A stretch of DNA of 64,000 bases from Microlunatus panaciterrae (lineage in GTDB: Bacteria > Actinomycetota > Actinomycetes > Propionibacteriales > Propionibacteriaceae), in assembly GCF_016907535.1 (NCBI RefSeq), contig NZ_JAFBCF010000001.1, positions 124,001 to 188,000 of the forward strand, read 5' to 3'. The notes under the pieces are model-generated. The model had not been told where the DNA came from. It did not search any database and was given only the letters and a program-made list of their open reading frames with translations. This document shows positions 1 to 64,000 of this stretch, in pieces. Both the position numbers and the translations under genes were made by a program. Positions within the stretch are counted from its first letter, which is position 1. Each line of letters opens with the position of its first letter.

Positions 1-2636
1 TGGTCCGCGACGCCCCAATAGAGCTTCACGTCGGTGCCTCGGCGGCGCAGTTCCTCGTGCAGCGCGAGCTGGGTGTCGGTTGCCACCCGCCCGTCGTAGG
101 ACTGGAGATAGACGGCGCGGTGGTCGATAGCGGGCAGCGCTCGCGCATACCTACGCTGCAGTTGGAGCTGACCGACGGGGCTGAGCGTATGGTCGTCGAG
201 TGGGGCACTCAGGACCAGCTCGACCGCGCGGCCCCGGGTTGCCACGACCTGGCAGCGCACGGTCGTCGAGCAGTGGTCGACCGGAAGCTCGCCGAGCAGC
301 TCTTCTCCGGCCCAGGCGGGTACCGCGACGTCCGAGGACCCCCCGCGTGCCACCAGCGCATAGCGCCTACCGGGCAGCAGCGCCTCCCCCCGTCCCCAAC
401 GATCGAGTCGCAGCCCGAAGGTGACGCGCAGGCCGCCATCGCTTTCCTGCACAGTGCCGGTCACGCTGACGTCATCGGAGCGCAGTTCCACCACAGCAGT
501 GGACGGCGGCCTGCCCAGCCAGCGTCCTTCCACGGTCAGAGCGGTCTCGTTCACCGTGACTGCATCCACCAGCAAGCATGCCGAGGCCTCCTCCACAGCC
601 AGGTTGCCGGCAGCGGTCCGGACCGCTGCCACCGACGCGTCCGGACCGGACTTGCGCTGCCCGGTGACCACCTCTTCCGGCCAGCCGACCGGCACCTCCG
701 CGCCCTCGTCGGTGACGGCGCGCACCGTCCAGCTGCCGCCGGAATCGGCTGGTGGCTCGGGCAGCGTTAACGAGAACCCGCGATCCGTCCCGGTCGATGA
801 CAGCAGCACGTCCACCTCGAGCGGCTTGTTGCGCGCCACCAGCCGACGCAACCGGGTCGCAGGACCTGCAGTGACGGCCCCCACAACGGTGCGCCCGTCG
901 ACCCTCACCTGGACGAGCTGCGCCGGCGTGCTGCCGACCTCGATCCGAAAGCCCGATCGACGCTCCGCTTTGGGCCACAGCCGGGTTCCGCGGTGAACGC
1001 AGGCACTCAGTTGCGCTGCGGAGCCCTGCGGGTCGACCCGAGTCAGGCCACCGGTCCGGACCAGCCCGGCGACCGTCAGCTCGAAATCGACAACCCAGGT
1101 GCCGGCCCTGGCGGTCAGCCGGTCGGCCTCGATCTCAAAGCTGAACACATGGCGTCGGTGGTCCTGGAACCGGTCCGCCGCCCACAGATTGATAGCGGGG
1201 TCACATCGCGGCTCGGCCACGACCTCGACGAGATCGTCTGCCCCCGGACTCTGCGCGGCTGGACTGTGGGGGGCTGGACTGCGCAGGCGTACCCGCAGGG
1301 TAGTGGGCAGGTCAGCGGCCTCGACCCGTCGGATGAACGCCCACACCTCGCATTCCAGCACCGGGCCCCGCCAACTGGCCCGGCGCAGCGAGACCACCAG
1401 TGGCGTCTCGGACGGCGCCATCTCGAAGCAGCCCATCGGCAAGGACTGCGAGTCAGACGCCTCTGTGCCCACCTGCCAGGGCAGGTCATCACGTCCCTGC
1501 TCGAAGAACGGCAGCCGGGCGAGCACAGAGCCGTCCGACACCGTGGTCTCCACCTGCGGCTTGACGTACCAGCGGCTGACCAGGAACTCCACCAGGTCTG
1601 CGCGGCGATCCTGCCGCACGAGCCACAGCTTGATCTTGCTCTCCGCCCTGATCCGGGACCAGTCCGAGGCATCGACCTGACCGCTCAGCTCACCCACCAC
1701 CGTCCGCAGCGAGGACCACTGGCCGGCGGTCGCCACCTCCGCATCGTCGATGAATGGCAGCAGTCCGCCGTCCAGCAGAGCCAGCCGCCAGGCACGGGCC
1801 GCCGCGGTGCCGTTCGGACCGGTCAGCAGCTGCTGGGCGGCGTGGTAGTCGCGCAGCCAGTCGTCCAGCCGAGCGAACTGGGGCCGGATCCAGCCGAACG
1901 GCTTGCCTTCCGCCCGTTCCTGCTGGGTGTAAACCGGGTCCGCGACCAGGTCGAAGCTGCCGTTCAGGTAGGCCTTGATCATCGGTGTCATCGCGTCCGG
2001 CTCGGCCTTCGGCTCAAAGCTGAGCCGCTGACTGGACCAGAACTTCCGGCGGAACACCCGGTTGCCGACGAAGGTGTCGGAGACCACACTGGGCCGATCG
2101 GCGAGCCGGAACCCGGTCCCGGCCTCGGACTCGAAGTCGATGCTGCTGGGGCTGACCGGCCCGCGCCGCACAACCAGGCGCCCCACGGCGAGGTCCGAGC
2201 CGGACCTGATCAAGCTGCGCACCAACTGAAGGTGTCCCCTGGCCGGGATGACGTCACAGCCGCGAACGAAGGCGATGAAGGTCCCCTGAGCCCGGGCGGC
2301 GCCGGCGTTGCGCGCAGTTGCGGCGTCCTCGAACGTGTCGTCGAGCACCACGATCCGGTTATCCAGCTGGGCCTGGGCCAGAGCCAGGCTGCGCACGCTG
2401 CTGCTGGCTCCGTGCAGCACCACCAGAATTTCGCGATCAGCAGGTTCGTGGCCGAGCAGCTGGCTGAGACAATCGCTGAAGAACGGGCCGAACCCGTCGT
2501 AGGCGTCGACGACCACCGACAGCTTCGGTTTCCGGCTCGCGACCTTCCGGGGCTTGGTGGTGGCCGTCGAAGCGACCCGGCGACGGATCGCTGCCAGTCG
2601 ATGGCGAAGCGCCCGGCGGACGCGCGTGCTCCACAT
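1..2636 (-). CDS. Large wall-polymer transferase: degenerate GT2 domain plus TagF-like domain (3' end outside window)
   Basis: An open frame of 878 codons begins at the ATG at 2636 and runs off the left edge. The N-terminus is Arg-rich (about residues 1-38) and is followed by a GT-A/GT2-like fold (about 39-230). It keeps the ARNAGAARAQG segment and the final FIAFV strand. The nucleotide-binding VDDGS site reads LVVLHGASSS (71-80) and the catalytic DxD site reads VRGCD (124-128), so this domain is probably not an active transferase. A long beta-rich middle follows. The last visible residues (YLQSYDGRVATD, LYWGVAD) match the start of the CDP-glycerol glycerophosphotransferase domain (PF04464) in the two neighbouring genes. 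Its ATG overlaps the stop of the upstream gene by one base (TGATG), implying translational coupling. The catalytic His motifs lie beyond the window. Confidence 0.82.
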   Translation of the reverse strand, partial: MWSTRVRRALRHRLAAIRRRVASTATTKPRKVASRKPKLSVVVDAYDGFGPFFSDCLSQLLGHEPADREILVVLHGASSSVRSLALAQAQLDNRIVVLDDTFEDAATARNAGAARAQGTFIAFVRGCDVIPARGHLQLVRSLIRSGSDLAVGRLVVRRGPVSPSSIDFESEAGTGFRLADRPSVVSDTFVGNRVFRRKFWSSQRLSFEPKAEPDAMTPMIKAYLNGSFDLVADPVYTQQERAEGKPFGWIRPQFARLDDWLRDYHAAQQLLTGPNGTAAARAWRLALLDGGLLPFIDDAEVATAGQWSSLRTVVGELSGQVDASDWSRIRAESKIKLWLVRQDRRADLVEFLVSRWYVKPQVETTVSDGSVLARLPFFEQGRDDLPWQVGTEASDSQSLPMGCFEMAPSETPLVVSLRRASWRGPVLECEVWAFIRRVEAADLPTTLRVRLRSPAPHSPAAQSPGADDLVEVVAEPRCDPAINLWAADRFQDHRRHVFSFEIEADRLTARAGTWVVDFELTVAGLVRTGGLTRVDPQGSAAQLSACVHRGTRLWPKAERRSGFRIEVGSTPAQLVQVRVDGRTVVGAVTAGPATRLRRLVARNKPLEVDVLLSSTGTDRGFSLTLPEPPADSGGSWTVRAVTDEGAEVPVGWPEEVVTGQRKSGPDASVAAVRTAAGNLAVEEASACLLVDAVTVNETALTVEGRWLGRPPSTAVVELRSDDVSVTGTVQESDGGLRVTFGLRLDRWGRGEALLPGRRYALVARGGSSDVAVPAWAGEELLGELPVDHCSTTVRCQVVATRGRAVELVLSAPLDDHTLSPVGQLQLQRRYARALPAIDHRAVYLQSYDGRVATDTQLALHEELRRRGTDVKLYWGVAD

Positions 2637-5600
2637 CAGCTGTCACCAAAGACCGCGTCCACCACGCGGGCCGCGGCATGGCCGTCGTCGCGCGGGTTGA
2701 ACCGGGTGCGCCACGCCGCGTACCTGTCGGCGTAGTCCTCCGCCACCCGGTCGAGGCTCTGCAGCGACTCAGCGACCAGCTCGGGCGAGGTGAGCAGCGG
2801 GCCGGGTGCCGAGGCAGCCAGGTCGAAGTACATCCCGCGCCGCCGGTCCCGGTAGTCGTCGAGGTCGGGCACGTAGAAGAGCAGCGGCTTTCCGGTGACC
2901 GAATAGTCGAACATGATCGAGGAATAGTCGGTGATGGTCACGTCGGCGGCCAGGAAGAGGTCGTTGATCAGGGGATAGCTGGTGACGTCGATCAGGCCGG
3001 AACCGGTCCTGCGCGGCGCGTTGCGCAGGGTGTTGGTGTGCCCTCGCAGCAGGAACACGTAGTCCGGGCCGAGCCTCTCGCGCAGAGCCTCCAGATCGAG
3101 ATAGCCGACCACGCTCGCGTCTCCGTCGCGCCAGGTGGGCGCGTACAGGACGGCCTTCTGGTCGGGTGCGATCTGCAACCTCTGCCGAATGGCGGCCACC
3201 TGGTCGGCGCTCGCCCCGACCAGGGAGTCGTTGCGTGGGTAGCCGACCTCCAGCATGGTGCCGGCGTACAGATACGCACGCCTGAACGTCTCGGCACTGT
3301 AGGTGTTCTGGGCGATCATGTAGCTCCATCGAGCCGACATCGTGCTGATCGACTTCACCGCACCGACCTTGGCCTGATGGAGCGGACGGTCATAACCGAG
3401 CAGCTTCAGCGGCGTGCCGTGCCAGGTCTGCACCACGACCTGGTCGTCGCGCCGGCGGAGCGGCCCCGGCGTGCCACAGTTGTGCACGAAGTACGACGCC
3501 CGAGCGAGCAGCTCCCACCACTCCCGGCTACGGAGCAGCACCGGTATGGCGCTTTCGGGCAGCTGCACCGAGTAGTCGCTCACGGCCCAGTACAGGGCCC
3601 GGTCCGACCCCCGCCGACGCAGCTCGTCGTGAATCGCCCGGGGGCTGTCGGTCGCGCTCCGGCCGTAGAAGCTCTCGAAGTAGACCGAGCCGTCCGGCAC
3701 CACCGAGGTGCGGGCATACTCGCGCTGCAGGACCGCCTGGGCATGCTCGCCGAGCTCGTCCGGCCGCAGTGGCGGGCTGACCACGATCATCGGAGCATCC
3801 TGGTCGCTGCGGATCAGCGTGGCCACCACCCGATCCGTCGTGAGCTTCACGGGCAGACGCTCGATGACCGGCTCGGACAGGACGACCGGCACCTCCTCGT
3901 CGCCAAGCCAGGCTCGAAGCTGGTAGGTCCCCTGCATCAGTGGTGCTGGCCGGCCGCCCCACTGGCTGACGACCAGCGGGACGCTGGTCTCGAAGACGTC
4001 CCCGTCCATCTGCAGGCGGCTGGCGAAAACGCCCTGGGTGCCGTGGAGCTCGAGCCGAAGATCGGCCGGATCCACCACTCGGTCAGTGCCGCGAGCGGTG
4101 AATGAGCCAGTGATCTCGACGTCGGGCTCCGGCTCGCCCATCATGGCGACGTCGGTGATCAGCAGCCGGGTGGCCTCGTCAAGGCGGCCCGTCGAGTCAA
4201 CCTCGTCCGCCGCCACAGCCTCTACGTGGAGGCCATCCTCCTCGGTCCAGGTCGGCAGCAGCCGGTTTCCGGAGATCTCGGCCGACGGCAGCAGCCGGCC
4301 GGCCGAGCCGGTCATGACCCGGCCGTTGAAGGCCACGGTCGATGCCCGGCCCTCCGAGGTGAGGCTGCAGCGCAGCCGCCACGGCCCCCCGGTCGACGGG
4401 CTCGCCAGCGATGCCAGGTCCAGCACTGCGGTGAATCCAGCGCCACTGTGGTCGGTCTTCGCGTCTTTGGCCACGACGTTGACCTCCGGGTCGACGTGGG
4501 CACGGGTACTGGCCCCGATTCTCCGACCCCCGGCCCGCTGCTCCATCCAGATCGTCAGCTCGGGCCGGGACGTCTCGGTCGCCTCGACACCCTTCGCCCA
4601 GACCCACCCGGTCAGCTGCAGCGTGCTCGGACCCAGCCAACGGCAGGTGGCGAGAGTGGCCTGCACCGGCGGCATGGCCGAGGGTTCGGCGGACGCCGGG
4701 GCAGCGACGTTGCGCCGGTCGGGCGCGAAGCGCTGCCACCCGGCCTCGAGCAGCGCTACCCGCCGGATCCCGCGTCTCACCCTGCGCTTCAGCCGGGTCC
4801 GGACCGACACCGGCGCCTTCCGGTCGGACCCGTTCCTGGCTGCCGTCTTCTTGGCTGGCGCCTTCTTGCCTGGCGCCTTCTTGCCGGCTGCCTGCGGAGG
4901 GCGAGCCTGGCCGGAGAGCTGCTCGGACAGCCGTGCGATGGCCAGGTTCGGACCCACCGCGGCAAGCTTCTCCACATCGGCCAGCACCCGCATCGGCAGG
5001 TCCCCGGCTCGGAGACCGCACGCCCGGGTCAGGTGGATCTTGTGCAGGGCCGTCAGAAAGTCGCTGTAGTAGTCGAGCGTGTAGTGGACGTAGAACGGTC
5101 CCCACGGATGGCCGTCGAAGGTGGGGTACTCCCGTCGGGTGAGGTCGATGACGTCGAAGCCGGTCGAGTTGACCGCGTAGTCGTCCAAGGTGGCCCACAG
5201 CGCGTTCGCCAACGGGACGTTCAGCTTGGAGATCTTCCGGTGCTGCTGCAGGTCCACCGTCTCTGACTGACCGGGGAGCTGGAGACTGCCGGTGTTACGG
5301 CCCCGGTGCACGATGACGGCCGTCTGGGGCAGATTCTCCCTCAGATAGCCGACCAACCGGTCGAACGAGGCCTTCCACAGCTCCAGGTAGGCCTCTGGGT
5401 CGCTCTGCAGCTTGAGCTCGGCCAGCTGGTCGGTGGCCTTGAGCTCGCGGTGGAACCCTGTCTGCCAAAGCTTCCACCGGTTGTTGGTGATGTAGCGGCC
5501 GTCCGGAAGCTGCAGGCAGCCGAAGTGGATGTCGGCGAAGAAATCCAGGATCAGATAGTCCGGGGCCAGGTCGACGACCTTGGCCAGGAACTCCTTGTTC

Positions 5601-5821
5601 AGGTCGGTCCGGACATTCCACTGGTCGTAGGCCGTCATCCCTCCGTACTGGTCGTCGCCGAGGGTCATCGGCTCCGACATCAGGCTGATGATTGAGGTCT
5701 GGTTCTGAATCAGCGGGCAGACGTAGAAATCCTTGTACCGTGGGTTGAACCGGCTGTTGAAACTGTCTCGCGTAATGCAGCTGCCCAGCACCGCGATCCT
5801 GGCAGGTTCCTCCGTCGTCAC
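2636..5821 (-). CDS. DUF6270 / CDP-glycerol glycerophosphotransferase fusion protein
   Basis: About 1061 residues. The N-terminus (about 1-290) has the LGSCITRDSFN motif of DUF6270, an SGNH-like domain found with surface-polysaccharide genes. A Lys/Ala-rich linker follows (about 312-335, KKAPGKKAPAKK). Next are beta modules with a TLQLTGW signature, then a C-terminal TagF-type domain (PF04464). Both His motifs of TagF enzymes are present (QTWHGTPLK and LRGHTN), as is DYSSIMFDY. The predicted role is transfer of glycerol- or ribitol-phosphate from a CDP-activated donor onto a wall polymer at the inner membrane face; the exact substrate is not readable. I chose GTG at 5821 because TAGGTT lies seven bases upstream, as expected for a leaderless start. 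A TTG at 5830 would lie inside that -10 box. It is the first gene of a coupled pair with the gene ending at the left edge. Confidence 0.88.
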   Translation of the reverse strand: MTTEEPARIAVLGSCITRDSFNSRFNPRYKDFYVCPLIQNQTSIISLMSEPMTLGDDQYGGMTAYDQWNVRTDLNKEFLAKVVDLAPDYLILDFFADIHFGCLQLPDGRYITNNRWKLWQTGFHRELKATDQLAELKLQSDPEAYLELWKASFDRLVGYLRENLPQTAVIVHRGRNTGSLQLPGQSETVDLQQHRKISKLNVPLANALWATLDDYAVNSTGFDVIDLTRREYPTFDGHPWGPFYVHYTLDYYSDFLTALHKIHLTRACGLRAGDLPMRVLADVEKLAAVGPNLAIARLSEQLSGQARPPQAAGKKAPGKKAPAKKTAARNGSDRKAPVSVRTRLKRRVRRGIRRVALLEAGWQRFAPDRRNVAAPASAEPSAMPPVQATLATCRWLGPSTLQLTGWVWAKGVEATETSRPELTIWMEQRAGGRRIGASTRAHVDPEVNVVAKDAKTDHSGAGFTAVLDLASLASPSTGGPWRLRCSLTSEGRASTVAFNGRVMTGSAGRLLPSAEISGNRLLPTWTEEDGLHVEAVAADEVDSTGRLDEATRLLITDVAMMGEPEPDVEITGSFTARGTDRVVDPADLRLELHGTQGVFASRLQMDGDVFETSVPLVVSQWGGRPAPLMQGTYQLRAWLGDEEVPVVLSEPVIERLPVKLTTDRVVATLIRSDQDAPMIVVSPPLRPDELGEHAQAVLQREYARTSVVPDGSVYFESFYGRSATDSPRAIHDELRRRGSDRALYWAVSDYSVQLPESAIPVLLRSREWWELLARASYFVHNCGTPGPLRRRDDQVVVQTWHGTPLKLLGYDRPLHQAKVGAVKSISTMSARWSYMIAQNTYSAETFRRAYLYAGTMLEVGYPRNDSLVGASADQVAAIRQRLQIAPDQKAVLYAPTWRDGDASVVGYLDLEALRERLGPDYVFLLRGHTNTLRNAPRRTGSGLIDVTSYPLINDLFLAADVTITDYSSIMFDYSVTGKPLLFYVPDLDDYRDRRRGMYFDLAASAPGPLLTSPELVAESLQSLDRVAEDYADRYAAWRTRFNPRDDGHAAARVVDAVFGDS

Positions 5822-5828
5822 GGTCGAC

Positions 5829-5834
5829 AACCTA
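5829..5834 (-). promoter_or_regulatory. Candidate -10 box (TAGGTT) for leaderless start at 5821
   Basis: TAGGTT fits the actinobacterial TANNNT -10 consensus and ends seven bases before the GTG at 5821, placing the transcript start at the start codon. No clear -35 was seen. The region 5835-5997 is the divergent spacer to the gene at 5998. Confidence 0.4.
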
Positions 5835-5997
5835 CCCGGTGGTCAGCAGCCCGAGCACATCCACTAGCCGACGTGCCGCACCGGAGAAGCGGGTCCCAGG
5901 CGTCCCCGGGCGTAAGATGGCTCGGGTTTTGTCAAGGGTCCATGGTCCCAAAAGAGCCGTGGACGACGATCGAGAACTGAGGAGCAGTCCCTACCCG

Positions 5998-8900
5998 ATG
6001 AATGCGCGACGAACGCTACGACGCCTGGCCCGGTCAGTCGCCGCACGGACACCACGGCGGCTGTTCCAGTTGCTTCCGCCCGTCGCCGCCCGCAGGGTCA
6101 GGGTCTGGATGTCACCAGGTCGGCTGGTGGAGGCCAAGCGGCCGGTGCTCAGCGTGATCATCCCCGTCTACAACGTCGACGCCTACCTGGCCGAGTGCCT
6201 GACGAGCGTTCTCGGCCAGTCGTTGCGCAACCTCGAGGTGCTGATCGTGGACGACGGGTCGACGGACCGTTGCCCCGAGATCATCGCCGCCTTCGCAGCC
6301 GCCGATCCGCGGGTACGGACCTTCCAGCAGGACAATGCCGGCCAGGGTCCGGCCCGGAACCTCGCTGTACGCCACGCTCAGGGGCGTTTCCTGACGTTCG
6401 TCGACGCGGACGACATCATCCCGCCCGGCACCTATCAATACATGGTGAACTCGCTCAAGAAGAGTGGGTCGGACTTCTCGGTGGGATCGGTGCGACGGAT
6501 CAAGAACGGTCGGCTGAGCCAGCCGGCCTGGAACGTGCCCGTCCATCTCCGCGACCGGATCGGCATCACCATCGACGAGTTTCCCACTGCTCTGCAGGAC
6601 GTGATCGCCTGCAACCGGATGTTCCGGCGGAAGTTCTGGATCGACAAGATCGGCGACTACCGCGGCGGGATCGTCTACGAGGACCACGTCCCGATGGTCA
6701 CCGCGTACGTGCGTGCGACCTCCTTCGACATCCTGGCCCGGGTCACCTACCACTGGCGGATGCGCGAGGACATGACCTCCACCGGCCAGCAGAAGCACGC
6801 CTTGTCAAACCTTCGGGACCGGGTCGAGGTGAAGGGTGAGGCACTCGAGATCCTGCAGCGGGAAGCTTCGCCGACCGTGCGGGCCGCCTGGGTCGGTCGG
6901 GTCCTCGACACCGACTTCCCACCGTTCATCGAACATGCCCTGGTCGCCCAAGAGGAGTACCGGGATCTTCTGCGGGATGCGTTCGCGCGCTACCGTGCCC
7001 TGGCCGATGCGGAGGCGATGTCGCATGTGCGGCTGCGGCAGAAGGTTACCGGCTACCTGGCCTCGCTGGGCGCCTGGGACAAGGTCGAGACCTGCGAGCG
7101 GTTCTTCCGGGAAGGGGGCTCGCCGCCGCCGACGGTCCACGCCGACGGCAGGATCTTGGCGACGGATGAGCTGTCGGCCTTCCTCGGCCTCGAGCTGCCC
7201 AGCGACGTCTGTGAGCTGGGCGCCCAGGAGACCGCCCTGCAGACCTGCCTCCGTCAGGCGGAGTGGGTCGACGCAGGCACCCTCAGGCTGACCGGCTGGT
7301 CCTACATCAAGTCGATCGACTTCGAGGGACGGACTCCGCTGACCGAGGTCTGGCTGCTGGACCTTGCCACCGGTGAGCGCATCGATCTGCCGGTCGAGCT
7401 GTTCATCGACCCCGACGCGACCCGCTGGTCCGGACAGCGGCACGCCAACTGCGACAGTACGTGCTTCCGGGTCAGGTTGGACACCGCCCACCTGGTGCGA
7501 CCTGACACGGAGGAGCGCAACTGGCAGCTCCGCTTCCGTGTGGCGCTGGACGACATCGTGCGTGAGGGAACGGTGCACCAGTCCGTGGTCGGCTCCTCCG
7601 CCTCGCCGTCCGGTCTGTCCGCCTACCCGATCGGCCGTGAGGGCTTGCAGGCGGTGCCACGCTTCGACCCGGCTGCCGGGTTTGTGCTGACCCTCCGCCC
7701 GCCGACGGTGGTCGCCACCGAGCTGGCCACGACAGCCCCCGGTCGGGTGGTGCACGGCCGGCTGCGGACCGGTGTCGATCGGCAGTTCACGCCGATGACG
7801 GTGCGTGCCACGGAGCTCACCAGCAAGGTGCAGGTCGAGGCTCCGCTGGGCAAGCAGCCCGACGGCAGCTATGCCTTCTCGCTCACCCTGCCCGGCCCCG
7901 GCGACCCGGCGGGCGTGGTGCCGTCCGAGTGGGACCTGCGCGTCCTCAGCGACCGCGGCGCCGCTCGTTTCCTCGAATGGCCCACCGACGTCGATGATGG
8001 TCGCCTCGCCCTCCAGGGCGAGTTGGAGGGCTTCTGGCAGCGGCTGCCGCGAGGGTTCGTCCGACTGTGCACCGAGACACCTCACCTGCTGGTCACCGAG
8101 GCCACCGCGTCGGACGACGAGTTCCGCTTCATCGTCGACGTCGGCACGTCCGAGATCGACCCTACGCGGGTCGTCCTGCGCAGCTCCACCGTGCAGGTGC
8201 CGCTGACTGACCAGCAGCGCGACCCCGATGGACGGCTGGTCTGGCGGTTCGCCAACACCGCATCCCTGTTCGGACTGTCGCCGCAGCCGTTGGCGACCGG
8301 CAGTCTCTGGCTGGAGCTCTCCGACACCGAGGGCAGACATCACCGCTTCGCCTGGGGCCAGGAGGTGCAGCAGACGCTACCCCTCGACGTGTCGACGACC
8401 GTCCATCAGGTGCGGTTCTCCACCAATGCTCAGAACCAGGTGCGGGTCCAACTCGCCGCTCCGCTGGACTCTGCCGAGCGTGGCAACTGGGCCGAGACGC
8501 GGCTGCGCAAGTGGTACAGCACCTTCGACGTCGAGCCCGAGGACAGCGTGCTGTTCCAGTGCTATCGCGGGGAGACTGCGACCGACAGCCAACGCGCGCT
8601 GCACGATGCGCTGCGCGCTCATGACAGCGACCTGACCCTCTACTGGGGCGTGGCCGACTACGCCACCCGGGTGCCCGACGGTGGCGTGCCGCTGCTGATC
8701 GGCTCCCGGCGCTGGTTCGAGAAGCTGGCCGCCTCGACCTACCTCTGCAACAACATCGACTTCGACCCGTTCTTCCGCAAGCGTCCCCATCAGCGTTACC
8801 TTCAGACGTTCCACGGCTATCCCTTCAAGTCCATGGGCAAAACCTTCTGGACGGGCAAGGGGCTGTCTGAGGACCGGATCGCGTACGAGTGCGAGCGACG

Positions 8901-9621
8901 CAACCGTGACTGGGACGCCATCCTGGTCCCGAGTGAGTTCTGCGTCGACCTCTATCGCAAGGAGTACGAATACACCGGGCAGGTGCTCGTCACCGGCTAT
9001 CCGCGCTCGGATGTTCTGCTGAGCGCGACCGCGGACGAGCTCCGGCTGCAAACCCGGGCGGGGCTCGGCATCGAGGAGTCCCAGACCGCCATCCTGTATG
9101 CCCCGACCTACCGCGACAGCTTGACCACCCGGACTTTTGCCGCCAGGCGGTTCGACCAGCTCGACCTCGACCAGCTCAGCGAGCGCATCGGCGAGGACCA
9201 CGTCATCCTGGTCCGTGGGCACAACAACAACCAGCGGGAGCCCGACCGGGTGCATGGCCGGTCGCGGATCATCGACGTCACTGACTATCCCGAGATCAAC
9301 GACCTCACCCTGGCCGCCGATGTGGCCTTGCTGGACTACTCGTCGCTCCGCTTCGACTGGGCGATCACCGGCAAGCCGATGCTGTTCTTCGTCCCGGATC
9401 TCGAGGACTACTTCATGCTGCGTCCGCCGCTCTTCCAGTACGAGCCGACAGCGCCGGGTCCGCTGCTCGGCAGCACGGCCGAGGTGGCCGAGGCGTTGGG
9501 TGACCTCGACCGTGTCGTGGCCGACTTCGCCGAGCCGCTGCGGAAGTTCAACCTCGAGTACAACCAGCTGCATGACGGACATGCCAGCGATCGGGTGCTG
9601 ACCGAGTTCTTCGGCCGCTGA
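5998..9621 (+). CDS. GT2 glycosyltransferase fused to CDP-glycerol glycerophosphotransferase
   Basis: 1207 residues. An Arg-rich N-terminus (1-48) precedes a canonical GT2 domain: LSVIIPVYN (51-59), LIVDDGSTD (82-90) and the FVDADD metal site (134-139). The middle carries beta modules including TLRLTGWSYIK, matching TLQLTGWVWAK in the neighbouring protein. The C-terminal third is a TagF-type domain with QTFHGYPFK, LYAPTYRDS, LVRGHNNN and LLDYSSLRFDW. It probably adds a sugar and also polymerises alditol-phosphate units; bifunctional TagF-like proteins of this design occur in wall teichoic acid and capsule loci. I chose ATG 5998 because GAGGAG lies 13 bases upstream and in-frame codons before it encode low-complexity sequence; the frame is open back to 5839. 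Of the three large GT proteins here this is the only one with an intact GT2 active site. Confidence 0.9.
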   Translation: MNARRTLRRLARSVAARTPRRLFQLLPPVAARRVRVWMSPGRLVEAKRPVLSVIIPVYNVDAYLAECLTSVLGQSLRNLEVLIVDDGSTDRCPEIIAAFAAADPRVRTFQQDNAGQGPARNLAVRHAQGRFLTFVDADDIIPPGTYQYMVNSLKKSGSDFSVGSVRRIKNGRLSQPAWNVPVHLRDRIGITIDEFPTALQDVIACNRMFRRKFWIDKIGDYRGGIVYEDHVPMVTAYVRATSFDILARVTYHWRMREDMTSTGQQKHALSNLRDRVEVKGEALEILQREASPTVRAAWVGRVLDTDFPPFIEHALVAQEEYRDLLRDAFARYRALADAEAMSHVRLRQKVTGYLASLGAWDKVETCERFFREGGSPPPTVHADGRILATDELSAFLGLELPSDVCELGAQETALQTCLRQAEWVDAGTLRLTGWSYIKSIDFEGRTPLTEVWLLDLATGERIDLPVELFIDPDATRWSGQRHANCDSTCFRVRLDTAHLVRPDTEERNWQLRFRVALDDIVREGTVHQSVVGSSASPSGLSAYPIGREGLQAVPRFDPAAGFVLTLRPPTVVATELATTAPGRVVHGRLRTGVDRQFTPMTVRATELTSKVQVEAPLGKQPDGSYAFSLTLPGPGDPAGVVPSEWDLRVLSDRGAARFLEWPTDVDDGRLALQGELEGFWQRLPRGFVRLCTETPHLLVTEATASDDEFRFIVDVGTSEIDPTRVVLRSSTVQVPLTDQQRDPDGRLVWRFANTASLFGLSPQPLATGSLWLELSDTEGRHHRFAWGQEVQQTLPLDVSTTVHQVRFSTNAQNQVRVQLAAPLDSAERGNWAETRLRKWYSTFDVEPEDSVLFQCYRGETATDSQRALHDALRAHDSDLTLYWGVADYATRVPDGGVPLLIGSRRWFEKLAASTYLCNNIDFDPFFRKRPHQRYLQTFHGYPFKSMGKTFWTGKGLSEDRIAYECERRNRDWDAILVPSEFCVDLYRKEYEYTGQVLVTGYPRSDVLLSATADELRLQTRAGLGIEESQTAILYAPTYRDSLTTRTFAARRFDQLDLDQLSERIGEDHVILVRGHNNNQREPDRVHGRSRIIDVTDYPEINDLTLAADVALLDYSSLRFDWAITGKPMLFFVPDLEDYFMLRPPLFQYEPTAPGPLLGSTAEVAEALGDLDRVVADFAEPLRKFNLEYNQLHDGHASDRVLTEFFGR

Positions 9622-9633
9622 CCGGCTGTCACC

Positions 9634-11769
9634 TCAGCGCGATTTGGCGACAGCCGCGGTCAGCGGGCCCAACAGGTAGGGCGCTAGCGTCCGCGAGTAC
9701 GTCTTGGTGATATGGGAGCCGTCGAAGTAGACGATCACGCCTCCGATCACCGCCGGGCAGCTCTGCTCGTCACAGAAGTAACGAGTCAGGTCGACCGTAC
9801 TCAGCCGGGAGCTGTGCAGCTCTTCTGCAGCCGCCACCATCGGGTCGCGCGGCACCCAGCGGTCGGGCCGACCATCGCAGGTGTGCATCTGGTCGGGGTT
9901 CTCGGCGAGGCAGTCCGGGATCGGCTTACCGGGGAACGGGTTGTCGTGGATGACGCTGACGTGGACTCCGGCTCGGTCGAGGGTGGACAGATAGTCGCGA
10001 TAGCCGGCCTGCCACGCGCTCTGGCTCTTCTTGTTGGTGAGGCCGACCGCCGGATGTCCGTTCCGGTTGGAGGCGACGACCAGATCGAAGTGGCCCTTGA
10101 TGATCTGTCGCTGGACAGACTTCGCCCACTTCAGGCAGCCGGCCTGTTTGGCGTCGGTATCCCACTGGACCGGGGTCGTACTGGGAGTGCATTCGGAGGC
10201 CAGGAAGGTGGTGATCTTCCAGTGCTTCTGCTTGGCGATCTCCTGCAGGGCCGGCAGCCAGTGTCCTGCGTGGGAGTTGCCCAGCAGGGCGATCGACACC
10301 TGTCCGTTCTTGTCGCCGAAGATGCACGACTTCGTCGTCCTGAACGGCGGGTAGACCCAGCAGTTGTCGCTGTACGCATCGGACTTGTCCTTCGCGGCGT
10401 CCGCCGGTGAGGGCAGGATGTCCGAGTAGGGCACCGGTTGGCAGGTCACCTTGGACGACCAGGCTGCGGCGCCGAAACAGGGGTTGTCGCCCGACAGTGC
10501 CTGCTCGAGCTCGGCCCTGGCCTGCTGCTGACGATGCTGGATCTCGACCACCTGCAGACCGGCGAGGACAAGGACGACACTCATCGCCACCGCGGCGAGC
10601 ACGTAGGTTCTCCTGATGCCCGGCACCCGACGGCCGAACCGGAAGGCATCCTCGACGTAGCGCTTGGACAGGGTGCCGAGGACGAGGCTGGCAACAAGAA
10701 TGGCGAACTTGTCGAGACGACCGAGATGACCGCCGCTGACGGCCGGCAGCAGCGCGATCAGCGGCCAGTGCCACAGGTAGACCGAGTAGGAGATGTCCCC
10801 CATCCACTGCACCGGTCGCAGCCTCAGGAGGCGGGTCGGCGACAGCCCCGCTGGCGCGGCTGCGGCGCCGATCACGGCCACCGTACCCAGCACCGGCAGC
10901 AACGCCTGCCAGCCCGGGAACGGCGTGGCGCCGGTGTAGGTCACCGCCGTCAGCGCCACCGCCGCCAGGCCCAGCCAGGCGAGCAGCGTCCAACGACCGC
11001 CTGCCCGCTCCCGCTCGGCGTCTCGCCCGAGCCTGGCCGCCGCCAGCCTCGTCATCACAGCGAGCAGTGCGCCGGCGCCGAGCTCCCACATCCTCGTCGG
11101 AGTGACGAAGTAGGCGCTGGCCGGCTCGGTGCTGGTCGCCTGGATGGAGTAGGCCAGGGATCCGCCGACGACAACGACCAGCCCGGCCAGCACCACCTTG
11201 AGGGTGGGCAAGCCTCGCCGGCGCGCCAGGCCGGCCAGCAGCAGGATCAGGATCGGCCAGAACAGATAGAACTGCTCCTCCACCGACAACGACCAGAAGT
11301 GCTGCACCGGGGAAGCGGCGTTCTCCGAGGCCAGGTAGTCCACGGAGGTCTGCGCCAGCCGCCAGTTCTCCCCGTACACGGTGGCGGCCATCACCTCGCG
11401 CGCGGTGTTGTCCCACTGCGTCTCGGGCGCGAACAGACGACTACCGATCAGGGTCGCGGCCAGCACCAGCAGTGCCGCCGGCAGCAGTCGCCGGATCCGC
11501 TTCGCCCAGAACCGGACCAGATCCGCGCCCCGGGTCGGCACCGAACCGACCAGATGCGAGGTAATCAGGAAACCCGAGATCACGAAGAAGACGTCGACGC
11601 CGATGAACCCACCGGTCAGCCGGTTCGGCCAGAGGTGGTACAGCAGGACCAGACTGACAGCGATGGCCCGGAGACCCTGGATGTCAGCTCGGAACCGGTC
11701 AGGCCTGCCCTGGTTCTGGGCCGGCTTACCTCGGACGGGGACGGACGCCAGTTCCGCAGTCGTACTCAC
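9634..11769 (-). CDS. OafA/YrhL-type acyltransferase with C-terminal SGNH domain
   Basis: About 711 residues. The N-terminal half is an acyltransferase-3 domain with about ten membrane segments: DIQGLRAIAVSLVLLYHLWP with the catalytic His, GGFIGVDVFFVISGFLI, WSLSVEEQFYLFWP and YSVYLWHWPL. After the last segment a periplasmic SGNH-type domain begins (LLGNSHAGHW in place of the usual GDSH). It ends near FDGSHIT, the Asp-x-x-His part of the triad. Such proteins move acyl groups, usually acetyl, across the membrane onto surface glycans, so this one probably O-acylates the polymer made by its neighbours. I chose GTG 11769, with GAAGGA about nine bases upstream; the frame is open to 11850. It is convergent with the GT2/TagF gene, with a 12-base gap. 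Confidence 0.9.
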   Translation of the reverse strand: MSTTAELASVPVRGKPAQNQGRPDRFRADIQGLRAIAVSLVLLYHLWPNRLTGGFIGVDVFFVISGFLITSHLVGSVPTRGADLVRFWAKRIRRLLPAALLVLAATLIGSRLFAPETQWDNTAREVMAATVYGENWRLAQTSVDYLASENAASPVQHFWSLSVEEQFYLFWPILILLLAGLARRRGLPTLKVVLAGLVVVVGGSLAYSIQATSTEPASAYFVTPTRMWELGAGALLAVMTRLAAARLGRDAERERAGGRWTLLAWLGLAAVALTAVTYTGATPFPGWQALLPVLGTVAVIGAAAAPAGLSPTRLLRLRPVQWMGDISYSVYLWHWPLIALLPAVSGGHLGRLDKFAILVASLVLGTLSKRYVEDAFRFGRRVPGIRRTYVLAAVAMSVVLVLAGLQVVEIQHRQQQARAELEQALSGDNPCFGAAAWSSKVTCQPVPYSDILPSPADAAKDKSDAYSDNCWVYPPFRTTKSCIFGDKNGQVSIALLGNSHAGHWLPALQEIAKQKHWKITTFLASECTPSTTPVQWDTDAKQAGCLKWAKSVQRQIIKGHFDLVVASNRNGHPAVGLTNKKSQSAWQAGYRDYLSTLDRAGVHVSVIHDNPFPGKPIPDCLAENPDQMHTCDGRPDRWVPRDPMVAAAEELHSSRLSTVDLTRYFCDEQSCPAVIGGVIVYFDGSHITKTYSRTLAPYLLGPLTAAVAKSR

Positions 11770-11909
11770 AGGGCATGGTCCTTCGGTGTCAGTATCGGTC
11801 GTCCTCCCGAGCGGTCCCGTGACGCGGAGCAGACAGCCGCGCGCCGACAAACCTCAGCCATCCTACGATGTGCCACTCGCTTCCCCGCTGATGATGGAAA
11901 GATGACCGC

Positions 11910-13439
11910 ATGGTCTCCAAGGTCGGCGTCATCGTCAGCTCCGATTTCCGCGGCGACTCCATGGTCAGGTTGGTGGAGTCCATGGACGCGCAGACGTTGC
12001 CCTACGCCGAGTTCCAGGTCGTCTTCGTGCCGGGCACCGACCAGGACCCCGCACTGATGGACCGGGTCGAACCGCTGACCCGGAACCGTCCCAACGTGCG
12101 ATGCCACGCGACTGGCCCGCTGACTGCGACCGACCTCGACGCCGAGTACCTGCTGCTGCTGAGTCCGGAACGGCAGGGGCCGAACGTTCGGCTACTACCC
12201 GAGGCGCTGGAGCGCCTGTACGGACAGGGCGAACGCCACCAGGCTGACGCCGTGGTCGGCCGCTGCGGTGGTGCGGTAGGCGACGGCATATCCGGTGTGG
12301 TGTTCCTCGACGATCATGACAGTGCCGACGGCCTGTCCGCCGGCTCTGCAGCGACCTGGCCCTGTCTGCTGGTCCGTCGTTCGGTGTTGGTCGATCGCCA
12401 GCTGTCGCTGGGTGGTGCCCTCGAGATTCCTCCGGACGTGATCTCCGGGCGGGTTGCGGTGCTGGGCTCCTACCCGGCCCTGGTCGGTGTCGACCTGCCT
12501 GGCGCTGTCCCAGCTCCGGAACTCATCATCGCGCAACCGGGGCTGTCCTGGCAGTCCGGCGTCCTGACCATCAAGCTGTCGGCCCAGGCCCCCACCGAGG
12601 GTATCGGCGGCGAGGTCGCCTCGGCGCAGGTGCGCTGCTCAGTGCGTCAGCAGAGCACGGGACTCGAGTGGTGGCTGCCGACCGACGGCACGGTGGCGAT
12701 GGCGGACGGTCAGCTCGAGGTCACCGCGACAGCTCGGGTCGATCCGTTGACGGCCGCGCTCGGGGCATCGCTGGAACCGGGTATCTGGGTCATCCGTCTC
12801 GGGGTCTACGGTCTCAACCACCTGCCTGATCTGACCGCCCCGGTCCCGATGGGCTCTGCCCCGGCAGCCGTCATCAACGGCACCCTGGTCGCTGTGGTGT
12901 CGGCAGATGGCAGTCTCGCCGTTGATGTGGGCTGCACGGGGTCGAGCCCTGTCGGGCGCGTGGACGCGCTGAATGCGAAGGTCGCGGAGACGGTAGCGGG
13001 CACGTTGTTGACGCTGGCTCTGCCTGCGGTGCATGTCGTGGGTCAGTCGGTGACAGCGGGCTCGATCCTGCTGGGCAAGTTCCGCCTTCCGGCGCGGCTG
13101 GTGTGCGATGGCTCCTCGGCCCGGGTGGAGAGCTTTGTCAGCGGGCTTGCGGGCAGCAGTCCGATCGCCACCCGGTTCGGCCCTTCAGGGGCAGCACAGA
13201 CCGGACTCGCACTGAACATCCTTGCCACCGGTGGGATGACGCTGGAGAAGGTGCGTCCTCGCAAGGCCGCAGTCAGGCCGCGCCGACCTGCATCGACCAA
13301 GCTCAACCGGGCGGGGGCCCCCCGGGGGATCGTCGCTACCCTGCGTCGCAGAGTGCCGGCACCCTTGGAGCCGGCCGTACGAGCGCTGGCCCGCAACGAG
13401 ATGGCCCGATCGCTCTATCGCCGGCTGACGCGGCGCTGA
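11910..13439 (+). CDS. Uncharacterised GT2-like protein lacking catalytic motifs
   Basis: 509 residues. The N-terminus KVGVIVSSDFRGDSMVRLVESMDAQ resembles the first strand and helix of a GT2 fold, and VRCHATGPLTATDLDAEYLLLL matches the region leading to the metal site. The DxD residues are replaced by SPE (LLLLSPERQG) and no VDDGS motif is present. The rest (about 200-420) is beta-rich and resembles the middle modules of the neighbouring transferases. The C-terminus is strongly basic (about 445-509, with KVRPRKAAVRPRRP and YRRLTRR). No TagF domain follows. An accessory or binding role in polymer assembly is inference. ATG 11910 has GGAAAG eight bases upstream. The gene is divergent from the acyltransferase. 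Confidence 0.75.
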   Translation: MVSKVGVIVSSDFRGDSMVRLVESMDAQTLPYAEFQVVFVPGTDQDPALMDRVEPLTRNRPNVRCHATGPLTATDLDAEYLLLLSPERQGPNVRLLPEALERLYGQGERHQADAVVGRCGGAVGDGISGVVFLDDHDSADGLSAGSAATWPCLLVRRSVLVDRQLSLGGALEIPPDVISGRVAVLGSYPALVGVDLPGAVPAPELIIAQPGLSWQSGVLTIKLSAQAPTEGIGGEVASAQVRCSVRQQSTGLEWWLPTDGTVAMADGQLEVTATARVDPLTAALGASLEPGIWVIRLGVYGLNHLPDLTAPVPMGSAPAAVINGTLVAVVSADGSLAVDVGCTGSSPVGRVDALNAKVAETVAGTLLTLALPAVHVVGQSVTAGSILLGKFRLPARLVCDGSSARVESFVSGLAGSSPIATRFGPSGAAQTGLALNILATGGMTLEKVRPRKAAVRPRRPASTKLNRAGAPRGIVATLRRRVPAPLEPAVRALARNEMARSLYRRLTRR

Positions 13440-13449
13440 CCGTTCAGGG

Positions 13450-13484
13450 CGCACCCGACCCGGGACCCTTGTTGGGCGGGTGCG
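13450..13484. terminator. Hairpin between convergent genes
   Basis: CGCACCCG (13450-13457) pairs with CGGGTGCG (13477-13484) in the gap between genes ending at 13439 (+) and 13488 (-). There is no T-run, so it is a weak or bidirectional terminator candidate. Confidence 0.45.
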
Positions 13485-13487
13485 GCT

Positions 13488-14288
13488 TCAGCGAGCTGTG
13501 GGAGGGACGGCCTGCAGGTCGGACTCGTGATGGCCGCCCCGGGCGCCGAACGCCGGTCCGAGAGTCCGACCCAGGCGCTCAGCAAGCGCCGGCCTGACCG
13601 CATCGGCGGAGCTCGACCGGTCCGTGCCGGCAAGGATGTCCCAGAAGTCCGCAGCCAGCACCCGCTGCGGGCTGAGGATACTGAGCCGGTCCAGGAGGGT
13701 GACCGGGACCGGTTGCGGGTCGGGACGTCGATACTCGGCAACAAGGGCCTGGTAGTTGTCGGCGAGGGTCGTGTTATCGGGATCCAGTCCGAGCACCAGC
13801 AACAGCCCGGTCGGCTTCGTGCCGACCGGCAGGACGGTCAGCTCCGGCCGGAAGCGGGCGAGCACCTCGACCATCGCGTAGACGTCCCCGGTCCAGCCCT
13901 TGGTATGCCGCACCCGCGCCGCCTCGTCGATCGACCGTGGCATCACGTCGTCGAAGATGATCACCGATCGGGCTGAACTGTGCCGTTCCGCGTTGATGAA
14001 GTCACGCAGGGCGAACTCGAACAGGTGCAGCCCGTCGATGAAGGACAGGTCGAACGGGATGCCTCGAGTCGCGGCGAGCGGATCGGGCCGGGAGAAGTAC
14101 TCGTCGCTGGACGTCCGGAACAGGGCGAAGTCCCCGTCGAGCTCAGCGGTCACCTGGTAGTTCGGGTCTACGCCGATCGAGCGGCACTGTGACAACGACA
14201 GGCTGACCCCGTTGCGGATGCCGATCTCCAGGTAGGTCGATGGGCGTAGCAGCCGGTGGACCGTGGCGAGAAAGTCCAGATACCTCAT
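13488..14288 (-). CDS. Class I SAM methyltransferase (Methyltransf_24 type)
   Basis: 266 residues. YLEIGIRNGVSL (about 19-30) is the glycine-rich SAM-binding loop, GVDPNY the second strand with its acidic residue, SFIDGLHLFEFALRDF the conserved segment, and VIIFDDVMP the paired Asp region of metal-dependent small-molecule methyltransferases such as the Methyltransf_24 and cephalosporin-hydroxylase-like families. The C-terminal 40 residues are low-complexity. Next to a TylF-like methyltransferase and polymer genes, it probably methylates a sugar or polymer end, but the substrate is unknown. The start is the ATG at 14288, just before the LATVHRLLRP segment. Confidence 0.8.
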   Translation of the reverse strand: MRYLDFLATVHRLLRPSTYLEIGIRNGVSLSLSQCRSIGVDPNYQVTAELDGDFALFRTSSDEYFSRPDPLAATRGIPFDLSFIDGLHLFEFALRDFINAERHSSARSVIIFDDVMPRSIDEAARVRHTKGWTGDVYAMVEVLARFRPELTVLPVGTKPTGLLLVLGLDPDNTTLADNYQALVAEYRRPDPQPVPVTLLDRLSILSPQRVLAADFWDILAGTDRSSSADAVRPALAERLGRTLGPAFGARGGHHESDLQAVPPTAR

Positions 14289-14350
14289 GGCTGCACGCTA
14301 GCCGAAGATCGGCCGCGACAGGGGCTCATCGCCCTGCCCGTCGATGATGC

Positions 14351-15307
14351 CTAAAAGGGTGAGCTGCCGGGCGCGACCCTGGTCGTCAGCCCGGGCTTCA
14401 CCGCTGCCCTGGTGCGGGAGACGCGGGTCAACAGCAGCGGCTCGCCGGTGTTGGCCAGGAACTCATCGGTGGCATCGCGAGAGCCCTGCCAACTGCCATA
14501 ATCATCAATGATCAGGACCCCGCCGGGCGCGAGTCGGTGGTACAGCGTGTCAAGCTCGTGCCTGGTGGAGGCGTACCAGTCGGTGTCGAGCCGCAGGATG
14601 GCGATCTGCTCGGGTGCCCGGTCCGGGATGGTCTCCTCCACTGGGCCCTCGACGTAGTGGATCCGCCCGGGCGGATAGCTGAGCTCGTCGAACCCCGCGC
14701 GAACGTCGTCGAGCGAGGCGGGGATGAACATCTTGGCAGCGGTGGTGTCGTCGGAGCTCAGGATCTCGGTCGCGGACTTCTTCGCCCAGACATGCACGTC
14801 ACGCTCATCCGGCTCGGTCATGCCGCTGAAGGTGTCGAACAGGTAGAGGTCACGCTCGGTCGTCCCCAGCAGCTCGAGAGTGCGGGCGGCCGCCAGCATC
14901 GACCCGCCGCGCCAGACGCCGCACTCGACGAAGGCCCCGGGTATCGCCTGCGCCTCGACGTAGCGAACCGCGGAGTAGAGGTAGTAGAGCTTTTCGTGGG
15001 TGTTCATGGTGCGGTCCTTGACCAGCGGCCAGATCGCCTTGAATTCGTCGTCATAGTCGGCCGGAAGCGGGGCCGGCGGCTTGGGCTTGGGCTTGGTGAG
15101 TGCCCCGATCCGCTCCACCTGCCGACCCAACGCCTCGGACGTCTGTGCGAGGCGCGCTTCGACCGCCTCCAGCCGTCGTCGCTCCCGAATGGCCCGCTCG
15201 TCGACCCTCTCGGCCCGCCGTCTGAGCCGGTGCAGATCGACCGTCCGCACCAGCGAGTAGCCCGTTGCCTGGTTGAGAGCCTGATTGACCCTACGTCTCC
15301 AACCCAT
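14351..15307 (-). CDS. TylF/MycF-family O-methyltransferase with N-terminal coiled coil
   Basis: About 318 residues. Residues about 28-75 are a charged helix (RRRAERVDERAIRERRRLEA) likely to form a coiled coil. The C-terminal catalytic domain has FVECGVWRGGSM, LYLFDTFSGM, LRLDTDWYASTRHELD and LIIDDYGSW, the Asp-rich Mg2+-binding pattern of macrocin O-methyltransferases acting on deoxysugars. Here it sits in a surface-polymer island, so methylation of a polymer sugar is likely. ATG 15307 is preferred (TTGGAT upstream); a GTG at 15322 is in frame but has no purine-rich site. It is divergent from the CDP-ribitol gene. Confidence 0.86.
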   Translation of the reverse strand: MGWRRRVNQALNQATGYSLVRTVDLHRLRRRAERVDERAIRERRRLEAVEARLAQTSEALGRQVERIGALTKPKPKPPAPLPADYDDEFKAIWPLVKDRTMNTHEKLYYLYSAVRYVEAQAIPGAFVECGVWRGGSMLAAARTLELLGTTERDLYLFDTFSGMTEPDERDVHVWAKKSATEILSSDDTTAAKMFIPASLDDVRAGFDELSYPPGRIHYVEGPVEETIPDRAPEQIAILRLDTDWYASTRHELDTLYHRLAPGGVLIIDDYGSWQGSRDATDEFLANTGEPLLLTRVSRTRAAVKPGLTTRVAPGSSPF

Positions 15308-15371
15308 ACTCGATCCAAACACACGTCGCAGGCCCGGAGGTCAGGATGAGGGGCGCGGGTCCACGGGACGA

Positions 15372-15377
15372 TACAGT
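15372..15377 (+). promoter_or_regulatory. Candidate -10 box (TACAGT), leaderless start
   Basis: TACAGT lies six bases upstream of the GTG at 15384 and no ribosome-binding site is visible. Identical spacing is seen at 50057. Confidence 0.45.
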
Positions 15378-15383
15378 CGGCCG

Positions 15384-16793
15384 GTGGAAAAGTTGCGCAA
15401 TGTCGCTGTCGTGCTTGCCGGTGGCACCGGAACCCGGGTCGGACTGGACATCCCGAAGCAGTTGATCAAGATCGCCGGGAAACCGATCATCGAACATACG
15501 ATCGCGGCGCTGAATGCGTCTCCGCTGATCGACGAGATTCTGGTGATGATGGCTCCTGGCCACCTCGACCCTGTCCGGGCGATCGTGAAGAACGGCCGCT
15601 ACGCCAAGGTCAGCAGGATTCTCGAGGGCGCCGGTACGCGCAACGACACGACCGCAGCCGCGCTCGCCGCACTCGGTGACGAGGAGTGCAACCTGATTCT
15701 GCACGACGCGGTGCGACCGCTCGTCTCACAGACCATCATCGCCGCCAACGTCGAGGCTCTCGCCAGCCATCAGGCTGTCGATACGGCGATCCCTTCGGCT
15801 GACACGGTCATCCAGGTGGACGCCGCGACCGAGAACATCTCCGACGTACTCCCCCGTCACCTGTTGCGTCGCGGTCAGACGCCGCAGTCCTTTCGGCTGT
15901 CGACCCTGCGGGCTGCCTACGCCAAAGCCGAGCTGGACCCCAACTTCACGGCGACGGATGACTGCACGGTGGTGCTGCGCTACCTCCCCGAGGTGCCGAT
16001 CGCCGTGGTGCCGGGCCACGAGCGCAATATGAAGGTCACCGAGCCGATCGACGTCTACATCGCCGACAAGCTGTTCCAGCTCACCTCGGCCGACACCCCG
16101 GCCTCGCTCAGCGACGAACGCTACCGCGAACTGCTGCACGCAAAGACTTTCGTCGTCTTCGGCGGCTCGTACGGGATCGGCGCCGATATCGCCGAGCTGG
16201 CCCGCAGCTACGGCGCCACCGTGAAGAGCTTCTCCCGCTCCTCCACCAACACTCACGTCGACCGACGCGAGGACGTCGCCGCAGCCGCCAGGGCCGTGCT
16301 GTCCGAGACCGGACGGGTCGACTATGTGGTGAACACCGCCGGGCTGCTGCCCAGGGGTGAGCTGGCCGACACCAGCGAGGAGACGATCTTCACCGCTACC
16401 GAGGTCAACTATCTCGCTCCGATCTTCATCGCCCAGGAGTTCTACCCGCACCTGGCTGCCAGCCAAGGCTCGTTGCTGCTGTTCACCTCCTCGTCCTACA
16501 CCCGCGGCCGTTCGGGGTACTCGCTCTACTCGTCGGCCAAGGCTGCCGTGGTGAACCTGACCCAGGCGCTCTCGGATGAATGGGCCAGCAGCGGAGTACG
16601 GGTCAACTGCGTGAACCCCGAGAGAACCGGCACCCCGATGCGCACCAAGGCGTTCGGCGACGAGCCGCCGGGCACCCTGCTGTCATCAGCGGAGGTCGCG
16701 CGCAAGTCGATGGACGTGCTCTTGTCCGGCCAGACCGGGCACGTCATCGACATCCGGCGTGAGGAAGGTCCGGCCGCGCTCGGCAACGGCTGA
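15384..16793 (+). CDS. Bifunctional cytidylyltransferase / SDR reductase (CDP-ribitol synthesis, Bcs1-like)
   Basis: 469 residues in two enzymes. Residues about 1-240 are an IspD/TarI-type cytidylyltransferase: LAGGTGTRVGLDIPKQ (the CTP loop), HDAVRPLV, RGQTPQSF, TDDCTVV and KVTEPIDVYIADKL. Residues about 250-460 are a short-chain dehydrogenase: VVFGGSYGIG for the cofactor, VVNTAGLL, and YSLYSSAK with the catalytic Tyr-x-x-x-Lys. This order matches Haemophilus Bcs1, which reduces D-ribulose 5-phosphate and activates ribitol 5-phosphate with CTP. It would supply CDP-ribitol to the TagF-like transferases 6-15 kb away. GTG 15384 is chosen over an open frame back to 15285 because of the TACAGT box six bases before it and the start of homology at VEKLRNVAVV. 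Confidence 0.9.
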   Translation: MEKLRNVAVVLAGGTGTRVGLDIPKQLIKIAGKPIIEHTIAALNASPLIDEILVMMAPGHLDPVRAIVKNGRYAKVSRILEGAGTRNDTTAAALAALGDEECNLILHDAVRPLVSQTIIAANVEALASHQAVDTAIPSADTVIQVDAATENISDVLPRHLLRRGQTPQSFRLSTLRAAYAKAELDPNFTATDDCTVVLRYLPEVPIAVVPGHERNMKVTEPIDVYIADKLFQLTSADTPASLSDERYRELLHAKTFVVFGGSYGIGADIAELARSYGATVKSFSRSSTNTHVDRREDVAAAARAVLSETGRVDYVVNTAGLLPRGELADTSEETIFTATEVNYLAPIFIAQEFYPHLAASQGSLLLFTSSSYTRGRSGYSLYSSAKAAVVNLTQALSDEWASSGVRVNCVNPERTGTPMRTKAFGDEPPGTLLSSAEVARKSMDVLLSGQTGHVIDIRREEGPAALGNG

Positions 16794-16796
16794 GCC

Positions 16797-17912
16797 TCAA
16801 TCGGTGTCGAGGTCGGCGAAGATCGCCGCGTGGTCCGAGGCGGCCTGCGAGGGCCGAGTGATGGTCGGGTAGTGCGGGAAGAGGTCGCCGTTGACGCCGC
16901 CCCAGACCCCCATCCTGTTGACCCCGCCACCCCGTACGCGTTCGAACAGCTGCGGTGACAGCAGGACGTAGTCGATCTTCTCCGAGGCCGTCGCATTGCC
17001 ATAGGTGCCCGGGCGGACATCGGCGACGAAGGCCGGGTGCTGGCTGATGTCCCGCAGATCGGTGTGCTGCAGCAGTGGCTCGAGTGGCGCACTCGCAGGG
17101 GTGTCGTTGAAGTCACCGACCACGGCGACCCAGCTGACCCGCTCCGCCCGGAGCCGACGGTAGATCTCCGCGGTCCGGGTGGCCTGACGCAGTCGGGTGG
17201 CGTTGGACGCGGCCTGCCCCCCGTACCCCTTGCTCTTGAGGTGACAGACGATCACCACCAGTCTCCGCCCGGACGGCATCCGGATGGTGTACTCGGGACT
17301 GTCCCGGCTGAACACCCGGCCGTAGGCGTCAACGTCGTCCACGTGCGAGCGGACCGACTCGATCGGGTAGTCCGGCTTGCTGACGATGCCGACGTCGATC
17401 CCGCGGTCGTCGTTGCCGTCGATGACCATCACGTGCCCGAACCTGCTACCGACCGGGAGCTCGGCGAAACCGGCGTCCAGGAAGCGTTTCAGAGCGACCC
17501 TGCTCTCCGCCTCCACCACGGCCATCACGTCCGGGTTGACGTCGGTGATCACCCGGATCGTGTTCCGCAGAGCGACCTCACTGATCGCCTCGGTGGTCAG
17601 CTCCACCCAACCGATCCAGTCGCCGCGGCCACCCGCCACTACCGTGGTCCCGCCGCTCTTCGAGCGCCTCAGCAGACGACCCCGGATCTGCCGCAGCACC
17701 GCATAGGTGGCCGCGTCCGACCCCAGCAGCCGCAGCACCCGCAGCCGCTCCAGGATCGCGGTCTTGAGCCGGTCGGTGTACACGTCGTGCTCAAGCATGG
17801 CGTTGAGATCGGCATGGGCCTGAAGCAGCACCGCGCTGCGATCGCCGAGGTCACGGCCCATCGCCCGGGGCCGGTCGAACAGGTTCTCCACATTGAAAGA
17901 TGCCAGTCGCAT
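16797..17912 (-). CDS. Endonuclease/exonuclease/phosphatase family protein
   Basis: About 371 residues. MRLASFNVENLF opens the fold, MAVVEAESRVAL carries the metal-binding Glu, VVIVCHLKSK the catalytic His region, VVGDFND the Asp/Asn pair and SDHAAIFADL the terminal Asp-His. These are the catalytic elements of the exonuclease III/DNase I/sphingomyelinase superfamily. No signal peptide is evident, so it is probably cytoplasmic; nucleic acid versus phosphoester substrate cannot be decided. ATG 17912 directly begins the conserved strand, with GAGGGAGA upstream. The gene is convergent with the CDP-ribitol gene (3-base gap). Confidence 0.85.
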   Translation of the reverse strand: MRLASFNVENLFDRPRAMGRDLGDRSAVLLQAHADLNAMLEHDVYTDRLKTAILERLRVLRLLGSDAATYAVLRQIRGRLLRRSKSGGTTVVAGGRGDWIGWVELTTEAISEVALRNTIRVITDVNPDVMAVVEAESRVALKRFLDAGFAELPVGSRFGHVMVIDGNDDRGIDVGIVSKPDYPIESVRSHVDDVDAYGRVFSRDSPEYTIRMPSGRRLVVIVCHLKSKGYGGQAASNATRLRQATRTAEIYRRLRAERVSWVAVVGDFNDTPASAPLEPLLQHTDLRDISQHPAFVADVRPGTYGNATASEKIDYVLLSPQLFERVRGGGVNRMGVWGGVNGDLFPHYPTITRPSQAASDHAAIFADLDTD

Positions 17913-18044
17913 GGTGCGCCCCGTCTCCCTCGGTACGGTCTGCTCGACAGGTCGGCTCAGGCAGCTCAGAACCGGCCCCAAGATGAGGAGCCGGCCAACT
18001 ACGCCCCTGATACGCGGGCCACGCTTGCGTACTGGCGCGATGAC

Positions 18045-18050
18045 TAGACT
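18045..18050 (+). promoter_or_regulatory. Candidate -10 box (TAGACT), leaderless start
   Basis: TAGACT ends six bases before ATG 18057, and TTGCGT about 15 bases further upstream could be a -35. No ribosome-binding site is present. Confidence 0.5.
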
Positions 18051-18056
18051 CTGCGC

Positions 18057-19064
18057 ATGGTCCGCGCCACGGTGATCGACGTCGCCCGGTTGGCGGGCGT
18101 CTCGCCGAAGACGGTCTCCAATGTGGTGAACGGCACCGTCACGGTCAGCCCCAAGACCCGCGCCCGGGTCGAGCAGGCACTGGCAGAGCTCGACTATGTA
18201 CCGAACCTCTCGGCTCGTGGGCTGCGGAACGGTCGCACCGGCGTCATCGCGCTGGCACTACCGGACCTGAGCACGCCCTACTCGGCCGAGGTGGCCCATC
18301 ACTTCGTCAAGTCCGCCACCGAGCGAGGCTGGAGCATCCAGATCGAGGAGACCGGCATCGACCTCAAGCGTGAGGAGCAGCTGCTCTCCACCGCGAGGGC
18401 GCACCTGGTGGACGGCCTCATCCTCAACCCTGTGCTGCTGGAGACGACAGCGGTTCAACGCGGTGTCTCGCTGCCGCCGGTGGTCCTGATCGGGGAGGTG
18501 GACCAGCCCATCGCCGACCATGTCTGGGTCGACAACGTCGCCGCCATGCGGGAGGTCACCCAGCTGCTGATCGCGGAGGGTCACCGCCGGATCGCGTTCC
18601 TGGGCGTGATGAACTCGGCCAGCTCACGGCTAAGGCTGCAGGGCTTTCATGAAGCCATGGACTTGGCCGGCCTCGAGCGGATCCCTGGCTGGGAGATCAG
18701 CTGCGCCCAGTGGACGGCCCAGGGCGGCGCCCAGGCCGTCACCGAGTTCCTGCAGCACCATCCGGCGCCTGATGCCATCGTCTGCCTCACCGACTCGTTG
18801 GCTCTGGGCGCGCTGAACGCCGTCGCCAGTGCCGGGCTCCGGGTGCCTGAGGACCTGTCGATCGTCGGCTACGACGACGTGCCGGAGGCGGCGTTCATGG
18901 TCCCCTCGCTGACCACGGTCAGCTTCGACAAGCATGAGCTCGCCGACGCCGCGCTCACCCTGCTCGGTGCCCGGATCCGCGACCGCGATCGTCCGATCGA
19001 GCGGATCACCGTCCCTCACACCATCGTCCGCCGGGCCAGCACGACCGCGCGCGGGCCACGCTGA
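18057..19064 (+). CDS. LacI-family transcriptional regulator
   Basis: 335 residues. The N-terminal helix-turn-helix is typical (TVIDVARLAGVSPKTVSNVV, residues about 5-24, then RARVEQALAELDYVPN hinge). The periplasmic-binding-protein-like sensor domain follows (TGVIALALPDLSTPYSAEV, VDGLILNPV, RRIAFLG, PDAIVCLTDSLALGALNAV, SIVGYDD, TTVSFDKHELADAA). It sits 97 bases upstream of a sugar ABC transporter on the same strand and is most likely its local repressor, responding to the imported sugar. The start at ATG 18057 appears leaderless. Confidence 0.93.
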   Translation: MVRATVIDVARLAGVSPKTVSNVVNGTVTVSPKTRARVEQALAELDYVPNLSARGLRNGRTGVIALALPDLSTPYSAEVAHHFVKSATERGWSIQIEETGIDLKREEQLLSTARAHLVDGLILNPVLLETTAVQRGVSLPPVVLIGEVDQPIADHVWVDNVAAMREVTQLLIAEGHRRIAFLGVMNSASSRLRLQGFHEAMDLAGLERIPGWEISCAQWTAQGGAQAVTEFLQHHPAPDAIVCLTDSLALGALNAVASAGLRVPEDLSIVGYDDVPEAAFMVPSLTTVSFDKHELADAALTLLGARIRDRDRPIERITVPHTIVRRASTTARGPR

Positions 19065-19098
19065 GCGGAATCGGTGTCCCACCGCCCGAGCAGGGTCT

Positions 19099-19115
19099 TG
19101 CCAAACGCTTTTACA
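19099..19115. promoter_or_regulatory. Candidate LacI-type operator
   Basis: TGCCAAACGCTTTTACA is an imperfect inverted repeat (TGnnAAA, three-base centre, TTTnnCA) lying 47 bases upstream of the binding-protein gene and just after the LacI-family gene. This matches the shape of LacI-family operators; which regulator binds is inferred from position. Confidence 0.5.
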
Positions 19116-19161
19116 ACGATGTACTTTCACCCCTACACAAGGGAGTGGAGAGGATCGACGA

Positions 19162-20481
19162 ATGTCAGAAGCCGTCCCCGCGACGATCTCGCGGCGCAAC
19201 CTGTTGCTCGGAGGTGCCGCGCTCGCCGGTGGTGCCTTGACCGCAGGCGCCCTGGCCGGATGCAGCACGACCGCCGCCGGTGCCGAGACCATGCAGTACT
19301 GGCACCTGATGAGCGGTGGTGACGGAATCGTGATGGGCGACATGGTGAAGGCCATCAACGCCCGCCACCTGGGTTTCCAGACCCAGCAGACCGTGCTCGC
19401 CTGGGGCCCGCCCTACTACACCAAGCTGGCCATGGCCTCGGTCGGCGGTCGAGCCCCCGATGTGGCCATCATGCATGCCACCCGGGTTGCCGGCTACGCC
19501 CCCGGGGGCCTGCTGGACGTCTGGGACCAGGACCTGCTGGCCGAGGTCGGTATCACCCAGGACAAGTTCCCGGAACGGATCTGGAAGAAGGGCTTCACCG
19601 ACGACAAGCTCTACGCCGTGGCCCTCGACTCGCACCCGTTCATCTTCATGTACAACACCGACGTGGCCGACAAGGCCGGCCTGCTCGGCAGCAACGGTCA
19701 GCTCAGGCCGATCAGCTCACCGGACGAGCTGTACGAGGCCGGCAGGAAGATGGCGGAGGCCACCGGCGTACACGGCTTCTCCTACGGCTTCCTCGGTGAC
19801 GGCGCCCAGATGTGGCGGATGTTCTACACCTTCTACCGGCAGCAGAACGCCGACTTCGTCCTCACCCAGGGGTCCAAGGCCCAGGTGGACATGGACGCCG
19901 CGGTCAAGGCGCTCGAGGTGATGCGGACCATTCTGGACGGCAAGATCGCCGCCAAGAGCGGCGACTACGGCACCGCCGTCGCCGAGTTCGCCGGCGGCCA
20001 CAGCGGCGCTCTGTTCACCGGGGTCTGGGAGACCCCGACCATGATCACCGCCAAGCTGCCCTTCGACGCGATGACCATTCCGACCATCTTCGACACCCCG
20101 GCGGCCTACGCCGACTCGCACACTTTCGTGCTGCCACACCAGTCGACCCCGGGTCAGACGCGCAAGGATGCCTACAAGTTCGTGGCGGCGATGTTGAAGA
20201 GCTCGCTGAAGTGGGCCGGGGCCGGCCACATCCCGGCCTTCAGCCCGATCGTGGACAGCGCCGAGTACAAGAAGCTGGTGCCACAGTCGCACTACGCGAA
20301 CGCGGCAGACATCATCAACTACGACCCGGTGGCCTGGTTCACCGGTTCTGGGTCCAACTTCCAGAACTACTTCGCCGAGAACATCCAGAACGTCCTGCTC
20401 GGCCAGGTTGAGCCCAAGGTGGGCATGGAGGGCTTCATCGCCCGGATCAACTCGCTTCTCGCCCAGCCGAACCCGGTCTAG
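19162..20481 (+). CDS. Sugar ABC transporter substrate-binding lipoprotein
   Basis: 439 residues. The signal peptide has twin arginines (SRRNLLLGGAALAGG) and ends in a lipobox LAGC (Cys about 34), so it is a Tat-exported lipoprotein anchored outside the membrane. The mature part is a family 1 solute-binding protein (MQYWHLMSGGDG, RAPDVAIMHATRVAGYAPGG, AVALDSHPFIFMYNTD, FAGGHSGALFTGVWETP). Family 1 proteins bind oligosaccharides or polyols; the ligand is not readable. GGAGAGGA precedes ATG 19162. It is the first gene of a three-gene importer operon with the permeases at 20515 and 21444. Confidence 0.93.
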   Translation: MSEAVPATISRRNLLLGGAALAGGALTAGALAGCSTTAAGAETMQYWHLMSGGDGIVMGDMVKAINARHLGFQTQQTVLAWGPPYYTKLAMASVGGRAPDVAIMHATRVAGYAPGGLLDVWDQDLLAEVGITQDKFPERIWKKGFTDDKLYAVALDSHPFIFMYNTDVADKAGLLGSNGQLRPISSPDELYEAGRKMAEATGVHGFSYGFLGDGAQMWRMFYTFYRQQNADFVLTQGSKAQVDMDAAVKALEVMRTILDGKIAAKSGDYGTAVAEFAGGHSGALFTGVWETPTMITAKLPFDAMTIPTIFDTPAAYADSHTFVLPHQSTPGQTRKDAYKFVAAMLKSSLKWAGAGHIPAFSPIVDSAEYKKLVPQSHYANAADIINYDPVAWFTGSGSNFQNYFAENIQNVLLGQVEPKVGMEGFIARINSLLAQPNPV

Positions 20482-20514
20482 CGCCCGATCACGGCAGAAC
20501 AAAGGAGTCCGATC

Positions 20515-21447
20515 GTGACAACTGCTTTGGCTAACCAGACAGCCGCCCCGGGCACGACCCCGGGACGCGGTCCGAGCCGCAAGGCCCAGAACAACCTCTC
20601 CGGGTGGGCGTTCGTCGCACCCTTCACCGCCTTCTTCGCCGTCTTCCTGGTGTGGCCCATCATCTACGGCTTCTACATGAGCCTGACCGGGTCGAGCCTG
20701 TCCGGATCCGGTCAGGAGGTCATCGGTTTCGCCAACTATGCCGAGGCGTTCGGTGATCCCGACATGTGGCACTCCTTCGGCAACACCGTCCTGTTCACCG
20801 TGCTCAGCACCATTCCCCTGGTGGTGGTCTCCCTCATCCTCGCGCTGCTGGTGAATACCGGCCTGCCCGGACAGTGGCTGTGGCGACTGTCCTTCTTCCT
20901 GCCGTTCCTGCTGGCCTCGACCGTCGTCTCGCTGTTCTGGACCTGGATGTACAACCCCCAACTCGGCATGATCAACGACGTACTGGCCAACTTCGGGGTC
21001 GAGCCGATCTCCTGGCTGCAGGATGAGAAGTACGCGATGGTGTCTGTGGTGATCACCACCGTCTGGTGGACCGTCGGTTTCAACTTCCTGCTGTATCTGG
21101 CGGCCCTGCAGAACATCCCTGAGCAGCAGTACGAAGCGGCCTCGCTCGACGGTGCCGGGGGCTGGCGACAGCTGATCTCGATCACCATCCCGCAGCTCGG
21201 ACCCACCACCGTGCTGATCTTGATCCTGCAGATCCTGGCCTCACTGAAGGTCTTCGACCAGATCTACCAGATGACCCAGGGCGGACCGTCCGGTGTCACC
21301 CGGCCGATCGTCGAGTACATCTACGAGACCGGCTTCACCGGGTTCCGACTCGGTTATGCCGCGGCCATCTCGTACATCTTCTTCGCCATCATCGTGGTCA
21401 TCTCCCTGATCCAAGCCTGGGTCAACTCTCGAAGGAGTGCAGCATGA
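20515..21447 (+). CDS. Sugar ABC transporter permease (MalF type)
   Basis: 310 residues with six predicted membrane segments, the first at about 28-50 (WAFVAPFTAFFAVFLVWPI). The EAA loop that docks on the ATPase reads YEAASLDGAGGWRQLISI followed by PQLGP. The gene starts at GTG 20515 with AAAGGAG nine bases upstream, and its TGA overlaps the ATG of the next permease (ATGA). No ATP-binding gene is present in the operon, so a shared MsmK/MsiK-type ATPase encoded elsewhere is likely, as in many actinobacterial CUT1 importers. Confidence 0.93.
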   Translation: MTTALANQTAAPGTTPGRGPSRKAQNNLSGWAFVAPFTAFFAVFLVWPIIYGFYMSLTGSSLSGSGQEVIGFANYAEAFGDPDMWHSFGNTVLFTVLSTIPLVVVSLILALLVNTGLPGQWLWRLSFFLPFLLASTVVSLFWTWMYNPQLGMINDVLANFGVEPISWLQDEKYAMVSVVITTVWWTVGFNFLLYLAALQNIPEQQYEAASLDGAGGWRQLISITIPQLGPTTVLILILQILASLKVFDQIYQMTQGGPSGVTRPIVEYIYETGFTGFRLGYAAAISYIFFAIIVVISLIQAWVNSRRSAA

Positions 21448-22349
21448 GCACCGCTACCGCCACTGCCGAGGGCACCGCGGCCGAGGAAGCCGCCAGCCCC
21501 GTTCTCAGCCGGCGCCGGCCGTTCAAGGTCCGGCCGCTGTCGATCCTGGCGATCGCCATCCTGGTCATCCTGGCCATCTGCTGGCTGCTGCCTTTCGTCT
21601 GGTCCGTCCTCACCTCGCTCAAGAGCGAGACCGATGCGGCCGCGACACCGGTCACCTGGTGGCCGGCCAACGGGTTCACGTTCGACGCCTACGCCAAGGT
21701 GATCCAGGATGGGAACATTCCTCGTTGGGTCTGGAACAGCCTGCTCACGTCGGTCGCCATCACCGTGATCACGGTGGCCATCGCTTCGCTGGCCGGCTAT
21801 GCGTTCTCCAGGATCGACTTCGCGGGCCGGCGCTGGCTGTTCGCCGCGATCATCGGCTCCATCATCATCCCGCCGCAGATCCTGATCGTGCCCTTGTTCC
21901 GGCAGATGCTGGCGTTCAACATGGTGGACACCTACTGGGGCATCATCCTGCCGCAGGTGATCGCCCCGGTGATGGTCTTCATCCTGAAGAAGTTCTTCGA
22001 CCAGGTGCCGATCGAGCTCGAGGAGGCAGCCAGGGTCGACGGCGCCAACCGGTTGCGGGTGTTTCTGCAGATCGTCCTGCCCCTGTCACGTCCGATCCTG
22101 GCGGCGGTATCGATCTTCGTCTTCATCGGAGCCTGGAACAACTTCCTCTGGCCATTCGTGGTGACCAACAACGCCAACCTGATGACCCTGCCCGTGGGAC
22201 TGCAGACAGTGAAGAGCGCGTACGGCATCCAGTACGCTCAGAACATGGCGTCAGCGATTCTCGCCGCGCTCCCACTGATCGTCGTCTTCCTGTTCTTCCA
22301 GAAGCAGATCATCAAGGGCGTCGCCACGACCGGGTTCGGAGGCACCTGA
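21444..22349 (+). CDS. Sugar ABC transporter permease (MalG type)
   Basis: 301 residues. A cytoplasmic N-terminus of about 35 residues is followed by six membrane segments (first LSILAIAILVILAICWLLPFV). The EAA loop is ELEEAARVDGANRLRVFLQI then LPLSRPI. AKSEYGIQYA-type sequence near the end (VKSAYGIQYAQNM) is common in MalG-like subunits. The ATG overlaps the previous stop by four bases, giving translational coupling. It forms the translocation pore with the permease at 20515. Confidence 0.93.
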   Translation: MSTATATAEGTAAEEAASPVLSRRRPFKVRPLSILAIAILVILAICWLLPFVWSVLTSLKSETDAAATPVTWWPANGFTFDAYAKVIQDGNIPRWVWNSLLTSVAITVITVAIASLAGYAFSRIDFAGRRWLFAAIIGSIIIPPQILIVPLFRQMLAFNMVDTYWGIILPQVIAPVMVFILKKFFDQVPIELEEAARVDGANRLRVFLQIVLPLSRPILAAVSIFVFIGAWNNFLWPFVVTNNANLMTLPVGLQTVKSAYGIQYAQNMASAILAALPLIVVFLFFQKQIIKGVATTGFGGT

Positions 22350-22353
22350 GTCC

Positions 22354-22794
22354 ATGTGTGAGTACTGCGGTTGTCGTGAGGTCGAGCCGATCGCCCGGCT
22401 GATGGATGAGCACCTGCGCCTGCTGGAGTTGGGCGACAACGTCATTCGGGCGATCCAGCACGATGACCCGACGACCGCAGCCACCGAGCTGAGCGAGTTC
22501 AGCTCGCTGCTGACCCGGCATGTCGACGTCGAGGAGCGGGGTGTGTTCGCTGCCATGAAGGACGAGGGTGAGTTCGTGGAGGCGATCGAGGAATTGGAGC
22601 AGGAGCACCGGGACCTCGACGTGACCGTCGCCGGTCTGCTGCTGCAGCGGCCGGACTTCGCTGACGAGATGCGGACCCTGATGCACGATCTGTCAGACCA
22701 CATCGACAAGGAGAATCTCGGCATCTTCCCGATGGCGGTGGTCTCACTGCGCCCCGCTGGGTGGAGGATCGTCGAGCAGGCCGCCTCCGCCTAG
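22354..22794 (+). CDS. Hemerythrin-domain protein
   Basis: 146 residues, all alpha-helical. The N-terminus MCEYCGC is Cys-rich. The di-iron ligand pattern is visible: LMDEHLRLLELG, LTRHVDVEERGVF, LEQEHRDLDVTVAGLL and LSDHIDKENLGIFPMA (His/Glu sets). Such proteins bind O2 or NO or serve iron handling. It lies four bases after the permease stop and could be read through from that operon, but a functional link is doubtful. It is convergent with the DUF1876 gene. Confidence 0.88.
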   Translation: MCEYCGCREVEPIARLMDEHLRLLELGDNVIRAIQHDDPTTAATELSEFSSLLTRHVDVEERGVFAAMKDEGEFVEAIEELEQEHRDLDVTVAGLLLQRPDFADEMRTLMHDLSDHIDKENLGIFPMAVVSLRPAGWRIVEQAASA

Positions 22795-22848
22795 AACTCG
22801 GTTCGTCGGAGTCCCGCCCTCATCGCCCCACGGAGCGGGATGTGCCCG

Positions 22849-23118
22849 TCAGTCGTGCAGGTGAGCCTCCTTGTGGGTCAGGGCCTCGATGTCCTCGGCC
22901 GCCACGTTGAGCAGGCGATGAGCCAGATCCGAAAGGGCACGAGCCACCGCGATCTCGTCTCCGATCTCCGGTACGTCCCGGTCGCTCGGGTTCAGCCTGG
23001 CGCTGCCCTCCCCGGTCAGTGTGACAACGTCCTTCGGCCGAAGCCTGGTCTCGGCATGCGTGCGACCGTCCCGTTCTCCGATGTAGATGTCGACGGCCCA
23101 GGTCTTCACTTCGTTCAT
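22849..23118 (-). CDS. DUF1876 (Rv1738/Rv2632c-like) protein
   Basis: 89 residues. [19 protein letters not shown] and [20 protein letters not shown] followed by [11 protein letters not shown] are the hallmark segments of DUF1876. The mycobacterial members Rv1738 and Rv2632c are small hypoxia-induced proteins with a fold related to ribosome hibernation factors, and Rv1738 belongs to the DosR regulon. ATG 23118 is chosen with GAGGCAGG upstream; the frame is open to 23157. Two DosR-box-like sites lie upstream (23234 and 23296). Confidence 0.85.
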
Positions 23119-23233
23119 GGTCCTGCCTCTTTCAGCTCCGGCGGCCGACAGCCGCACTCACGTCCTCGTCGATGGTCCGGGTGGAGGCCCCGGCCCCGGC
23201 TCCAGCCTTTCGCCCGACTCGTGTTGCACGGTA

Positions 23234-23247
23234 GGGTCCAAAGCCCC
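23234..23247. promoter_or_regulatory. Weak DosR-like box upstream of DUF1876 gene
   Basis: GGGTCCAAAGCCCC differs from the mycobacterial core GGGACTWWAGTCCC mainly in the outer halves. It lies 116 bases upstream of the DUF1876 ATG. Confidence 0.3.
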
Positions 23248-23295
23248 TCCAGGCCCATCCGGCAGGGTCCTCTGCCGTATCGGGCCGCGGCGCGT

Positions 23296-23309
23296 GGGAC
23301 CAAGGTCCT
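23296..23309. promoter_or_regulatory. DosR-like box upstream of DUF1876 gene
   Basis: GGGACCAAGGTCCT is a near-palindrome matching the core GGGAC-N4-GTCCC in nine of ten outer positions. It lies 178 bases upstream of the DUF1876 start, a gene family controlled by DosR in mycobacteria. Confidence 0.5.
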
Positions 23310-23569
23310 ACTCCAGTGATGGCTATCTGCCCTATCCTCGGCCAGCGAGGCTGAGACAGGCTGAGCCGCATGTCCAAGCAGCCCCTGCCCCATCTCCACC
23401 GGCCCCCGCAAGCACCGGTGCCGAATGGCATTCGGCGTCGACTTCGTCACGACTTGGTGTCCAGGCTGTGTCGCAATTGACCCGCCGCGGCCAGGCGGTT
23501 AACTTCGCCACTGTGCCGTACGGGCACATGAATTCGAGTCCCGCTGACGACTCGGAGAAAGACTGCTGG

Positions 23570-24691
23570 ATGTCTCTGCCGCTGCCGGATCGCCGCTCCA
23601 CCAAATCCCTGCTCGCACTGCTCGTCACCGTCGGGATGTTGATCATGAACCTCACTGTCGGCCCCGAGCGGCAGGCAACCGAGGGGTCGGTTGACGAGAT
23701 CGGCGACCGGGTGGTTGGAGCGCTCGGCACCGGCCGGACCGGCGGCAGCTACCTCGATGAGTCGACTGGCCGGCTCGTCGTCACGGTGACCGATCGGCCA
23801 GCCGCCGAGGTCGTTCGTGCCGCCGGGCTGCAGCCGCAACTGGTGGCCCGTTCGACCCAGAGCCTGGACCGGACGAAGGGTGCTCTCGACGCCTTCGCGT
23901 CCCGCCACGGGGCCGGGCAGGTGCAGAACTGGTACGTGGACGTCGTGACCAACCGGCTCGTCGTCACCAGCCGAGCCGGCGCCACAGATCGCACGACGCA
24001 ACGTTTCCTCGCCGAGGTGAGAAGCTACGCACCGCAGGCGAAGATCGAGCTCGCCCGGGCAACGGTCCGCCCGACCAAGAACCTGCACGGCGGGCAGCAG
24101 GTCGACATGAGCGACGGCTACGTCTGCAGCAGCGGGTTCAACGCGCGAACGACCTCCGGTTCGGCGGTCATGATCACGGCAGGACACTGCGCGGTGGGCA
24201 GGCCGACCTTCTACCACAAGGACCGCAAGATCGGCGCGACTATCAAGTACAGCTTCCCACGCAACGACTACGGCATCGTCCGGGTGAACACCGCCAAGTG
24301 GAAGCCGCGCGCCACCGTGGTGAGATGGGACGGCACTCTCAGGTCGGTCAGCGGCTACAGCAAGGCCGCCGTCGGGTCGAAGATCTGCAAGAGCGGGCAG
24401 ACGTCGCACTGGACCTGCGGCCGGATCAAGGCTTACAACCAGACCGTCAACTACGGTGACGGGCAGATCGTCTCCGGCCTGGTCCGCTACTCCGCCTGCG
24501 TCGAGGACGGCGACAGCGGCGCAGCCGTCATGAGTGGAAGCAAGGCGCAAGGAATCAACAGCGGCGCCGAGCTGTACCAGAAGGGTTCCCGCTGGGTGTG
24601 CGGCTCGAAGGTGGGCGAACCGAATGTGAGCTACTACCAGCCGATCGGCGAGGTCCTCAAGGCGTACAAACTCAAGCTGCTGGTTCGCTGA
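23570..24691 (+). CDS. Secreted S1-family serine protease (streptogrisin-like) with pro-region
   Basis: About 373 residues. A signal peptide (RRSTKSLLALLVTVGMLIMNLTVG) is followed by a pro-region (about 30-170) containing two related beta-alpha units (GRLVVTVTDRPAAEV and NRLVVTSRAGATDR), as in alpha-lytic protease and streptogrisin precursors. The catalytic domain has MITAGHCAVG (His), NDYGIVRVN (Asp) and EDGDSGAAV (Ser). Cys pairs around the His and Ser loops suggest disulfides. ATG 23570 has GGAGAAAG about ten bases upstream; ATG 23528 is in frame but has no such site and would place extra polar residues before the signal peptide. Confidence 0.88.
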   Translation: MSLPLPDRRSTKSLLALLVTVGMLIMNLTVGPERQATEGSVDEIGDRVVGALGTGRTGGSYLDESTGRLVVTVTDRPAAEVVRAAGLQPQLVARSTQSLDRTKGALDAFASRHGAGQVQNWYVDVVTNRLVVTSRAGATDRTTQRFLAEVRSYAPQAKIELARATVRPTKNLHGGQQVDMSDGYVCSSGFNARTTSGSAVMITAGHCAVGRPTFYHKDRKIGATIKYSFPRNDYGIVRVNTAKWKPRATVVRWDGTLRSVSGYSKAAVGSKICKSGQTSHWTCGRIKAYNQTVNYGDGQIVSGLVRYSACVEDGDSGAAVMSGSKAQGINSGAELYQKGSRWVCGSKVGEPNVSYYQPIGEVLKAYKLKLLVR

Positions 24692-24715
24692 CGGCAGCAC
24701 CAGCCGGGGACCGGC

Positions 24716-25168
24716 TCAGCCGTGTTGGCGCGGTTCGAACAGGATGACCGGGATCTGGCGTTCGGTTCGCTGCTGGTACTCGAGGTAGGGCGGGTAGGCG
24801 GCGGACGCCCGCTGCCACCAGGTCTCGCGCTCCTCTCCACTCAGCTCGCGGACCGTCCCGTCGATCACCCGAGCCCCGTCCTGCACGCTGATCGCATCCG
24901 GGTTCGCCTTGACGTTGTGGTACCAGGACGGATGCGTCGGAGCGCCGCCTTGCGAGGCGATCAGCGCATAGCAGCCGTCGTGCTCCACTCTCATCAGCGG
25001 CACCTTGCGCAGCTTGCCGCTCTTGTGCCCACGCATGGTGAACACGACGATGGGCAGTCCGGTGTCGCGGAGAGTGTTGGCCTCCCGGCCCTGGGTGCGC
25101 TCATACTGCTCAACCTGGTCGCGAACCCACTGTGCCGGGCTCGGCTCGTATTCACCTTCCAATGGCAT
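24716..25168 (-). CDS. Deazaflavin (F420)-dependent nitroreductase-family protein
   Basis: 150 residues, a split beta-barrel of the Ddn/FDOR-A type: VEQYERTQGREANTLRDTGLP, VVFTMRGHKSGKLRKVPLMRVE and SQGGAPTHPSWYHNVKANP, the last being the characteristic F420-binding and active-site region. Relatives reduce quinones or nitro compounds with F420H2, so this implies that the host makes F420. ATG 25168 is chosen; upstream in-frame starts at 25174 and 25195 have no better site. It is convergent with the protease. Confidence 0.9.
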   Translation of the reverse strand: MPLEGEYEPSPAQWVRDQVEQYERTQGREANTLRDTGLPIVVFTMRGHKSGKLRKVPLMRVEHDGCYALIASQGGAPTHPSWYHNVKANPDAISVQDGARVIDGTVRELSGEERETWWQRASAAYPPYLEYQQRTERQIPVILFEPRQHG

Positions 25169-25201
25169 GACCACAATGGTAGGCCGTGGCAGCATCGGGC
25201 G

Positions 25202-26551
25202 TCAGCGGGCACTGTGCTGCTGGTAGCGCAGCGAGTCCGGATGCGCCGTGCACTCGGGCCCGATCCTGGACCGGGCCAGCATGCCTTGTTCGCGAAGCTC
25301 AAAGAACCGTGGCAGCACACGGTCGCGCAGGGACCAGGGGTCGATGGTGTTCAGGTAGATCTTCGTGCCGCCCTCAAAGCCCGCGATCGTGGACACCCTC
25401 CACTTGACCATCACCCGCCACGGCATCGGTTCAACCACCCTCGGCGGCTGGTGGTGCCACTCCTCGTTGGTCGGGACCGTCGCGCCGGTAGCCGCGTGAC
25501 AGGCGTGCAGCAGCTCCGACATGGCGCGCAACTCGTCCTCCGAATGCAGCCAGGGCAAGCACGCCGCGCTCTTGGAGTAGACCTCGAGCGTCGGGTAGCG
25601 GTGGCCGAAACCGGCGAAGGCCACCGCGTGATCATTCTCGGCCAGCAGCAGGTCCTGCGCGATGGCCTCGTTCACGGCCGCAGCGTTGAACAGGTCAGGT
25701 CGAGATCGCAGCTGCTCGAGCTCCTGTAACGTCTGGCCGCCGTATTCGTCGATGCCGGCCAGTTGCTTGTGCAGATGGTCGAACGACGCACCTGCCTGTC
25801 GGAGCCAGTTCTGGAACACCGCGACATACCTGACGTACGGATTGGCCTCGTACAGCGCTCGCATCGCCTGAGCGGTGAAGCCCACATAGCGGAAGTGCTC
25901 CTCAGCGGTCAGGCTTCCGCTGTAGGCCAGCTGGTCGTCCCACCCGGCATCGTCGACGAAGTGGCGCCGGGCGACGATCACCTCGTGGCCGCTCGCGAAG
26001 AACGCCTCGGCCCGCTGCAGGAGGTTGTCCTCGGACAGGTGCGGCCACTCGGCCTCCGCCAGGCCGGCGGCGGCCAGCCGACGACGCACGATCGACAGCA
26101 CGTGCCGTCGGCCAGCAGGTGTGGAGACATAGCGGTGTTGCTGCGCACGCAAGGCGTCGGCCGGTTGGTAGCCGTAGTTGGCCCTCCAGTAGTCCAAGGG
26201 CAGGATCTCGAAGAGATTGGGGATCCGCCGGAACTCCGCGACCGTTTCGTCCAGCTCCTCGGCCAGGAGCCCGTCGAGCTGCTGCCAACGCTCCCCGGTG
26301 CCCCCGATGGAGCGGACCAGGCGTGCCTTCTCCGGGGGTGTGTCCAGATAGCGGCGTTCGCAGAATGCGCAGTACCGACCAGCCAGCGACCGGTCCAGCG
26401 GTGCCGCCGGCACCGACTCCTGCCCGAGCGGTCGATCCGCGCGACCCGGCACCGTCCACACCTCGGTGCCGGTGAAAGGGTTCCGCTGCTTCACAGTCCC
26501 ATCGGCCAACCGTGTCAGCACCGGGAACCGGGTGGGGTCTGACGCGGACAT
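25202..26551 (-). CDS. DUF4921 (galactose-1-P uridylyltransferase-like) protein
   Basis: About 449 residues. Relevant segments are YCAFCERRY (possible zinc Cys pair), FEILPLDYWRANYGYQP, VIVARRHFVDDA and AGASFDHLHKQLAGIDEYG. The last matches the HIT/GalT-like His-x-His site, and the overall pattern fits DUF4921. The reaction is unknown; a nucleotidyl transfer or phosphorylase role is suggested by the GalT-like fold. ATG 26551 is chosen because MSASDPTRFPVLTRL begins the conserved region; the frame is open to 26593. Confidence 0.8.
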   Translation of the reverse strand: MSASDPTRFPVLTRLADGTVKQRNPFTGTEVWTVPGRADRPLGQESVPAAPLDRSLAGRYCAFCERRYLDTPPEKARLVRSIGGTGERWQQLDGLLAEELDETVAEFRRIPNLFEILPLDYWRANYGYQPADALRAQQHRYVSTPAGRRHVLSIVRRRLAAAGLAEAEWPHLSEDNLLQRAEAFFASGHEVIVARRHFVDDAGWDDQLAYSGSLTAEEHFRYVGFTAQAMRALYEANPYVRYVAVFQNWLRQAGASFDHLHKQLAGIDEYGGQTLQELEQLRSRPDLFNAAAVNEAIAQDLLLAENDHAVAFAGFGHRYPTLEVYSKSAACLPWLHSEDELRAMSELLHACHAATGATVPTNEEWHHQPPRVVEPMPWRVMVKWRVSTIAGFEGGTKIYLNTIDPWSLRDRVLPRFFELREQGMLARSRIGPECTAHPDSLRYQQHSAR

Positions 26552-26709
26552 GATCACCACCGTAGTGCCGCACCGCCGTCGAGGGATGGACACCGATCGC
26601 GCCGCCTCAGTCAGTGGCGTCTTCTCCAGCCCGGATGCGCACGCGAGGGACCAACGCCTCTGGTGGCCCCGGGGCGCCCGAGGGACGCTGGGGTGAGGAG
26701 ATGGTTGTG

Positions 26710-27387
26710 ATGCGTTATCTGCTGCTGCTCATCCCGCTGGCCGTAGCCGTGGCCTTCGGGTACCTGATGAACCGGGTGCGTGACCGTCAAGCGCGAGCCA
26801 CCGCCCTGGCGGCGCTCGGGTTGTCGCTCACCGTCGGACCGGTGGGATTTGTGATGCTCTTCCTGGTGGGTGAGACCGCGACCGACCCGGGCGGCTGGCT
26901 GGCGCTCGGTCTCATCGTGGCCTGGCTGGTGCCGACGGTCGTACTGTGCGGGATCGCCTACCTGTGGCCCAACATCGCCGTGCCCGTGCTGGCCGTGTCG
27001 ATGCTGCCGGCTCTGGCGCTGGGCGTATGGGGGTTGGTGGACTTCCACGGGCTGGGGAGCTGGGAGGACCGCACCGGCCCCGTCGTTCTCATCGCCGTCA
27101 TCGTGCCGGCCGTGGCGATGGCGCTCCTCGGCCTCAGCAGACTGACAGTCGCGGGAGCCATGATGGTGGCCGTCTCGGTGCTGCCGATTGTGCTGCCGGC
27201 CATCGGAGCAGGCGCGGAGGCTGGTCGGGCGCTGACCATCGGGACGCTGGACCTCCCGATCCTGATCAGTGGTCTGCTCTACCTGTGGGCGGGGCACCTC
27301 ACCAAGGGCGCCGATTCTCCCTTGAACGGACTACGACGTAAGCCGCACCTGTTCACCGGTCATCGGACCCGGCACGCCCCGGCCTGA
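26710..27387 (+). CDS. Uncharacterised integral membrane protein
   Basis: 225 residues with about seven hydrophobic segments (YLLLLIPLAVAVAFGYL, LGLSLTVGPVGFVMLFLV, LIVAWLVPTVVLCGIAYLW, AVPVLAVSMLPALALGVWG, VVLIAVIVPAVAMALLGL, MMVAVSVLPIVLPAIGAG, PILISGLLYLWAG). I do not recognise a family. ATG 26710 has GAGGAG nine bases upstream; ATG 26701 would sit directly against it. The last 35 bases overlap the 3' end of the convergent MFS gene. Confidence 0.72.
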   Translation: MRYLLLLIPLAVAVAFGYLMNRVRDRQARATALAALGLSLTVGPVGFVMLFLVGETATDPGGWLALGLIVAWLVPTVVLCGIAYLWPNIAVPVLAVSMLPALALGVWGLVDFHGLGSWEDRTGPVVLIAVIVPAVAMALLGLSRLTVAGAMMVAVSVLPIVLPAIGAGAEAGRALTIGTLDLPILISGLLYLWAGHLTKGADSPLNGLRRKPHLFTGHRTRHAPA

Positions 27388-28630
27388 CCTCCCGGCTGTC
27401 GGGCACCGTCGCGTTGTTCAGCTTCGGTGCTGCGGTCGGGCCGCCCTGAGCCTCCTGGTGGTGAACGCCGGCCGGCGAGATGGTCCGCGTCAGCAGTAGG
27501 CCGGCGAGTGCGGCCAGCGGCGCCACGGCGAGACCGAACCGCAGGCTGGTCTGGTCAGCGATGACGCCGATCACCGGCGGCGACAGCAGAAAGCCGACCC
27601 TGGTGATCCAGCCCACCACAGCGAGCCCCACTCCGTTGCCCAGACCGGGGACCTCGTCAGCCGCATGCATCGCCATCGGGATCATCACGGCAGCGCCGAG
27701 GCCGGCCAGAGCGAAGCCGACATAGGTCGTCACGAGACCGGGCCACGCGACGGCGACGCCGAGGCCGGCCGCAGCCAAGATCATGCCGAGCCTGGTGACC
27801 CGCCGGGGGCCCAGCCGCTCGACGGCCGGATCGCCGAGGAAGCGTCCGACCGTCATCGCGCCCATCATGGCGACGAAGCCACTGCCGGCGGCGGCCACCG
27901 GCGCTCCCAGACCAGCAGTGACCCAGAGGGCACCCCAGGAGTTGCCCACATCTTCCACTGCAGCACCGACCACCGCGATACCACCGATGGCCAGCAGGCG
28001 GACAGCCATCCTGCGTGCTCCGACTCCGGCTGACGTTGGGGTCCGCTCAAGGTGATCAGCCACCCGGTCGGGACCGGCCAGCATCCACCGGGACACCACG
28101 AGGGCCAGGATGATCATCAGCACACCCACCACCCCGAGGTGAATTTTGATCGGGATCCGCAGACCGGCTGCGGCTGAGCCCATCAACCCACCGACCACCG
28201 CACCGACGCTCCACACACCATGCAGCGAGTTGATGATCGACCTGCCCAGCAGGCGTTGCACCCGGAGACCGTGTGCGTTGCTGCCGATGTCGATGACCGA
28301 GTCGAGCATGCCGCAGACGAAGAAGGCGAGTGCGAGCAGGACCCAGGACGGGGCCCAGCCGATCGCTGTGAAAGCCACCGCCAGCACCAGCGTGCCGACC
28401 ACCGGCACCCGGGCCGAACCCCATCGTGACACCAGCCAACCGGCGAACAGTCCGGCCAGCAGGGCACCGACCGGATGCGCCGCCAGTGCAGTTCCCAGTG
28501 CCGCGTTCGACAGTCCGAGTGAGGCCTTGAGCTCGGGATAACGCGGCAGCACGTTCGCGAAGATGACACCGTTGCTGAAGAACATGGCGGACACGGCCAG
28601 CCTTGCCTTCTTGACCTCCGCGGCACTCAT
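27353..28630 (-). CDS. MFS transporter
   Basis: About 425 residues with 12 predicted membrane segments in two halves of six. The loop after segment 2 reads GWLVSRWGSARVPVVG, the conserved MFS motif A position, and the N-terminus FFSNGVIFANVLPRYPELK resembles YbjJ-type carriers. The substrate is unknown. The C-terminal tail of about 40 residues is polar. ATG 28630 starts just before the first segment; an upstream in-frame start at 28669 adds a non-membrane extension. It overlaps the convergent gene by 35 bases. Confidence 0.88.
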   Translation of the reverse strand: MSAAEVKKARLAVSAMFFSNGVIFANVLPRYPELKASLGLSNAALGTALAAHPVGALLAGLFAGWLVSRWGSARVPVVGTLVLAVAFTAIGWAPSWVLLALAFFVCGMLDSVIDIGSNAHGLRVQRLLGRSIINSLHGVWSVGAVVGGLMGSAAAGLRIPIKIHLGVVGVLMIILALVVSRWMLAGPDRVADHLERTPTSAGVGARRMAVRLLAIGGIAVVGAAVEDVGNSWGALWVTAGLGAPVAAAGSGFVAMMGAMTVGRFLGDPAVERLGPRRVTRLGMILAAAGLGVAVAWPGLVTTYVGFALAGLGAAVMIPMAMHAADEVPGLGNGVGLAVVGWITRVGFLLSPPVIGVIADQTSLRFGLAVAPLAALAGLLLTRTISPAGVHHQEAQGGPTAAPKLNNATVPDSREVRPGRAGSDDR

Positions 28631-28724
28631 GGGGTCGAGTATGCCGTCCGCCGGCGCCCTCCTGCGCACCGGCGTGGGTCGAGCGGCTGATCACCACCGC
28701 TTCACTCAGTAGGGACCCCGGGCG

Positions 28725-29006
28725 CTATTTCTGCTGCAGGATGGTCCGCCGACGCTGGTACTCCTCCTCGTCGATGTCACCTCGGGCGAAGCGCTCGTTG
28801 AGCACCCGCTCGGCATCAGACACACCCCCGTGCTCAACCTGGCCCGGCCGCGGCTGGCCACCGTCGGCACGCCGCCGGAGAATCCAGACCGCCCCCACCG
28901 CCACAACAGCGATGATCAGCAGCGCCAACAACCCGGCGAGCAGCAGGCCTCCCCAGCCCATTCCGCCGTGCATGCCCCAACCGTTACCCCACGGTTCGCC
29001 CCACAT
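28725..29006 (-). CDS. SHOCT-domain small membrane protein
   Basis: 93 residues. A Gly/Trp/Met-rich start (MWGEPWGNGWGMHGGMGWGG) precedes one membrane helix (LLLAGLLALLIIAVVAVGAVWIL, about 21-43), then a linker and a C-terminal SHOCT domain (AERVLNERFARGDIDEEEYQRR). SHOCT domains are short oligomerisation modules. ATG 29006 has GGAGG nine bases upstream. A DosR-like palindrome lies 80 bases upstream. Confidence 0.85.
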   Translation of the reverse strand: MWGEPWGNGWGMHGGMGWGGLLLAGLLALLIIAVVAVGAVWILRRRADGGQPRPGQVEHGGVSDAERVLNERFARGDIDEEEYQRRRTILQQK

Positions 29007-29085
29007 GATGATCACCCTCCAGTCGATGATCCGAGTCTGCCCGCCGTTCCCGGCTGGCGGCAGAGCAGATCGGCTCTGAGCTGCA

Positions 29086-29099
29086 GGACCATGGTCCCG
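29086..29099. promoter_or_regulatory. DosR-like palindrome upstream of SHOCT gene
   Basis: GGACCATGGTCCCG contains the perfect 12-base palindrome GGACCATGGTCC and resembles DosR boxes. It lies 80 bases before the ATG at 29006 (-). Confidence 0.4.
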
Positions 29100-29190
29100 C
29101 TCCAGCGGTCGCTGACACGCCTTGTGGGCGGGATCGCTACCGACCTCGGTAGGGATCCCACCCACAGGCCGCCGAGGCCCCTGGCTCGGC

Positions 29191-30033
29191 TCAGAGCGCG
29201 TGGTCTCCGCGAGCCGTCATCGCGGCGATCTCGGCTGCGAACTTGATCTCGGAGTCGTCCTCTGGTTGGTAGTCGATCACCCGACGAGCGTTGGTGATGC
29301 TCCAGAACGTACGGGCGTTGCCGGAAACTCCGTAGAAGATCTGGAACGGAACCCCGAACTCGTCGTCGATGTCCTCGGTGTCGATGGACTTCACGAACAG
29401 TTGCTGCAGATCGCGCTCGCTGATGTAGCCGGCGATGTCTCGGAGGTAGTGCTTCAGCGGCCGATTGGTGAAGTCCGCCGCCGACACCTCACGCGGGACC
29501 ACGATCCGCAGCTGGACCACCTCAAGGGCTCGTCCGATCGAACCGCAGGCGTAGAGGAACCCGAGCGACTCGTAGGCGGCCTTCGCCCAGCCATAGAACG
29601 TGTCCGGCCGGGGGTAGTCATCGGTGTTGATCCGGTCGATCAGCTTGGCATAGTAGGGCTGCTCGTACCATTTCGACGCCTGGTTCGTGCTGGCGCACAC
29701 CACCCGCTTGACCCCGGTCTGCACAGCGGTCTCGTACACCCGCTGCGTCATGTCGACGTTTCGACGTTCGTCGGCGTACGTGGGCGGGGACCCGGCCCGC
29801 ACGTAGCCGGTGTGGACGATCGTGTCGACCCCCTGGCAGAGCTCCTCGAGACGGGCCCGGTCTCCCTCCAGGAGGTCGAAGACCTCCACTCCTTCAACCC
29901 GGTGCCCGTCCCGGTCGACGTCCGTGACATCGAGGAGCCGGAGGTCATAGTGGCTCCGCAGTGCCGGCAGGAGCTGGCCGGCGATGCTCCCACAGGCGCC
30001 GGTGAGCAGGACTGGCTTGCGTGCTGTCGTCAT
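29191..30033 (-). CDS. NAD-dependent epimerase/dehydratase family protein
   Basis: 280 residues, an extended SDR: LLTGACGSIAGQLLPAL (glycine-rich NAD loop, about 9-25), LLDVTDVDR, VDTIVHTGYV, CASTNQASKWYE and FYGWAKAAYE (catalytic Tyr-x-x-x-Lys). VKRVVCASTN matches the Ser position. Closest in pattern to uronate dehydrogenase-like proteins, but the substrate is unproven. ATG 30033 begins at the beta strand; upstream in-frame sequence to 30588 is the antisense of the dehydrogenase gene. Confidence 0.85.
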   Translation of the reverse strand: MTTARKPVLLTGACGSIAGQLLPALRSHYDLRLLDVTDVDRDGHRVEGVEVFDLLEGDRARLEELCQGVDTIVHTGYVRAGSPPTYADERRNVDMTQRVYETAVQTGVKRVVCASTNQASKWYEQPYYAKLIDRINTDDYPRPDTFYGWAKAAYESLGFLYACGSIGRALEVVQLRIVVPREVSAADFTNRPLKHYLRDIAGYISERDLQQLFVKSIDTEDIDDEFGVPFQIFYGVSGNARTFWSITNARRVIDYQPEDDSEIKFAAEIAAMTARGDHAL

Positions 30034-30144
30034 CGGACCATCCTCGGCGGCGCGTGCTGCAGACTCAAGTCGGGCACGCCGCCGCGGCGCCGGAGGCAAC
30101 AGATGCGATAGTTGCCCGGTTGCCCACTGCAGAGGAGTCCGCTC

Positions 30145-31146
30145 ATGAATGTTCCCCCCGATTCCTTCGTCCGGGTCGCCGCCGACGACCTGCGAGCCTT
30201 CGCCCGCAGTCTCGGCCTGGCGGCCGGCCTGTCCGAGGCGCGGGCGTCGCTGCTGGCTCGGCTGCTGACCGACAACGATCTGCGCGGCGTGTTCAGTCAC
30301 GGCACCCAGCAGCTGGCCACCTACGCGGTGCTGCTGCGCGACGGTGTGCTGAACGCCCAACCGGATGTCTCGGTGGTCCGGGAGACATCGGGCAGCCTGC
30401 TGGTGGACGGTGACGGCGGGTTGGGGTACTTCCCGGCCTACGACGGCACGTTGCAGCTGATCGAGAAGGTCAAGGAGCACGACATCGCCGTGCTGGTGAC
30501 CCGCAACCACGGCCACTTCGGGGCGGCCGGGCTCTACTCGCGGCTCACCCTCGAACATGATCTGCTGTCCTTCGTGACCTCTGGTCATCAGCTCCGGCTC
30601 GCACCGGGAGATCCCATCTACGAGGCGGCCGGCGGGTCACCGATGTCGTTCAGCGCCCCGACTCTCGATGAGGACCCTCTGGTGCTGGACTTCGGCGCCA
30701 TGCATGACCTGTACGCAGACTCGCCCTTCCGGGACGAGCTCGCAGCGAAGGCGCCGGGACTGGTGCACCGGGCGATCGGGATGGGCGCGGTCTGCCAGTC
30801 CTGGGGTGGCCTGCTGGCAGGGGTCCCGATCGACCCGGCCCGCGCCAGCCACCCGTTCGAGGGCGCCAACCAGGGGGCGATGGTGATCGCCTTCAAGATC
30901 TCCCTCTTCGCCGAGCCGTTGGAGTTCAAGCAGGAGATGGACCGGTACGTCCGCGCCGTCCGCGAGCTCGCGCCCCTGACCGAGGGACAACAGCCGTTCC
31001 TGCCGGGAGGCGTCGAGGCTGCGCGCGAGCGGGCCTGGACCACGGAGGGCATCCCGGTCGGAGAGCAGCACCAGCACCGGCTTGAGACGGTTGCCGAGGC
31101 GTTCGGGCTGACCGTCCCCTGGGAAGGCGGCTCAGCCCGCGCCTGA
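30145..31146 (+). CDS. Malate/L-lactate dehydrogenase family oxidoreductase
   Basis: 333 residues of the Ldh_2 family. Motifs include LLTDNDLRGVFSHGTQ, VDGDGGLGYF, AVLVTRNHGHFGAAGLYSRL (active-site His region), PMSFSAPT and a long C-terminal segment VPIDPARASHPFEGANQGAM. Members reduce 2-oxoacids with NAD(P)H. AGAGGAG lies nine bases upstream of ATG 30145. It is divergent from the epimerase, with which it may share a sugar-acid pathway (inference). Confidence 0.88.
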   Translation: MNVPPDSFVRVAADDLRAFARSLGLAAGLSEARASLLARLLTDNDLRGVFSHGTQQLATYAVLLRDGVLNAQPDVSVVRETSGSLLVDGDGGLGYFPAYDGTLQLIEKVKEHDIAVLVTRNHGHFGAAGLYSRLTLEHDLLSFVTSGHQLRLAPGDPIYEAAGGSPMSFSAPTLDEDPLVLDFGAMHDLYADSPFRDELAAKAPGLVHRAIGMGAVCQSWGGLLAGVPIDPARASHPFEGANQGAMVIAFKISLFAEPLEFKQEMDRYVRAVRELAPLTEGQQPFLPGGVEAARERAWTTEGIPVGEQHQHRLETVAEAFGLTVPWEGGSARA

Positions 31147-31173
31147 CCAGCTGGGTGTGATCGGGCACGGCAG

Positions 31174-34100
31174 CTAGTGCGGAGCGCCTTCGAAGGCCCG
31201 CCAGAGGCGCGCGTAGTGCCCGTCACGCTGCAGCAGCTCGGTGTGCGACCCGTCCTCGACGAGTCTGCCGTGGTCCATCACCAGGACCCGGTCCGCCCGA
31301 GCCGCCGTGGTCAGCCGGTGGGCGATCACCACAGTGGTGCGCCGTCGGGCCAACAGGTCCTCAGCGCGCGTCACCGCGGCCTCGCTGGCCAGGTCGAGAG
31401 CGGCTGTCGCCTCGTCCAGAAGCAGCAGATCGGGCCGTACGCACTCTGCCCTCGCCAGAGCCAGGAGTTGGCGCTGCCCGGCGCTCAGGCTGCGGCCGCG
31501 ATCGCCCACCTGATGGTGGTAGCCGTCTCGCAGCCTGGTCACCATCTCATGCGCCCCGACTGCTCGCGCCGCCGCTTCAACCTCAGCATCGGTCGCATCC
31601 GGGCGTCCGTACGCGATGGCATCTCGGACCGTGCCGGCGAACAGGTAGGCCTCCTGCGGGACGTAGCCGAGACGGTGACGATAGCCCGCCAGGTCGAAGT
31701 TACGCAGATCGACGCCGTCGGCCCGGACGACGCCATCCGTCGGGTCGTAGAACCGCGCCAACAGCTTCATCACGGTCGACTTCCCGGCTCCGGTCTCTCC
31801 GACCACCGCGACCCGCTGGCCTGCTGGCACCGTGAAGGAGATCCCCTGCAGCGCCTCGGTCTCGGCCCCGCTGTAGGCGAACCGCACCCCGTCAAGCTCG
31901 ACCACACCGGTCAGCGAACCCGGTACGGCGACCGGTGTGTCGGCATCCGGTGTCGACGGCTCGGTGCGCAGCAGGCCGGTGATCCGACGCAACCCGACCA
32001 CGGCCTGCTGGTAGCCATCGAACACCTGCGACAACTGCTGGACCGGCGAGAAGAACATGTTCACATAGAGCATGAAGGCGATCAGCGCGCCCGCCGTCAG
32101 AGCCCCGCTCTGCACCCGGCCCGCGCCAAAACCGAGCACCAGCGCGGTGGCGACGTCGGAGACGAAGGCGATAAAGGGAAAGAAGGTGGCGATGTAGCGC
32201 TGGCTGCGCGTACGGGCCACTCGATAACCGTCGGACAGCTGGGCAAACCGGTGGCAGTTGTGCTCCTCGCGGCGGAACGCCTGCGCCACCCTGATGCCCG
32301 CCACGTTCTCCTGCAGGTCAGCATTCACCGCACTGACCTTCTCCCGCGACACCTGGTAGGCCACCGAGGATCTCGCCCGGAAGACCAGTGTCGCCGCCAC
32401 CACGAACGGCAACACAGTCAGCACCACCAGCGCCAGCGGCAGGTTGATCACCAGCAGGGCAACCAGGACGCCGCCGAAGGAGAGCACACTGACGATCGCT
32501 GTCGCGAGACCGGTCTGCACGAAGGTCGAAAGGGCGTCGACATCGGTGGTCATCCGGGTCATGATCCGGCCACCCATCTCGCGCTCGTAGAAGTCCAGGC
32601 CCAGGCGTTGCAGATGCGCGAACAGCTTCATCCGGAGCAGGTACAAGATGCCTTCGCCGGTACGTCCGGTGACCCGGGTCTGTGCGATCGACACGACCCA
32701 GTCCACCAGCGTGACGACCAGGGCGATCCCGGCAGCCAGCCAGATCACGTCACCCCGCCGCTCGGTGATGCCTGAGTCCACCCCGAGCCTGATGGCAGCG
32801 GGCAGCACCAGCTGGGCCAGGGCGTCCGCAGCAACCAGCACCAGCCCGACCAGCAGGGGCACGCGGAAAAGTCTCAGCAGGTGCCTAAAGCGGAAGTCCG
32901 GGTCGCGTCGACGGATCTCATCCGGGTCGACCAGCGGTTCGTCGATCGCCGGTGGAAGCTTCGCCACCTGCGCCAGCAGCTCAGGCGTCGGCGGCAGGGC
33001 CGCGAACATGCCGCCTGCTCCCCCACCTCCACCGCGACCGGCGCCGCCGGGACCGGCCGCACGTCCGAAGCCCGTCGACGTCATGGAGCTGGCACCCTGA
33101 GCCTGTGCAAGGGCCAGCTCAGACGGGTCGCGCTCGGGCTTCACCCAGGCTGATGCAGTCACTCCCGATGGTTGGGACTCAGGCCCTTCGACGGGCTCAG
33201 GGCGCGCCGCCAACTCCAGCCCTTCGACAGGCTCAGGGCGCGCCGCCAACTCCAGCCCTTCAACGGGCTCGGGGCGCGGAGACTGTTCAGGGAGCCGGTC
33301 AAGATCATCAGTGGGCGCCGACAACAGCGTGTTGTAGAGGGCGCAGCGACCCTGGAGCTCATCGTGGGTGCCGATGTCGACGATCCGGCCACGGTCGAGG
33401 ACGGCGATCCGGTCGGCCAGGCCGAGGGTGCTTCGGCGATGCGCGATCAGGATCGTGGTCCGTCCCGACATCACCTGTCGGAGAGTGTCGTGGATCTCGG
33501 CCTCGATCCGGGCGTCGATGGCGGAGGTGGCGTCATCGAGCACCAGCAGTTGGGGGTCGATCAACAGCGCCCGGGCCAGCGCCACCCGTTGTCGTTGCCC
33601 ACCGGACAGGGTGAGGCCCTGCTCCCCGACCACGGAGTCATAACCCTTCGGCAGGTCGACGATGAAGTCGTGCGCCTGGGCAGCCCGAGCGGCCGCCTCG
33701 ATCTCGGCCATCGAGGCGTCGGGTCGGCCGTAGGCGATGTTGTTCCGCACGCTGTCGGAGAAGAGGAAGCTGTCCTCGAACACCACGCCGATGCCTCGGC
33801 GGAGGGACTCCAGGGTCAGGTCGCGGACATCGTAGCCGCCGATCCGGACCGATCCGCTGTCCACGTCGTAGAACCGCGGCAGCAGCAGCGACACCGTCGA
33901 CTTGCCGGACCCGGCTGTGCCGACCAGGGCCAGCGTCTCCCCGGCTGCAACACGGAAGCTGACCTGTTCCAGCGCGGGCGCCGACCGGGGATAACCGAAG
34001 GTCACGTTGTCGAACCGCACGTCGACCGGGCCGGGCGGCAGCGAGACCGCGTCCGGGGAGTCGGCCACCCCAGGCTCGGCATCGATCACCTCGAACACCC

Positions 34101-35115
34101 GCATGACGCCCGCCTTGGCCTGCTGCCCGATGGTGAGCAGGCCGGACAGCATCCGCACCGGTGCGACCATCGAGGCCAGGTAGGTGGAGAAGGCCAGGAA
34201 CGTCCCCAAGGTGATCTGCTGGTGCAGGGCGAGCCAGCCACCCAGACCGAGCACTCCGACCTGTCCGAGCGCCGGGATCATCTGCATGATCGGGTTGTAG
34301 ATGCTGTTGAGCCGTATCGTCCGCAGCCGCGAGGCGTACAACCGACGCGCAGAGCTATCCAGTCGGTCGATTTCGCGTGACTCCTGGCCGAACCCCTTGA
34401 CGACCCGCACGCCGGTCACCGCCGACTCGACGACGCCGGCCACCTCACCGACCTGCTGCTGCGCATCCCAGTTGGCAGGAAAAAGCGTCCCGCGACCGCG
34501 AAGCGCCACCCACCACAGAGCGGGTCCGACCAGCAGGGCGACAATCGTCAGCAGCGGCGAAAGGGTGAGCATGATGATCACCGACATCACGAACAGCAAC
34601 AGGTTCGACGTCATCATCGGCACCATGCCGAGCAGACCCTGCACCAGGTTCAGATCCGAGATGGAACGGCTCACCAGCTGTCCGGGGGCGAGGTCATCCT
34701 GTTTGGCGCCACCCATCCGCTCCAGCGAGCGGAAGACGTCCTGCCGCAGGTCATGCTGGACGTCGATGGAGAGCTTGCCACCCAGGTAACGGCGGATGAA
34801 CCCGGCCCCGAAGTTGGTGACGCCCGCAGCCAACAGAGCGATGATCCAGGGCAGCATCGGCTGCGACCGGGAGAGAATCACATCGTCCACCACAGCCCGG
34901 ACAATCAACGGCGTTACGGCGTTGGCAGCCATGCCCAGCAGTGCGCCCCCGAAGGCGAAGGCCACGAGGTGCGGGTGCCTCAGGCAATGACCGGCCAACC
35001 GACGGATCCAGCCCGACTCGCGGGTTGGTCCAGGGGCGGGCTGCCAGTGCGGTCGGTCGTCGTCGCTCACCGCGTCGCGGGCGGTCTGGGTGTCCGAACC
35101 CACCGTAGGTGTCAC
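31174..35115 (-). CDS. Single-chain ABC exporter with two TMD-NBD modules
   Basis: 1313 residues: TMD1 (about 45-340), NBD1 (GTAGSGKST, LSGGQRQRVAL, LLVLDDATSAID), a linker of about 140 residues, TMD2 (about 740-1040) and NBD2 (GETGAGKST, LSAGQRQLLAL, LLLLDEATAALD). NBD1 carries Asp in place of the catalytic Glu after Walker B, the asymmetry of heterodimeric exporters such as TM287/288 and BmrCD; here both halves are fused. Drug or lipid export is likely. The linker contains three copies of RPEPVEG from a 36-base DNA repeat (33184-33274) and a Gly-rich stretch. GTG 35115 overlaps the MarR gene stop by four bases, so the regulator and exporter are co-translated. Confidence 0.92.
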   Translation of the reverse strand: MTPTVGSDTQTARDAVSDDDRPHWQPAPGPTRESGWIRRLAGHCLRHPHLVAFAFGGALLGMAANAVTPLIVRAVVDDVILSRSQPMLPWIIALLAAGVTNFGAGFIRRYLGGKLSIDVQHDLRQDVFRSLERMGGAKQDDLAPGQLVSRSISDLNLVQGLLGMVPMMTSNLLLFVMSVIIMLTLSPLLTIVALLVGPALWWVALRGRGTLFPANWDAQQQVGEVAGVVESAVTGVRVVKGFGQESREIDRLDSSARRLYASRLRTIRLNSIYNPIMQMIPALGQVGVLGLGGWLALHQQITLGTFLAFSTYLASMVAPVRMLSGLLTIGQQAKAGVMRVFEVIDAEPGVADSPDAVSLPPGPVDVRFDNVTFGYPRSAPALEQVSFRVAAGETLALVGTAGSGKSTVSLLLPRFYDVDSGSVRIGGYDVRDLTLESLRRGIGVVFEDSFLFSDSVRNNIAYGRPDASMAEIEAAARAAQAHDFIVDLPKGYDSVVGEQGLTLSGGQRQRVALARALLIDPQLLVLDDATSAIDARIEAEIHDTLRQVMSGRTTILIAHRRSTLGLADRIAVLDRGRIVDIGTHDELQGRCALYNTLLSAPTDDLDRLPEQSPRPEPVEGLELAARPEPVEGLELAARPEPVEGPESQPSGVTASAWVKPERDPSELALAQAQGASSMTSTGFGRAAGPGGAGRGGGGGAGGMFAALPPTPELLAQVAKLPPAIDEPLVDPDEIRRRDPDFRFRHLLRLFRVPLLVGLVLVAADALAQLVLPAAIRLGVDSGITERRGDVIWLAAGIALVVTLVDWVVSIAQTRVTGRTGEGILYLLRMKLFAHLQRLGLDFYEREMGGRIMTRMTTDVDALSTFVQTGLATAIVSVLSFGGVLVALLVINLPLALVVLTVLPFVVAATLVFRARSSVAYQVSREKVSAVNADLQENVAGIRVAQAFRREEHNCHRFAQLSDGYRVARTRSQRYIATFFPFIAFVSDVATALVLGFGAGRVQSGALTAGALIAFMLYVNMFFSPVQQLSQVFDGYQQAVVGLRRITGLLRTEPSTPDADTPVAVPGSLTGVVELDGVRFAYSGAETEALQGISFTVPAGQRVAVVGETGAGKSTVMKLLARFYDPTDGVVRADGVDLRNFDLAGYRHRLGYVPQEAYLFAGTVRDAIAYGRPDATDAEVEAAARAVGAHEMVTRLRDGYHHQVGDRGRSLSAGQRQLLALARAECVRPDLLLLDEATAALDLASEAAVTRAEDLLARRRTTVVIAHRLTTAARADRVLVMDHGRLVEDGSHTELLQRDGHYARLWRAFEGAPH
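33184..33274. repeat. Three 36-bp tandem copies of the dispersed REP-like repeat, in frame in the exporter linker
   Basis: CCCTTCGACRGGCTCAGGG occurs at 33184 and 33220, with a variant (CCCTTCAACGGGCTCGGGG) at 33256, at an exact 36-base period. It encodes RPEPVEGLELAA units on the minus strand. The same 19-mer, in either orientation, lies at 38543-38875 and 55687-55761. Confidence 0.9.
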
Positions 35116-35630
35116 GCGGTTCTGGCCCCTTCCGGTGCGGGCGGTCGATAGGCGGGCGGTTGAGGCGTACGGCGGCCGGCCCGACGTTCAGACAGGTCGG
35201 TATCGAGCGCCGACGCGAAGGCCGCGAAGCAGCTGACAAAGGCGCTGGGATCGTCCATCCGCCCCGTCACCTCGGCGAGCCGTTCGGCGTACGCCCGGTC
35301 GGCGCGTCCCAGTGCCTCCCTGCCGGCGTCGGTGATCTGTAGCCAGGAGGCTCGGCGGTCTCCGTCATCTGATCGGCGTCGAACATGGCCGAGGCAGGCG
35401 AGCACCTCCACCGCCGTGCTTATCGCCGGCTTGGAGACCGCAAGACGTTCGGCCAGGGCAGTCGAACGTTCATCGCCGGCATCCAGCAGCGTCAGCAGCC
35501 GGTACTGCGGCAGGGTCAGCCCGCTGTCCACCCGATCCAGCATCCGGGCGGTACGCACCAGGGTTCTGGCCACGTCCACGTGCGCCGAGGTAGGTACGGA
35601 GAGCTCCGAGCTGCACATAGTTAACAACAT
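35112..35630 (-). CDS. MarR-family transcriptional regulator
   Basis: 172 residues. The winged helix is clear: LTLPQYRLLTLLDAG, TALAERLAVSKPAISTAVEVLACLGHVRRRSDDGDRRASWLQITDAGREAL. The C-terminal tail is Pro/Arg-rich. ATG 35630 has AAGG six bases upstream and lies inside an inverted repeat (35620-35634), suggesting self-repression. Its stop overlaps the exporter GTG, so it most likely controls the exporter in response to a ligand. Confidence 0.9.
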   Translation of the reverse strand: MLLTMCSSELSVPTSAHVDVARTLVRTARMLDRVDSGLTLPQYRLLTLLDAGDERSTALAERLAVSKPAISTAVEVLACLGHVRRRSDDGDRRASWLQITDAGREALGRADRAYAERLAEVTGRMDDPSAFVSCFAAFASALDTDLSERRAGRRTPQPPAYRPPAPEGARTA

Positions 35631-35634
35631 TAAC
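35620..35634. promoter_or_regulatory. Candidate MarR operator over the marR start codon
   Basis: GTTAACAACATTAAC pairs GTTAA with TTAAC around a five-base centre, is AT-rich in a GC-rich region, and overlaps the ATG at 35630. Binding by the adjacent MarR protein is inferred. Confidence 0.5.
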
Positions 35635-35665
35635 GACCTTGGATGTGCCCGGCAAGACACTCGTC

Positions 35666-35680
35666 GGGACTTAGGTCATC
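35666..35680. promoter_or_regulatory. DosR-like box 1 upstream of flavodoxin-like gene
   Basis: GGGACTTAGGTCATC: the left half GGGACTT matches the mycobacterial consensus exactly and the right half GGTCAT partly. It is 114 bases upstream of ATG 35794. Confidence 0.5.
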
Positions 35681-35687
35681 ACCCGCT

Positions 35688-35702
35688 GAGGACCTAGGCC
35701 CA
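35688..35702. promoter_or_regulatory. DosR-like box 2 upstream of flavodoxin-like gene
   Basis: GAGGACCTAGGCCCA, 20 bases after the first box. Paired boxes are usual at strongly DosR-induced promoters. The start codon is 92 bases downstream. Confidence 0.4.
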
Positions 35703-35793
35703 TGGACCGCCCAAGGCGCCACGCACCAGGCTGGAGTAGAGCCATCCAGTGTCGATTCTCGACCGCGGTGTGCCAGAGCCGAGGAGAAGCCAG

Positions 35794-36342
35794 ATGGAGA
35801 GAGTCCTCGCCGCCTATGCGGCACGAACGAGTTCAACTGGTGAGATCGCCCTGGCGATCGGTGAGGTGCTCAGCCGAGCCGGCTTCCACGTCGACGTCCG
35901 ATCCTGCGCGCGGGCGAAGGACGCCGATCATTACGCCGCCGTCATCATCGGCAGCGGGTGCGCCCTGGGCCGTTGGGATGATGACGCCCTGGACTACCTG
36001 GTCCGGCATGCTCCGCAGTTGTCCTTGCGGCCGACCTGGCTCTTTCAGAACGGGCCGCTGCAGAGTTCCGGCACGGGCACCGGGGTCGCGGCCGGGCAAC
36101 ACGCGGTGCCGCAGGTCGTCCGGACCCTTGCCGACCGCTATGACCTGGCGCCTCCGGTGATCTTCGACGCCCGCAGCGACCTCGGGAGCCGGCCGCTGAC
36201 GCTGCGGCGGTGGATGTCTGGTGAGCCCGCACCCGTCGAGCTCACCGGCCCGGACCGGGTCCGCACCTGGGCAGGTGACATCGCCGGCCTGCTGACCGGG
36301 GCGATGGCTTCGCCGTTGTCGGCCCTGCCAGCGCACAGCTGA
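35794..36342 (+). CDS. Flavodoxin-domain protein
   Basis: 182 residues. VLAAYAARTSSTGEIALAIGEVLSRAG (4-30) is the FMN phosphate-binding loop of a flavodoxin/HemG-like fold (usually YxSxxGSTxxIA), DHYAAVIIGSGCALGRW the second strand and flavin loop, and LRPTWLFQNGPL the third. The C-terminal half RTLADRYDLAPPVIFDAR resembles HemG-type flavodoxin domains. A redox role in low-oxygen metabolism fits its place next to Hsp20 and USP genes. GAGGAGAAG precedes ATG 35794. Confidence 0.82.
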   Translation: MERVLAAYAARTSSTGEIALAIGEVLSRAGFHVDVRSCARAKDADHYAAVIIGSGCALGRWDDDALDYLVRHAPQLSLRPTWLFQNGPLQSSGTGTGVAAGQHAVPQVVRTLADRYDLAPPVIFDARSDLGSRPLTLRRWMSGEPAPVELTGPDRVRTWAGDIAGLLTGAMASPLSALPAHS

Positions 36343-36372
36343 TTGGTCGAGGCCCATTGACCCGAAGATCTC

Positions 36373-36387
36373 CGGACCTTCGGCCCT
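36373..36387. promoter_or_regulatory. DosR-like box upstream of hsp20
   Basis: CGGACCTTCGGCCCT, 78 bases before the Hsp20 ATG; compare the core GGGACYTTNGTCCC. One of a set of similar sites upstream of neighbouring stress genes. Confidence 0.4.
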
Positions 36388-36464
36388 CCCCGAAGCCTAA
36401 CCCCGGCGGAAGGGTGGAGGTGAACGGACGAAGTGCGTCCGTGCAACTCACCGAGGAGCACCAG

Positions 36465-36947
36465 ATGACCGTCAACAAGCCCGAACCCGAGTCGGCAACG
36501 CCCACCACCCCGGCCGTCAATCGACCGACCCGCGACCTGGGTCAGATGCTGCTGCGCGGATGGCCCTTCGGGGACGTGACGTGGCCGTTCCGCGACGTGG
36601 AGCTGCCGGTCACCCCGTCGATCAAGGTCGAGGAACGCTACGAGGACAACCAGGCCATCATCCGTGCCGAGATCCCCGGGGTCGATCCGGAAAAGGACAT
36701 CGAGGTGACCGTCGACGAGGGCATCCTGACCATCAAGGCCGAGCGTCGGCAGGACACCAAGGAAGAGACCGAACACGGCTACCGCAGCGAGTTCCACTAC
36801 GGAAAATTCGTTCGACAGCTCCGGCTTCCCAAGGGCACCTCGCCTGAGGTGGTCTCCGCCACGTACACCGATGGTGTGCTGGAGGTCCGGATGCCGATGC
36901 CCGAGAAGGAGGCGGGAGTCCGCCGCGTCGAGGTGACTCGAGCCTGA
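36465..36947 (+). CDS. Hsp20/alpha-crystallin family small heat-shock protein
   Basis: 160 residues. A disordered start (1-20) and MLLRGWPFGDVTWPF precede the alpha-crystallin domain: IKVEERYEDNQAIIRAEIPG, IEVTVDEGILTIKAERRQ, FHYGKFVRQLRLPKG and ATYTDGVLEVRMPM. ATP-independent chaperone that holds unfolded proteins; the mycobacterial relative HspX is a leading DosR target. ATG 36465 has GAGGAG upstream. A perfect 15-bp terminator hairpin follows at 37016. Confidence 0.94.
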   Translation: MTVNKPEPESATPTTPAVNRPTRDLGQMLLRGWPFGDVTWPFRDVELPVTPSIKVEERYEDNQAIIRAEIPGVDPEKDIEVTVDEGILTIKAERRQDTKEETEHGYRSEFHYGKFVRQLRLPKGTSPEVVSATYTDGVLEVRMPMPEKEAGVRRVEVTRA

Positions 36948-37015
36948 CAACCCGTCCTGCAGGGAGGTGGTCCGCAGGCGACACACCCCTCGCCCGGCCG
37001 ACCGGGACACCGATA

Positions 37016-37052
37016 GGCAGGATGGCATCGTCTCCAGCGATGCCATCCTGCC
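37016..37052 (+). terminator. Perfect 15-bp terminator hairpin after hsp20
   Basis: GGCAGGATGGCATCG (37016-37030) pairs exactly with CGATGCCATCCTGCC (37038-37052) around a seven-base loop, followed by TTGCTGTG. It lies 69 bases after the Hsp20 stop. Confidence 0.8.
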
Positions 37053-37133
37053 TTGCTGTGCCGGGAGCCGGGAACGGAACGCCCAGCCCCGGGGGGCGCC
37101 CTGACCAGGAATGAGGGCCGACATCCCGACATC

Positions 37134-37148
37134 GAGGCTAAGGTCCTC
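37134..37148. promoter_or_regulatory. DosR-like box upstream of tandem USP gene
   Basis: GAGGCTAAGGTCCTC lies 58 bases before ATG 37207. The right half GGTCCTC and the spacing match the other sites; the left half has two mismatches to GGGACT. Confidence 0.35.
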
Positions 37149-37206
37149 GTTTCGCAGGGCCTGAAGCCTCTGCTGTAGCTGGACTCCGAGGACCAATGTT
37201 GAAGAC

Positions 37207-38094
37207 ATGAACTCCACCACCACGGCCCCCTTGCCCGTCATCGCCTGTATCGACGGAACCAAGAAATCGGACCGGGTCGTGGCCTGGGCAGCTCACCAGG
37301 CCAGGGTCCAGCAGACGGAACTGGTGGTCGTCCAGGTGCGGCCGTTCACGCTGCAGACCTCACCCTCCAGGGCGGGTCGCGGTGCGGACATCACCGCGGT
37401 GGCCGACTATGCGGCGGCCGCGACTCGACGGCACCCGAGCATCCCGGTCACGGCGCGGCTCGTCAGGGGGCGGGTGAGCGAAGAGTTGATCAACCTGAGC
37501 CGGCATGCGGCCCAGCTGGTGATCGGCAGTGACCGGACCCGCGACCACGACACCGAGGGTCGGCTTGCCTCGCTCGGCGAAGTGCTCGCAGTCAGCGCCC
37601 TGTGTCCCGTGGTGGTGGTGGCCTCCTCGATGACGGGAGCGCAGTCCCCACCCCGGGTGGTGGTGGGTTGGGCACCGAATGCGCCGGCGAGCGACTATGC
37701 GCTGCGCGAGGCCGCCGCCCAGGCCTACGCCCGATCAGCCCAGTTGATGGTGATCATCCTGAACGACTTCCAACCTGTCCCCCGCAACACGCGAACGGTG
37801 CCGGCGGTGGTGACGACCCCACTCCACGTTCTGGTGGAGGAACTGCAACACCTCTATCCGGGGTTGGCCATCCGTACCCGCCGCGGCAAGGGCCGGGTTG
37901 CTGAAGGCCTGGCCACTGCGGCAATCGGTGCGGAGCTTCTCGTCGTGGGGTGTCATCACTCGGCGAACCCGTGGAGTCTGCGTACGGGTCCGACCGCAGT
38001 GACACTGATGCGTACCTCGCCCTGCCCACTGATGCTGGTCGGCACCCGCAGTCGTCGGACTCGGCCGGTGGCCGCCAGTGCCCTGCGCAGGTGA
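37207..38094 (+). CDS. Tandem universal stress protein (two USP domains)
   Basis: 295 residues with two USP folds: domain 1 from IACIDGTKKSDRVVAWAA to LCPVVVVAS (about 10-140) and domain 2 from VVVGWAPNAPASDYALREAAAQA to CPLMLVGTR (about 148-282). The nucleotide loop G-x2-G-x9-G is degraded in domain 1 (IGSDRTRDHDTEG) and altered in domain 2 (VGCHHSANPW), so ATP binding may be weak. Two-domain USPs are typical actinobacterial dormancy proteins. The start is the ATG at 37207 after GAAG; a hairpin terminator follows at 38102. Confidence 0.9.
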   Translation: MNSTTTAPLPVIACIDGTKKSDRVVAWAAHQARVQQTELVVVQVRPFTLQTSPSRAGRGADITAVADYAAAATRRHPSIPVTARLVRGRVSEELINLSRHAAQLVIGSDRTRDHDTEGRLASLGEVLAVSALCPVVVVASSMTGAQSPPRVVVGWAPNAPASDYALREAAAQAYARSAQLMVIILNDFQPVPRNTRTVPAVVTTPLHVLVEELQHLYPGLAIRTRRGKGRVAEGLATAAIGAELLVVGCHHSANPWSLRTGPTAVTLMRTSPCPLMLVGTRSRRTRPVAASALRR

Positions 38095-38101
38095 TCATTA
38101 C

Positions 38102-38133
38102 GCGGCCATGATCGATTGAGTGATCATGGCCGC
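38102..38133. terminator. Hairpin between convergent USP and lipoprotein genes
   Basis: GCGGCCATGATC pairs exactly with GATCATGGCCGC around an eight-base loop. It lies between genes ending at 38094 (+) and 38156 (-), so it can serve both directions; no T-run is present. Confidence 0.6.
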
Positions 38134-38155
38134 AGTGGCTGCCCGGCAGTTGCTG

Positions 38156-38467
38156 CTATCCAGTGCGTCGGCTTCGACGCGCCGCTGCCGATGACGACCC
38201 GGCGCCACCGGAGAAGGTGGCAGACACCCCGATCAGGAATCCGAAGTCGTACCAGTGCCCGTTGTTGTGGATGTCGTAGACCCCCACCGCGTCATTGAAC
38301 AGCGAGACGATGAACGTGATCGGCAAGATCAACCCATGCCACAGTCCCAACCAGAACCCAGCTGGATTCGCGGTGGGCACCCGGCTCGGTCCCGCCGCAC
38401 AACTGGTCACGGCCAACAGCAACAGTGCTGCCAGGACGCCGATCCCCACTACCTGAGAGCGCTTCAT
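38156..38467 (-). CDS. Small membrane lipoprotein of unknown function
   Basis: 103 residues. A signal peptide with lipobox (VGIGVLAALLLLAVTSC, Cys about 23) is followed by PAGFWLGLWHGLILPITFIVSLFN and VGVYDIHNNGHWYDFGFLIG. This combination recurs in short uncharacterised bacterial membrane proteins. The C-terminus is Ser/Ala/Arg-rich. A membrane-anchored role is all that can be said. The start is the ATG at 38467; the repeat-rich region lies upstream. Confidence 0.78.
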   Translation of the reverse strand: MKRSQVVGIGVLAALLLLAVTSCAAGPSRVPTANPAGFWLGLWHGLILPITFIVSLFNDAVGVYDIHNNGHWYDFGFLIGVSATFSGGAGSSSAAARRSRRTG

Positions 38468-38591
38468 GTCCCATCCCCCTTTAGATCAGCGAAACTTCCC
38501 TGCCCCTGGGCATGTCCACGTGCCCTGAATCTGTTCCAAGTGCCCTCAGCCTGTCGAAGGGTCCGCGCCCTGAGCCTGTCGAAGGGCTCGC

Positions 38592-38672
38592 AAGAAAACT
38601 CATCAGAACGCGAGTTTTATCGCCCTTTCGGCCCAAAAGCTTCTCCAGAATTCGCGTTCTGTCGAGTTTTCG
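38592..38672. repeat. Second dispersed repeat family (core AACTCGACAGAACGCGA), inverted pair
   Basis: A diverged copy (AACTCATCAGAACGCGAG) lies at about 38596 and an inverted copy (TTCGCGTTCTGTCGAGTTTT) at 38651-38670. The same core occurs twice at 55556-55651. Confidence 0.75.
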
Positions 38673-38818
38673 ACTTGGGTGAGGCGTACACGCTCGGTTC
38701 GAGGTTCCGACTTGGGTGAGGCGTACACGCTCGGGTCGAGTTTTCGACTTGGGTGAGGCGTACGCGCTCGGGTCGAGCATTCGACTGCGTGAGGCGTACG
38801 CGCCCTGAGCCTGTCGAA
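38671..38818. repeat. 37-bp tandem array, about four units
   Basis: Units begin CGACTTGGGTGAGGCGTAC at 38671, 38708 and 38745, and a shortened one (CGACTGCGTGAGGCGTAC) at 38782: an exact 37-base period. A period not divisible by three argues against coding. The last unit runs into a REP-like 19-mer. Confidence 0.9.
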
Positions 38819-38889
38819 GGGCACCCGGTCTTCGACAGGCCTAGACCAGGGACGCCCGTCTTCGACAGGCTCAGGCTGCTGCGGTGTGT

Positions 38890-39375
38890 TCAGAGGGTGG
38901 ACTCAGCTACGGGCCGGTCCTCCTTGGCCTGCTCCTCCAAGCGGTGGTCCGGCACCGCGACCACCGGGCAGGTGGCGTGGCTGAGGCAGTGATGGCTCAC
39001 CGAACCGGAGCGCAGGCGGCCGATGCCCGTGTGTTCGCGGGTGCCGATGACCAGCATCCTGGCGTGATGTGACTGCTGCACGAGCACCTCGCCCGGATCC
39101 CCTTGGGCATACTCCAGCGACCAGCTGGCGCGTGGGTTCACCGAGTCGAACACCCGCTGTACCTCAGGATCCTCGTACTCCACGGCCGGGACCGGTTCGA
39201 GGTCTTGGGCAGGGAACCCCCTGGTCCACACCCGCTCGGCCTCCGGCCTGTCCGCGTAGACATTCATCGCACGTAGGTGCAGGTTCGCCGTCCGTGCGTA
39301 CTCGGCCGCCCAATGCATGGCAGCGCGGGCCGATGCAGAGTCATCGATCCCTACTACGATCTCATTCCTCACCAT
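38890..39375 (-). CDS. Universal stress protein (single domain)
   Basis: 161 residues. IVVGIDDSASARAAMHWAAEYA forms the first strand and helix. VIGTREHTGIGRLRSGSVSHHCLSHATCPVVAV is the intact ATP-binding loop (G-x2-G-x9-G-S/T) and final strand. Unlike the tandem USP at 37207 it should bind ATP. ATG 39375 has GAAGGG eight bases upstream; ATG 39381 is in frame but too close. A DosR-like site lies 66 bases upstream. Confidence 0.92.
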   Translation of the reverse strand: MVRNEIVVGIDDSASARAAMHWAAEYARTANLHLRAMNVYADRPEAERVWTRGFPAQDLEPVPAVEYEDPEVQRVFDSVNPRASWSLEYAQGDPGEVLVQQSHHARMLVIGTREHTGIGRLRSGSVSHHCLSHATCPVVAVPDHRLEEQAKEDRPVAESTL

Positions 39376-39440
39376 GTCCATAGCCCTTCTGCGGGAGTTT
39401 CGGTACACCTCCAGCATGGCTGTGAGCCATCCTCGCGGTC

Positions 39441-39455
39441 AGGACCAAAGGTCAT
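39441..39455. promoter_or_regulatory. DosR-like box upstream of single-domain USP
   Basis: AGGACCAAAGGTCAT contains GGACC-AAA-GGTC, close to a perfect inverted repeat; 66 bases upstream of the USP ATG (39375, -). Confidence 0.5.
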
Positions 39456-39511
39456 CGCGGCTGGGGTACTTGGTCCCGCCGCGATCTCTAGGACGAGGTT
39501 GTCCCGTAGTC

Positions 39512-39527
39512 AAGGACTAAAGACCCT
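39512..39527. promoter_or_regulatory. DosR-like box heading a gene-free transcript
   Basis: AAGGACTAAAGACCCT is one of the best matches here to the mycobacterial box (GGACTAAAG centre, two mismatches on the right). TAGGTT at 39550-39555 lies 22 bases further on, the position expected for a -10 with the box over the -35. Confidence 0.55.
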
Positions 39528-39557
39528 AATTTATCCACAGGCTCTTGGGTAGGTTGT

Positions 39558-39738
39558 GGGTGATCTCAGGTGCATCCGGTATCACCCGTGGGGGGGCGCG
39601 GTATCAGGAACGAAGAGATCCGCCGGCAAACACCGCAGCACGCCTGGCACCTGGGCAGCGGCACGTCGCCCGCGCTAAAGGGGAAGGGCCAACGCCCGCG
39701 ACTCTGGCCTGAAGAGTCGCGGGCGCTGGCCTTTGTTT
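39558..39738 (+). ncRNA. Candidate small structured RNA
   Basis: About 180 bases from a predicted start near 39558-39561 to the T-run after the terminator at 39687. A 5' hairpin pairs GGGTGAT (39558) with ATCACCC (39581). No reading frame here looks coding, and the nearest plus-strand gene upstream ends 1.46 kb earlier, so the strong terminator has no other obvious client. The existence of the transcript is inference from promoter-like and terminator signals. Confidence 0.45.
39687..39738 (+). terminator. Very strong intrinsic terminator
   Basis: GGCCAACGCCCGCGACTC (39687-39704) pairs with GAGTCGCGGGCGCTGGCC (39714-39731) with a single mismatch, followed by TTTGTTT: an 18-bp GC stem with a U-tract, oriented on the plus strand. 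The region 39739-39969 that follows holds nothing recognisable before the aldo/keto reductase. Confidence 0.85.
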
Positions 39739-39969
39739 CCCAGGTTGGGGCAGATGCCCGTACCACTTCATCAGCATAGCCACTGCACGCACTCTTGGTG
39801 CGCGATAGATCTTGAAGGCTCGCTTGGGCCGAGGCTCGTCCTTTTCGGCACCGTCCAAACGGGGTACCGGGGATGGAGGCGCGGCCAGCAGCCTCGGGCC
39901 AGACCGGCAGGACTGCGCAGCCGGCGCCGACTAACGTAGGTCACTCATCGAATCGATCATTGGAGACGT

Positions 39970-41001
39970 ATGGAATACCGCACACTCGGCCGCACCGGCG
40001 CTGTTGTCTCGTCGCTCGCCCTGGGCACCATGACCTTCGGCGCTGAGGCAGACGAGTCCACTTCGGGCGAGATGATGGCCGCCTTCGTCGAGGGCGGCGG
40101 CACCCTGTTCGACACCGCTGACGTCTACAGCTCGGGTGTCTCGGAGGAGATCGTCGGCCGTTGGCTGTCGAAGAACCCGACCGAGGCAGCTCAGGTGGTC
40201 ATCGCGACCAAGGCCCGCTTTCCGATGGGGGGAGGTCCCAATGATCTCGGCCTGTCACGTCGTCATCTGCGGACCGCTCTGGACGCGTCGCTGCGCCGAC
40301 TCGGCGTCGACAACATCGACCTGTACCAGATGCACGCCTGGGACGCGATCACGCCCATCGAGGAGACGCTGAGCTTCCTCGACGATGCCGTCAGGGCAGG
40401 CAAGATCTCCTACTACGGCTTCTCGAACTACCTGGGCTGGCAGCTGACCAAGGCGGCCCACGTGGCGGCGGCACATGGGTGGGAGGCGCCGGTGACGCTG
40501 CAGCCGCAGTACAACCTGCTCGTCCGTGACATCGAGCATGAGATCGTGCCGGCTGCTCTGGACGCCGGTATCGGTCTGCTGCCGTGGTCTCCGCTCGCAG
40601 GTGGCTGGCTGAGCGGCAAGTACAAGCGCGACGTCCCCCCGACCGGAGCAACCCGCCTGGGCGAGAACCCCGAGCGGGGCATGGAGGCCTACGCCGCCCG
40701 CAACGCCGATCCCCGAACCTGGCAGGTGGTCGACGCCCTGGCCGAGATCGCGGAGGGCCATCAGGCCACCTCCTCCCAGGTGGCCCTCGCCTGGTTGCTG
40801 TCACGTCCTGCCGTCACCTCGGTCATCCTCGGCGCCCGCACCATCGACCAGCTCAACGACAACATGGGGTCAGCGGACCTGAAACTGACCGACGATGAGT
40901 TGCAGCGGCTGACCGACGCGAGCGCCCCGCAGATGGACGACTACCCCTACGGTCCGGCTGGCATCCAGCAGCGGCATCGCAAGATCTCCGGCGGTCGCTG
41001 A
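39970..41001 (+). CDS. Aldo/keto reductase
   Basis: 343 residues. MEYRTLGRTGAVVSSLALGTMTFG opens the barrel. The active-site residues are GGGTLFDTADVYSSG (Asp and Tyr), VVIATKARF (Lys) and DLYQMHAWD (His), with SNYLGWQL, LLPWSPLAGGWLSGKYKR and SVILGARTIDQLNDN for NADPH binding. This is a YajO/tas-like class that reduces aldehydes with NADPH. GGAGACG lies just upstream of ATG 39970. Confidence 0.93.
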   Translation: MEYRTLGRTGAVVSSLALGTMTFGAEADESTSGEMMAAFVEGGGTLFDTADVYSSGVSEEIVGRWLSKNPTEAAQVVIATKARFPMGGGPNDLGLSRRHLRTALDASLRRLGVDNIDLYQMHAWDAITPIEETLSFLDDAVRAGKISYYGFSNYLGWQLTKAAHVAAAHGWEAPVTLQPQYNLLVRDIEHEIVPAALDAGIGLLPWSPLAGGWLSGKYKRDVPPTGATRLGENPERGMEAYAARNADPRTWQVVDALAEIAEGHQATSSQVALAWLLSRPAVTSVILGARTIDQLNDNMGSADLKLTDDELQRLTDASAPQMDDYPYGPAGIQQRHRKISGGR

Positions 41002-41015
41002 CCGGCGCCGCGGGC

Positions 41016-41094
41016 GGCGCACTGTGCAGACCCCTTGCGCTCCGTGCAGACGTCTGGAGGGCGGCACGGTAGTACGAGGGTCTGCACAGTTGCG
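41016..41094. repeat. Long inverted repeat between convergent genes
   Basis: CTGTGCAGACCC (41022-41033) pairs exactly with GGGTCTGCACAG (41078-41089), and outer GCGCA/TTGCGC bases extend the stem with a one-base bulge. A third partial copy, CGTGCAGACG, lies at 41043. It lies between genes ending at 41001 (+) and 41119 (-): a transcription terminator or a small repeat element. Confidence 0.75.
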
Positions 41095-41118
41095 CTGAAC
41101 CGCAGTAGACCGGCAAGG

Positions 41119-41850
41119 TCAGCGCTTGAGATGTCTGTCGAAGAAGGCGATGATCCGTTGCCGGGCATCCTGGGCAGATGCCTGGTTATATCCGTCTGCC
41201 GGTGAGAACCTGGCCAGGCCGCCGAACAGAGCCGGCGTCTTGTCGCCGGCCCCCTCATGGTCGTTGAGGAACTCGTGACCGGCCTCGGGGTACTCCTTCA
41301 CATCGTGATCGACCCCAGCGGCCGTGAGCGCCTTCTTAAGACGTTCCGCCGCGCCTTTGAGGGCCCGATCCTTGGCGCCGTAGCTCGCCACCACCGGACA
41401 GGCGCGCTCAAGGAAGTCGGCCGTGTAGGCGATCTTGGGGGCGGTCCCGTAGTTGACACTCGAAGCCGCGAAGCCATGATCGGGAGCGAGCATCAGGGCT
41501 AGTCCGCCGCCCATGCAGAAGCCGATCACCCCCACCGATCCCGTGCAGTTCCTTCGCGCGGTCAACCACGCCCGAACCGCCTCGATGTCGTCGTAGGAGC
41601 GTCCACGTCGGGCGCGTACGTCGCGCATCACGGCGATCATGCAGGCCAACGTTCCGCGGCCGGCGAACAGGTCGGGAGCCACCGCCAGGTATCCCTCGGC
41701 GGCCAGCCAGTCGGCCTGGTTCTGCAGGTCCTGGCTCATCCCCAGCACGTCATGAATGACCACGACTCCCGGCCAGGGACCGGGGCCCGCCGGGGTGGCC
41801 ACATAGACCGGTAGGTCACCCCTGGACGTGGTGATGGTCGCTTCCGTCAT
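41119..41850 (-). CDS. Dienelactone hydrolase family protein
   Basis: 243 residues, alpha/beta hydrolase fold. [36 protein letters not shown] opens the core, [14 protein letters not shown] holds the nucleophile Cys, [10 protein letters not shown] the acid Asp and EAGHEFLND the His. The Cys-Asp-His triad is that of carboxymethylenebutenolidase-type enzymes. It may hydrolyse lactone or ester intermediates. ATG 41850 has AGGCGAAG upstream; the frame continues to 41865. Confidence 0.92.
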
Positions 41851-41892
41851 GTCTTCGCCTGGCATGCTGAGGCGAGGGCGCTGAGCTCCTGG

Positions 41893-42546
41893 TCAGAACG
41901 CAGAGACCGGGCCACCGGCTCTCTCGCTTCTCGCCAAAGCCCGCACGACGGTGTCCTGACCGTGTCGCCGAAGCGACAAGACGCCGAGCAGAGCGGCGAC
42001 CGGATCCAGCACCGCGTTGTCGAACTGCGGCGTCGGGCGGCCCAGGCTCGCTGCCAGGTCGTCGGCATGCACCACGATCTCCAGCAGGCGGCAGACGAGG
42101 AAGTCGTCGAGGTTCAGCGCGCAGTCCTGCCAAGGGACGTACGTCGTGGGGCCGGAGGCCGCCATCGCCGAGGGGAGGGCGGCGCGCGCCTGTTCCAGGA
42201 TGTCCAGCGACGCGACATGCCCAGCCTGGGCGAGCTCATTGAAGTCATCCCGGATGGAGGTGTTCTCGGGTGCGTCGATCCGAGCATGCAGCCAGTCGAC
42301 CCGGGCGTAATAGTCGGTCAGGCAGACCGTCTCCGCACCGGTCTGCGGTCCCAGACGCAGGAACTCGACCGCGCATTCGGGCTGACTGACCAGATGCCGG
42401 ACCACCCCGCCGACGGTCATGCCGGGCAGGGCCGATTCCTGTTCCCAGGCGGCGGCGACCTCCGGGGCCGACACCACGTCGGCGAGCGCATCGACGGCCC
42501 GCACGACTTCCGCATGGTCAAGCGTTCCCGCGAACGTCAGTGCCAT
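41893..42546 (-). CDS. Maleylpyruvate isomerase N-terminal (DinB-like, mycothiol-type) protein
   Basis: 217 residues. ALPGMTVGGVVRHLVSQPE is the first helix with a metal-binding His, and LDDFLVCRLLEIVVHADDLAASLG is the conserved H-x-x-D-L segment of the MDMPI_N family, which includes mycothiol-dependent maleylpyruvate isomerase. Specific substrate unknown. ATG 42546 overlaps the 3' end of the upstream gene by ten bases, implying coupled translation. Confidence 0.85.
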   Translation of the reverse strand: MALTFAGTLDHAEVVRAVDALADVVSAPEVAAAWEQESALPGMTVGGVVRHLVSQPECAVEFLRLGPQTGAETVCLTDYYARVDWLHARIDAPENTSIRDDFNELAQAGHVASLDILEQARAALPSAMAASGPTTYVPWQDCALNLDDFLVCRLLEIVVHADDLAASLGRPTPQFDNAVLDPVAALLGVLSLRRHGQDTVVRALARSERAGGPVSAF

Positions 42547-42917
42547 ATTGGCGCCAGCAAGGGGTTCTGGCCGCTTCCGACGCCCCACAGGGCCTGTACG
42601 TGCAGCATCTGGCTGAGCCGGCGCAGCGCTGGGGTGTGCAGTTCGACGACCGTCGTCTCGAGCTCGGGCGTGCGGAAGTGGGCGTGGATGTAGGGATATT
42701 CCGGCGGCCCCTCGTAGGAGAGTCTTTCCAGAACCGCTCTCGCTGCGAGTGGGCGCGATCGCCGAGCGTCTGTAGAGATCGGCCGCATCCCGGACAGGCC
42801 GAGGTCGGAGGCGGTGATGGCCTCCCCCGGCGGCCGGCCCTTCAGCCCCTCATTGAGCTGGGCGAGCTGATCCATCTCGACCGTATGGGTGGTGGCGGCG
42901 AGAGGGTGCAGGTGCAT
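42537..42917 (-). CDS. Uncharacterised protein coupled to the MDMPI-like gene
   Basis: 126 residues; I recognise no family. It begins MHLHPLAATTHTVEMDQLAQ, has a basic centre (DARRSRPLAARAVLERL) and a C-terminal half with PPEYPYIHAHFRTPELETTVVELHTPAL. AAGGAG lies five bases before ATG 42917, a strong start signal, and the end overlaps the next gene by ten bases, both of which support a real gene. Confidence 0.65.
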   Translation of the reverse strand: MHLHPLAATTHTVEMDQLAQLNEGLKGRPPGEAITASDLGLSGMRPISTDARRSRPLAARAVLERLSYEGPPEYPYIHAHFRTPELETTVVELHTPALRRLSQMLHVQALWGVGSGQNPLLAPIWH

Positions 42918-43104
42918 AGCGCTCCTTGGTGTTCTGGTGGCCCCCAGCCTGCACCTTCAGTGGCCCCCGGTGCCAGGGTCAGAGGTCCTGCTGGAGACGG
43001 CGGGTGCGGAGGCCAGCAGCCACCATCGCGGCCGCGCCGCCCTACGATTGGCCGCGCGCGGGCAGGGAGAACCTTGTCCAACAAGAGACGAACTGGGTCT
43101 CGCG

Positions 43105-43110
43105 TATCGT
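43105..43110 (+). promoter_or_regulatory. Candidate -10 box (TATCGT), leaderless start
   Basis: TATCGT ends seven bases before GTG 43118; no ribosome-binding site is seen. Confidence 0.4.
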
Positions 43111-43117
43111 GTTTCCT

Positions 43118-43411
43118 GTGACGAACGGTGACTGGACCTTCCTTTCGAACTACGGGCATGTGTTGGTGTCGCTGGCGCGTGACCCTGAGGCTCGGATGCG
43201 GGATGTCGCCCCGGCTGTGGGGATTACCGAACGCGCCGCGCAGCAGATTGTGGCTGAGCTGGTCGGGCAGGGATACCTGCGCAAGGAGAAGGTGGGCCGC
43301 CGCAATCGGTACGACGTGGTCCGTGGGGCACATCTGCGTCACGAGCTCGAGTCGCAGGTCACCCTCGGCGACTTCCTCGAACTGGTCGTAGGTCGGTCCC
43401 AGCAAGGCTGA
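43118..43411 (+). CDS. Small winged-helix DNA-binding protein
   Basis: 97 residues. GDWTFLSNYGHVLVSLARDP begins a winged helix; MRDVAPAVGITERAAQQIVAELVGQGYL is the helix-turn-helix and KEKVGRRNRYDVV the wing. Small MarR/ArsR-like repressors of this type lack an evident ligand domain. GTG 43118 is preferred because upstream in-frame residues look non-coding and a TATCGT box sits seven bases before it. Confidence 0.78.
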   Translation: MTNGDWTFLSNYGHVLVSLARDPEARMRDVAPAVGITERAAQQIVAELVGQGYLRKEKVGRRNRYDVVRGAHLRHELESQVTLGDFLELVVGRSQQG

Positions 43412-43444
43412 GCGGCGCCATCCGCGAGCCGGAATGTCGGGCGG

Positions 43445-44436
43445 TCATCGACCCGTCACTTCGGAGTCGTTGCTCTCATCGGCGTCCGCAGGATGCGAGG
43501 CAGGGGCCGCGAGGCTTGACGGAGCCTTCACATCCCGGGTGACGCGGAGGCTGGCCAGCACAGCCACGGTGATGCTGGCGGCGATCACGGTCAACGAGAG
43601 CCAGATCGGGACCTTGTAGACGTCGAGGAGCAGCATCTTGATCCCGACGAAGACCAGGATGGCGGCCAACCCGGCCTTGAGATAGATGAACCGGTGGATC
43701 AGGTCAGCGAGGAGGAAGTACATCGCCCGCAGACCAAGAATCGCGAAGGCGTTGCTGGTGAAGACCAGGAACGGGTCCTGGGTGACAGCAAAGATCGCGG
43801 GGATCGAGTCGACGGCGAAGATGATATCGGTGGTCTCCACCAGGATCAGCACGGTGAACAGCGGGGTCGCCACCCACTTGCCTGCCTTCTTCACCCAGAA
43901 CTTCTGCCCGTGGTACTCGTCGGTGCTGGGCACCCGTTGCGGACAAGGCGCAGCACCGGGTTGCGCGAAGGGTCCATCTCGTCGTTGCGATGGGTGAACA
44001 TCTTCCACCCGGTGAAGACGAGGAACGCCCCGAACACGTACAGGATCCAGGCGAAGTTGGTGATCAGCACCGCCCCTCCGGCGATGAAGATGGCCCGCAA
44101 CACCAGGGCGCCGAGCACCCCGTAGAACAGCACCCGGTGCTGATACTCGCGTGGCACGGCGAAGTAGGTGAAGATCAACGCGAACACGAACACGTTGTCG
44201 ACGGCCAGAGATTTCTCGATCAGGTAGCCGGCGTAGTATTCGCCCCCCGCCTGGGCGCCGTACGCCCACCAGACAACACCACCGAACGCCAGGCCCAGGG
44301 ACACCCAGATCGCCGACCAGGCCGCCGCCTCCTTGACGGAGACCACATGAGCGGTGCGGTGTGCGAGTAGGTCCACGGCCAGCATCGCGACGATGACGGC
44401 CAGCACCGCGACCCAGGCCCACAGGGGAACATCCAT
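43445..44436 (-). pseudogene. terC: terC-family manganese/tellurium-type membrane protein, frameshifted
   Basis: The first frame runs from ATG 44436 (GGAGG eight bases upstream): [37 protein letters not shown], then [15 protein letters not shown]. The reading then jumps to another frame at about 43939, continuing [38 protein letters not shown] and [16 protein letters not shown]. One missing C in CGCAACGG (minus strand) would restore a continuous TerC protein of about 330 residues, including both Asp-containing metal motifs. Without it translation ends soon after the fourth or fifth helix. TerC/MneA proteins export Mn2+, in keeping with the riboswitch upstream. This is either a real recent mutation or a sequencing error. 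Confidence 0.88.
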
Positions 44437-44463
44437 GCCACTACCTCCAGCGGGCCCGCGCAG

Positions 44464-44576
44464 CGGGCCGTCGGAGGTCTCCCCCACCGCCCCGCTAGTG
44501 CTGGGCGGCCGGCGCACCGGGCCGGACACGGCCGGCCGAACTGACGGTGACGCCGAGAGCGGGGTACTCCCCTCGT
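44464..44576 (-). ncRNA. yybP-ykoY (Mn2+) riboswitch leading terC
   Basis: On the minus strand the leader has the conserved GAGGGGAGTA at its 5' end (44574 downward), GGCGTCACCGTCAG, and GGGGGAGACCTCCGACGG near the 3' end. A hairpin (GGCCCGC/GCGGGCC, 44453-44469) sits just before the ribosome-binding site and can act as the expression platform. This class senses Mn2+ and commonly controls terC/alx/MneA-type exporters. Confidence 0.78.
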
Positions 44577-44583
44577 GCGCTCC

Positions 44584-44613
44584 AGTATTCACGAACAACA
44601 CTTCGTATGTCAA
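44584..44613 (-). promoter_or_regulatory. Promoter of the riboswitch-terC transcript
   Basis: A perfect -35 TTGACA (44613-44608) and AATACT (44589-44584) are separated by 18 bases. The spacer contains the inverted repeat ACGAA-N6-TTCGT (44591-44606), a possible operator. The sequence is AT-richer than its surroundings. Confidence 0.65.
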
Positions 44614-44775
44614 GTCTCGCCGGTGCGTCGTTAGGTCGCGTCCTGAAGGCGGCCGAACAGGAGCTTGGCCCGACGCTGCGTTGTGCAGTTGGGCCGTCCG
44701 AGGCCTGAGGCGGACGGCAGCCCTCGAATCCTCCATGAAGGACTGGCGAAGACCCTTTCGGGTCCTACTGCACCA

Positions 44776-44812
44776 CCGGCTCCGACCCAGCGCTTCCGCG
44801 GGTCAGAGCCGG
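44776..44812 (-). terminator. Hairpin after tRNA-Pro
   Basis: Minus-strand CCGGCTCTGACCC pairs with GGGTCGGAGCCGG, allowing G-U pairs, around an 11-base loop, ten bases after the tRNA 3' end. No U-run. Confidence 0.6.
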
Positions 44813-44821
44813 TTCCATCGG

Positions 44822-44895
44822 TCGGGCTGACAGGATTTGAACCTGCGACCCCCTGACCCCCAGTCAGGTGCGCTACCAAGCTGCGCCACAGCCCG
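44822..44895 (-). tRNA. tRNA-Pro (anticodon GGG)
   Basis: 74 bases with acceptor stem CGGGCTG/CAGCCCG and discriminator A. The anticodon stem CCTGA/TCAGG encloses the loop CTGGGGG, giving anticodon GGG, and the T-loop GTTCAAATC is typical. CCA is not encoded. It lies 45 bases after der on the same strand. Confidence 0.93.
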
Positions 44896-44940
44896 CTACT
44901 GCATGTCCGCGGCCTTCGAACACCGCGAATCGGAACTCTA

Positions 44941-46293
44941 CTATGCCCGGGCCTTTCTTTTCTCCCTGGCCCTCACCTGGACATGCACCGGCGTCCCCTT
45001 GAAGCCGAACTCCTCCCGGAGTCGTCGCTCGACGAAGCGCAGATAGCCGTCCTCCACCTGCCCGGAGGTGAACAGCACGAAGGTCGGCGGCCCTGCCTGG
45101 GCCTGGGTCCCGAACAGGATCCTCGGCTGCTTGCCGCCGCGGACAGGATGCGGGTGGGAGGCCACGATGCGGCCGAGGAACGCGTTCAGCTTGCCGGTGG
45201 AGATGCGCGTCTCCCAGCTGTCGAGGGCCTCGCGGATGGCCGGGCCGAGGCGGTCGACATGCCGTCCCGTTGTCGCGGAGATGTTGACATGACCGGCCCA
45301 GCCGAACTGCACCAGGTCCCGCTCCATCTCCCGCTCGAGGTAGCGGCGCCTTTCCTCATCGGTCAGGTCCCACTTGTTGAAGGCGATCAGCAGGGCGCGG
45401 CCCGCCTCCTCCACGCTGCTGAGGATCCGCAGGTCCTGTTCGGTCAGCGGCTCGCTGGCATCGACCACCACGATGCAGAGCTCGGCCCGCTCGATCGCTC
45501 CATGGGTACGCAGGCTGGCGTAGTACTCGTGCCCCGAGGCTTCCTTCACCCGACGACGGATTCCGGCGGTGTCGATGAAGCGATAGACCTCGCCGTCCAC
45601 CTCGACCAGCTCGTCGACCGGGTCGACCGTCGTTCCGGCGGCGTTGTCGACCACGACCCGCTGCTGGCGGGCCAGCTTGTTCAGCAGGCTCGACTTACCG
45701 ACGTTGGGCTTGCCGACGATCGCTACCCGCCGGGGTCCGCGCTCGACCGGTTCGCCCTCGCGGGGAGCCTGCGGCAGTACGGCCAGCAGCGCGTCGAGCA
45801 GGTCACCGCTGCCCCGGCCGTGCAGCGCGGAGACCGCGTACGGCTCACCGAGGCCGAGGTTCCACATCGACGCCGCCTCCATCTCGGTCCGCTGGTCGTC
45901 CACCTTGTTGGCCGCCAGCACCACCGGCTTCCTGCTGCGCCGGAGCACCTCGACCACGGCCTCGTCCTCGTCCAGCGTGCCGACAGTGGCGTCCACCACG
46001 AACAGCACGGCGTCGGCCGAGGCGATGGCCAGCTCGGCCTGCTCGGCGATCTGGGCAGCCAGCCCCTTGGCGTCGGAGGCCCAGCCACCGGTGTCGACGA
46101 CCACGAACTGACGGCCGTTCCAGACGGCGTCGTAGGACACCCGGTCACGGGTGACCCCTGGGACGTCCTGCACCACAGCCTCACGCCGCCCGATAATGCG
46201 GTTCACCAAGGTCGACTTGCCCACGTTGGGCCGCCCCACCACTGCCACTACGGGCAGGATCTGGGCTTCGTCGGCCTCTGCATATTCGGTCAT
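44941..46293 (-). CDS. der: Ribosome-assembly GTPase Der (EngA)
   Basis: 450 residues with two GTPase domains and a KH-like C-terminus. G1 motifs are GRPNVGKST (about 20-28) and [13 protein letters not shown] and DTAG are the G3 motifs, NKVD and NKWD the G4 motifs. The KH-like end is FVLFTSGQ to [16 protein letters not shown]. Der acts in maturation of the 50S subunit. GAGGTAG precedes ATG 46293. It follows the acyltransferase gene by seven bases, in a cmk-acyltransferase-der-tRNA order usual in actinobacteria. Confidence 0.97.
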
Positions 46294-46300
46294 GGCTACC

Positions 46301-47041
46301 TCAGGTCTGCTTTATGGGCTTGGGTACGGGCGGGCCCGGAAGAGCCACGCCCGTACGGAGCTGCGCCGCGACGACATGATCGGCCAACTCCCTGCGGACC
46401 CGTTCGGTCCACTCTGCCACAACAACCTTGCGGCGCGGCCAATCGTACTGGGGCACCCGAATAGGGTTTCCGTACACCACATGGATGGTGGACCTGCGAG
46501 CCGGCAGCTGGTTCGTGGTCTGCCCCGGCAGCCGGGTGCCCAGCAGCGCGACCGGAACGATCGGCGCCCCGGTGACCATCGCCAGGTAGACCGCACCGCC
46601 GCGGGCCCAGGCCAGGTCGCCCGCGGCCCGGACACCCTCGGGAAACACCGCCAGCACTCCGTCGGTGCGTAGCACCTGGATGGCGCGGCTGATCGCGTGC
46701 TTGTCCACCTGGTGCCGGTCAACCGAGATCTGGCCGAGGTGGGCCAGCATCCGGCCCAGCCAGCCGACGAAGATCTCCCGCTTGGCCATCGCGAACGACA
46801 GCCGATGGCTGATCGCTACCAGCAGCGGTCCGTCCACGACACCGAGATGGTTGGCGGCCAGGATCACCGGACCCGTCTGAGGCACCAGGTCCTCGGAGTG
46901 GATCTCGATCCGCCAGTACAACCGCATGGCCGCCTCGATCGGGCGGCGGACAACACTGAGCGACCACGTCTTGCGGATCGGAAGGTGGTGCAGGTGGGGT
47001 AACCCCGGACTGATGCCGGGGATCGGCGAGACCGAGCTCAC
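46301..47041 (-). CDS. 1-acylglycerol-3-phosphate acyltransferase family protein
   Basis: 246 residues. The H-x4-D catalytic motif reads NHLGVVDGP, followed by [31 protein letters not shown] (glycerophosphate-binding FPEG) and [10 protein letters not shown]: the PlsC family pattern. It probably acylates lysophosphatidate or a related lipid at the membrane. The GTG at 47041 overlaps the cmk stop by four bases, implying coupled translation. Confidence 0.92.
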
Positions 47042-47757
47042 GGGCCGCGGTTCCCCGCAATGGCTCTCGGTACCACGTCATCCACCAAGGCGCAGATCAC
47101 GTTGATCACCTGCTCCAGGGTGAGGTGGGTCGAGTCGACCACGCTGACCCCGGGAGCTGCTGCCTCAAACTGCGAGACTGTTGCGTCATCGCGGTCGCGG
47201 CGGATCACCTGGTCGGTGACCGCCTCGTTGTCGACGACGCCGCCGAGCTCGGCGTGCCGGCGTGCGACGCGGGCGGCCGGGTCGGCGACCAGCAGCACCC
47301 GGACATCGGCCTCGGGAGCGACCACGGTCGTGATGTCGCGGCCCTCCGCGACGATCCCGGCCGACGCGTCAGCGATCAGCGACCGTTGCCGGGCGATCAG
47401 GTCCGCGCGCACCTCGAGGTTGGTGGCGACCGCACTGACGGCGGCCGACACCCGAGGCTCCCTGATCGCCTGGGTCACGTCGGTGCCGTTGATCGCGATC
47501 GTCGGCCCGGTCGGGTCCTGGCTGATCGTGAACACCGCGGTCCTGATCAGCTCAGCCACGGCCCGCTGGTCCGCGGCGTCAACACCGGTCTCCAGCACCA
47601 ACCAGGTGGCGGCGCGATACATGGCCCCGGTGTCGAGGTAGGCCAGTCCGAGCCGCCGCGCCACCCCTCGGGAGGTGCTCGACTTTCCGGACCCGCTTGG
47701 CCCGTCAATGGCCACGACGAGCCGCCGAGGATGGTCGTTGTTGACGGTCTCTGACAC
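47038..47757 (-). CDS. cmk: Cytidylate kinase
   Basis: 239 residues. AIDGPSGSGKSSTSRGVAR is the P-loop (about 14-32), YLDTGAMYRA the CMP-binding segment, FTISQD and GTDVTQAIREP the substrate lid, and AEGRDITTVVAPEADVRVLL the conserved GRD motif. It converts CMP/dCMP to the diphosphates. GTG 47757 is chosen to match usual family length; a TTG at 47787 with AGGTCGAGAG upstream is a real alternative. Confidence 0.95.
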   Translation of the reverse strand: MSETVNNDHPRRLVVAIDGPSGSGKSSTSRGVARRLGLAYLDTGAMYRAATWLVLETGVDAADQRAVAELIRTAVFTISQDPTGPTIAINGTDVTQAIREPRVSAAVSAVATNLEVRADLIARQRSLIADASAGIVAEGRDITTVVAPEADVRVLLVADPAARVARRHAELGGVVDNEAVTDQVIRRDRDDATVSQFEAAAPGVSVVDSTHLTLEQVINVICALVDDVVPRAIAGNRGP

Positions 47758-47799
47758 AGCCGACAGCGTACCTGGGTAGGCCGACAACTCTCGACCTGC

Positions 47800-48276
47800 T
47801 CAGCCGCCACCGACCAGAATGACCGGGTCGTGGTGCACCGGGAAGTTGACCGAGCGGGCGATGAAGCACAGCTCATTGGCGCGCTCATGCGCACCCCGAG
47901 CCGCCTCGACCATGTCCTGCGCGGCCACGGTCACACGCGGCCGCAGGGTCACCTCGGTGAACGCACCTCCGCCGCGGCCGTCCTCGGTCATCGTGCCGAC
48001 CGCGTCGTCGGCGTAGTCGGTCACCACTACACCGACGGTGACAGCGACGTGCAGGTAGGACAGCAGGTGACATTGCGACAGGGCGACGAGGAGCAGCTCC
48101 TCGGGGTTCCACCTGGTCGGGTCGCCGCGGAACGGCTTGTCGCTGGAGCCCTCGATCGGGGACTTGCCCTCGGAGCTGATCAGCAGGTCGCGGCTGTAGT
48201 CGCGGTAGCCGCTCGTCCCGGTGCCTTTGTTACCTTGCCATTCGACCTTCACCCCGTAGTGGTGCGCAGCTGCCAT
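47800..48276 (-). CDS. OsmC-family protein
   Basis: 158 residues. WNPEELLLVALSQCHLLSYLHVA contains the first redox Cys with its helix, and ERANELCFIARSVNFPVHH the second. The N-terminal strands (VEWQGNKGTGTSGYRDYSRDL) match the YhfA/OsmC fold. These Cys pairs reduce organic hydroperoxides. The start is the ATG at 48276, divergent from the ABC-F gene. Confidence 0.92.
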   Translation of the reverse strand: MAAAHHYGVKVEWQGNKGTGTSGYRDYSRDLLISSEGKSPIEGSSDKPFRGDPTRWNPEELLLVALSQCHLLSYLHVAVTVGVVVTDYADDAVGTMTEDGRGGGAFTEVTLRPRVTVAAQDMVEAARGAHERANELCFIARSVNFPVHHDPVILVGGG

Positions 48277-48411
48277 GATGCCCAGTGTGCCATCCGTGCT
48301 CGGGTTTGATCATGGAACAGGCGGAGATCCGAACGGTGCTGCTGCAGCGAGGATCGCGGCAGCGACGGATATCGGGTTGCGGCCCGGTTGGCAATGGGGA
48401 AGGTTGGCCGG

Positions 48412-50001
48412 GTGGCACATGTCGAGCTCAACAACGTCAGCTATCTGCTGCCGGACGGGCGGCCGTTGCTCCGGGACGTGAGCTTTCGGGTCGGCGACGG
48501 CGCCAAGGTGGCGCTGGTCGGGGCGAACGGCTGCGGGAAGACCACCCTGCTCCGCATCATCGCTGACGATCTCGAGCCGGTCGAGGGTTCGGTCGGCCGC
48601 AGCGGCGGCCTCGGTGTGATGAGCCAGTTCATCGGCACGGGTCGTGGAGTCAGGACCGTTACCGACCTGCTGCTTTCGGTGGCACCACCTCTAGTCCGAG
48701 AGGCGGCGGCCGCGTTGGACCTGGCCGAGGTCGCCTTGATGGACCGTGACGACGAAGCCCACCAACTGGCTTATGCCGCAGCACTGGCCGACTGGGGTGA
48801 TGCCGGCGGCTACCAGGCCGAGGTGCTGTGGGACGTCTGCTGCGTCGAGTCGTTCGGGGTCGACTACCAGCGGAGCAAGTGGCGTGACGTGATGACACTC
48901 TCTGGCGGCGAGCAGAAACGGCTGGTGCTGCACTCGCTGCTGCGCGGGCCCGATGGGGTGCTGGTGCTGGACGAGCCGGACAACTACCTCGACGTGCCCA
49001 GCAAACGTTGGCTTGAGCAGCAGCTGCAGCAGACGCCGAAGACGGTGCTCTTCGTCTCCCATGACCGCGAGCTGCTGGCCAACAGCGCCGACCTGGTGGT
49101 CACGTTGGAGGGCGACCAGGAAGGCAACACCGCCTGGGTCCATGGCGGCGGGTTCGCCTCCTACCACGAGGCGAGGATGGATCGGCATGCGCGGTTCGAG
49201 GAGATGAGGCGCCGCTGGGCCGAACACCGTCGGCGGTTGCAGGAGCTGGTCAGAGCCCTGCAGATCGCCAAGTCATCCAAGACCCAGGCCGCCCAGAGTC
49301 GGCTCCGCAGACACGAGGCTCTGGAGCCACCCGAACCACCGCGGCAGCAGCAGATCAAGATGCGCCTCGCCGGTGGCCGAACCGGGGTGCGTGCCCTCAC
49401 CTGCGAGTCGCTGGCGCTTGAAGGTCTGACCGAACCCTTCGACCTCGAGGTGTTCTACGGCGAGCGGGTGGCGGTCCTCGGCGCCAACGGGACCGGGAAG
49501 TCACACTTCCTGCGGCTGCTCGCCGCCTGGCCCGAGACGGACGCGGTGGCGCACCAAGGCAGTTGGAAGCTCGGCGCCCGGGTGGTGCCGGGACACTTCT
49601 CCCAGACCCACGAGCATCCCGAGCTGGCTGGTCGGACGCTGCTGAGCATTCTGTGGGAGGACTGTGCGCAGCAGGCGGAGGCCGCCGCCTCCGCGTTGTA
49701 CCGCTACGAGCTCTCGGCGGCCAGGGAACAGCGTTTCGAGACGTTGTCCGGTGGCCAGCAGGCCCGGTTCCAGATCCTGATGTTGGAGCTTTCCGGCGCG
49801 ACGATGTTGATCCTCGACGAGCCGACCGACAACCTCGACGTCGACTCGGCCGAAGCCTTGGAGCTGGCCCTGGACGGCTTCGACGGCACCGTCATCTCAG
49901 TCACCCACGATCGTTGGTTCGCCCGCTCGCACGACCGGTTTCTCGTCTTCGGCGCCGACGGAAAGGTCAACGAGGCGCCGACGGCGCAATGGGACTACTG
50001 A
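48412..50001 (+). CDS. ABC-F family ATPase
   Basis: 529 residues, two nucleotide-binding domains with no membrane part. The first has GANGCGKTT, LSGGEQKRLVL and LDEPDNYLD; the second has GANGTGKSH, LSGGQQARFQI and LDEPTDNLDV. An inter-domain linker of about 80 residues is basic and helical (EMRRRWAEHRRRLQELVRAL). ABC-F proteins act on the ribosome in translation control or antibiotic protection; which applies here is open. GTG 48412 has GGGGAAGG upstream; ATG 48394 is in frame but without such a site. Confidence 0.9.
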   Translation: MAHVELNNVSYLLPDGRPLLRDVSFRVGDGAKVALVGANGCGKTTLLRIIADDLEPVEGSVGRSGGLGVMSQFIGTGRGVRTVTDLLLSVAPPLVREAAAALDLAEVALMDRDDEAHQLAYAAALADWGDAGGYQAEVLWDVCCVESFGVDYQRSKWRDVMTLSGGEQKRLVLHSLLRGPDGVLVLDEPDNYLDVPSKRWLEQQLQQTPKTVLFVSHDRELLANSADLVVTLEGDQEGNTAWVHGGGFASYHEARMDRHARFEEMRRRWAEHRRRLQELVRALQIAKSSKTQAAQSRLRRHEALEPPEPPRQQQIKMRLAGGRTGVRALTCESLALEGLTEPFDLEVFYGERVAVLGANGTGKSHFLRLLAAWPETDAVAHQGSWKLGARVVPGHFSQTHEHPELAGRTLLSILWEDCAQQAEAAASALYRYELSAAREQRFETLSGGQQARFQILMLELSGATMLILDEPTDNLDVDSAEALELALDGFDGTVISVTHDRWFARSHDRFLVFGADGKVNEAPTAQWDY

Positions 50002-50056
50002 GGGGATCAGTTGGATGGTGTGTGCTCCTCGCCGGGCACAGGACGGCGATGATTTG

Positions 50057-50062
50057 TACAGT
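50057..50062 (+). promoter_or_regulatory. Candidate -10 box (TACAGT), leaderless start
   Basis: TACAGT, six bases, then ATG 50069: the same box and spacing as at 15372. Confidence 0.45.
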
Positions 50063-50068
50063 GGGTCC

Positions 50069-50488
50069 ATGACGGCACAACGACCCCTGGGTTTCTGGCT
50101 CAAGCTCGTCGACGAGTTGATCAATGCGCAGTTCAGCAGCACCTTGGACGAGCACGGCGTCACTCGACGCCAGTGGCAGCTGATGAATGTTCTGGTCAAC
50201 GGGCCCGCAACTCTGGCGGAGCTGGACGAGGCCGTGGCGCCGTTCCTGGACGAGGCGACCCAGGAGTCCTCAGCCGAACACCTGGGCGAGCTGGTGGAGA
50301 GTGAGTGGGTGAGTCGCGACAACGAGACGTACGCCATGACCGAGCGCGGCATCACCTCGTTCAGCCGGCTCCGCGAAGTCGTCGGACGCAACCGGGACAC
50401 CTTGTCCCAGGGCATCAGCGAGGCGGAGTACGACGCCACGCTCGACGTGCTTGAGCGGATGGCCCGCAACCTGGGCTGGCAGGGCTAG
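50069..50488 (+). CDS. MarR-like winged-helix protein
   Basis: 139 residues. FWLKLVDELINAQFSSTLDEHGVTRRQWQLMNVLVNGP is the MarR dimer and first helix region, TLAELDEAVAPFLDE the recognition area and LVESEWVSRDNETYAMTERGITSF the wing. Similar small regulators pair with FMN or ABC-F genes, but its target is unknown. The start appears leaderless. Confidence 0.85.
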   Translation: MTAQRPLGFWLKLVDELINAQFSSTLDEHGVTRRQWQLMNVLVNGPATLAELDEAVAPFLDEATQESSAEHLGELVESEWVSRDNETYAMTERGITSFSRLREVVGRNRDTLSQGISEAEYDATLDVLERMARNLGWQG

Positions 50489-50506
50489 CTCGCCTCCCCC
50501 TCCCCG

Positions 50507-51571
50507 CTACACGACCGTCCAGCCCCGGTCGGTCATCGTGGTGATCAGCTCCGGCTCCTGTTCGGGAGTGACAGCCAAGGACAGGTAACCGACCTGGCGT
50601 GCCTGATCATGCTCGATGGAGATGTCCTCGACGTTGATGCCGGCCTTGCCGACGTCGGCGAACAGCCGGCCCAGCGCTCCGGGGGTGTCCGGGATCTCGA
50701 TCACCACCTGGCTGTACGCGACCGGGGCGGTGCCGTGCTTGCCGGGAATCCGCCTGGTCCCCTCGACGCCCCGCTGCAGCTGCTCCCGCAACGTGTCGGC
50801 AGCCGACCGGGACTCGATCGCCATGATCACTTCGGCCAGTCGGGCCTGGATCGACCGCAGCTCGGGCAGCACGGCAGCGGAGTTGGCGGCCACGATCTGG
50901 ACCCACAGGCCCGGGTCGCTGCCGGCGATCCGGGTCACGTCACGCAGGCCCTGACCGGCCAGCAGCAGGTGGTTCTCCGGCACCTGGTTGAGATGGCCCG
51001 CCATCAACACCGACATCAGGTGCGGCAGGTGTGACACTCGGGCGACGGCGGCGTCATGGTCTTCAACGTCCATCACGATCTCGCGGGCGTGGCAGGTGCG
51101 GACCAGCTCGGACACCCGCGCGACCGATTCCGGCCGGGACCGCCGGTGCGGGGTGATCACCCAGCTGCGGTCCACGAACAGGTCGGCGCGTGCCGTCATC
51201 GGTCCCGAGTACTGGGAACCCGCCATCGGGTGCGAACCGACGTAACGGCCCAGATCCAGCTCGCGCCGCCACAACGTGTCGAGGACTGCCGCCTTGACCG
51301 AGCCGACGTCAGTGACAGTCGCCTGCGGATAGCTGTGCAGAGCATGCGCGATCACGTCGGGCAGAGCAACGGGCGGGACCGCCGCAACGACCAGATCGAC
51401 GTCCGCGGTGACCGGCGGGTCGACGGTGCCGGCACCCAGGCTGGCCGCCACCCGGGCGTGGCTGATCTTGGCGTCGCGCAGGTGCACGGGATACCCGGCG
51501 GCCGTCAACGCACAGCCGATCGATGCACCGACCAGACCGGCGCCGATCACGACCACCGGCGGCAGGCTCAC
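50507..51571 (-). CDS. tyrA: Prephenate dehydrogenase with ACT domain
   Basis: 354 residues. [17 protein letters not shown] (about 6-22) is the NAD loop, [12 protein letters not shown] and [14 protein letters not shown] carry the conserved His of the catalytic domain, and [33 protein letters not shown] is a C-terminal ACT domain for tyrosine feedback (about 288-320). It converts prephenate to 4-hydroxyphenylpyruvate. GTG 51571 overlaps the prcA stop by four bases, so tyrosine synthesis is translationally tied to the proteasome alpha gene. Confidence 0.95.
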
Positions 51572-52410
51572 TCCGGGACGCCCGGAGGCTGGCTGCCCGG
51601 TTGCGAGCTTCCCGACCCGTTCCCAGGACGCAGGGTGCCCTCGGCGGTCGGTGGCTCCGGGGCTGGCACCACCGGCGACTCCACGCCCTCGTCCGTCGGG
51701 TTGATGCCCGAGATCAACACCTGCGCCAGCTTCTCGCCCCGGATCCGCCGGAACTTGCGCGGCAGCGTACGGGTCCGGTCCAGCACGGCCACTTCCAGCG
51801 CGTCCACGCCCAGGTTCCGGCGCGCTCCAGCCTGGCCCCCCTCGGAGCCAAGAGCATCGACGGCCAGCCGGATCGCCTCAGCCAACGGGAGATCCGGTCG
51901 GTAGCTCTTCCGGATCACCTCGGTGATGGCGTCGGCCGAGCCACCCATCACCGCGAAGTTCTCCTCGTCCCCCACCGACCCGTCATAGGTCAGCCGGTAG
52001 ATCTGGTCGTGCTCCGGCGTCGCGCCGAGTTCGGCGACGATGATCTCCACCTCGTAGGGCTTCTCACCACCCGAGGAGAAGATGGTGCCGAGCAACTGCG
52101 CGTACGCGTTGGCGAGCCCTCGGCCGGTGACATCCTGGCGGTCATAGCTGTAACCCCGCAGGTCGGCGTGACGGATCCCGGCGATGCGGAGGTTCTCGAA
52201 CTCGTTGTATCGCCCGACCGCGGCGAAGCCGATCCGGTCGTAGATCTCACTGACCTTGTGCAGCGCCTGAGAGCGGTTCTCGGCCACGAACAGGATGCCG
52301 TCGACATAGTGCAGCACCACCACCGAACGACCGCGCGCGATCCCCTTGCGGGCGAAGTCGGCACGATCCTTCATCTGCTGTTCGGGTGCGACGTAGAACG
52401 GCATGCTCAT
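51568..52410 (-). CDS. prcA: Proteasome alpha subunit
   Basis: 280 residues. The N-terminus [27 protein letters not shown] and [10 protein letters not shown] fit alpha-type subunits, which lack the catalytic Thr and form the gated outer rings. [28 protein letters not shown] and VEIIVAELG continue the fold. The C-terminal 40 residues are Pro-rich and variable. It follows prcB by 72 bases and overlaps tyrA downstream. Confidence 0.97.
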
Positions 52411-52482
52411 GCCGGGATCCTCACTTCTTCACAGTGGTGCCGGACAACCGGCAGGTCAGACTACAGCGAGCGGAGGCGGGGC

Positions 52483-53322
52483 TCACGTCAGTGGGGCCCC
52501 GGGGCCGTCCGGCCGCTCCATCCTGGCGCGGATCAGCCGATCCACCATCTCGGCCACCTGGTCGACGGCGATGCGGCGGACACCATCGTCGGAGGCCACC
52601 ATCACCACCGGGTAGATCTTGCGCGTCACATCGGGTCCGCCGGTCGCGGAGTCGTCATCGGCGGCGTCATAGAGCGCCTGCAGCACCGTCATCGCGCACG
52701 ACTCCGCGTCATGATCGGGGCGGTACAGCTTCTTCAGCGACCCGCGGGCGAAGATCGACCCGGAGCCGACCGAATAGAACGCATGCTCCTCGTACCGGCC
52801 GCCAGTGGCGTCGTAGGAGAAGATCCGCCCCTCCTGGCCGCCGTGGTCCCAGCCGGCGAAGAGTGGCACCACCGCCAGCCCCTGCATGGCCAGGCCCAGG
52901 TTCTGCCGGATCATCGTGGCGAGCCGGTTGGCCTTGCCGTCAAGGGAGAGCGGTGCCCCCTCGATCTTCTCGTAGTGCTCCAGTTCGACCTGGAACAGAC
53001 CGACCATCTCGACGGCGATCCCCGCTGCCCCGGCGATACCGATGATCGAGAACTCGTCTGCGGCATAGACCTTCTCGATGTCACGCTGGGCGATCATGTT
53101 CCCCATCGTCGCCCTGCGGTCGCCGGCGACGACAACACCGCCCGGGTAGGTGGCCGCGACGATGGTGGTGCCATGCGGTGCAAGATCACCGGCGTTGGCC
53201 GTCACCGCCCGCGCGGAAGGCAGCACATTCGGTGCGAAGGAGGCTACGAAGTCGGAGAACGAGGACGAACCACCGCGCAGGAAAGGCGCGGGCAGACCGA
53301 TCTCTGAGGAACTCTGGCTCAC
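52483..53322 (-). CDS. prcB: Proteasome beta subunit
   Basis: 279 residues. The propeptide ends at His50-Gly51 and the catalytic Thr52 begins [21 protein letters not shown], as in actinobacterial prcB. Conserved [24 protein letters not shown] and [12 protein letters not shown] follow. Autocleavage exposes Thr52 for hydrolysis of unfolded, Pup-tagged substrates. GTG 53322 overlaps the pup stop by four bases. Confidence 0.97.
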
Positions 53323-53525
53323 TGTCCACCCTTCTGCACGAACGAGCGTACGAACTCTTCGGCGTTGACCTCCAGGACGTCGTCGATCTCGTCGAGGAGC
53401 GAGTCGACCTCGGTGTCGAGCTCGGCCTTGTGGGCGCTCTCGGCGGCGCCCGGCCCGGGCTCCGTTGTCTCCTCTGCCTCTTCGTGACGACGGGTCCTGC
53501 GTTGGCTGTGCTCTGACTCAGGCAT
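53319..53525 (-). CDS. pup: Prokaryotic ubiquitin-like protein Pup
   Basis: 68 residues. Disordered charged N-terminus; helical [28 protein letters not shown] at the C-terminus. It ends in GGQ, so Dop must deamidate the terminal Gln before PafA can ligate it to lysines. GGAGGACCC precedes ATG 53525. Confidence 0.97.
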
Positions 53526-53598
53526 GGGTCCTCCTCACCTCTCCCTCCCAAGACTATCCGGCACCGTGCACGGTGGGGTGGGTCGGCCCGCGGCGCGC

Positions 53599-55131
53599 CT
53601 ACCGCCCGAGTGCCGACACCAGGTCGAGGACGGTGCTGCTCGCATCGATGATCTCGCCCACCTGCTCGCGGGTGCCGCGCAGCGGGTCCAGCAGCGGGAT
53701 CCGTTGCAGCGCCTGCCGCCCCGGCACGTCGAAGATCACCGAGTCCCAGGAGGCCGCCACGACGGCCGAACCGAACTTCTCCATGCATCGGCCCCGGAAA
53801 TAGGCCCGCGTGTCCTCCGGTGGAGCGATCCGGGCGAGCTCGATCTCGGCGTCACTGACAAGCCGCTGCATCCGGCCCTTCGCGACCAGCGCGGAGTAGA
53901 GACCGCGGCGCGGGTCGACGTCGGCGTACTGCAGATCGATCATCGCCAGCTTCGGGGACTCCCAACCGAGCCCGTCGCGGCGTCGGTAGGACTCCAGCAG
54001 CTTCAGCTTGGCCACCCAGTCGAGCTGGTCGGCCAGCTCCATCGGGTCGCTCCGCAGCGCGTCCAGGCAGTCCTGCCAGCGTGCCAGCAGGTCCTTGGCC
54101 TCCATCAGCGCCAACTCGGTGAACGTGTCGGCCCGCTGCTCGACCAGTTGGCGACAGTTCTCCAGATAGGTCTCCTGAAGGTCCACTGCGGTCAGGCGAC
54201 GCCCATCGGTGAGCTCGAGCAGAGCCGAGCAGGAGGTGTCGTGGCTGACCGTGCGCATCGCCGTCACCGGCCCGGAGAGACGCACATTCGACTTCAGCGT
54301 GCCGGCCTCAATCACCTGCAGCACCAGGGCGGCTGTGCCCACCTTCAGGTAGGTGGAGATCTCCGACAGGTTGGCGTCGCCGGTGATCACATGCAGCCTG
54401 CGGTGCCGGGCCGCGTCCGCGTGCGGCTCGTCTCGGGTGTTGATGATCGGGCGGTTCAGCGTCGTCTCCAGCCCTACCTCCGCCTCGAAGAAGTCGGCCC
54501 GCTGGCTCAGTTGGTAGCCGGCGGTCTTGCTGGACTGGCCGATCCCCACCCTGCCGGCACCGGTGAACACCTGCCGTGAGACCAGGAACGCGCTGAACTG
54601 GGTGACGATCCGGTCGAAGGGTGTCTGCCGGTCCAGGAGGTAGTTCTCGTGGGTGCCGTAGGAGGCGCCCTTGCCGTCGGTGTTGTTCTTGTAGAGCCGC
54701 ACCGGCCGGCCGAGCGACTGGCTGGCACGTTCGGCCGCCCGAGCCATCACTGCGTCCCCGGCCTTGTCGAAGATGACAACATCGCGGGCCGACGTGACCT
54801 CCGGCCCGGAGTACTCGGGGTGGGCGTGGTCGACGTAGAGCCTGGCACCGTTGGTCAAGATCACGTTGGCCATGCCGAGGTCGTTGTCGGTCAGCTGCTC
54901 AGGGTCGGCCTGGGCCCTCGGCACGTCGAAGCCGCGGATGTCGCGCAGCGGCGTCTCGGTCTCATAGTCCCAGTCGGCCGGCTGGCTGGCGGCCAGGGCC
55001 GCATAGGCCTTGACCACGTGGTTGGACAGCTGCATCGGATGCAGCTCCTCGCCCACCGGCTGGCCGAGCGCGGTGATCCCGTACTCGGTCTCGATACCCA
55101 TGACTCGTCTGGCCCGTGCGACGTCAACCAT
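53599..55131 (-). CDS. dop: Pup deamidase/depupylase Dop
   Basis: About 510 residues, glutamine-synthetase-like fold. MGIETEYG carries the ATP-binding Glu; ARLYVDHAHPEYSGPE holds the catalytic Asp; YKNNTDGKGASYGTHENYLL is the nucleotide and Mg region. Length and the SYGTHENYL context fit Dop rather than PafA. It deamidates Pup and removes Pup from substrates. ATG 55131 is chosen; ATG 55101 directly at GIETEYG is possible. It shares a short divergent promoter region with the DUF3054 gene. Confidence 0.94.
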   Translation of the reverse strand: MVDVARARRVMGIETEYGITALGQPVGEELHPMQLSNHVVKAYAALAASQPADWDYETETPLRDIRGFDVPRAQADPEQLTDNDLGMANVILTNGARLYVDHAHPEYSGPEVTSARDVVIFDKAGDAVMARAAERASQSLGRPVRLYKNNTDGKGASYGTHENYLLDRQTPFDRIVTQFSAFLVSRQVFTGAGRVGIGQSSKTAGYQLSQRADFFEAEVGLETTLNRPIINTRDEPHADAARHRRLHVITGDANLSEISTYLKVGTAALVLQVIEAGTLKSNVRLSGPVTAMRTVSHDTSCSALLELTDGRRLTAVDLQETYLENCRQLVEQRADTFTELALMEAKDLLARWQDCLDALRSDPMELADQLDWVAKLKLLESYRRRDGLGWESPKLAMIDLQYADVDPRRGLYSALVAKGRMQRLVSDAEIELARIAPPEDTRAYFRGRCMEKFGSAVVAASWDSVIFDVPGRQALQRIPLLDPLRGTREQVGEIIDASSTVLDLVSALGR

Positions 55132-55141
55132 TCTCAAAGCG

Positions 55142-55147
55142 TAGTGT
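55142..55147 (+). promoter_or_regulatory. Candidate -10 box (TAGTGT), leaderless start
   Basis: TAGTGT ends seven bases before ATG 55155; no ribosome-binding site is present, and dop starts 24 bases away on the other strand. Confidence 0.4.
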
Positions 55148-55154
55148 TACCCGA

Positions 55155-55535
55155 ATGAAGGTTGCCCAGGCCGCCACCATCGACGTCGTGTGCATCTTGC
55201 TCTTCGCGGTGGTCGGACGCCGCTCCCATGCTGAGGCCAGTGACCTGTTGGGGGTGCTCGGCACCGCGTGGCCGTTCCTGGCCGGCTGTGCCATCGGTTT
55301 CGTAGTGGCCCGCGCCTGGCGTCGCCCGGAGAGCCTCTCCACCTCGGTCATCGTCTGGATCAGCACTGTGGCTGCAGGCATGCTGCTGCGGCTGCTGAGT
55401 GGCGACACCGCCAAGCTGCCGTTCGTCATCGTCGCCACCCTGGTCCTCGGGCTGCTGCTGGTCGGCTGGCGCGCCGGCTATCGCGCCATCCAGCGCGCCC
55501 GGATCCGCCATACCTCCCGCGCCTCCGCGCCCTGA
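55155..55535 (+). CDS. DUF3054 membrane protein
   Basis: 126 residues, four membrane segments (ATIDVVCILLFAVVGRRSHA, GTAWPFLAGCAIGFVVARAW, VIVWISTVAAGMLLRLL, FVIVATLVLGLLLVGW). The spacing and VVGRRSHAE match DUF3054, a small actinobacterial and archaeal membrane family of unknown role. The start is probably leaderless. Confidence 0.85.
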   Translation: MKVAQAATIDVVCILLFAVVGRRSHAEASDLLGVLGTAWPFLAGCAIGFVVARAWRRPESLSTSVIVWISTVAAGMLLRLLSGDTAKLPFVIVATLVLGLLLVGWRAGYRAIQRARIRHTSRASAP

Positions 55536-55555
55536 GCACTCACCTGTGCCCGATC

Positions 55556-55651
55556 GCTCAAAAACTCGACAGAACGCGACATTTCCCGCCCAGAATCGCC
55601 GTTTCCGCTCAAGAACTCGACAGAACGCGACTTCTGCAGCCCAGAATCGCG
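55556..55651. repeat. Two 51-bp-spaced copies of the AACTCGACAGAACGCGA repeat
   Basis: Copies start at 55556 and 55607 (GCTCAARAACTCGACAGAAC, then CGAC and a variable ending in CCAGAATCGC). The same core is present at 38592-38672. Confidence 0.85.
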
Positions 55652-55686
55652 GATCGAGCTCAGGGCACGGCTTTAGGTGCCACTCC

Positions 55687-55761
55687 GTCCTTTGACAGGC
55701 TCACTCCGCCCTTCGACAGGCTCAGGACGCGTGAAGACAGGCTCAGGACGCGTGAAGACAG
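55687..55761. repeat. Degenerate REP-like copies next to the arc stop
   Basis: Variants of CCTTCGACAGGCTCAGG at 55688, 55709, 55732 and 55752 (the last two read GAAGACAGGCT). The array ends two bases before the arc stop codon at 55763. Confidence 0.8.
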
Positions 55762-55762
55762 G

Positions 55763-57511
55763 CTAGAGGTACTGGCCGGTGTTGCTGACCGTGTCGATGG
55801 AACGGCCGGGCTGGGTGCCCTTGCTGGACGAGATCAGGGTACGGATGAAGACGATCCGCTCACCCTTCTTCCCGGAGATCTTGGCCCAGTCGTCCGGGTT
55901 GGTGGTGTTGGGCAGATCCTCGTTCTCGGCGAACTCATCCAGGCAGGCCTGCAGCAGATGGTCAATCCGGAGCCCGCGAGCACCGTTGTCCAGCAGGTCC
56001 TTGATCGCCATCTTCTTGGCCCGGTCCACGATGTTCTGGATCATCGCACCGGAGTTGAAGTCCTTGAAGTACAGGACCTCCTTGTCGCCGCCTGCATAGG
56101 TGACCTCGAGGAACTGGTTCTCCTCCGACTCCTCGTACATCCGGGCCACCGTGCGCTCGATCATCGCCTGCACGCACCGGTGCGGGTCATTGCCGAACTC
56201 GGCCAGATCGTCATGGTGCAAGGGAAGAGTCGCCGTCAGATACTTGCTGAAGATCTCCCTGGCCGCCTCCGCGTCGGGGCGTTCGATCTTGATCTTGACG
56301 TCCAGTCGGCCGGGTCGCAGGATGGCCGGGTCGATCATGTCCTCGCGGTTCGAGGCGCCGATGATGATCACGTTGTCCAGACCCTCGACGCCGTCGATCT
56401 CACTGAGCAGCTGCGGCACGATCGTGTTCTCGACGTCTGAGGACACCCCGGAGCCACGGGTGCGGAACAGTGAGTCCATCTCGTCGAAGAAGACGATCAC
56501 CGGCATCCCGTCAGAGGCCTTCTCCCGGGCCCGCTGGAAGACCAGCCGGATATGCCGTTCGGTCTCACCGACGTACTTGTTGAGCAGCTCCGGGCCCTTG
56601 ATGTTGAGGAAGAAGCTGCGCCCTTCCTCGCCGGTGCGCTCGGTCACCTTCTTGGCCAGCGAGTTGGCGACCGCCTTGGCGATCAACGTCTTGCCGCAGC
56701 CGGGAGGCCCGTACAGCAGGATGCCCTTCGGCGCCTTCAGCTCGTGCTCGGCGAACAGCTCGCGGTGCAGGAACGGCAGCTCGACCGCGTCACGGATCGC
56801 CTCGATCTGGGTGCCAAGGCCGCCGATCACCCCGTAGTCGATGTCGGGCACCTCCTCGAGCACCAGCTCCTCGACATCCATCTTCGGCACCCGCTCGTAG
56901 GCGAAGTGGACCCGCCGGTCGATCAGCAGCGAGTCCCCGGAGCGCAGCTTCACGTCGCGGAGGGGGGAGCCCAGCCGGACCACGCTCTCCTCGTCGCCGT
57001 GGCCCACGACCAGGGCCCTCGTGCGGTCCTCCAGCACCTCTTTGAGGATGACGACCTCGCCCACCTCGTCGAACTCGAACACGTCCACCACGTTGAGCGC
57101 CTCGTTCACCATCACCTCACGACCGGGGGTGAGCGACTGCAGGTCGACGTCGGGGCTGATGCTGACCCGCATCTTGCGGCCCGAGGTGAAGATGTCGGCG
57201 GTCCGGTCCTCACCGGCGGCCAGGAAGACGCCGAAGCTCGCCGGCGGCTGAGCCAGCCGGTCCACCTCGGACTTGAGTGCGATGATCTGGTCTCTGGCCT
57301 CGCGGAGAGTCGCCGCCAGCCGCTCATTGTTGGCCTGGGTGGCCCGGACCTCCTGGCGAGCGTCGGCGAGCCGACGCTCCAGCATGGCCAGGTCGTGCGG
57401 GTGGGAGGCGAGCCGGTCGCGGAGGCGGTCGACCTCCTCCTTCAACGTGGAAATCTGGGCGAGGAGCGCCTCTCGCACGTCGAATGCGTGGGGATCTGGT
57501 GATGGGGTCAT
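55763..57511 (-). CDS. arc: Proteasomal AAA+ ATPase Arc (Mpa)
   Basis: 582 residues. An N-terminal coiled coil ([20 protein letters not shown]) captures Pup; two OB domains follow; then the AAA module with [14 protein letters not shown] (Walker A) and [12 protein letters not shown] (Walker B). The C-terminus ends GQYL, whose penultimate Tyr docks into the 20S alpha ring. It unfolds pupylated proteins for the proteasome. ATG 57511 has GGAGG upstream; the frame is open to 57610. Repeat copies abut its stop. Confidence 0.97.
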
Positions 57512-57636
57512 CTCACACCTCCTGCTGTCGACCCTACCCGCGCGAACGCCCGGGAAGGCTCTAGATGGCGCTGCACACGCCGAGAATGGGAGTGTATGGC
57601 GATCCACCAAGAATGCGGTCGGTTCGCGCGGAACCG

Positions 57637-58569
57637 TTACCGTCTGGGCCCCGTGTAGTCCTCGCCGTAGGCGCCGGGAGCCGGTCGCCGCTTGCGGTGC
57701 GGCGCGCTCACTCCCGGCGCCAACCGCCGGGTGGTGATGAGAAAGCCGGTGTGCCCCACCATCGCATGTCGGGGCCGCACGGCGAGCCCCTCAGCGTGCC
57801 ACGAGCGCACCATCGACTCGGTCGCCTCGGGCTCGGTGAAGCCCTCGTGCGCGCGCAGGGTCTCCACCGTCCGGCTGAGCTGGGTGGTGGTGGCCACGTA
57901 GCAGCACAGCACCCCTCCCGGCTGCAGCACCTCCGCCACGGCGTCGACGCACTCCCACGGTGCCAGCATGTCCAGCACCACCCGGTCGACCGGCTCGGAG
58001 TCCAGGGTCTGCACCAGGTCGCCGACCCGCACCTCCCACCCAGGATGGGGTCGCCCCAGGAAGTTCTCCACGTTCCGTTTGGCTATCTCGGCGAAGTCCT
58101 CTCGCCGCTCGTACGAGACCAGCCGTCCGCTCGGCCCGATCGCCCGCAACAGGGCGCAGGTGAGGGCGCCGGAGCCCACCCCGGCCTCGATCACCCGTGC
58201 CCCCGGGAAGATGTCGGCGCCCATCACGATCTGGGCGGCGTCCTTGGGATAGATGACCGCCGCCCCTCGCGGCATCGCGACCGCGAAGTCCGACATCAGC
58301 GGACGCAGTGCCAGGTACTGGACGCCGCCGGTGGAGGTCACCACCACACCCTCCGGGCCGCCGAGCAGGTCGTCGTGCTGGATGGCGCCCTTGGCGGTGT
58401 GGAACTGGGTTCCGGGCGCCAGCAGGATCGAGTGACGGCGCCCCTTGGGATCGGTCAGCGTCACCCGCTCCCCCGGCTGCAGCGGTCCGAGCCGGACCCC
58501 GGAGTACGTCTGCGGGTCGGTGTCGTCGACACCGGCACCGTCGTCGACCTGGTCAACCACGCGGTTCAT
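57637..58569 (-). CDS. trmI: tRNA (adenine-58-N1)-methyltransferase
   Basis: 310 residues. An N-terminal beta domain is followed by [34 protein letters not shown] (SAM loop), [18 protein letters not shown] and VRVGDL, then [15 protein letters not shown] (catalytic pocket): the TrmI pattern for tRNA A58 methylation. ATG 58569 overlaps the previous gene's stop by four bases. TrmI neighbours arc in mycobacteria too. Confidence 0.94.
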
Positions 58570-60146
58570 CCCTTCATCCCGAACAGACCCAACTGCCAAC
58601 CGGGTCCGAACGACTGGTCACTGATCTGCACACCCGCACGGGCGAACAGGTACTCATTGCGCTGCGTCATCGGCAGCATCACAGCGTCGGTGACGGCCTG
58701 GGACTGCAGCGTCCGCAGCTCGCGCATCGCGGTCGCGTCGTCGATGGCCGCGCGGTACCGGGTGTCGGAGGTGCGAATCTTGCTGCTGCTGGCGGGCAGC
58801 GGCGCATCCAGGTACGGCTGCAGCCAGGCCATGGCCGTCGCGGTCCACGCCTTACGGTCGAGCAGCAGCAGGTCGGTGTCAGTCGCGTCGGGCCGCAGCC
58901 GGACGCTCAGTCCGCCGGTGTCCTCGAGCCGCGTCCGCACCTGGTTGGCGAGGTCGCGACCGTCCGGCATGGCGGAGTCGTAGCCCAGGGTGAGCTGGAT
59001 CCGGCGCGACCAGGTCACCGAAGCCACCGCCTTGCCGCCGAGCTCGAACGACGGCACATGCCCGACGACGCCGTTCGGGACGATCGAGTCGAGGGTGCGA
59101 TCCTCCTGCAACGCCGCCGAGATCGCTCTCCGCAGGTCGGCGTTCGAGCGATGGGCCGAGTGGGCGTTCCAGAGCAGCTGGTGCACCCGCACTCCCGGCA
59201 GCACCGTCATCGTGTAGCCGTCGGTCGTCTGCTTCTCCGGGTTCCCCTGGACCTGCTGGGTCAGCCTCGTCACGGCCGCGGTGCTGAGCCCTCGCCAGAC
59301 CACATCGGCCGTGTGGGCCTTCATGGCCTCCTCGATCGTGGCCGAGTCCGGCGCGGTACGCAGGACCAGTGCCGGCATCCGGGCCGGGTTCTTGCCCAGG
59401 TAGTCGGCGTACTTGGCCAGCTGCAGCTCGTCGGATGTGAAACTCGTCACCACGAACGGCCCGGAACCGACGATGGGGGCGTCCGGCGGCCGGATCTCGT
59501 CCGCGTCGTACAGCTCCTCGTCGACGATCGAGGCCGCCGGTGAAGCCAGAGCCCAGCCGAACTGGGTGTCCTCACGGCTCAAGACGAACCTGATGGTCAG
59601 CGGGTCCGGGGTCTCGATCCGACGCAGCGACGAGAGCAGGGATGCCGACGAGCCGGGTACCGCCAGCCGCGTGGCGCGTTCGATGCTGAACTTCACGTCG
59701 CTGGAGGTCAGCTTGTGCCCGTTGTGGAAGCTCAGGTCCTCGTTCAGGGTGCAGACGTAGACCTTCGCGGCCTCGAAGATGCAGTCTCGGGCGGCGTCCG
59801 GCTTGAGCACGTTCTGACCAGGCTCAGCGGTCATCAGCCGCTGGAAGGCGTTCTGGGCGATCACGGCCGAGCCTGCGTCGGTGATGGCCGCCGGGTCGGC
59901 CACGGTGATCCGGTCGGTGGTGAGCACCGTGAACGGTCGTACGGGCTGCTCCGACCCGCTGGGTGTCGGTCCCGGCTTCTCGCCGGTCGGCGTGCAGGCC
60001 GACAGCAGCAGGGCCAGGGTCAGGCCGAGCAGCAGACCTAAATTTCTTGCCTGCCCGAGGTTGCCCGCGTGCAGGCGAGCTCCGGCGCTCGCTGCCGGGC
60101 GTACGAGGGCACCGACGGCAGCAGCTGGTCCGGCGCTAGGCGCCAT
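58566..60146 (-). CDS. Family 5 extracellular solute-binding lipoprotein
   Basis: 526 residues. An extended N-terminus of about 35 residues precedes a signal sequence ending in lipobox LSAC (GLLLGLTLALLLSAC). The mature protein has the SBP_bac_5 (OppA/DppA) pattern: NAFQRLMTAEPG, LHFHNGHKLTSSDVKFSIERA, and QVTDAVMLPMTQRNEYLFA near the end. No permease is adjacent, so it is an orphan or serves a distant transporter. The ATG at 60146 overlaps the HAD gene by 11 bases and the stop overlaps trmI by four. Confidence 0.87.
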   Translation of the reverse strand: MAPSAGPAAAVGALVRPAASAGARLHAGNLGQARNLGLLLGLTLALLLSACTPTGEKPGPTPSGSEQPVRPFTVLTTDRITVADPAAITDAGSAVIAQNAFQRLMTAEPGQNVLKPDAARDCIFEAAKVYVCTLNEDLSFHNGHKLTSSDVKFSIERATRLAVPGSSASLLSSLRRIETPDPLTIRFVLSREDTQFGWALASPAASIVDEELYDADEIRPPDAPIVGSGPFVVTSFTSDELQLAKYADYLGKNPARMPALVLRTAPDSATIEEAMKAHTADVVWRGLSTAAVTRLTQQVQGNPEKQTTDGYTMTVLPGVRVHQLLWNAHSAHRSNADLRRAISAALQEDRTLDSIVPNGVVGHVPSFELGGKAVASVTWSRRIQLTLGYDSAMPDGRDLANQVRTRLEDTGGLSVRLRPDATDTDLLLLDRKAWTATAMAWLQPYLDAPLPASSSKIRTSDTRYRAAIDDATAMRELRTLQSQAVTDAVMLPMTQRNEYLFARAGVQISDQSFGPGWQLGLFGMKG

Positions 60147-60846
60147 GCCAGCCGTCCAGCAGGGCGGCGACCCGGCCTGCGTCCAGCTCGGCCAACGACG
60201 GAATGTGCAGCCGGTTCGGCGCCGGCGGGATGGGCACCAGGTTCTCGACGGCCAGCACCAGGGCCCCGGCCGCGTTGCCGGCCCGCGCGCCGGTGCTCGA
60301 GTCCTCGAAGACCACGCAGTTGGTCGGGTGCACCCCGAGCTTCGCACAGGCGGACAGGTAGGGCTCCGGGTGCGGCTTGCCCCGGCTGACCTCGTCTCCG
60401 GCCACCGACACGGTGAACGCCCCGTCGGGCAGTTGTTCGAAGACCGCCTCCAGCAGGACACGATAGGACGCCGAGACCAGTGCACAGGGGATTCCGGCCT
60501 CGCCGAAGGACGCCAACAGCTCGAGCGCACCGGGGCGCCACGGGATAGGCCGACTCCGCAGCTGCTCCACCACACGTCCGAGGAGCTGCTCCACCACCCA
60601 GGCCGGGGTCAGATCCTGACGACCGATGACCTCAAGGATGTAGGCGCCGGAGTCGAGCAGCGAGTTGCCCACCAGCTGCTCCGCGTGCGCTTCGTCCCAG
60701 CTGGCGCCCAGCCCCTCCACCAGCTCGAACTCGGCCGCCACCCAGAGCGGTTCGGTGTCGGCCAGGGTGCCGTCGAAGTCCCAGAGTGCCGCCGAAAGAG
60801 CGGTGCCGGAGGTGACGACGTTGCTGAGGTTGGGTTCACTGGTCAT
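60136..60846 (-). CDS. HAD-family phosphatase
   Basis: 236 residues. ALWDFDGTLADTEPLW is HAD motif I, PCALVSAS motif II, GKPHPEPYLSA motif III and CVVFEDSSTGARAGNAAG motif IV, with a helical cap of the beta-phosphoglucomutase type between I and II. Phosphatase or phosphomutase; substrate not predictable. It lies between metH and the binding-protein gene. Confidence 0.92.
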   Translation of the reverse strand: MTSEPNLSNVVTSGTALSAALWDFDGTLADTEPLWVAAEFELVEGLGASWDEAHAEQLVGNSLLDSGAYILEVIGRQDLTPAWVVEQLLGRVVEQLRSRPIPWRPGALELLASFGEAGIPCALVSASYRVLLEAVFEQLPDGAFTVSVAGDEVSRGKPHPEPYLSACAKLGVHPTNCVVFEDSSTGARAGNAAGALVLAVENLVPIPPAPNRLHIPSLAELDAGRVAALLDGWHGA

Positions 60847-60939
60847 GGCAGGCCCATCCTTCCAGCCATCGAGCGCTGGGGAAAATCGACCACCAGCCGC
60901 CGAACCGGGCCGACCATGATCAACAGCGGTTGGGCCGGC

Positions 60940-64000
<3,061 letters not shown>

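Follow-up and report, generated by a model that had tools for sequence, protein, structure and literature searches.

Do the palindromic sites that precede stress genes in this window (the whole 64,000-nucleotide stretch analysed) mark a dormancy regulon of the DosR kind? The original prediction read them so, and our analysis supports that reading: the motif is enriched before the named genes, and the genome search that it called for found DosR orthologues and DosS-type kinases, two of each. Judged from sequence, the window boxes are very probably operators of a low-oxygen survival regulon of the known DosR/DevR/OsdR type.

The predicted match of the gene types to DosR targets was confirmed by Pfam for the Usp, Hsp20 and Rv2632c-like proteins. 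The candidate targets are an Rv2632c-like gene (22849..23118, minus strand; PF08962, DUF1876, 5.5e-33), a SHOCT-domain gene (28725..29006, minus strand; PF09851, 4.8e-8), a flavodoxin-domain gene (35794..36342, plus strand; PF12724, 3.3e-8), an Hsp20 gene (36465..36947, plus strand; PF00011, 6.6e-22), a two-domain Usp gene (37207..38094, plus strand; PF00582 in two stretches, 2.2e-18) and a further Usp gene (38890..39417, minus strand; PF00582, 2.3e-22).

Boxes were scored with a matrix of 27 sites from outside the window, against a background of 50 dinucleotide shuffles of the window; the scores are partly circular, because the training consensus was set after the sites in the window and in the dosR clusters had been seen. 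The five boxes ranked first (29085, 23296, 39513, 5936 and 35666) each have E<0.15 per 64 kb. The best, AGGACCATGGTCCC (29085..29098; 19.5 bits, E 0.02 per 64 kb), lies 77 bp upstream of the SHOCT gene. GGGACCAAGGTCCT (23296..23309; 17.2 bits, E 0.04 per 64 kb), with one mismatch to the consensus, lies 176 bp upstream of the DUF1876 gene and is common to a divergent alpha-lytic-protease-like gene at 23468; a second, weaker box-like site (23234..23247; 12.1 bits, E 0.56 per 64 kb) is found 62 bp from it. AGGACTAAAGACCC (39513..39526; 15.8 bits, E 0.06), which differs from the M. tuberculosis 20-mer at 5 positions, is located 94 bp upstream of a Usp gene, and a weak box (39464..39477; 9.6 bits, E 2.2) also stands upstream of Usp. 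GGGTCCATGGTCCC (5936..5949; 15.7 bits, E 0.06) separates two large, divergent genes whose domains are of teichoic-acid type (NCBIfam TarF-type matches below the cut-offs), and its membership of the regulon is uncertain. GGGACTTAGGTCAT (35666..35679; 15.1 bits, E 0.14) is flanked by a MarR gene and by the flavodoxin gene, whose start lies 113 bp from the box end. It is the first of a tandem pair with AGGACCTAGGCCCA (35689..35702; 7.8 bits, weak alone), 23 bp away, and the pair is conserved upstream of a paralogous flavodoxin gene (C1:671288; 44% identical to that of the window) in the dosS2-dosR2 cluster. Lower scores were obtained for CGGACCTTCGGCCC (36373..36386; 9.1 bits), 77 bp upstream of Hsp20, and for a box-like site (37134..37147; 8.8 bits) 58 bp upstream of Usp; from sequence alone, 36373, 37134 and 35689 have E 2.9-4.8 each per 64 kb.

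All the strings originally listed were found within about 1 bp, those at 29085, 23296, 39513 and 35666 being strong, those at 36373, 37134 and 35689 weak and that at 39441 poor (3.4 bits). The measured distances (113, 77, 58 and 94) agree with the proposed 58-114 bases before a start codon for the main sites at 35.6-39.6 kb; for 39441 the called start is about 24 bp away, outside this range. The prediction did not include the boxes at 5936, 23234 and 39464, and it is further refined in that the regulon is genome-wide, 39441 is not a good box and the boxes of Hsp20 and the 37207 Usp gene are weak.

Boxes are enriched before the target genes. When the 54 genes of the window were ranked by upstream box, all six named stress genes were among the top 12, a significant difference both from the other 48 (Mann-Whitney p 2.5e-4) and from 164 genes in ten random 20 kb stretches (p 2.4e-5). 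The prediction had been staked beforehand on enrichment over shuffled or random sequence, which was observed in the matrix ranking as well as in this gene test. Published patterns were less discriminating. The M. tuberculosis 20-mer matched twice in the window at up to 5 mismatches, both times in the stress cluster (35663 and 39510); at up to 6 mismatches it was unenriched, with 7 matches against 5.8 expected (18 per 200 kb of random stretches; reversed control 1). A Streptomyces OsdR matrix ranked only 36373 high among the noted sites, so that the window boxes as a set were not recognized as OsdR-type. Neither the OsdR matrix nor the 20-mer at up to 6 mismatches was kept as a sole detector, given their little or absent enrichment. 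Two further patterns were discarded, GGGACYNNNGGTCC for its wrong spacing (150 forward versus 238 control matches) and GGACYWWRGTC because its shortness makes it unselective (20 and 15 versus 15 and 16 matches). The poor showing of the literature patterns, together with weak sites (36373, 37134, 35689 and 39464) at E 2-5 per 64 kb, is what would be expected of chance palindromes in G+C-rich DNA, noticed for the stress genes nearby. Such an explanation is scarcely plausible in view of the low expectations of the five leading sites, the rank test against random genes, the footprint at the paralogous flavodoxin gene, and enrichment across the genome and across species with near-zero controls.

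In the source genome the most common form of the box is GGGACCWWGGTCCC. The perfect palindrome GGGACYWWRGTCCC occurs 6 times genome-wide (0.48 expected, control 0), every copy being intergenic and upstream of a gene, and boxes with at most one mismatch occur at 22 places (control 7), 18 of which precede a gene as called chromosome-wide by an in-house script rather than a published gene finder. Typical DosR targets carry the box, namely Usp, Hsp20 (weakly), Acg-type oxidoreductase and Rv2632c-type genes. Of 11 Usp units, 8 have a box that scores 8.8 bits or more, 4 of these 8 boxes belonging to the matrix training set, and none was seen at the other 3. In oriented pairs of gene and site (77 named, 35 own), TAnnnT elements did not peak clearly at any constant distance from the box, and no consistent -10 spacing relative to the box was found. 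For a second site, 22-23 bp was the top offset both among our own 25 sites and among 10 from the genus (z 2.6 in either set); as a general arrangement this is only suggestive, since 57 named sites do not rank that offset first (top +43, with -22 third).

Both 36373 and 37134 score low, at values that 5/164 random genes also attain, which raises a narrower reading, in which only the strong boxes (29085, 23296, 35666 and 39513) are real and Hsp20 (36465) and the 37207 Usp gene lie outside the regulon. Consistent with this, no upstream box was seen at the other 10 Hsp20 loci examined, one of them in the source genome. We consider it rather unlikely, as the two sites lie at typical distances (58 and 77 bp) and 36373 is one base off the asymmetric form GGGACCTTCGGCCC, which is exact in 19/80 named DosR loci from several actinobacterial families (control 0). 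Moreover, 36373 matches 15/16 bases of the OsdR site of SCO5979, which lies in an OsdR-bound region (PMC5069765).

If the boxes are DosR operators, the genome should supply the regulator. As originally noted, the window itself holds no such regulator (GerE type), and all DosR and DosS genes lie outside it, in Usp clusters. The complete 4.07 Mb genome, of Propionibacteriaceae type, encodes DosR1 (C1:3911917-3912570) and DosR2 (C1:674152-674847), for both of which the best PDB match is M. tuberculosis DevR (E 1.1e-70 and 7.4e-73), with 3c3w about 95 bits ahead of the next. The residues that serve phosphorylation and DNA contact in DevR (D8, D9, D54, T82, K104, K179, K182 and N183) are identical in both proteins. 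The two kinases (C1:672512-674176, in the dosS2-dosR2 cluster, and C1:3914395-3916101) share a GAF-GAF-HisKA_3-HATPase architecture with conserved haem-ligand His and distal Tyr, and are of DosS type on sequence. A phosphoketolase gene adjoins dosR1.

The system resembles M. tuberculosis DosR/DevR (with DosS and DosT) in its NarL-type regulator with DevR as closest structure, its GAF kinases with haem His and distal Tyr, a palindromic GGGAC-N4-GTCCC core, tandem sites, and Usp, Hsp20, Acg-type and Rv2632c-type genes as targets, here predicted. It differs in having a second DosR gene, with a kinase close to each of the two, in a free-living-type genome, and in a box that is mostly GGGACCWWGGTCCC rather than GGGACTWWAGTCCC. 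With S. coelicolor OsdR/OsdK it shares a DevR orthologue and Usp, nitroreductase, pyridoxamine-oxidase and pyruvate-phosphate-dikinase targets, again predicted here, whereas the OsdR consensus is AGGGCCGATCGGCCCT and its matrix fails to rank boxes here other than 36373.

Across the family, the perfect box was found in 6/10 DosR-bearing genomes versus 4/87 others (p 3.8e-5). It was not found in four with a DosR orthologue (G041, G005, G015 and G073), three of which (G041, G005 and G073) have one-mismatch boxes near that gene. More widely, 42/80 named actinobacterial DosR loci carry the box, at 68 places of which 64 are intergenic (control 4 places in 2 loci), and in other actinobacteria the palindrome is often upstream of dosR itself. 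Most of the relatives' Usp genes examined are unboxed, since a box scoring at least 10 was upstream in only 5/30 loci (4 genes), these 30 being part of the matches listed. Rv2632c-like genes were present in 1/10 genomes searched; the nine other genomes lack a PF08962 gene and have only distant Hsp20 proteins, the source Hsp20 being at most 43% identical to its best match elsewhere, and orthologue footprinting of both genes gave nothing.

We infer oxygen sensing, DNA binding, activation and the matching of each DosR to its boxes along the following lines. Under low oxygen, or with CO or NO, the haem GAF domains of the two DosS-type kinases would leave their oxygen-bound off state, and the kinases would autophosphorylate and pass phosphate to the conserved Asp54 of DosR1 and/or DosR2. 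DosR dimers would then occupy palindromes of the GGGACCWWGGTCCC type, which mostly lie 40-180 bp upstream of their targets, and some promoters would take up a second dimer at a distance of 22-23 bp. In this way the regulators would activate Usp, Hsp20, flavodoxin, Rv2632c-like, SHOCT, pyridoxamine-oxidase-like and Acg-type genes. A dormancy regulon investigated chiefly in mycobacteria and Streptomyces would thereby extend to a lineage of Propionibacteriaceae type that has two pairs of regulator and sensor, and for which a box consensus and candidate targets are now provided.

Could the boxes be read by a different regulator that recognizes a similar palindrome, such as a MarR protein or another of the LuxR kind, with DosR acting elsewhere? 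One perfect box precedes a MarR gene, 35666 lies between MarR and flavodoxin genes, and EMSA, footprinting and ChIP-qPCR are reported to show PolR of Microlunatus binding a direct repeat, GTTCACnnnnnGTTCAC, at phosphate genes (PMC6754071); this repeat is present in 10/10 DosR-bearing family genomes. We regard this as very unlikely, as the palindrome tracks DosR among genomes and often precedes dosR, the box is similar to the motifs of DevR and OsdR, and the DNA-contact lysines and Asn are conserved.

PolR, of the PolS-PolR system of M. phosphovorus, appears to be the Microlunatus orthologue of DosR1. In G041, which we take to be Microlunatus phosphovorus or very near it, a PolR-like protein is sister to DosR1 (tree support 0.94), and the genes there stand in the order dosR, DoxX-like, dosS. 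For the tree, 16 loci were taken from the 80 named ones; a Micromonospora row (branch 1.3) is disregarded, since its position among G018b/G088b probably reflects an error in frame or gaps, and the deeper nodes are weakly supported (0.48 for the placement of DevR). The repeat GTTCACnnnnnGTTCAC is not restricted to genomes with a DosR/PolR orthologue, occurring in 54/87 family genomes without one (p 0.012 against the 10/10 with one), and it is often upstream of phosphate genes; for these reasons the motif assignment of PolR merits a retest. A bolder proposal, which we put forward tentatively and hold somewhat doubtful, is that both DosR-DosS pairs act through a common box in a low-oxygen regulon spanning the genome, which has come to include genes lacking in the sampled relatives (Rv2632c-like, Hsp20) and the phosphoketolase gene beside dosR1, that acetyl phosphate, the product of this phosphoketolase, could charge DosR, and that the PolR motif is the phosphate box of another regulator; direct polyphosphate control by PolR would then need re-examination. 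The G041 locus itself carries palindromic boxes, exposing a directly testable conflict with the published PolR motif at what is apparently the same locus.

The complete genome of Microlunatus panaciterrae (4,068,014 bases), which contains the window at C1:124001-188000 of its contig C1, holds ten GerE matches, none of them in the window, in line with the original prediction that no response regulator is present there. A search of the genome for a DosR/DosS pair found two DosR proteins and two GAF-domain kinases. DosR1 (C1:3911917-3912570, 217 aa) and DosR2 (C1:674152-674847, 231 aa) both have DevR (3c3w) as top PDB match, at 240.7 and 247.9 bits, with VraR next at 145.3 and 151.8 bits; among the 25 NCBIfam families listed, neither had a match above cut-off. 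The closest named DosR sequence, from a Propionibacteriaceae MAG, showed 72% identity in a comparison that may omit the window's own species. DevR positions 8, 9, 54, 82, 104, 179, 182 and 183 are identical in DosR1, DosR2 and the protein of G041, a family genome from the same genus group; K179 and N183 belong to the phosphorylation and DNA-contact residues of DevR. Roles are described for positions 8, 9, 54 and 104 in excerpts of PMC4082495, for T82 in excerpts of PMC4973870 and for K182 in PMC5999986. A kinase with GAF domains, HisKA_3 and HATPase_c (dosS2, C1:672512-674176) adjoins dosR2, and another of this composition (C1:3914395-3916101) lies ~1.8 kb downstream of dosR1. The former best matches the DosT and DevS GAF-A domains (1.3e-43, with a query frame that exceeded the later gene call by 28 residues). 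Both kinases retain the residues that align with DosT His147 and Tyr169, whose roles are given in the same excerpts of PMC4082495; the numbering offset was fixed by taking the second His of HHPP as His147.

Gene starts are approximate because they were called by our codon-usage script. The consensus GGGACYWWRGTCCC was derived from the M. tuberculosis motif after the window sites were known and is not blind to the window; two sites of the dosR1 cluster bore it out. A symmetric matrix of 16 bases was trained on 27 non-window sites matching GGGACYWWRGTCCC or nearly so (15 from the window's genome, 12 from relatives), and E values per 64 kb were taken from 50 shuffles. The box strings quoted in the original prediction are present in the window, and the claimed boxes at 29085, 23296, 39513 and 35666 rank first, second, third and fifth (E 0.02, 0.04, 0.06 and 0.14), while the one at 39441 falls away with a matrix score of only 3.4. 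Site 23234 follows (E 0.56), then, in order, 26647, 39464, 36373, 37134, 42134, 3978 and 35689. The six stress genes of the original prediction, encoding Rv2632c-like/DUF1876 (22849), SHOCT (28725), flavodoxin (35794), Hsp20 (36465) and two Usp proteins (37207, 38890), between them, in whatever order, occupy ranks 1, 3, 4, 7, 11 and 12 by upstream box among the 54 window genes with full upstream sequence; for the remaining six of the top twelve, the box is common to divergent gene pairs. The predicted enrichment was borne out against the other 48 window genes (Mann-Whitney p 2.5e-4) and 164 genes from ten random 20 kb stretches (p 2.4e-5); the other window genes also score slightly above the random genes (p 0.03). 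The fourth-ranked box (5936-5949, E 0.06) is a strong one lying between two large genes that point away from each other and carry TarF-type teichoic-acid domains (matches under the NCBIfam cut-offs), and possibly marks a cell-wall branch of the regulon or arose by chance. Box 23296 is common to the Rv2632c-like gene and a divergent alpha-lytic-protease-prodomain gene (23468-24691); predicted OsdR targets include secreted proteases. The hemerythrin-domain gene adjoining the Rv2632c-like gene (22354-22794) has no high-scoring box upstream.

Genome-wide, six perfect boxes were found versus 0.48 expected from base composition (Poisson p 1.1e-5) and none for the reversed pattern used as control. 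Allowing one mismatch gave 22 boxes versus 7 for the control, three of the 22 lying in the window against 0.35 expected. All six perfect boxes are intergenic: before a pyridoxamine-oxidase-like gene that heads a row of three ending in a Usp gene (C1:38250); 126 bp before the gene of a 51-aa hydrophobic protein (C1:2778475; L111:4475-4488 in the fetched locus); before a MarR gene (C1:3208678); before a two-domain Usp gene (C1:3758293); between PEP-synthase/PPDK-like and DinB-like genes, both assigned by eye, the latter followed by an Acg-family oxidoreductase (C1:3901315); and between dosR1 and a gene DoxX-like by eye (Pfam and NCBIfam gave no match), with a Usp gene next in line (C1:3912627). 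For 18 of the 22 boxes a gene starts downstream, the nearer gene being at most ~260 bp away; one of these 18 (C1:677564) extends over the final bases of a further gene. Of the other four, three lie within called genes and one between convergent ends. The 19 Usp domain matches represent 12 genes in 11 units, seven with a box of at least 10 bits, to which window gene 37207 adds one of 8.8 bits, a score reached in 5/164 random genes. Four of these eight boxes (C1:38250, C1:680133, C1:3758293, C1:3912627) belonged to the training set, and including C1:3912627 presupposes that the DoxX-like gene and the Usp gene share a transcript; of the three units without a box, two were read from sequence stopping short of the operon start. 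A second Rv2632c-like gene (C1:1000231) has a box of 12.7, a score found in 1/164 random genes, and the second Hsp20 gene has none upstream. Phosphoketolase, pyridoxamine-oxidase-like and dosR1 genes stand in a row (C1:3909023-3912570; L030:9023-12570), an order kept in G041. The phosphoketolase gene is preceded, at 61 bp, by a weaker box (C1:3908948, at least 12 bits); acetyl phosphate from this enzyme could serve as phosphodonor for DosR.

The box recurs at DosR loci elsewhere. From 576 relatives the best 80 named loci were taken, and there GGGMCNWWNGKCCC gave 136 strand matches in 42 loci versus 4 in 2 for the control, and 64 of 68 places are intergenic although the loci are 85.5% coding. 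Of these 64, 57 have a start within 300 bp (median distance 75), and the nearby genes, assigned by eye at 45 places, include dosR itself, Usp, Acg-type, pyridoxamine-oxidase-like, cytochrome-bd-like and phosphoketolase-like genes. GGGACCTTCGGCCC occurs exactly in 19/80 loci (control 0). A GGGMCNWWNGKCCC-form site is missing from 38 of the 80, and an even looser form from nine Streptomyces/Kitasatospora loci (L131, L134-L137, L144, L175, L179, L193). Within the family, a DosR2-like protein (at least 51% identity) is encoded by 10/97 genomes (G000, G018, G041, G059, G074, G088, G005, G015, G087, G073); in the other 87, best matches range from E 1e-33 to 2e-48, with ~37-46% identity among the matches listed. 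Perfect boxes occur in 6/10 DosR-bearing versus 4/87 other genomes (p 3.8e-5), within 2 kb of DosR or a DosR-like gene in G059, G074, G087 and G088 (in G088, a 48%-identical copy) and not within that distance in G018. Twelve fetched regions, one of which (L249) was selected because of its box, hold 24 near-consensus sites versus 5 reversed. G041 has GGGACTATCGTCCC between dosR and the DoxX-like gene, the same place as the perfect box of the window genome.

A paralogue of the window flavodoxin, sharing 44% identity with it, is encoded at C1:671288. Downstream of this paralogue come a pyridoxamine-oxidase-like gene, then dosS2, dosR2 and the gene of a P-type ATPase. The upstream regions of the two flavodoxin genes are identical in 76/171 columns: 12/14 in the first box, 13/16 in the second and 51/141 elsewhere. 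Because both boxes are conserved before the paralogue, 35666 and the weak 35689 gain support. On this alignment DosR2 may be autoregulated through the C1:671288 promoter boxes, though the 190 bp gap ahead of dosS2 could accommodate a further promoter. Strong-weak pairs at most 70 bp apart number 12 versus 1.2 expected, four of them spaced 22-23 bp (one strong-strong pair counted from both ends); over all sites this spacing is only suggestive. DevR is known to bind tandem sites cooperatively, according to excerpts of PMC4973870.

A different motif, GTTCACnnnnnGTTCAC, is reported in excerpts of PMC6754071 for PolR of Microlunatus phosphovorus, bound at phosphate genes by EMSA, DNase footprint and ChIP-qPCR. 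The G041 gene order dosR, DoxX-like, dosS fits PolR MLP_RS10490 / PolS MLP_RS10500 in those excerpts, and we infer that G041 is M. phosphovorus or very near. The repeat occurs in 64/97 family genomes, 10/10 with a DosR orthologue versus 54/87 without (p 0.012), and is therefore commoner with DosR but does not require it. Thirteen places were read: two in G041, before phoU and a phosphate transporter gene (L305:3380, L304:3469); one in the window genome, upstream of a gene that matched no named family; and ten, hand-picked rather than random, in genomes lacking a DosR orthologue, of which five precede phoU, two a phosphate-binding-protein-like gene and three other genes. Judged by these neighbours, GTTCACnnnnnGTTCAC looks like a phosphate box, and we take it to resemble the Streptomyces PhoP repeat. 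Such a reading is compatible with PolR binding there.

The system here is of the same kind as OsdR/OsdK of S. coelicolor, where OsdR, orthologous to DevR, has the consensus AGGGCCGATCGGCCCT (PMC5069765, excerpts), and as M. tuberculosis DosR, with motif TTSGGGACTWWAGTCCCSAA and targets including Rv1738, Rv2031c, Rv2032 and Rv2623 (PMC2275270, excerpts). Among the matches listed in a literature search, no other report of a DosR box in Propionibacteriaceae or Microlunatus was found. We hold it highly probable that a DosR-type regulon of known kind is real in this genome, strong window sites included, with lower confidence for the Hsp20 gene and the Usp gene at 37207 as members. Between the Usp genes (38520-38870), interspersed short repeats were seen by eye (gagcctgtcgaagg; tcgacttgggtgaggcgtacacgctcgg unit), and a frame at C1:3935891 resembles them.
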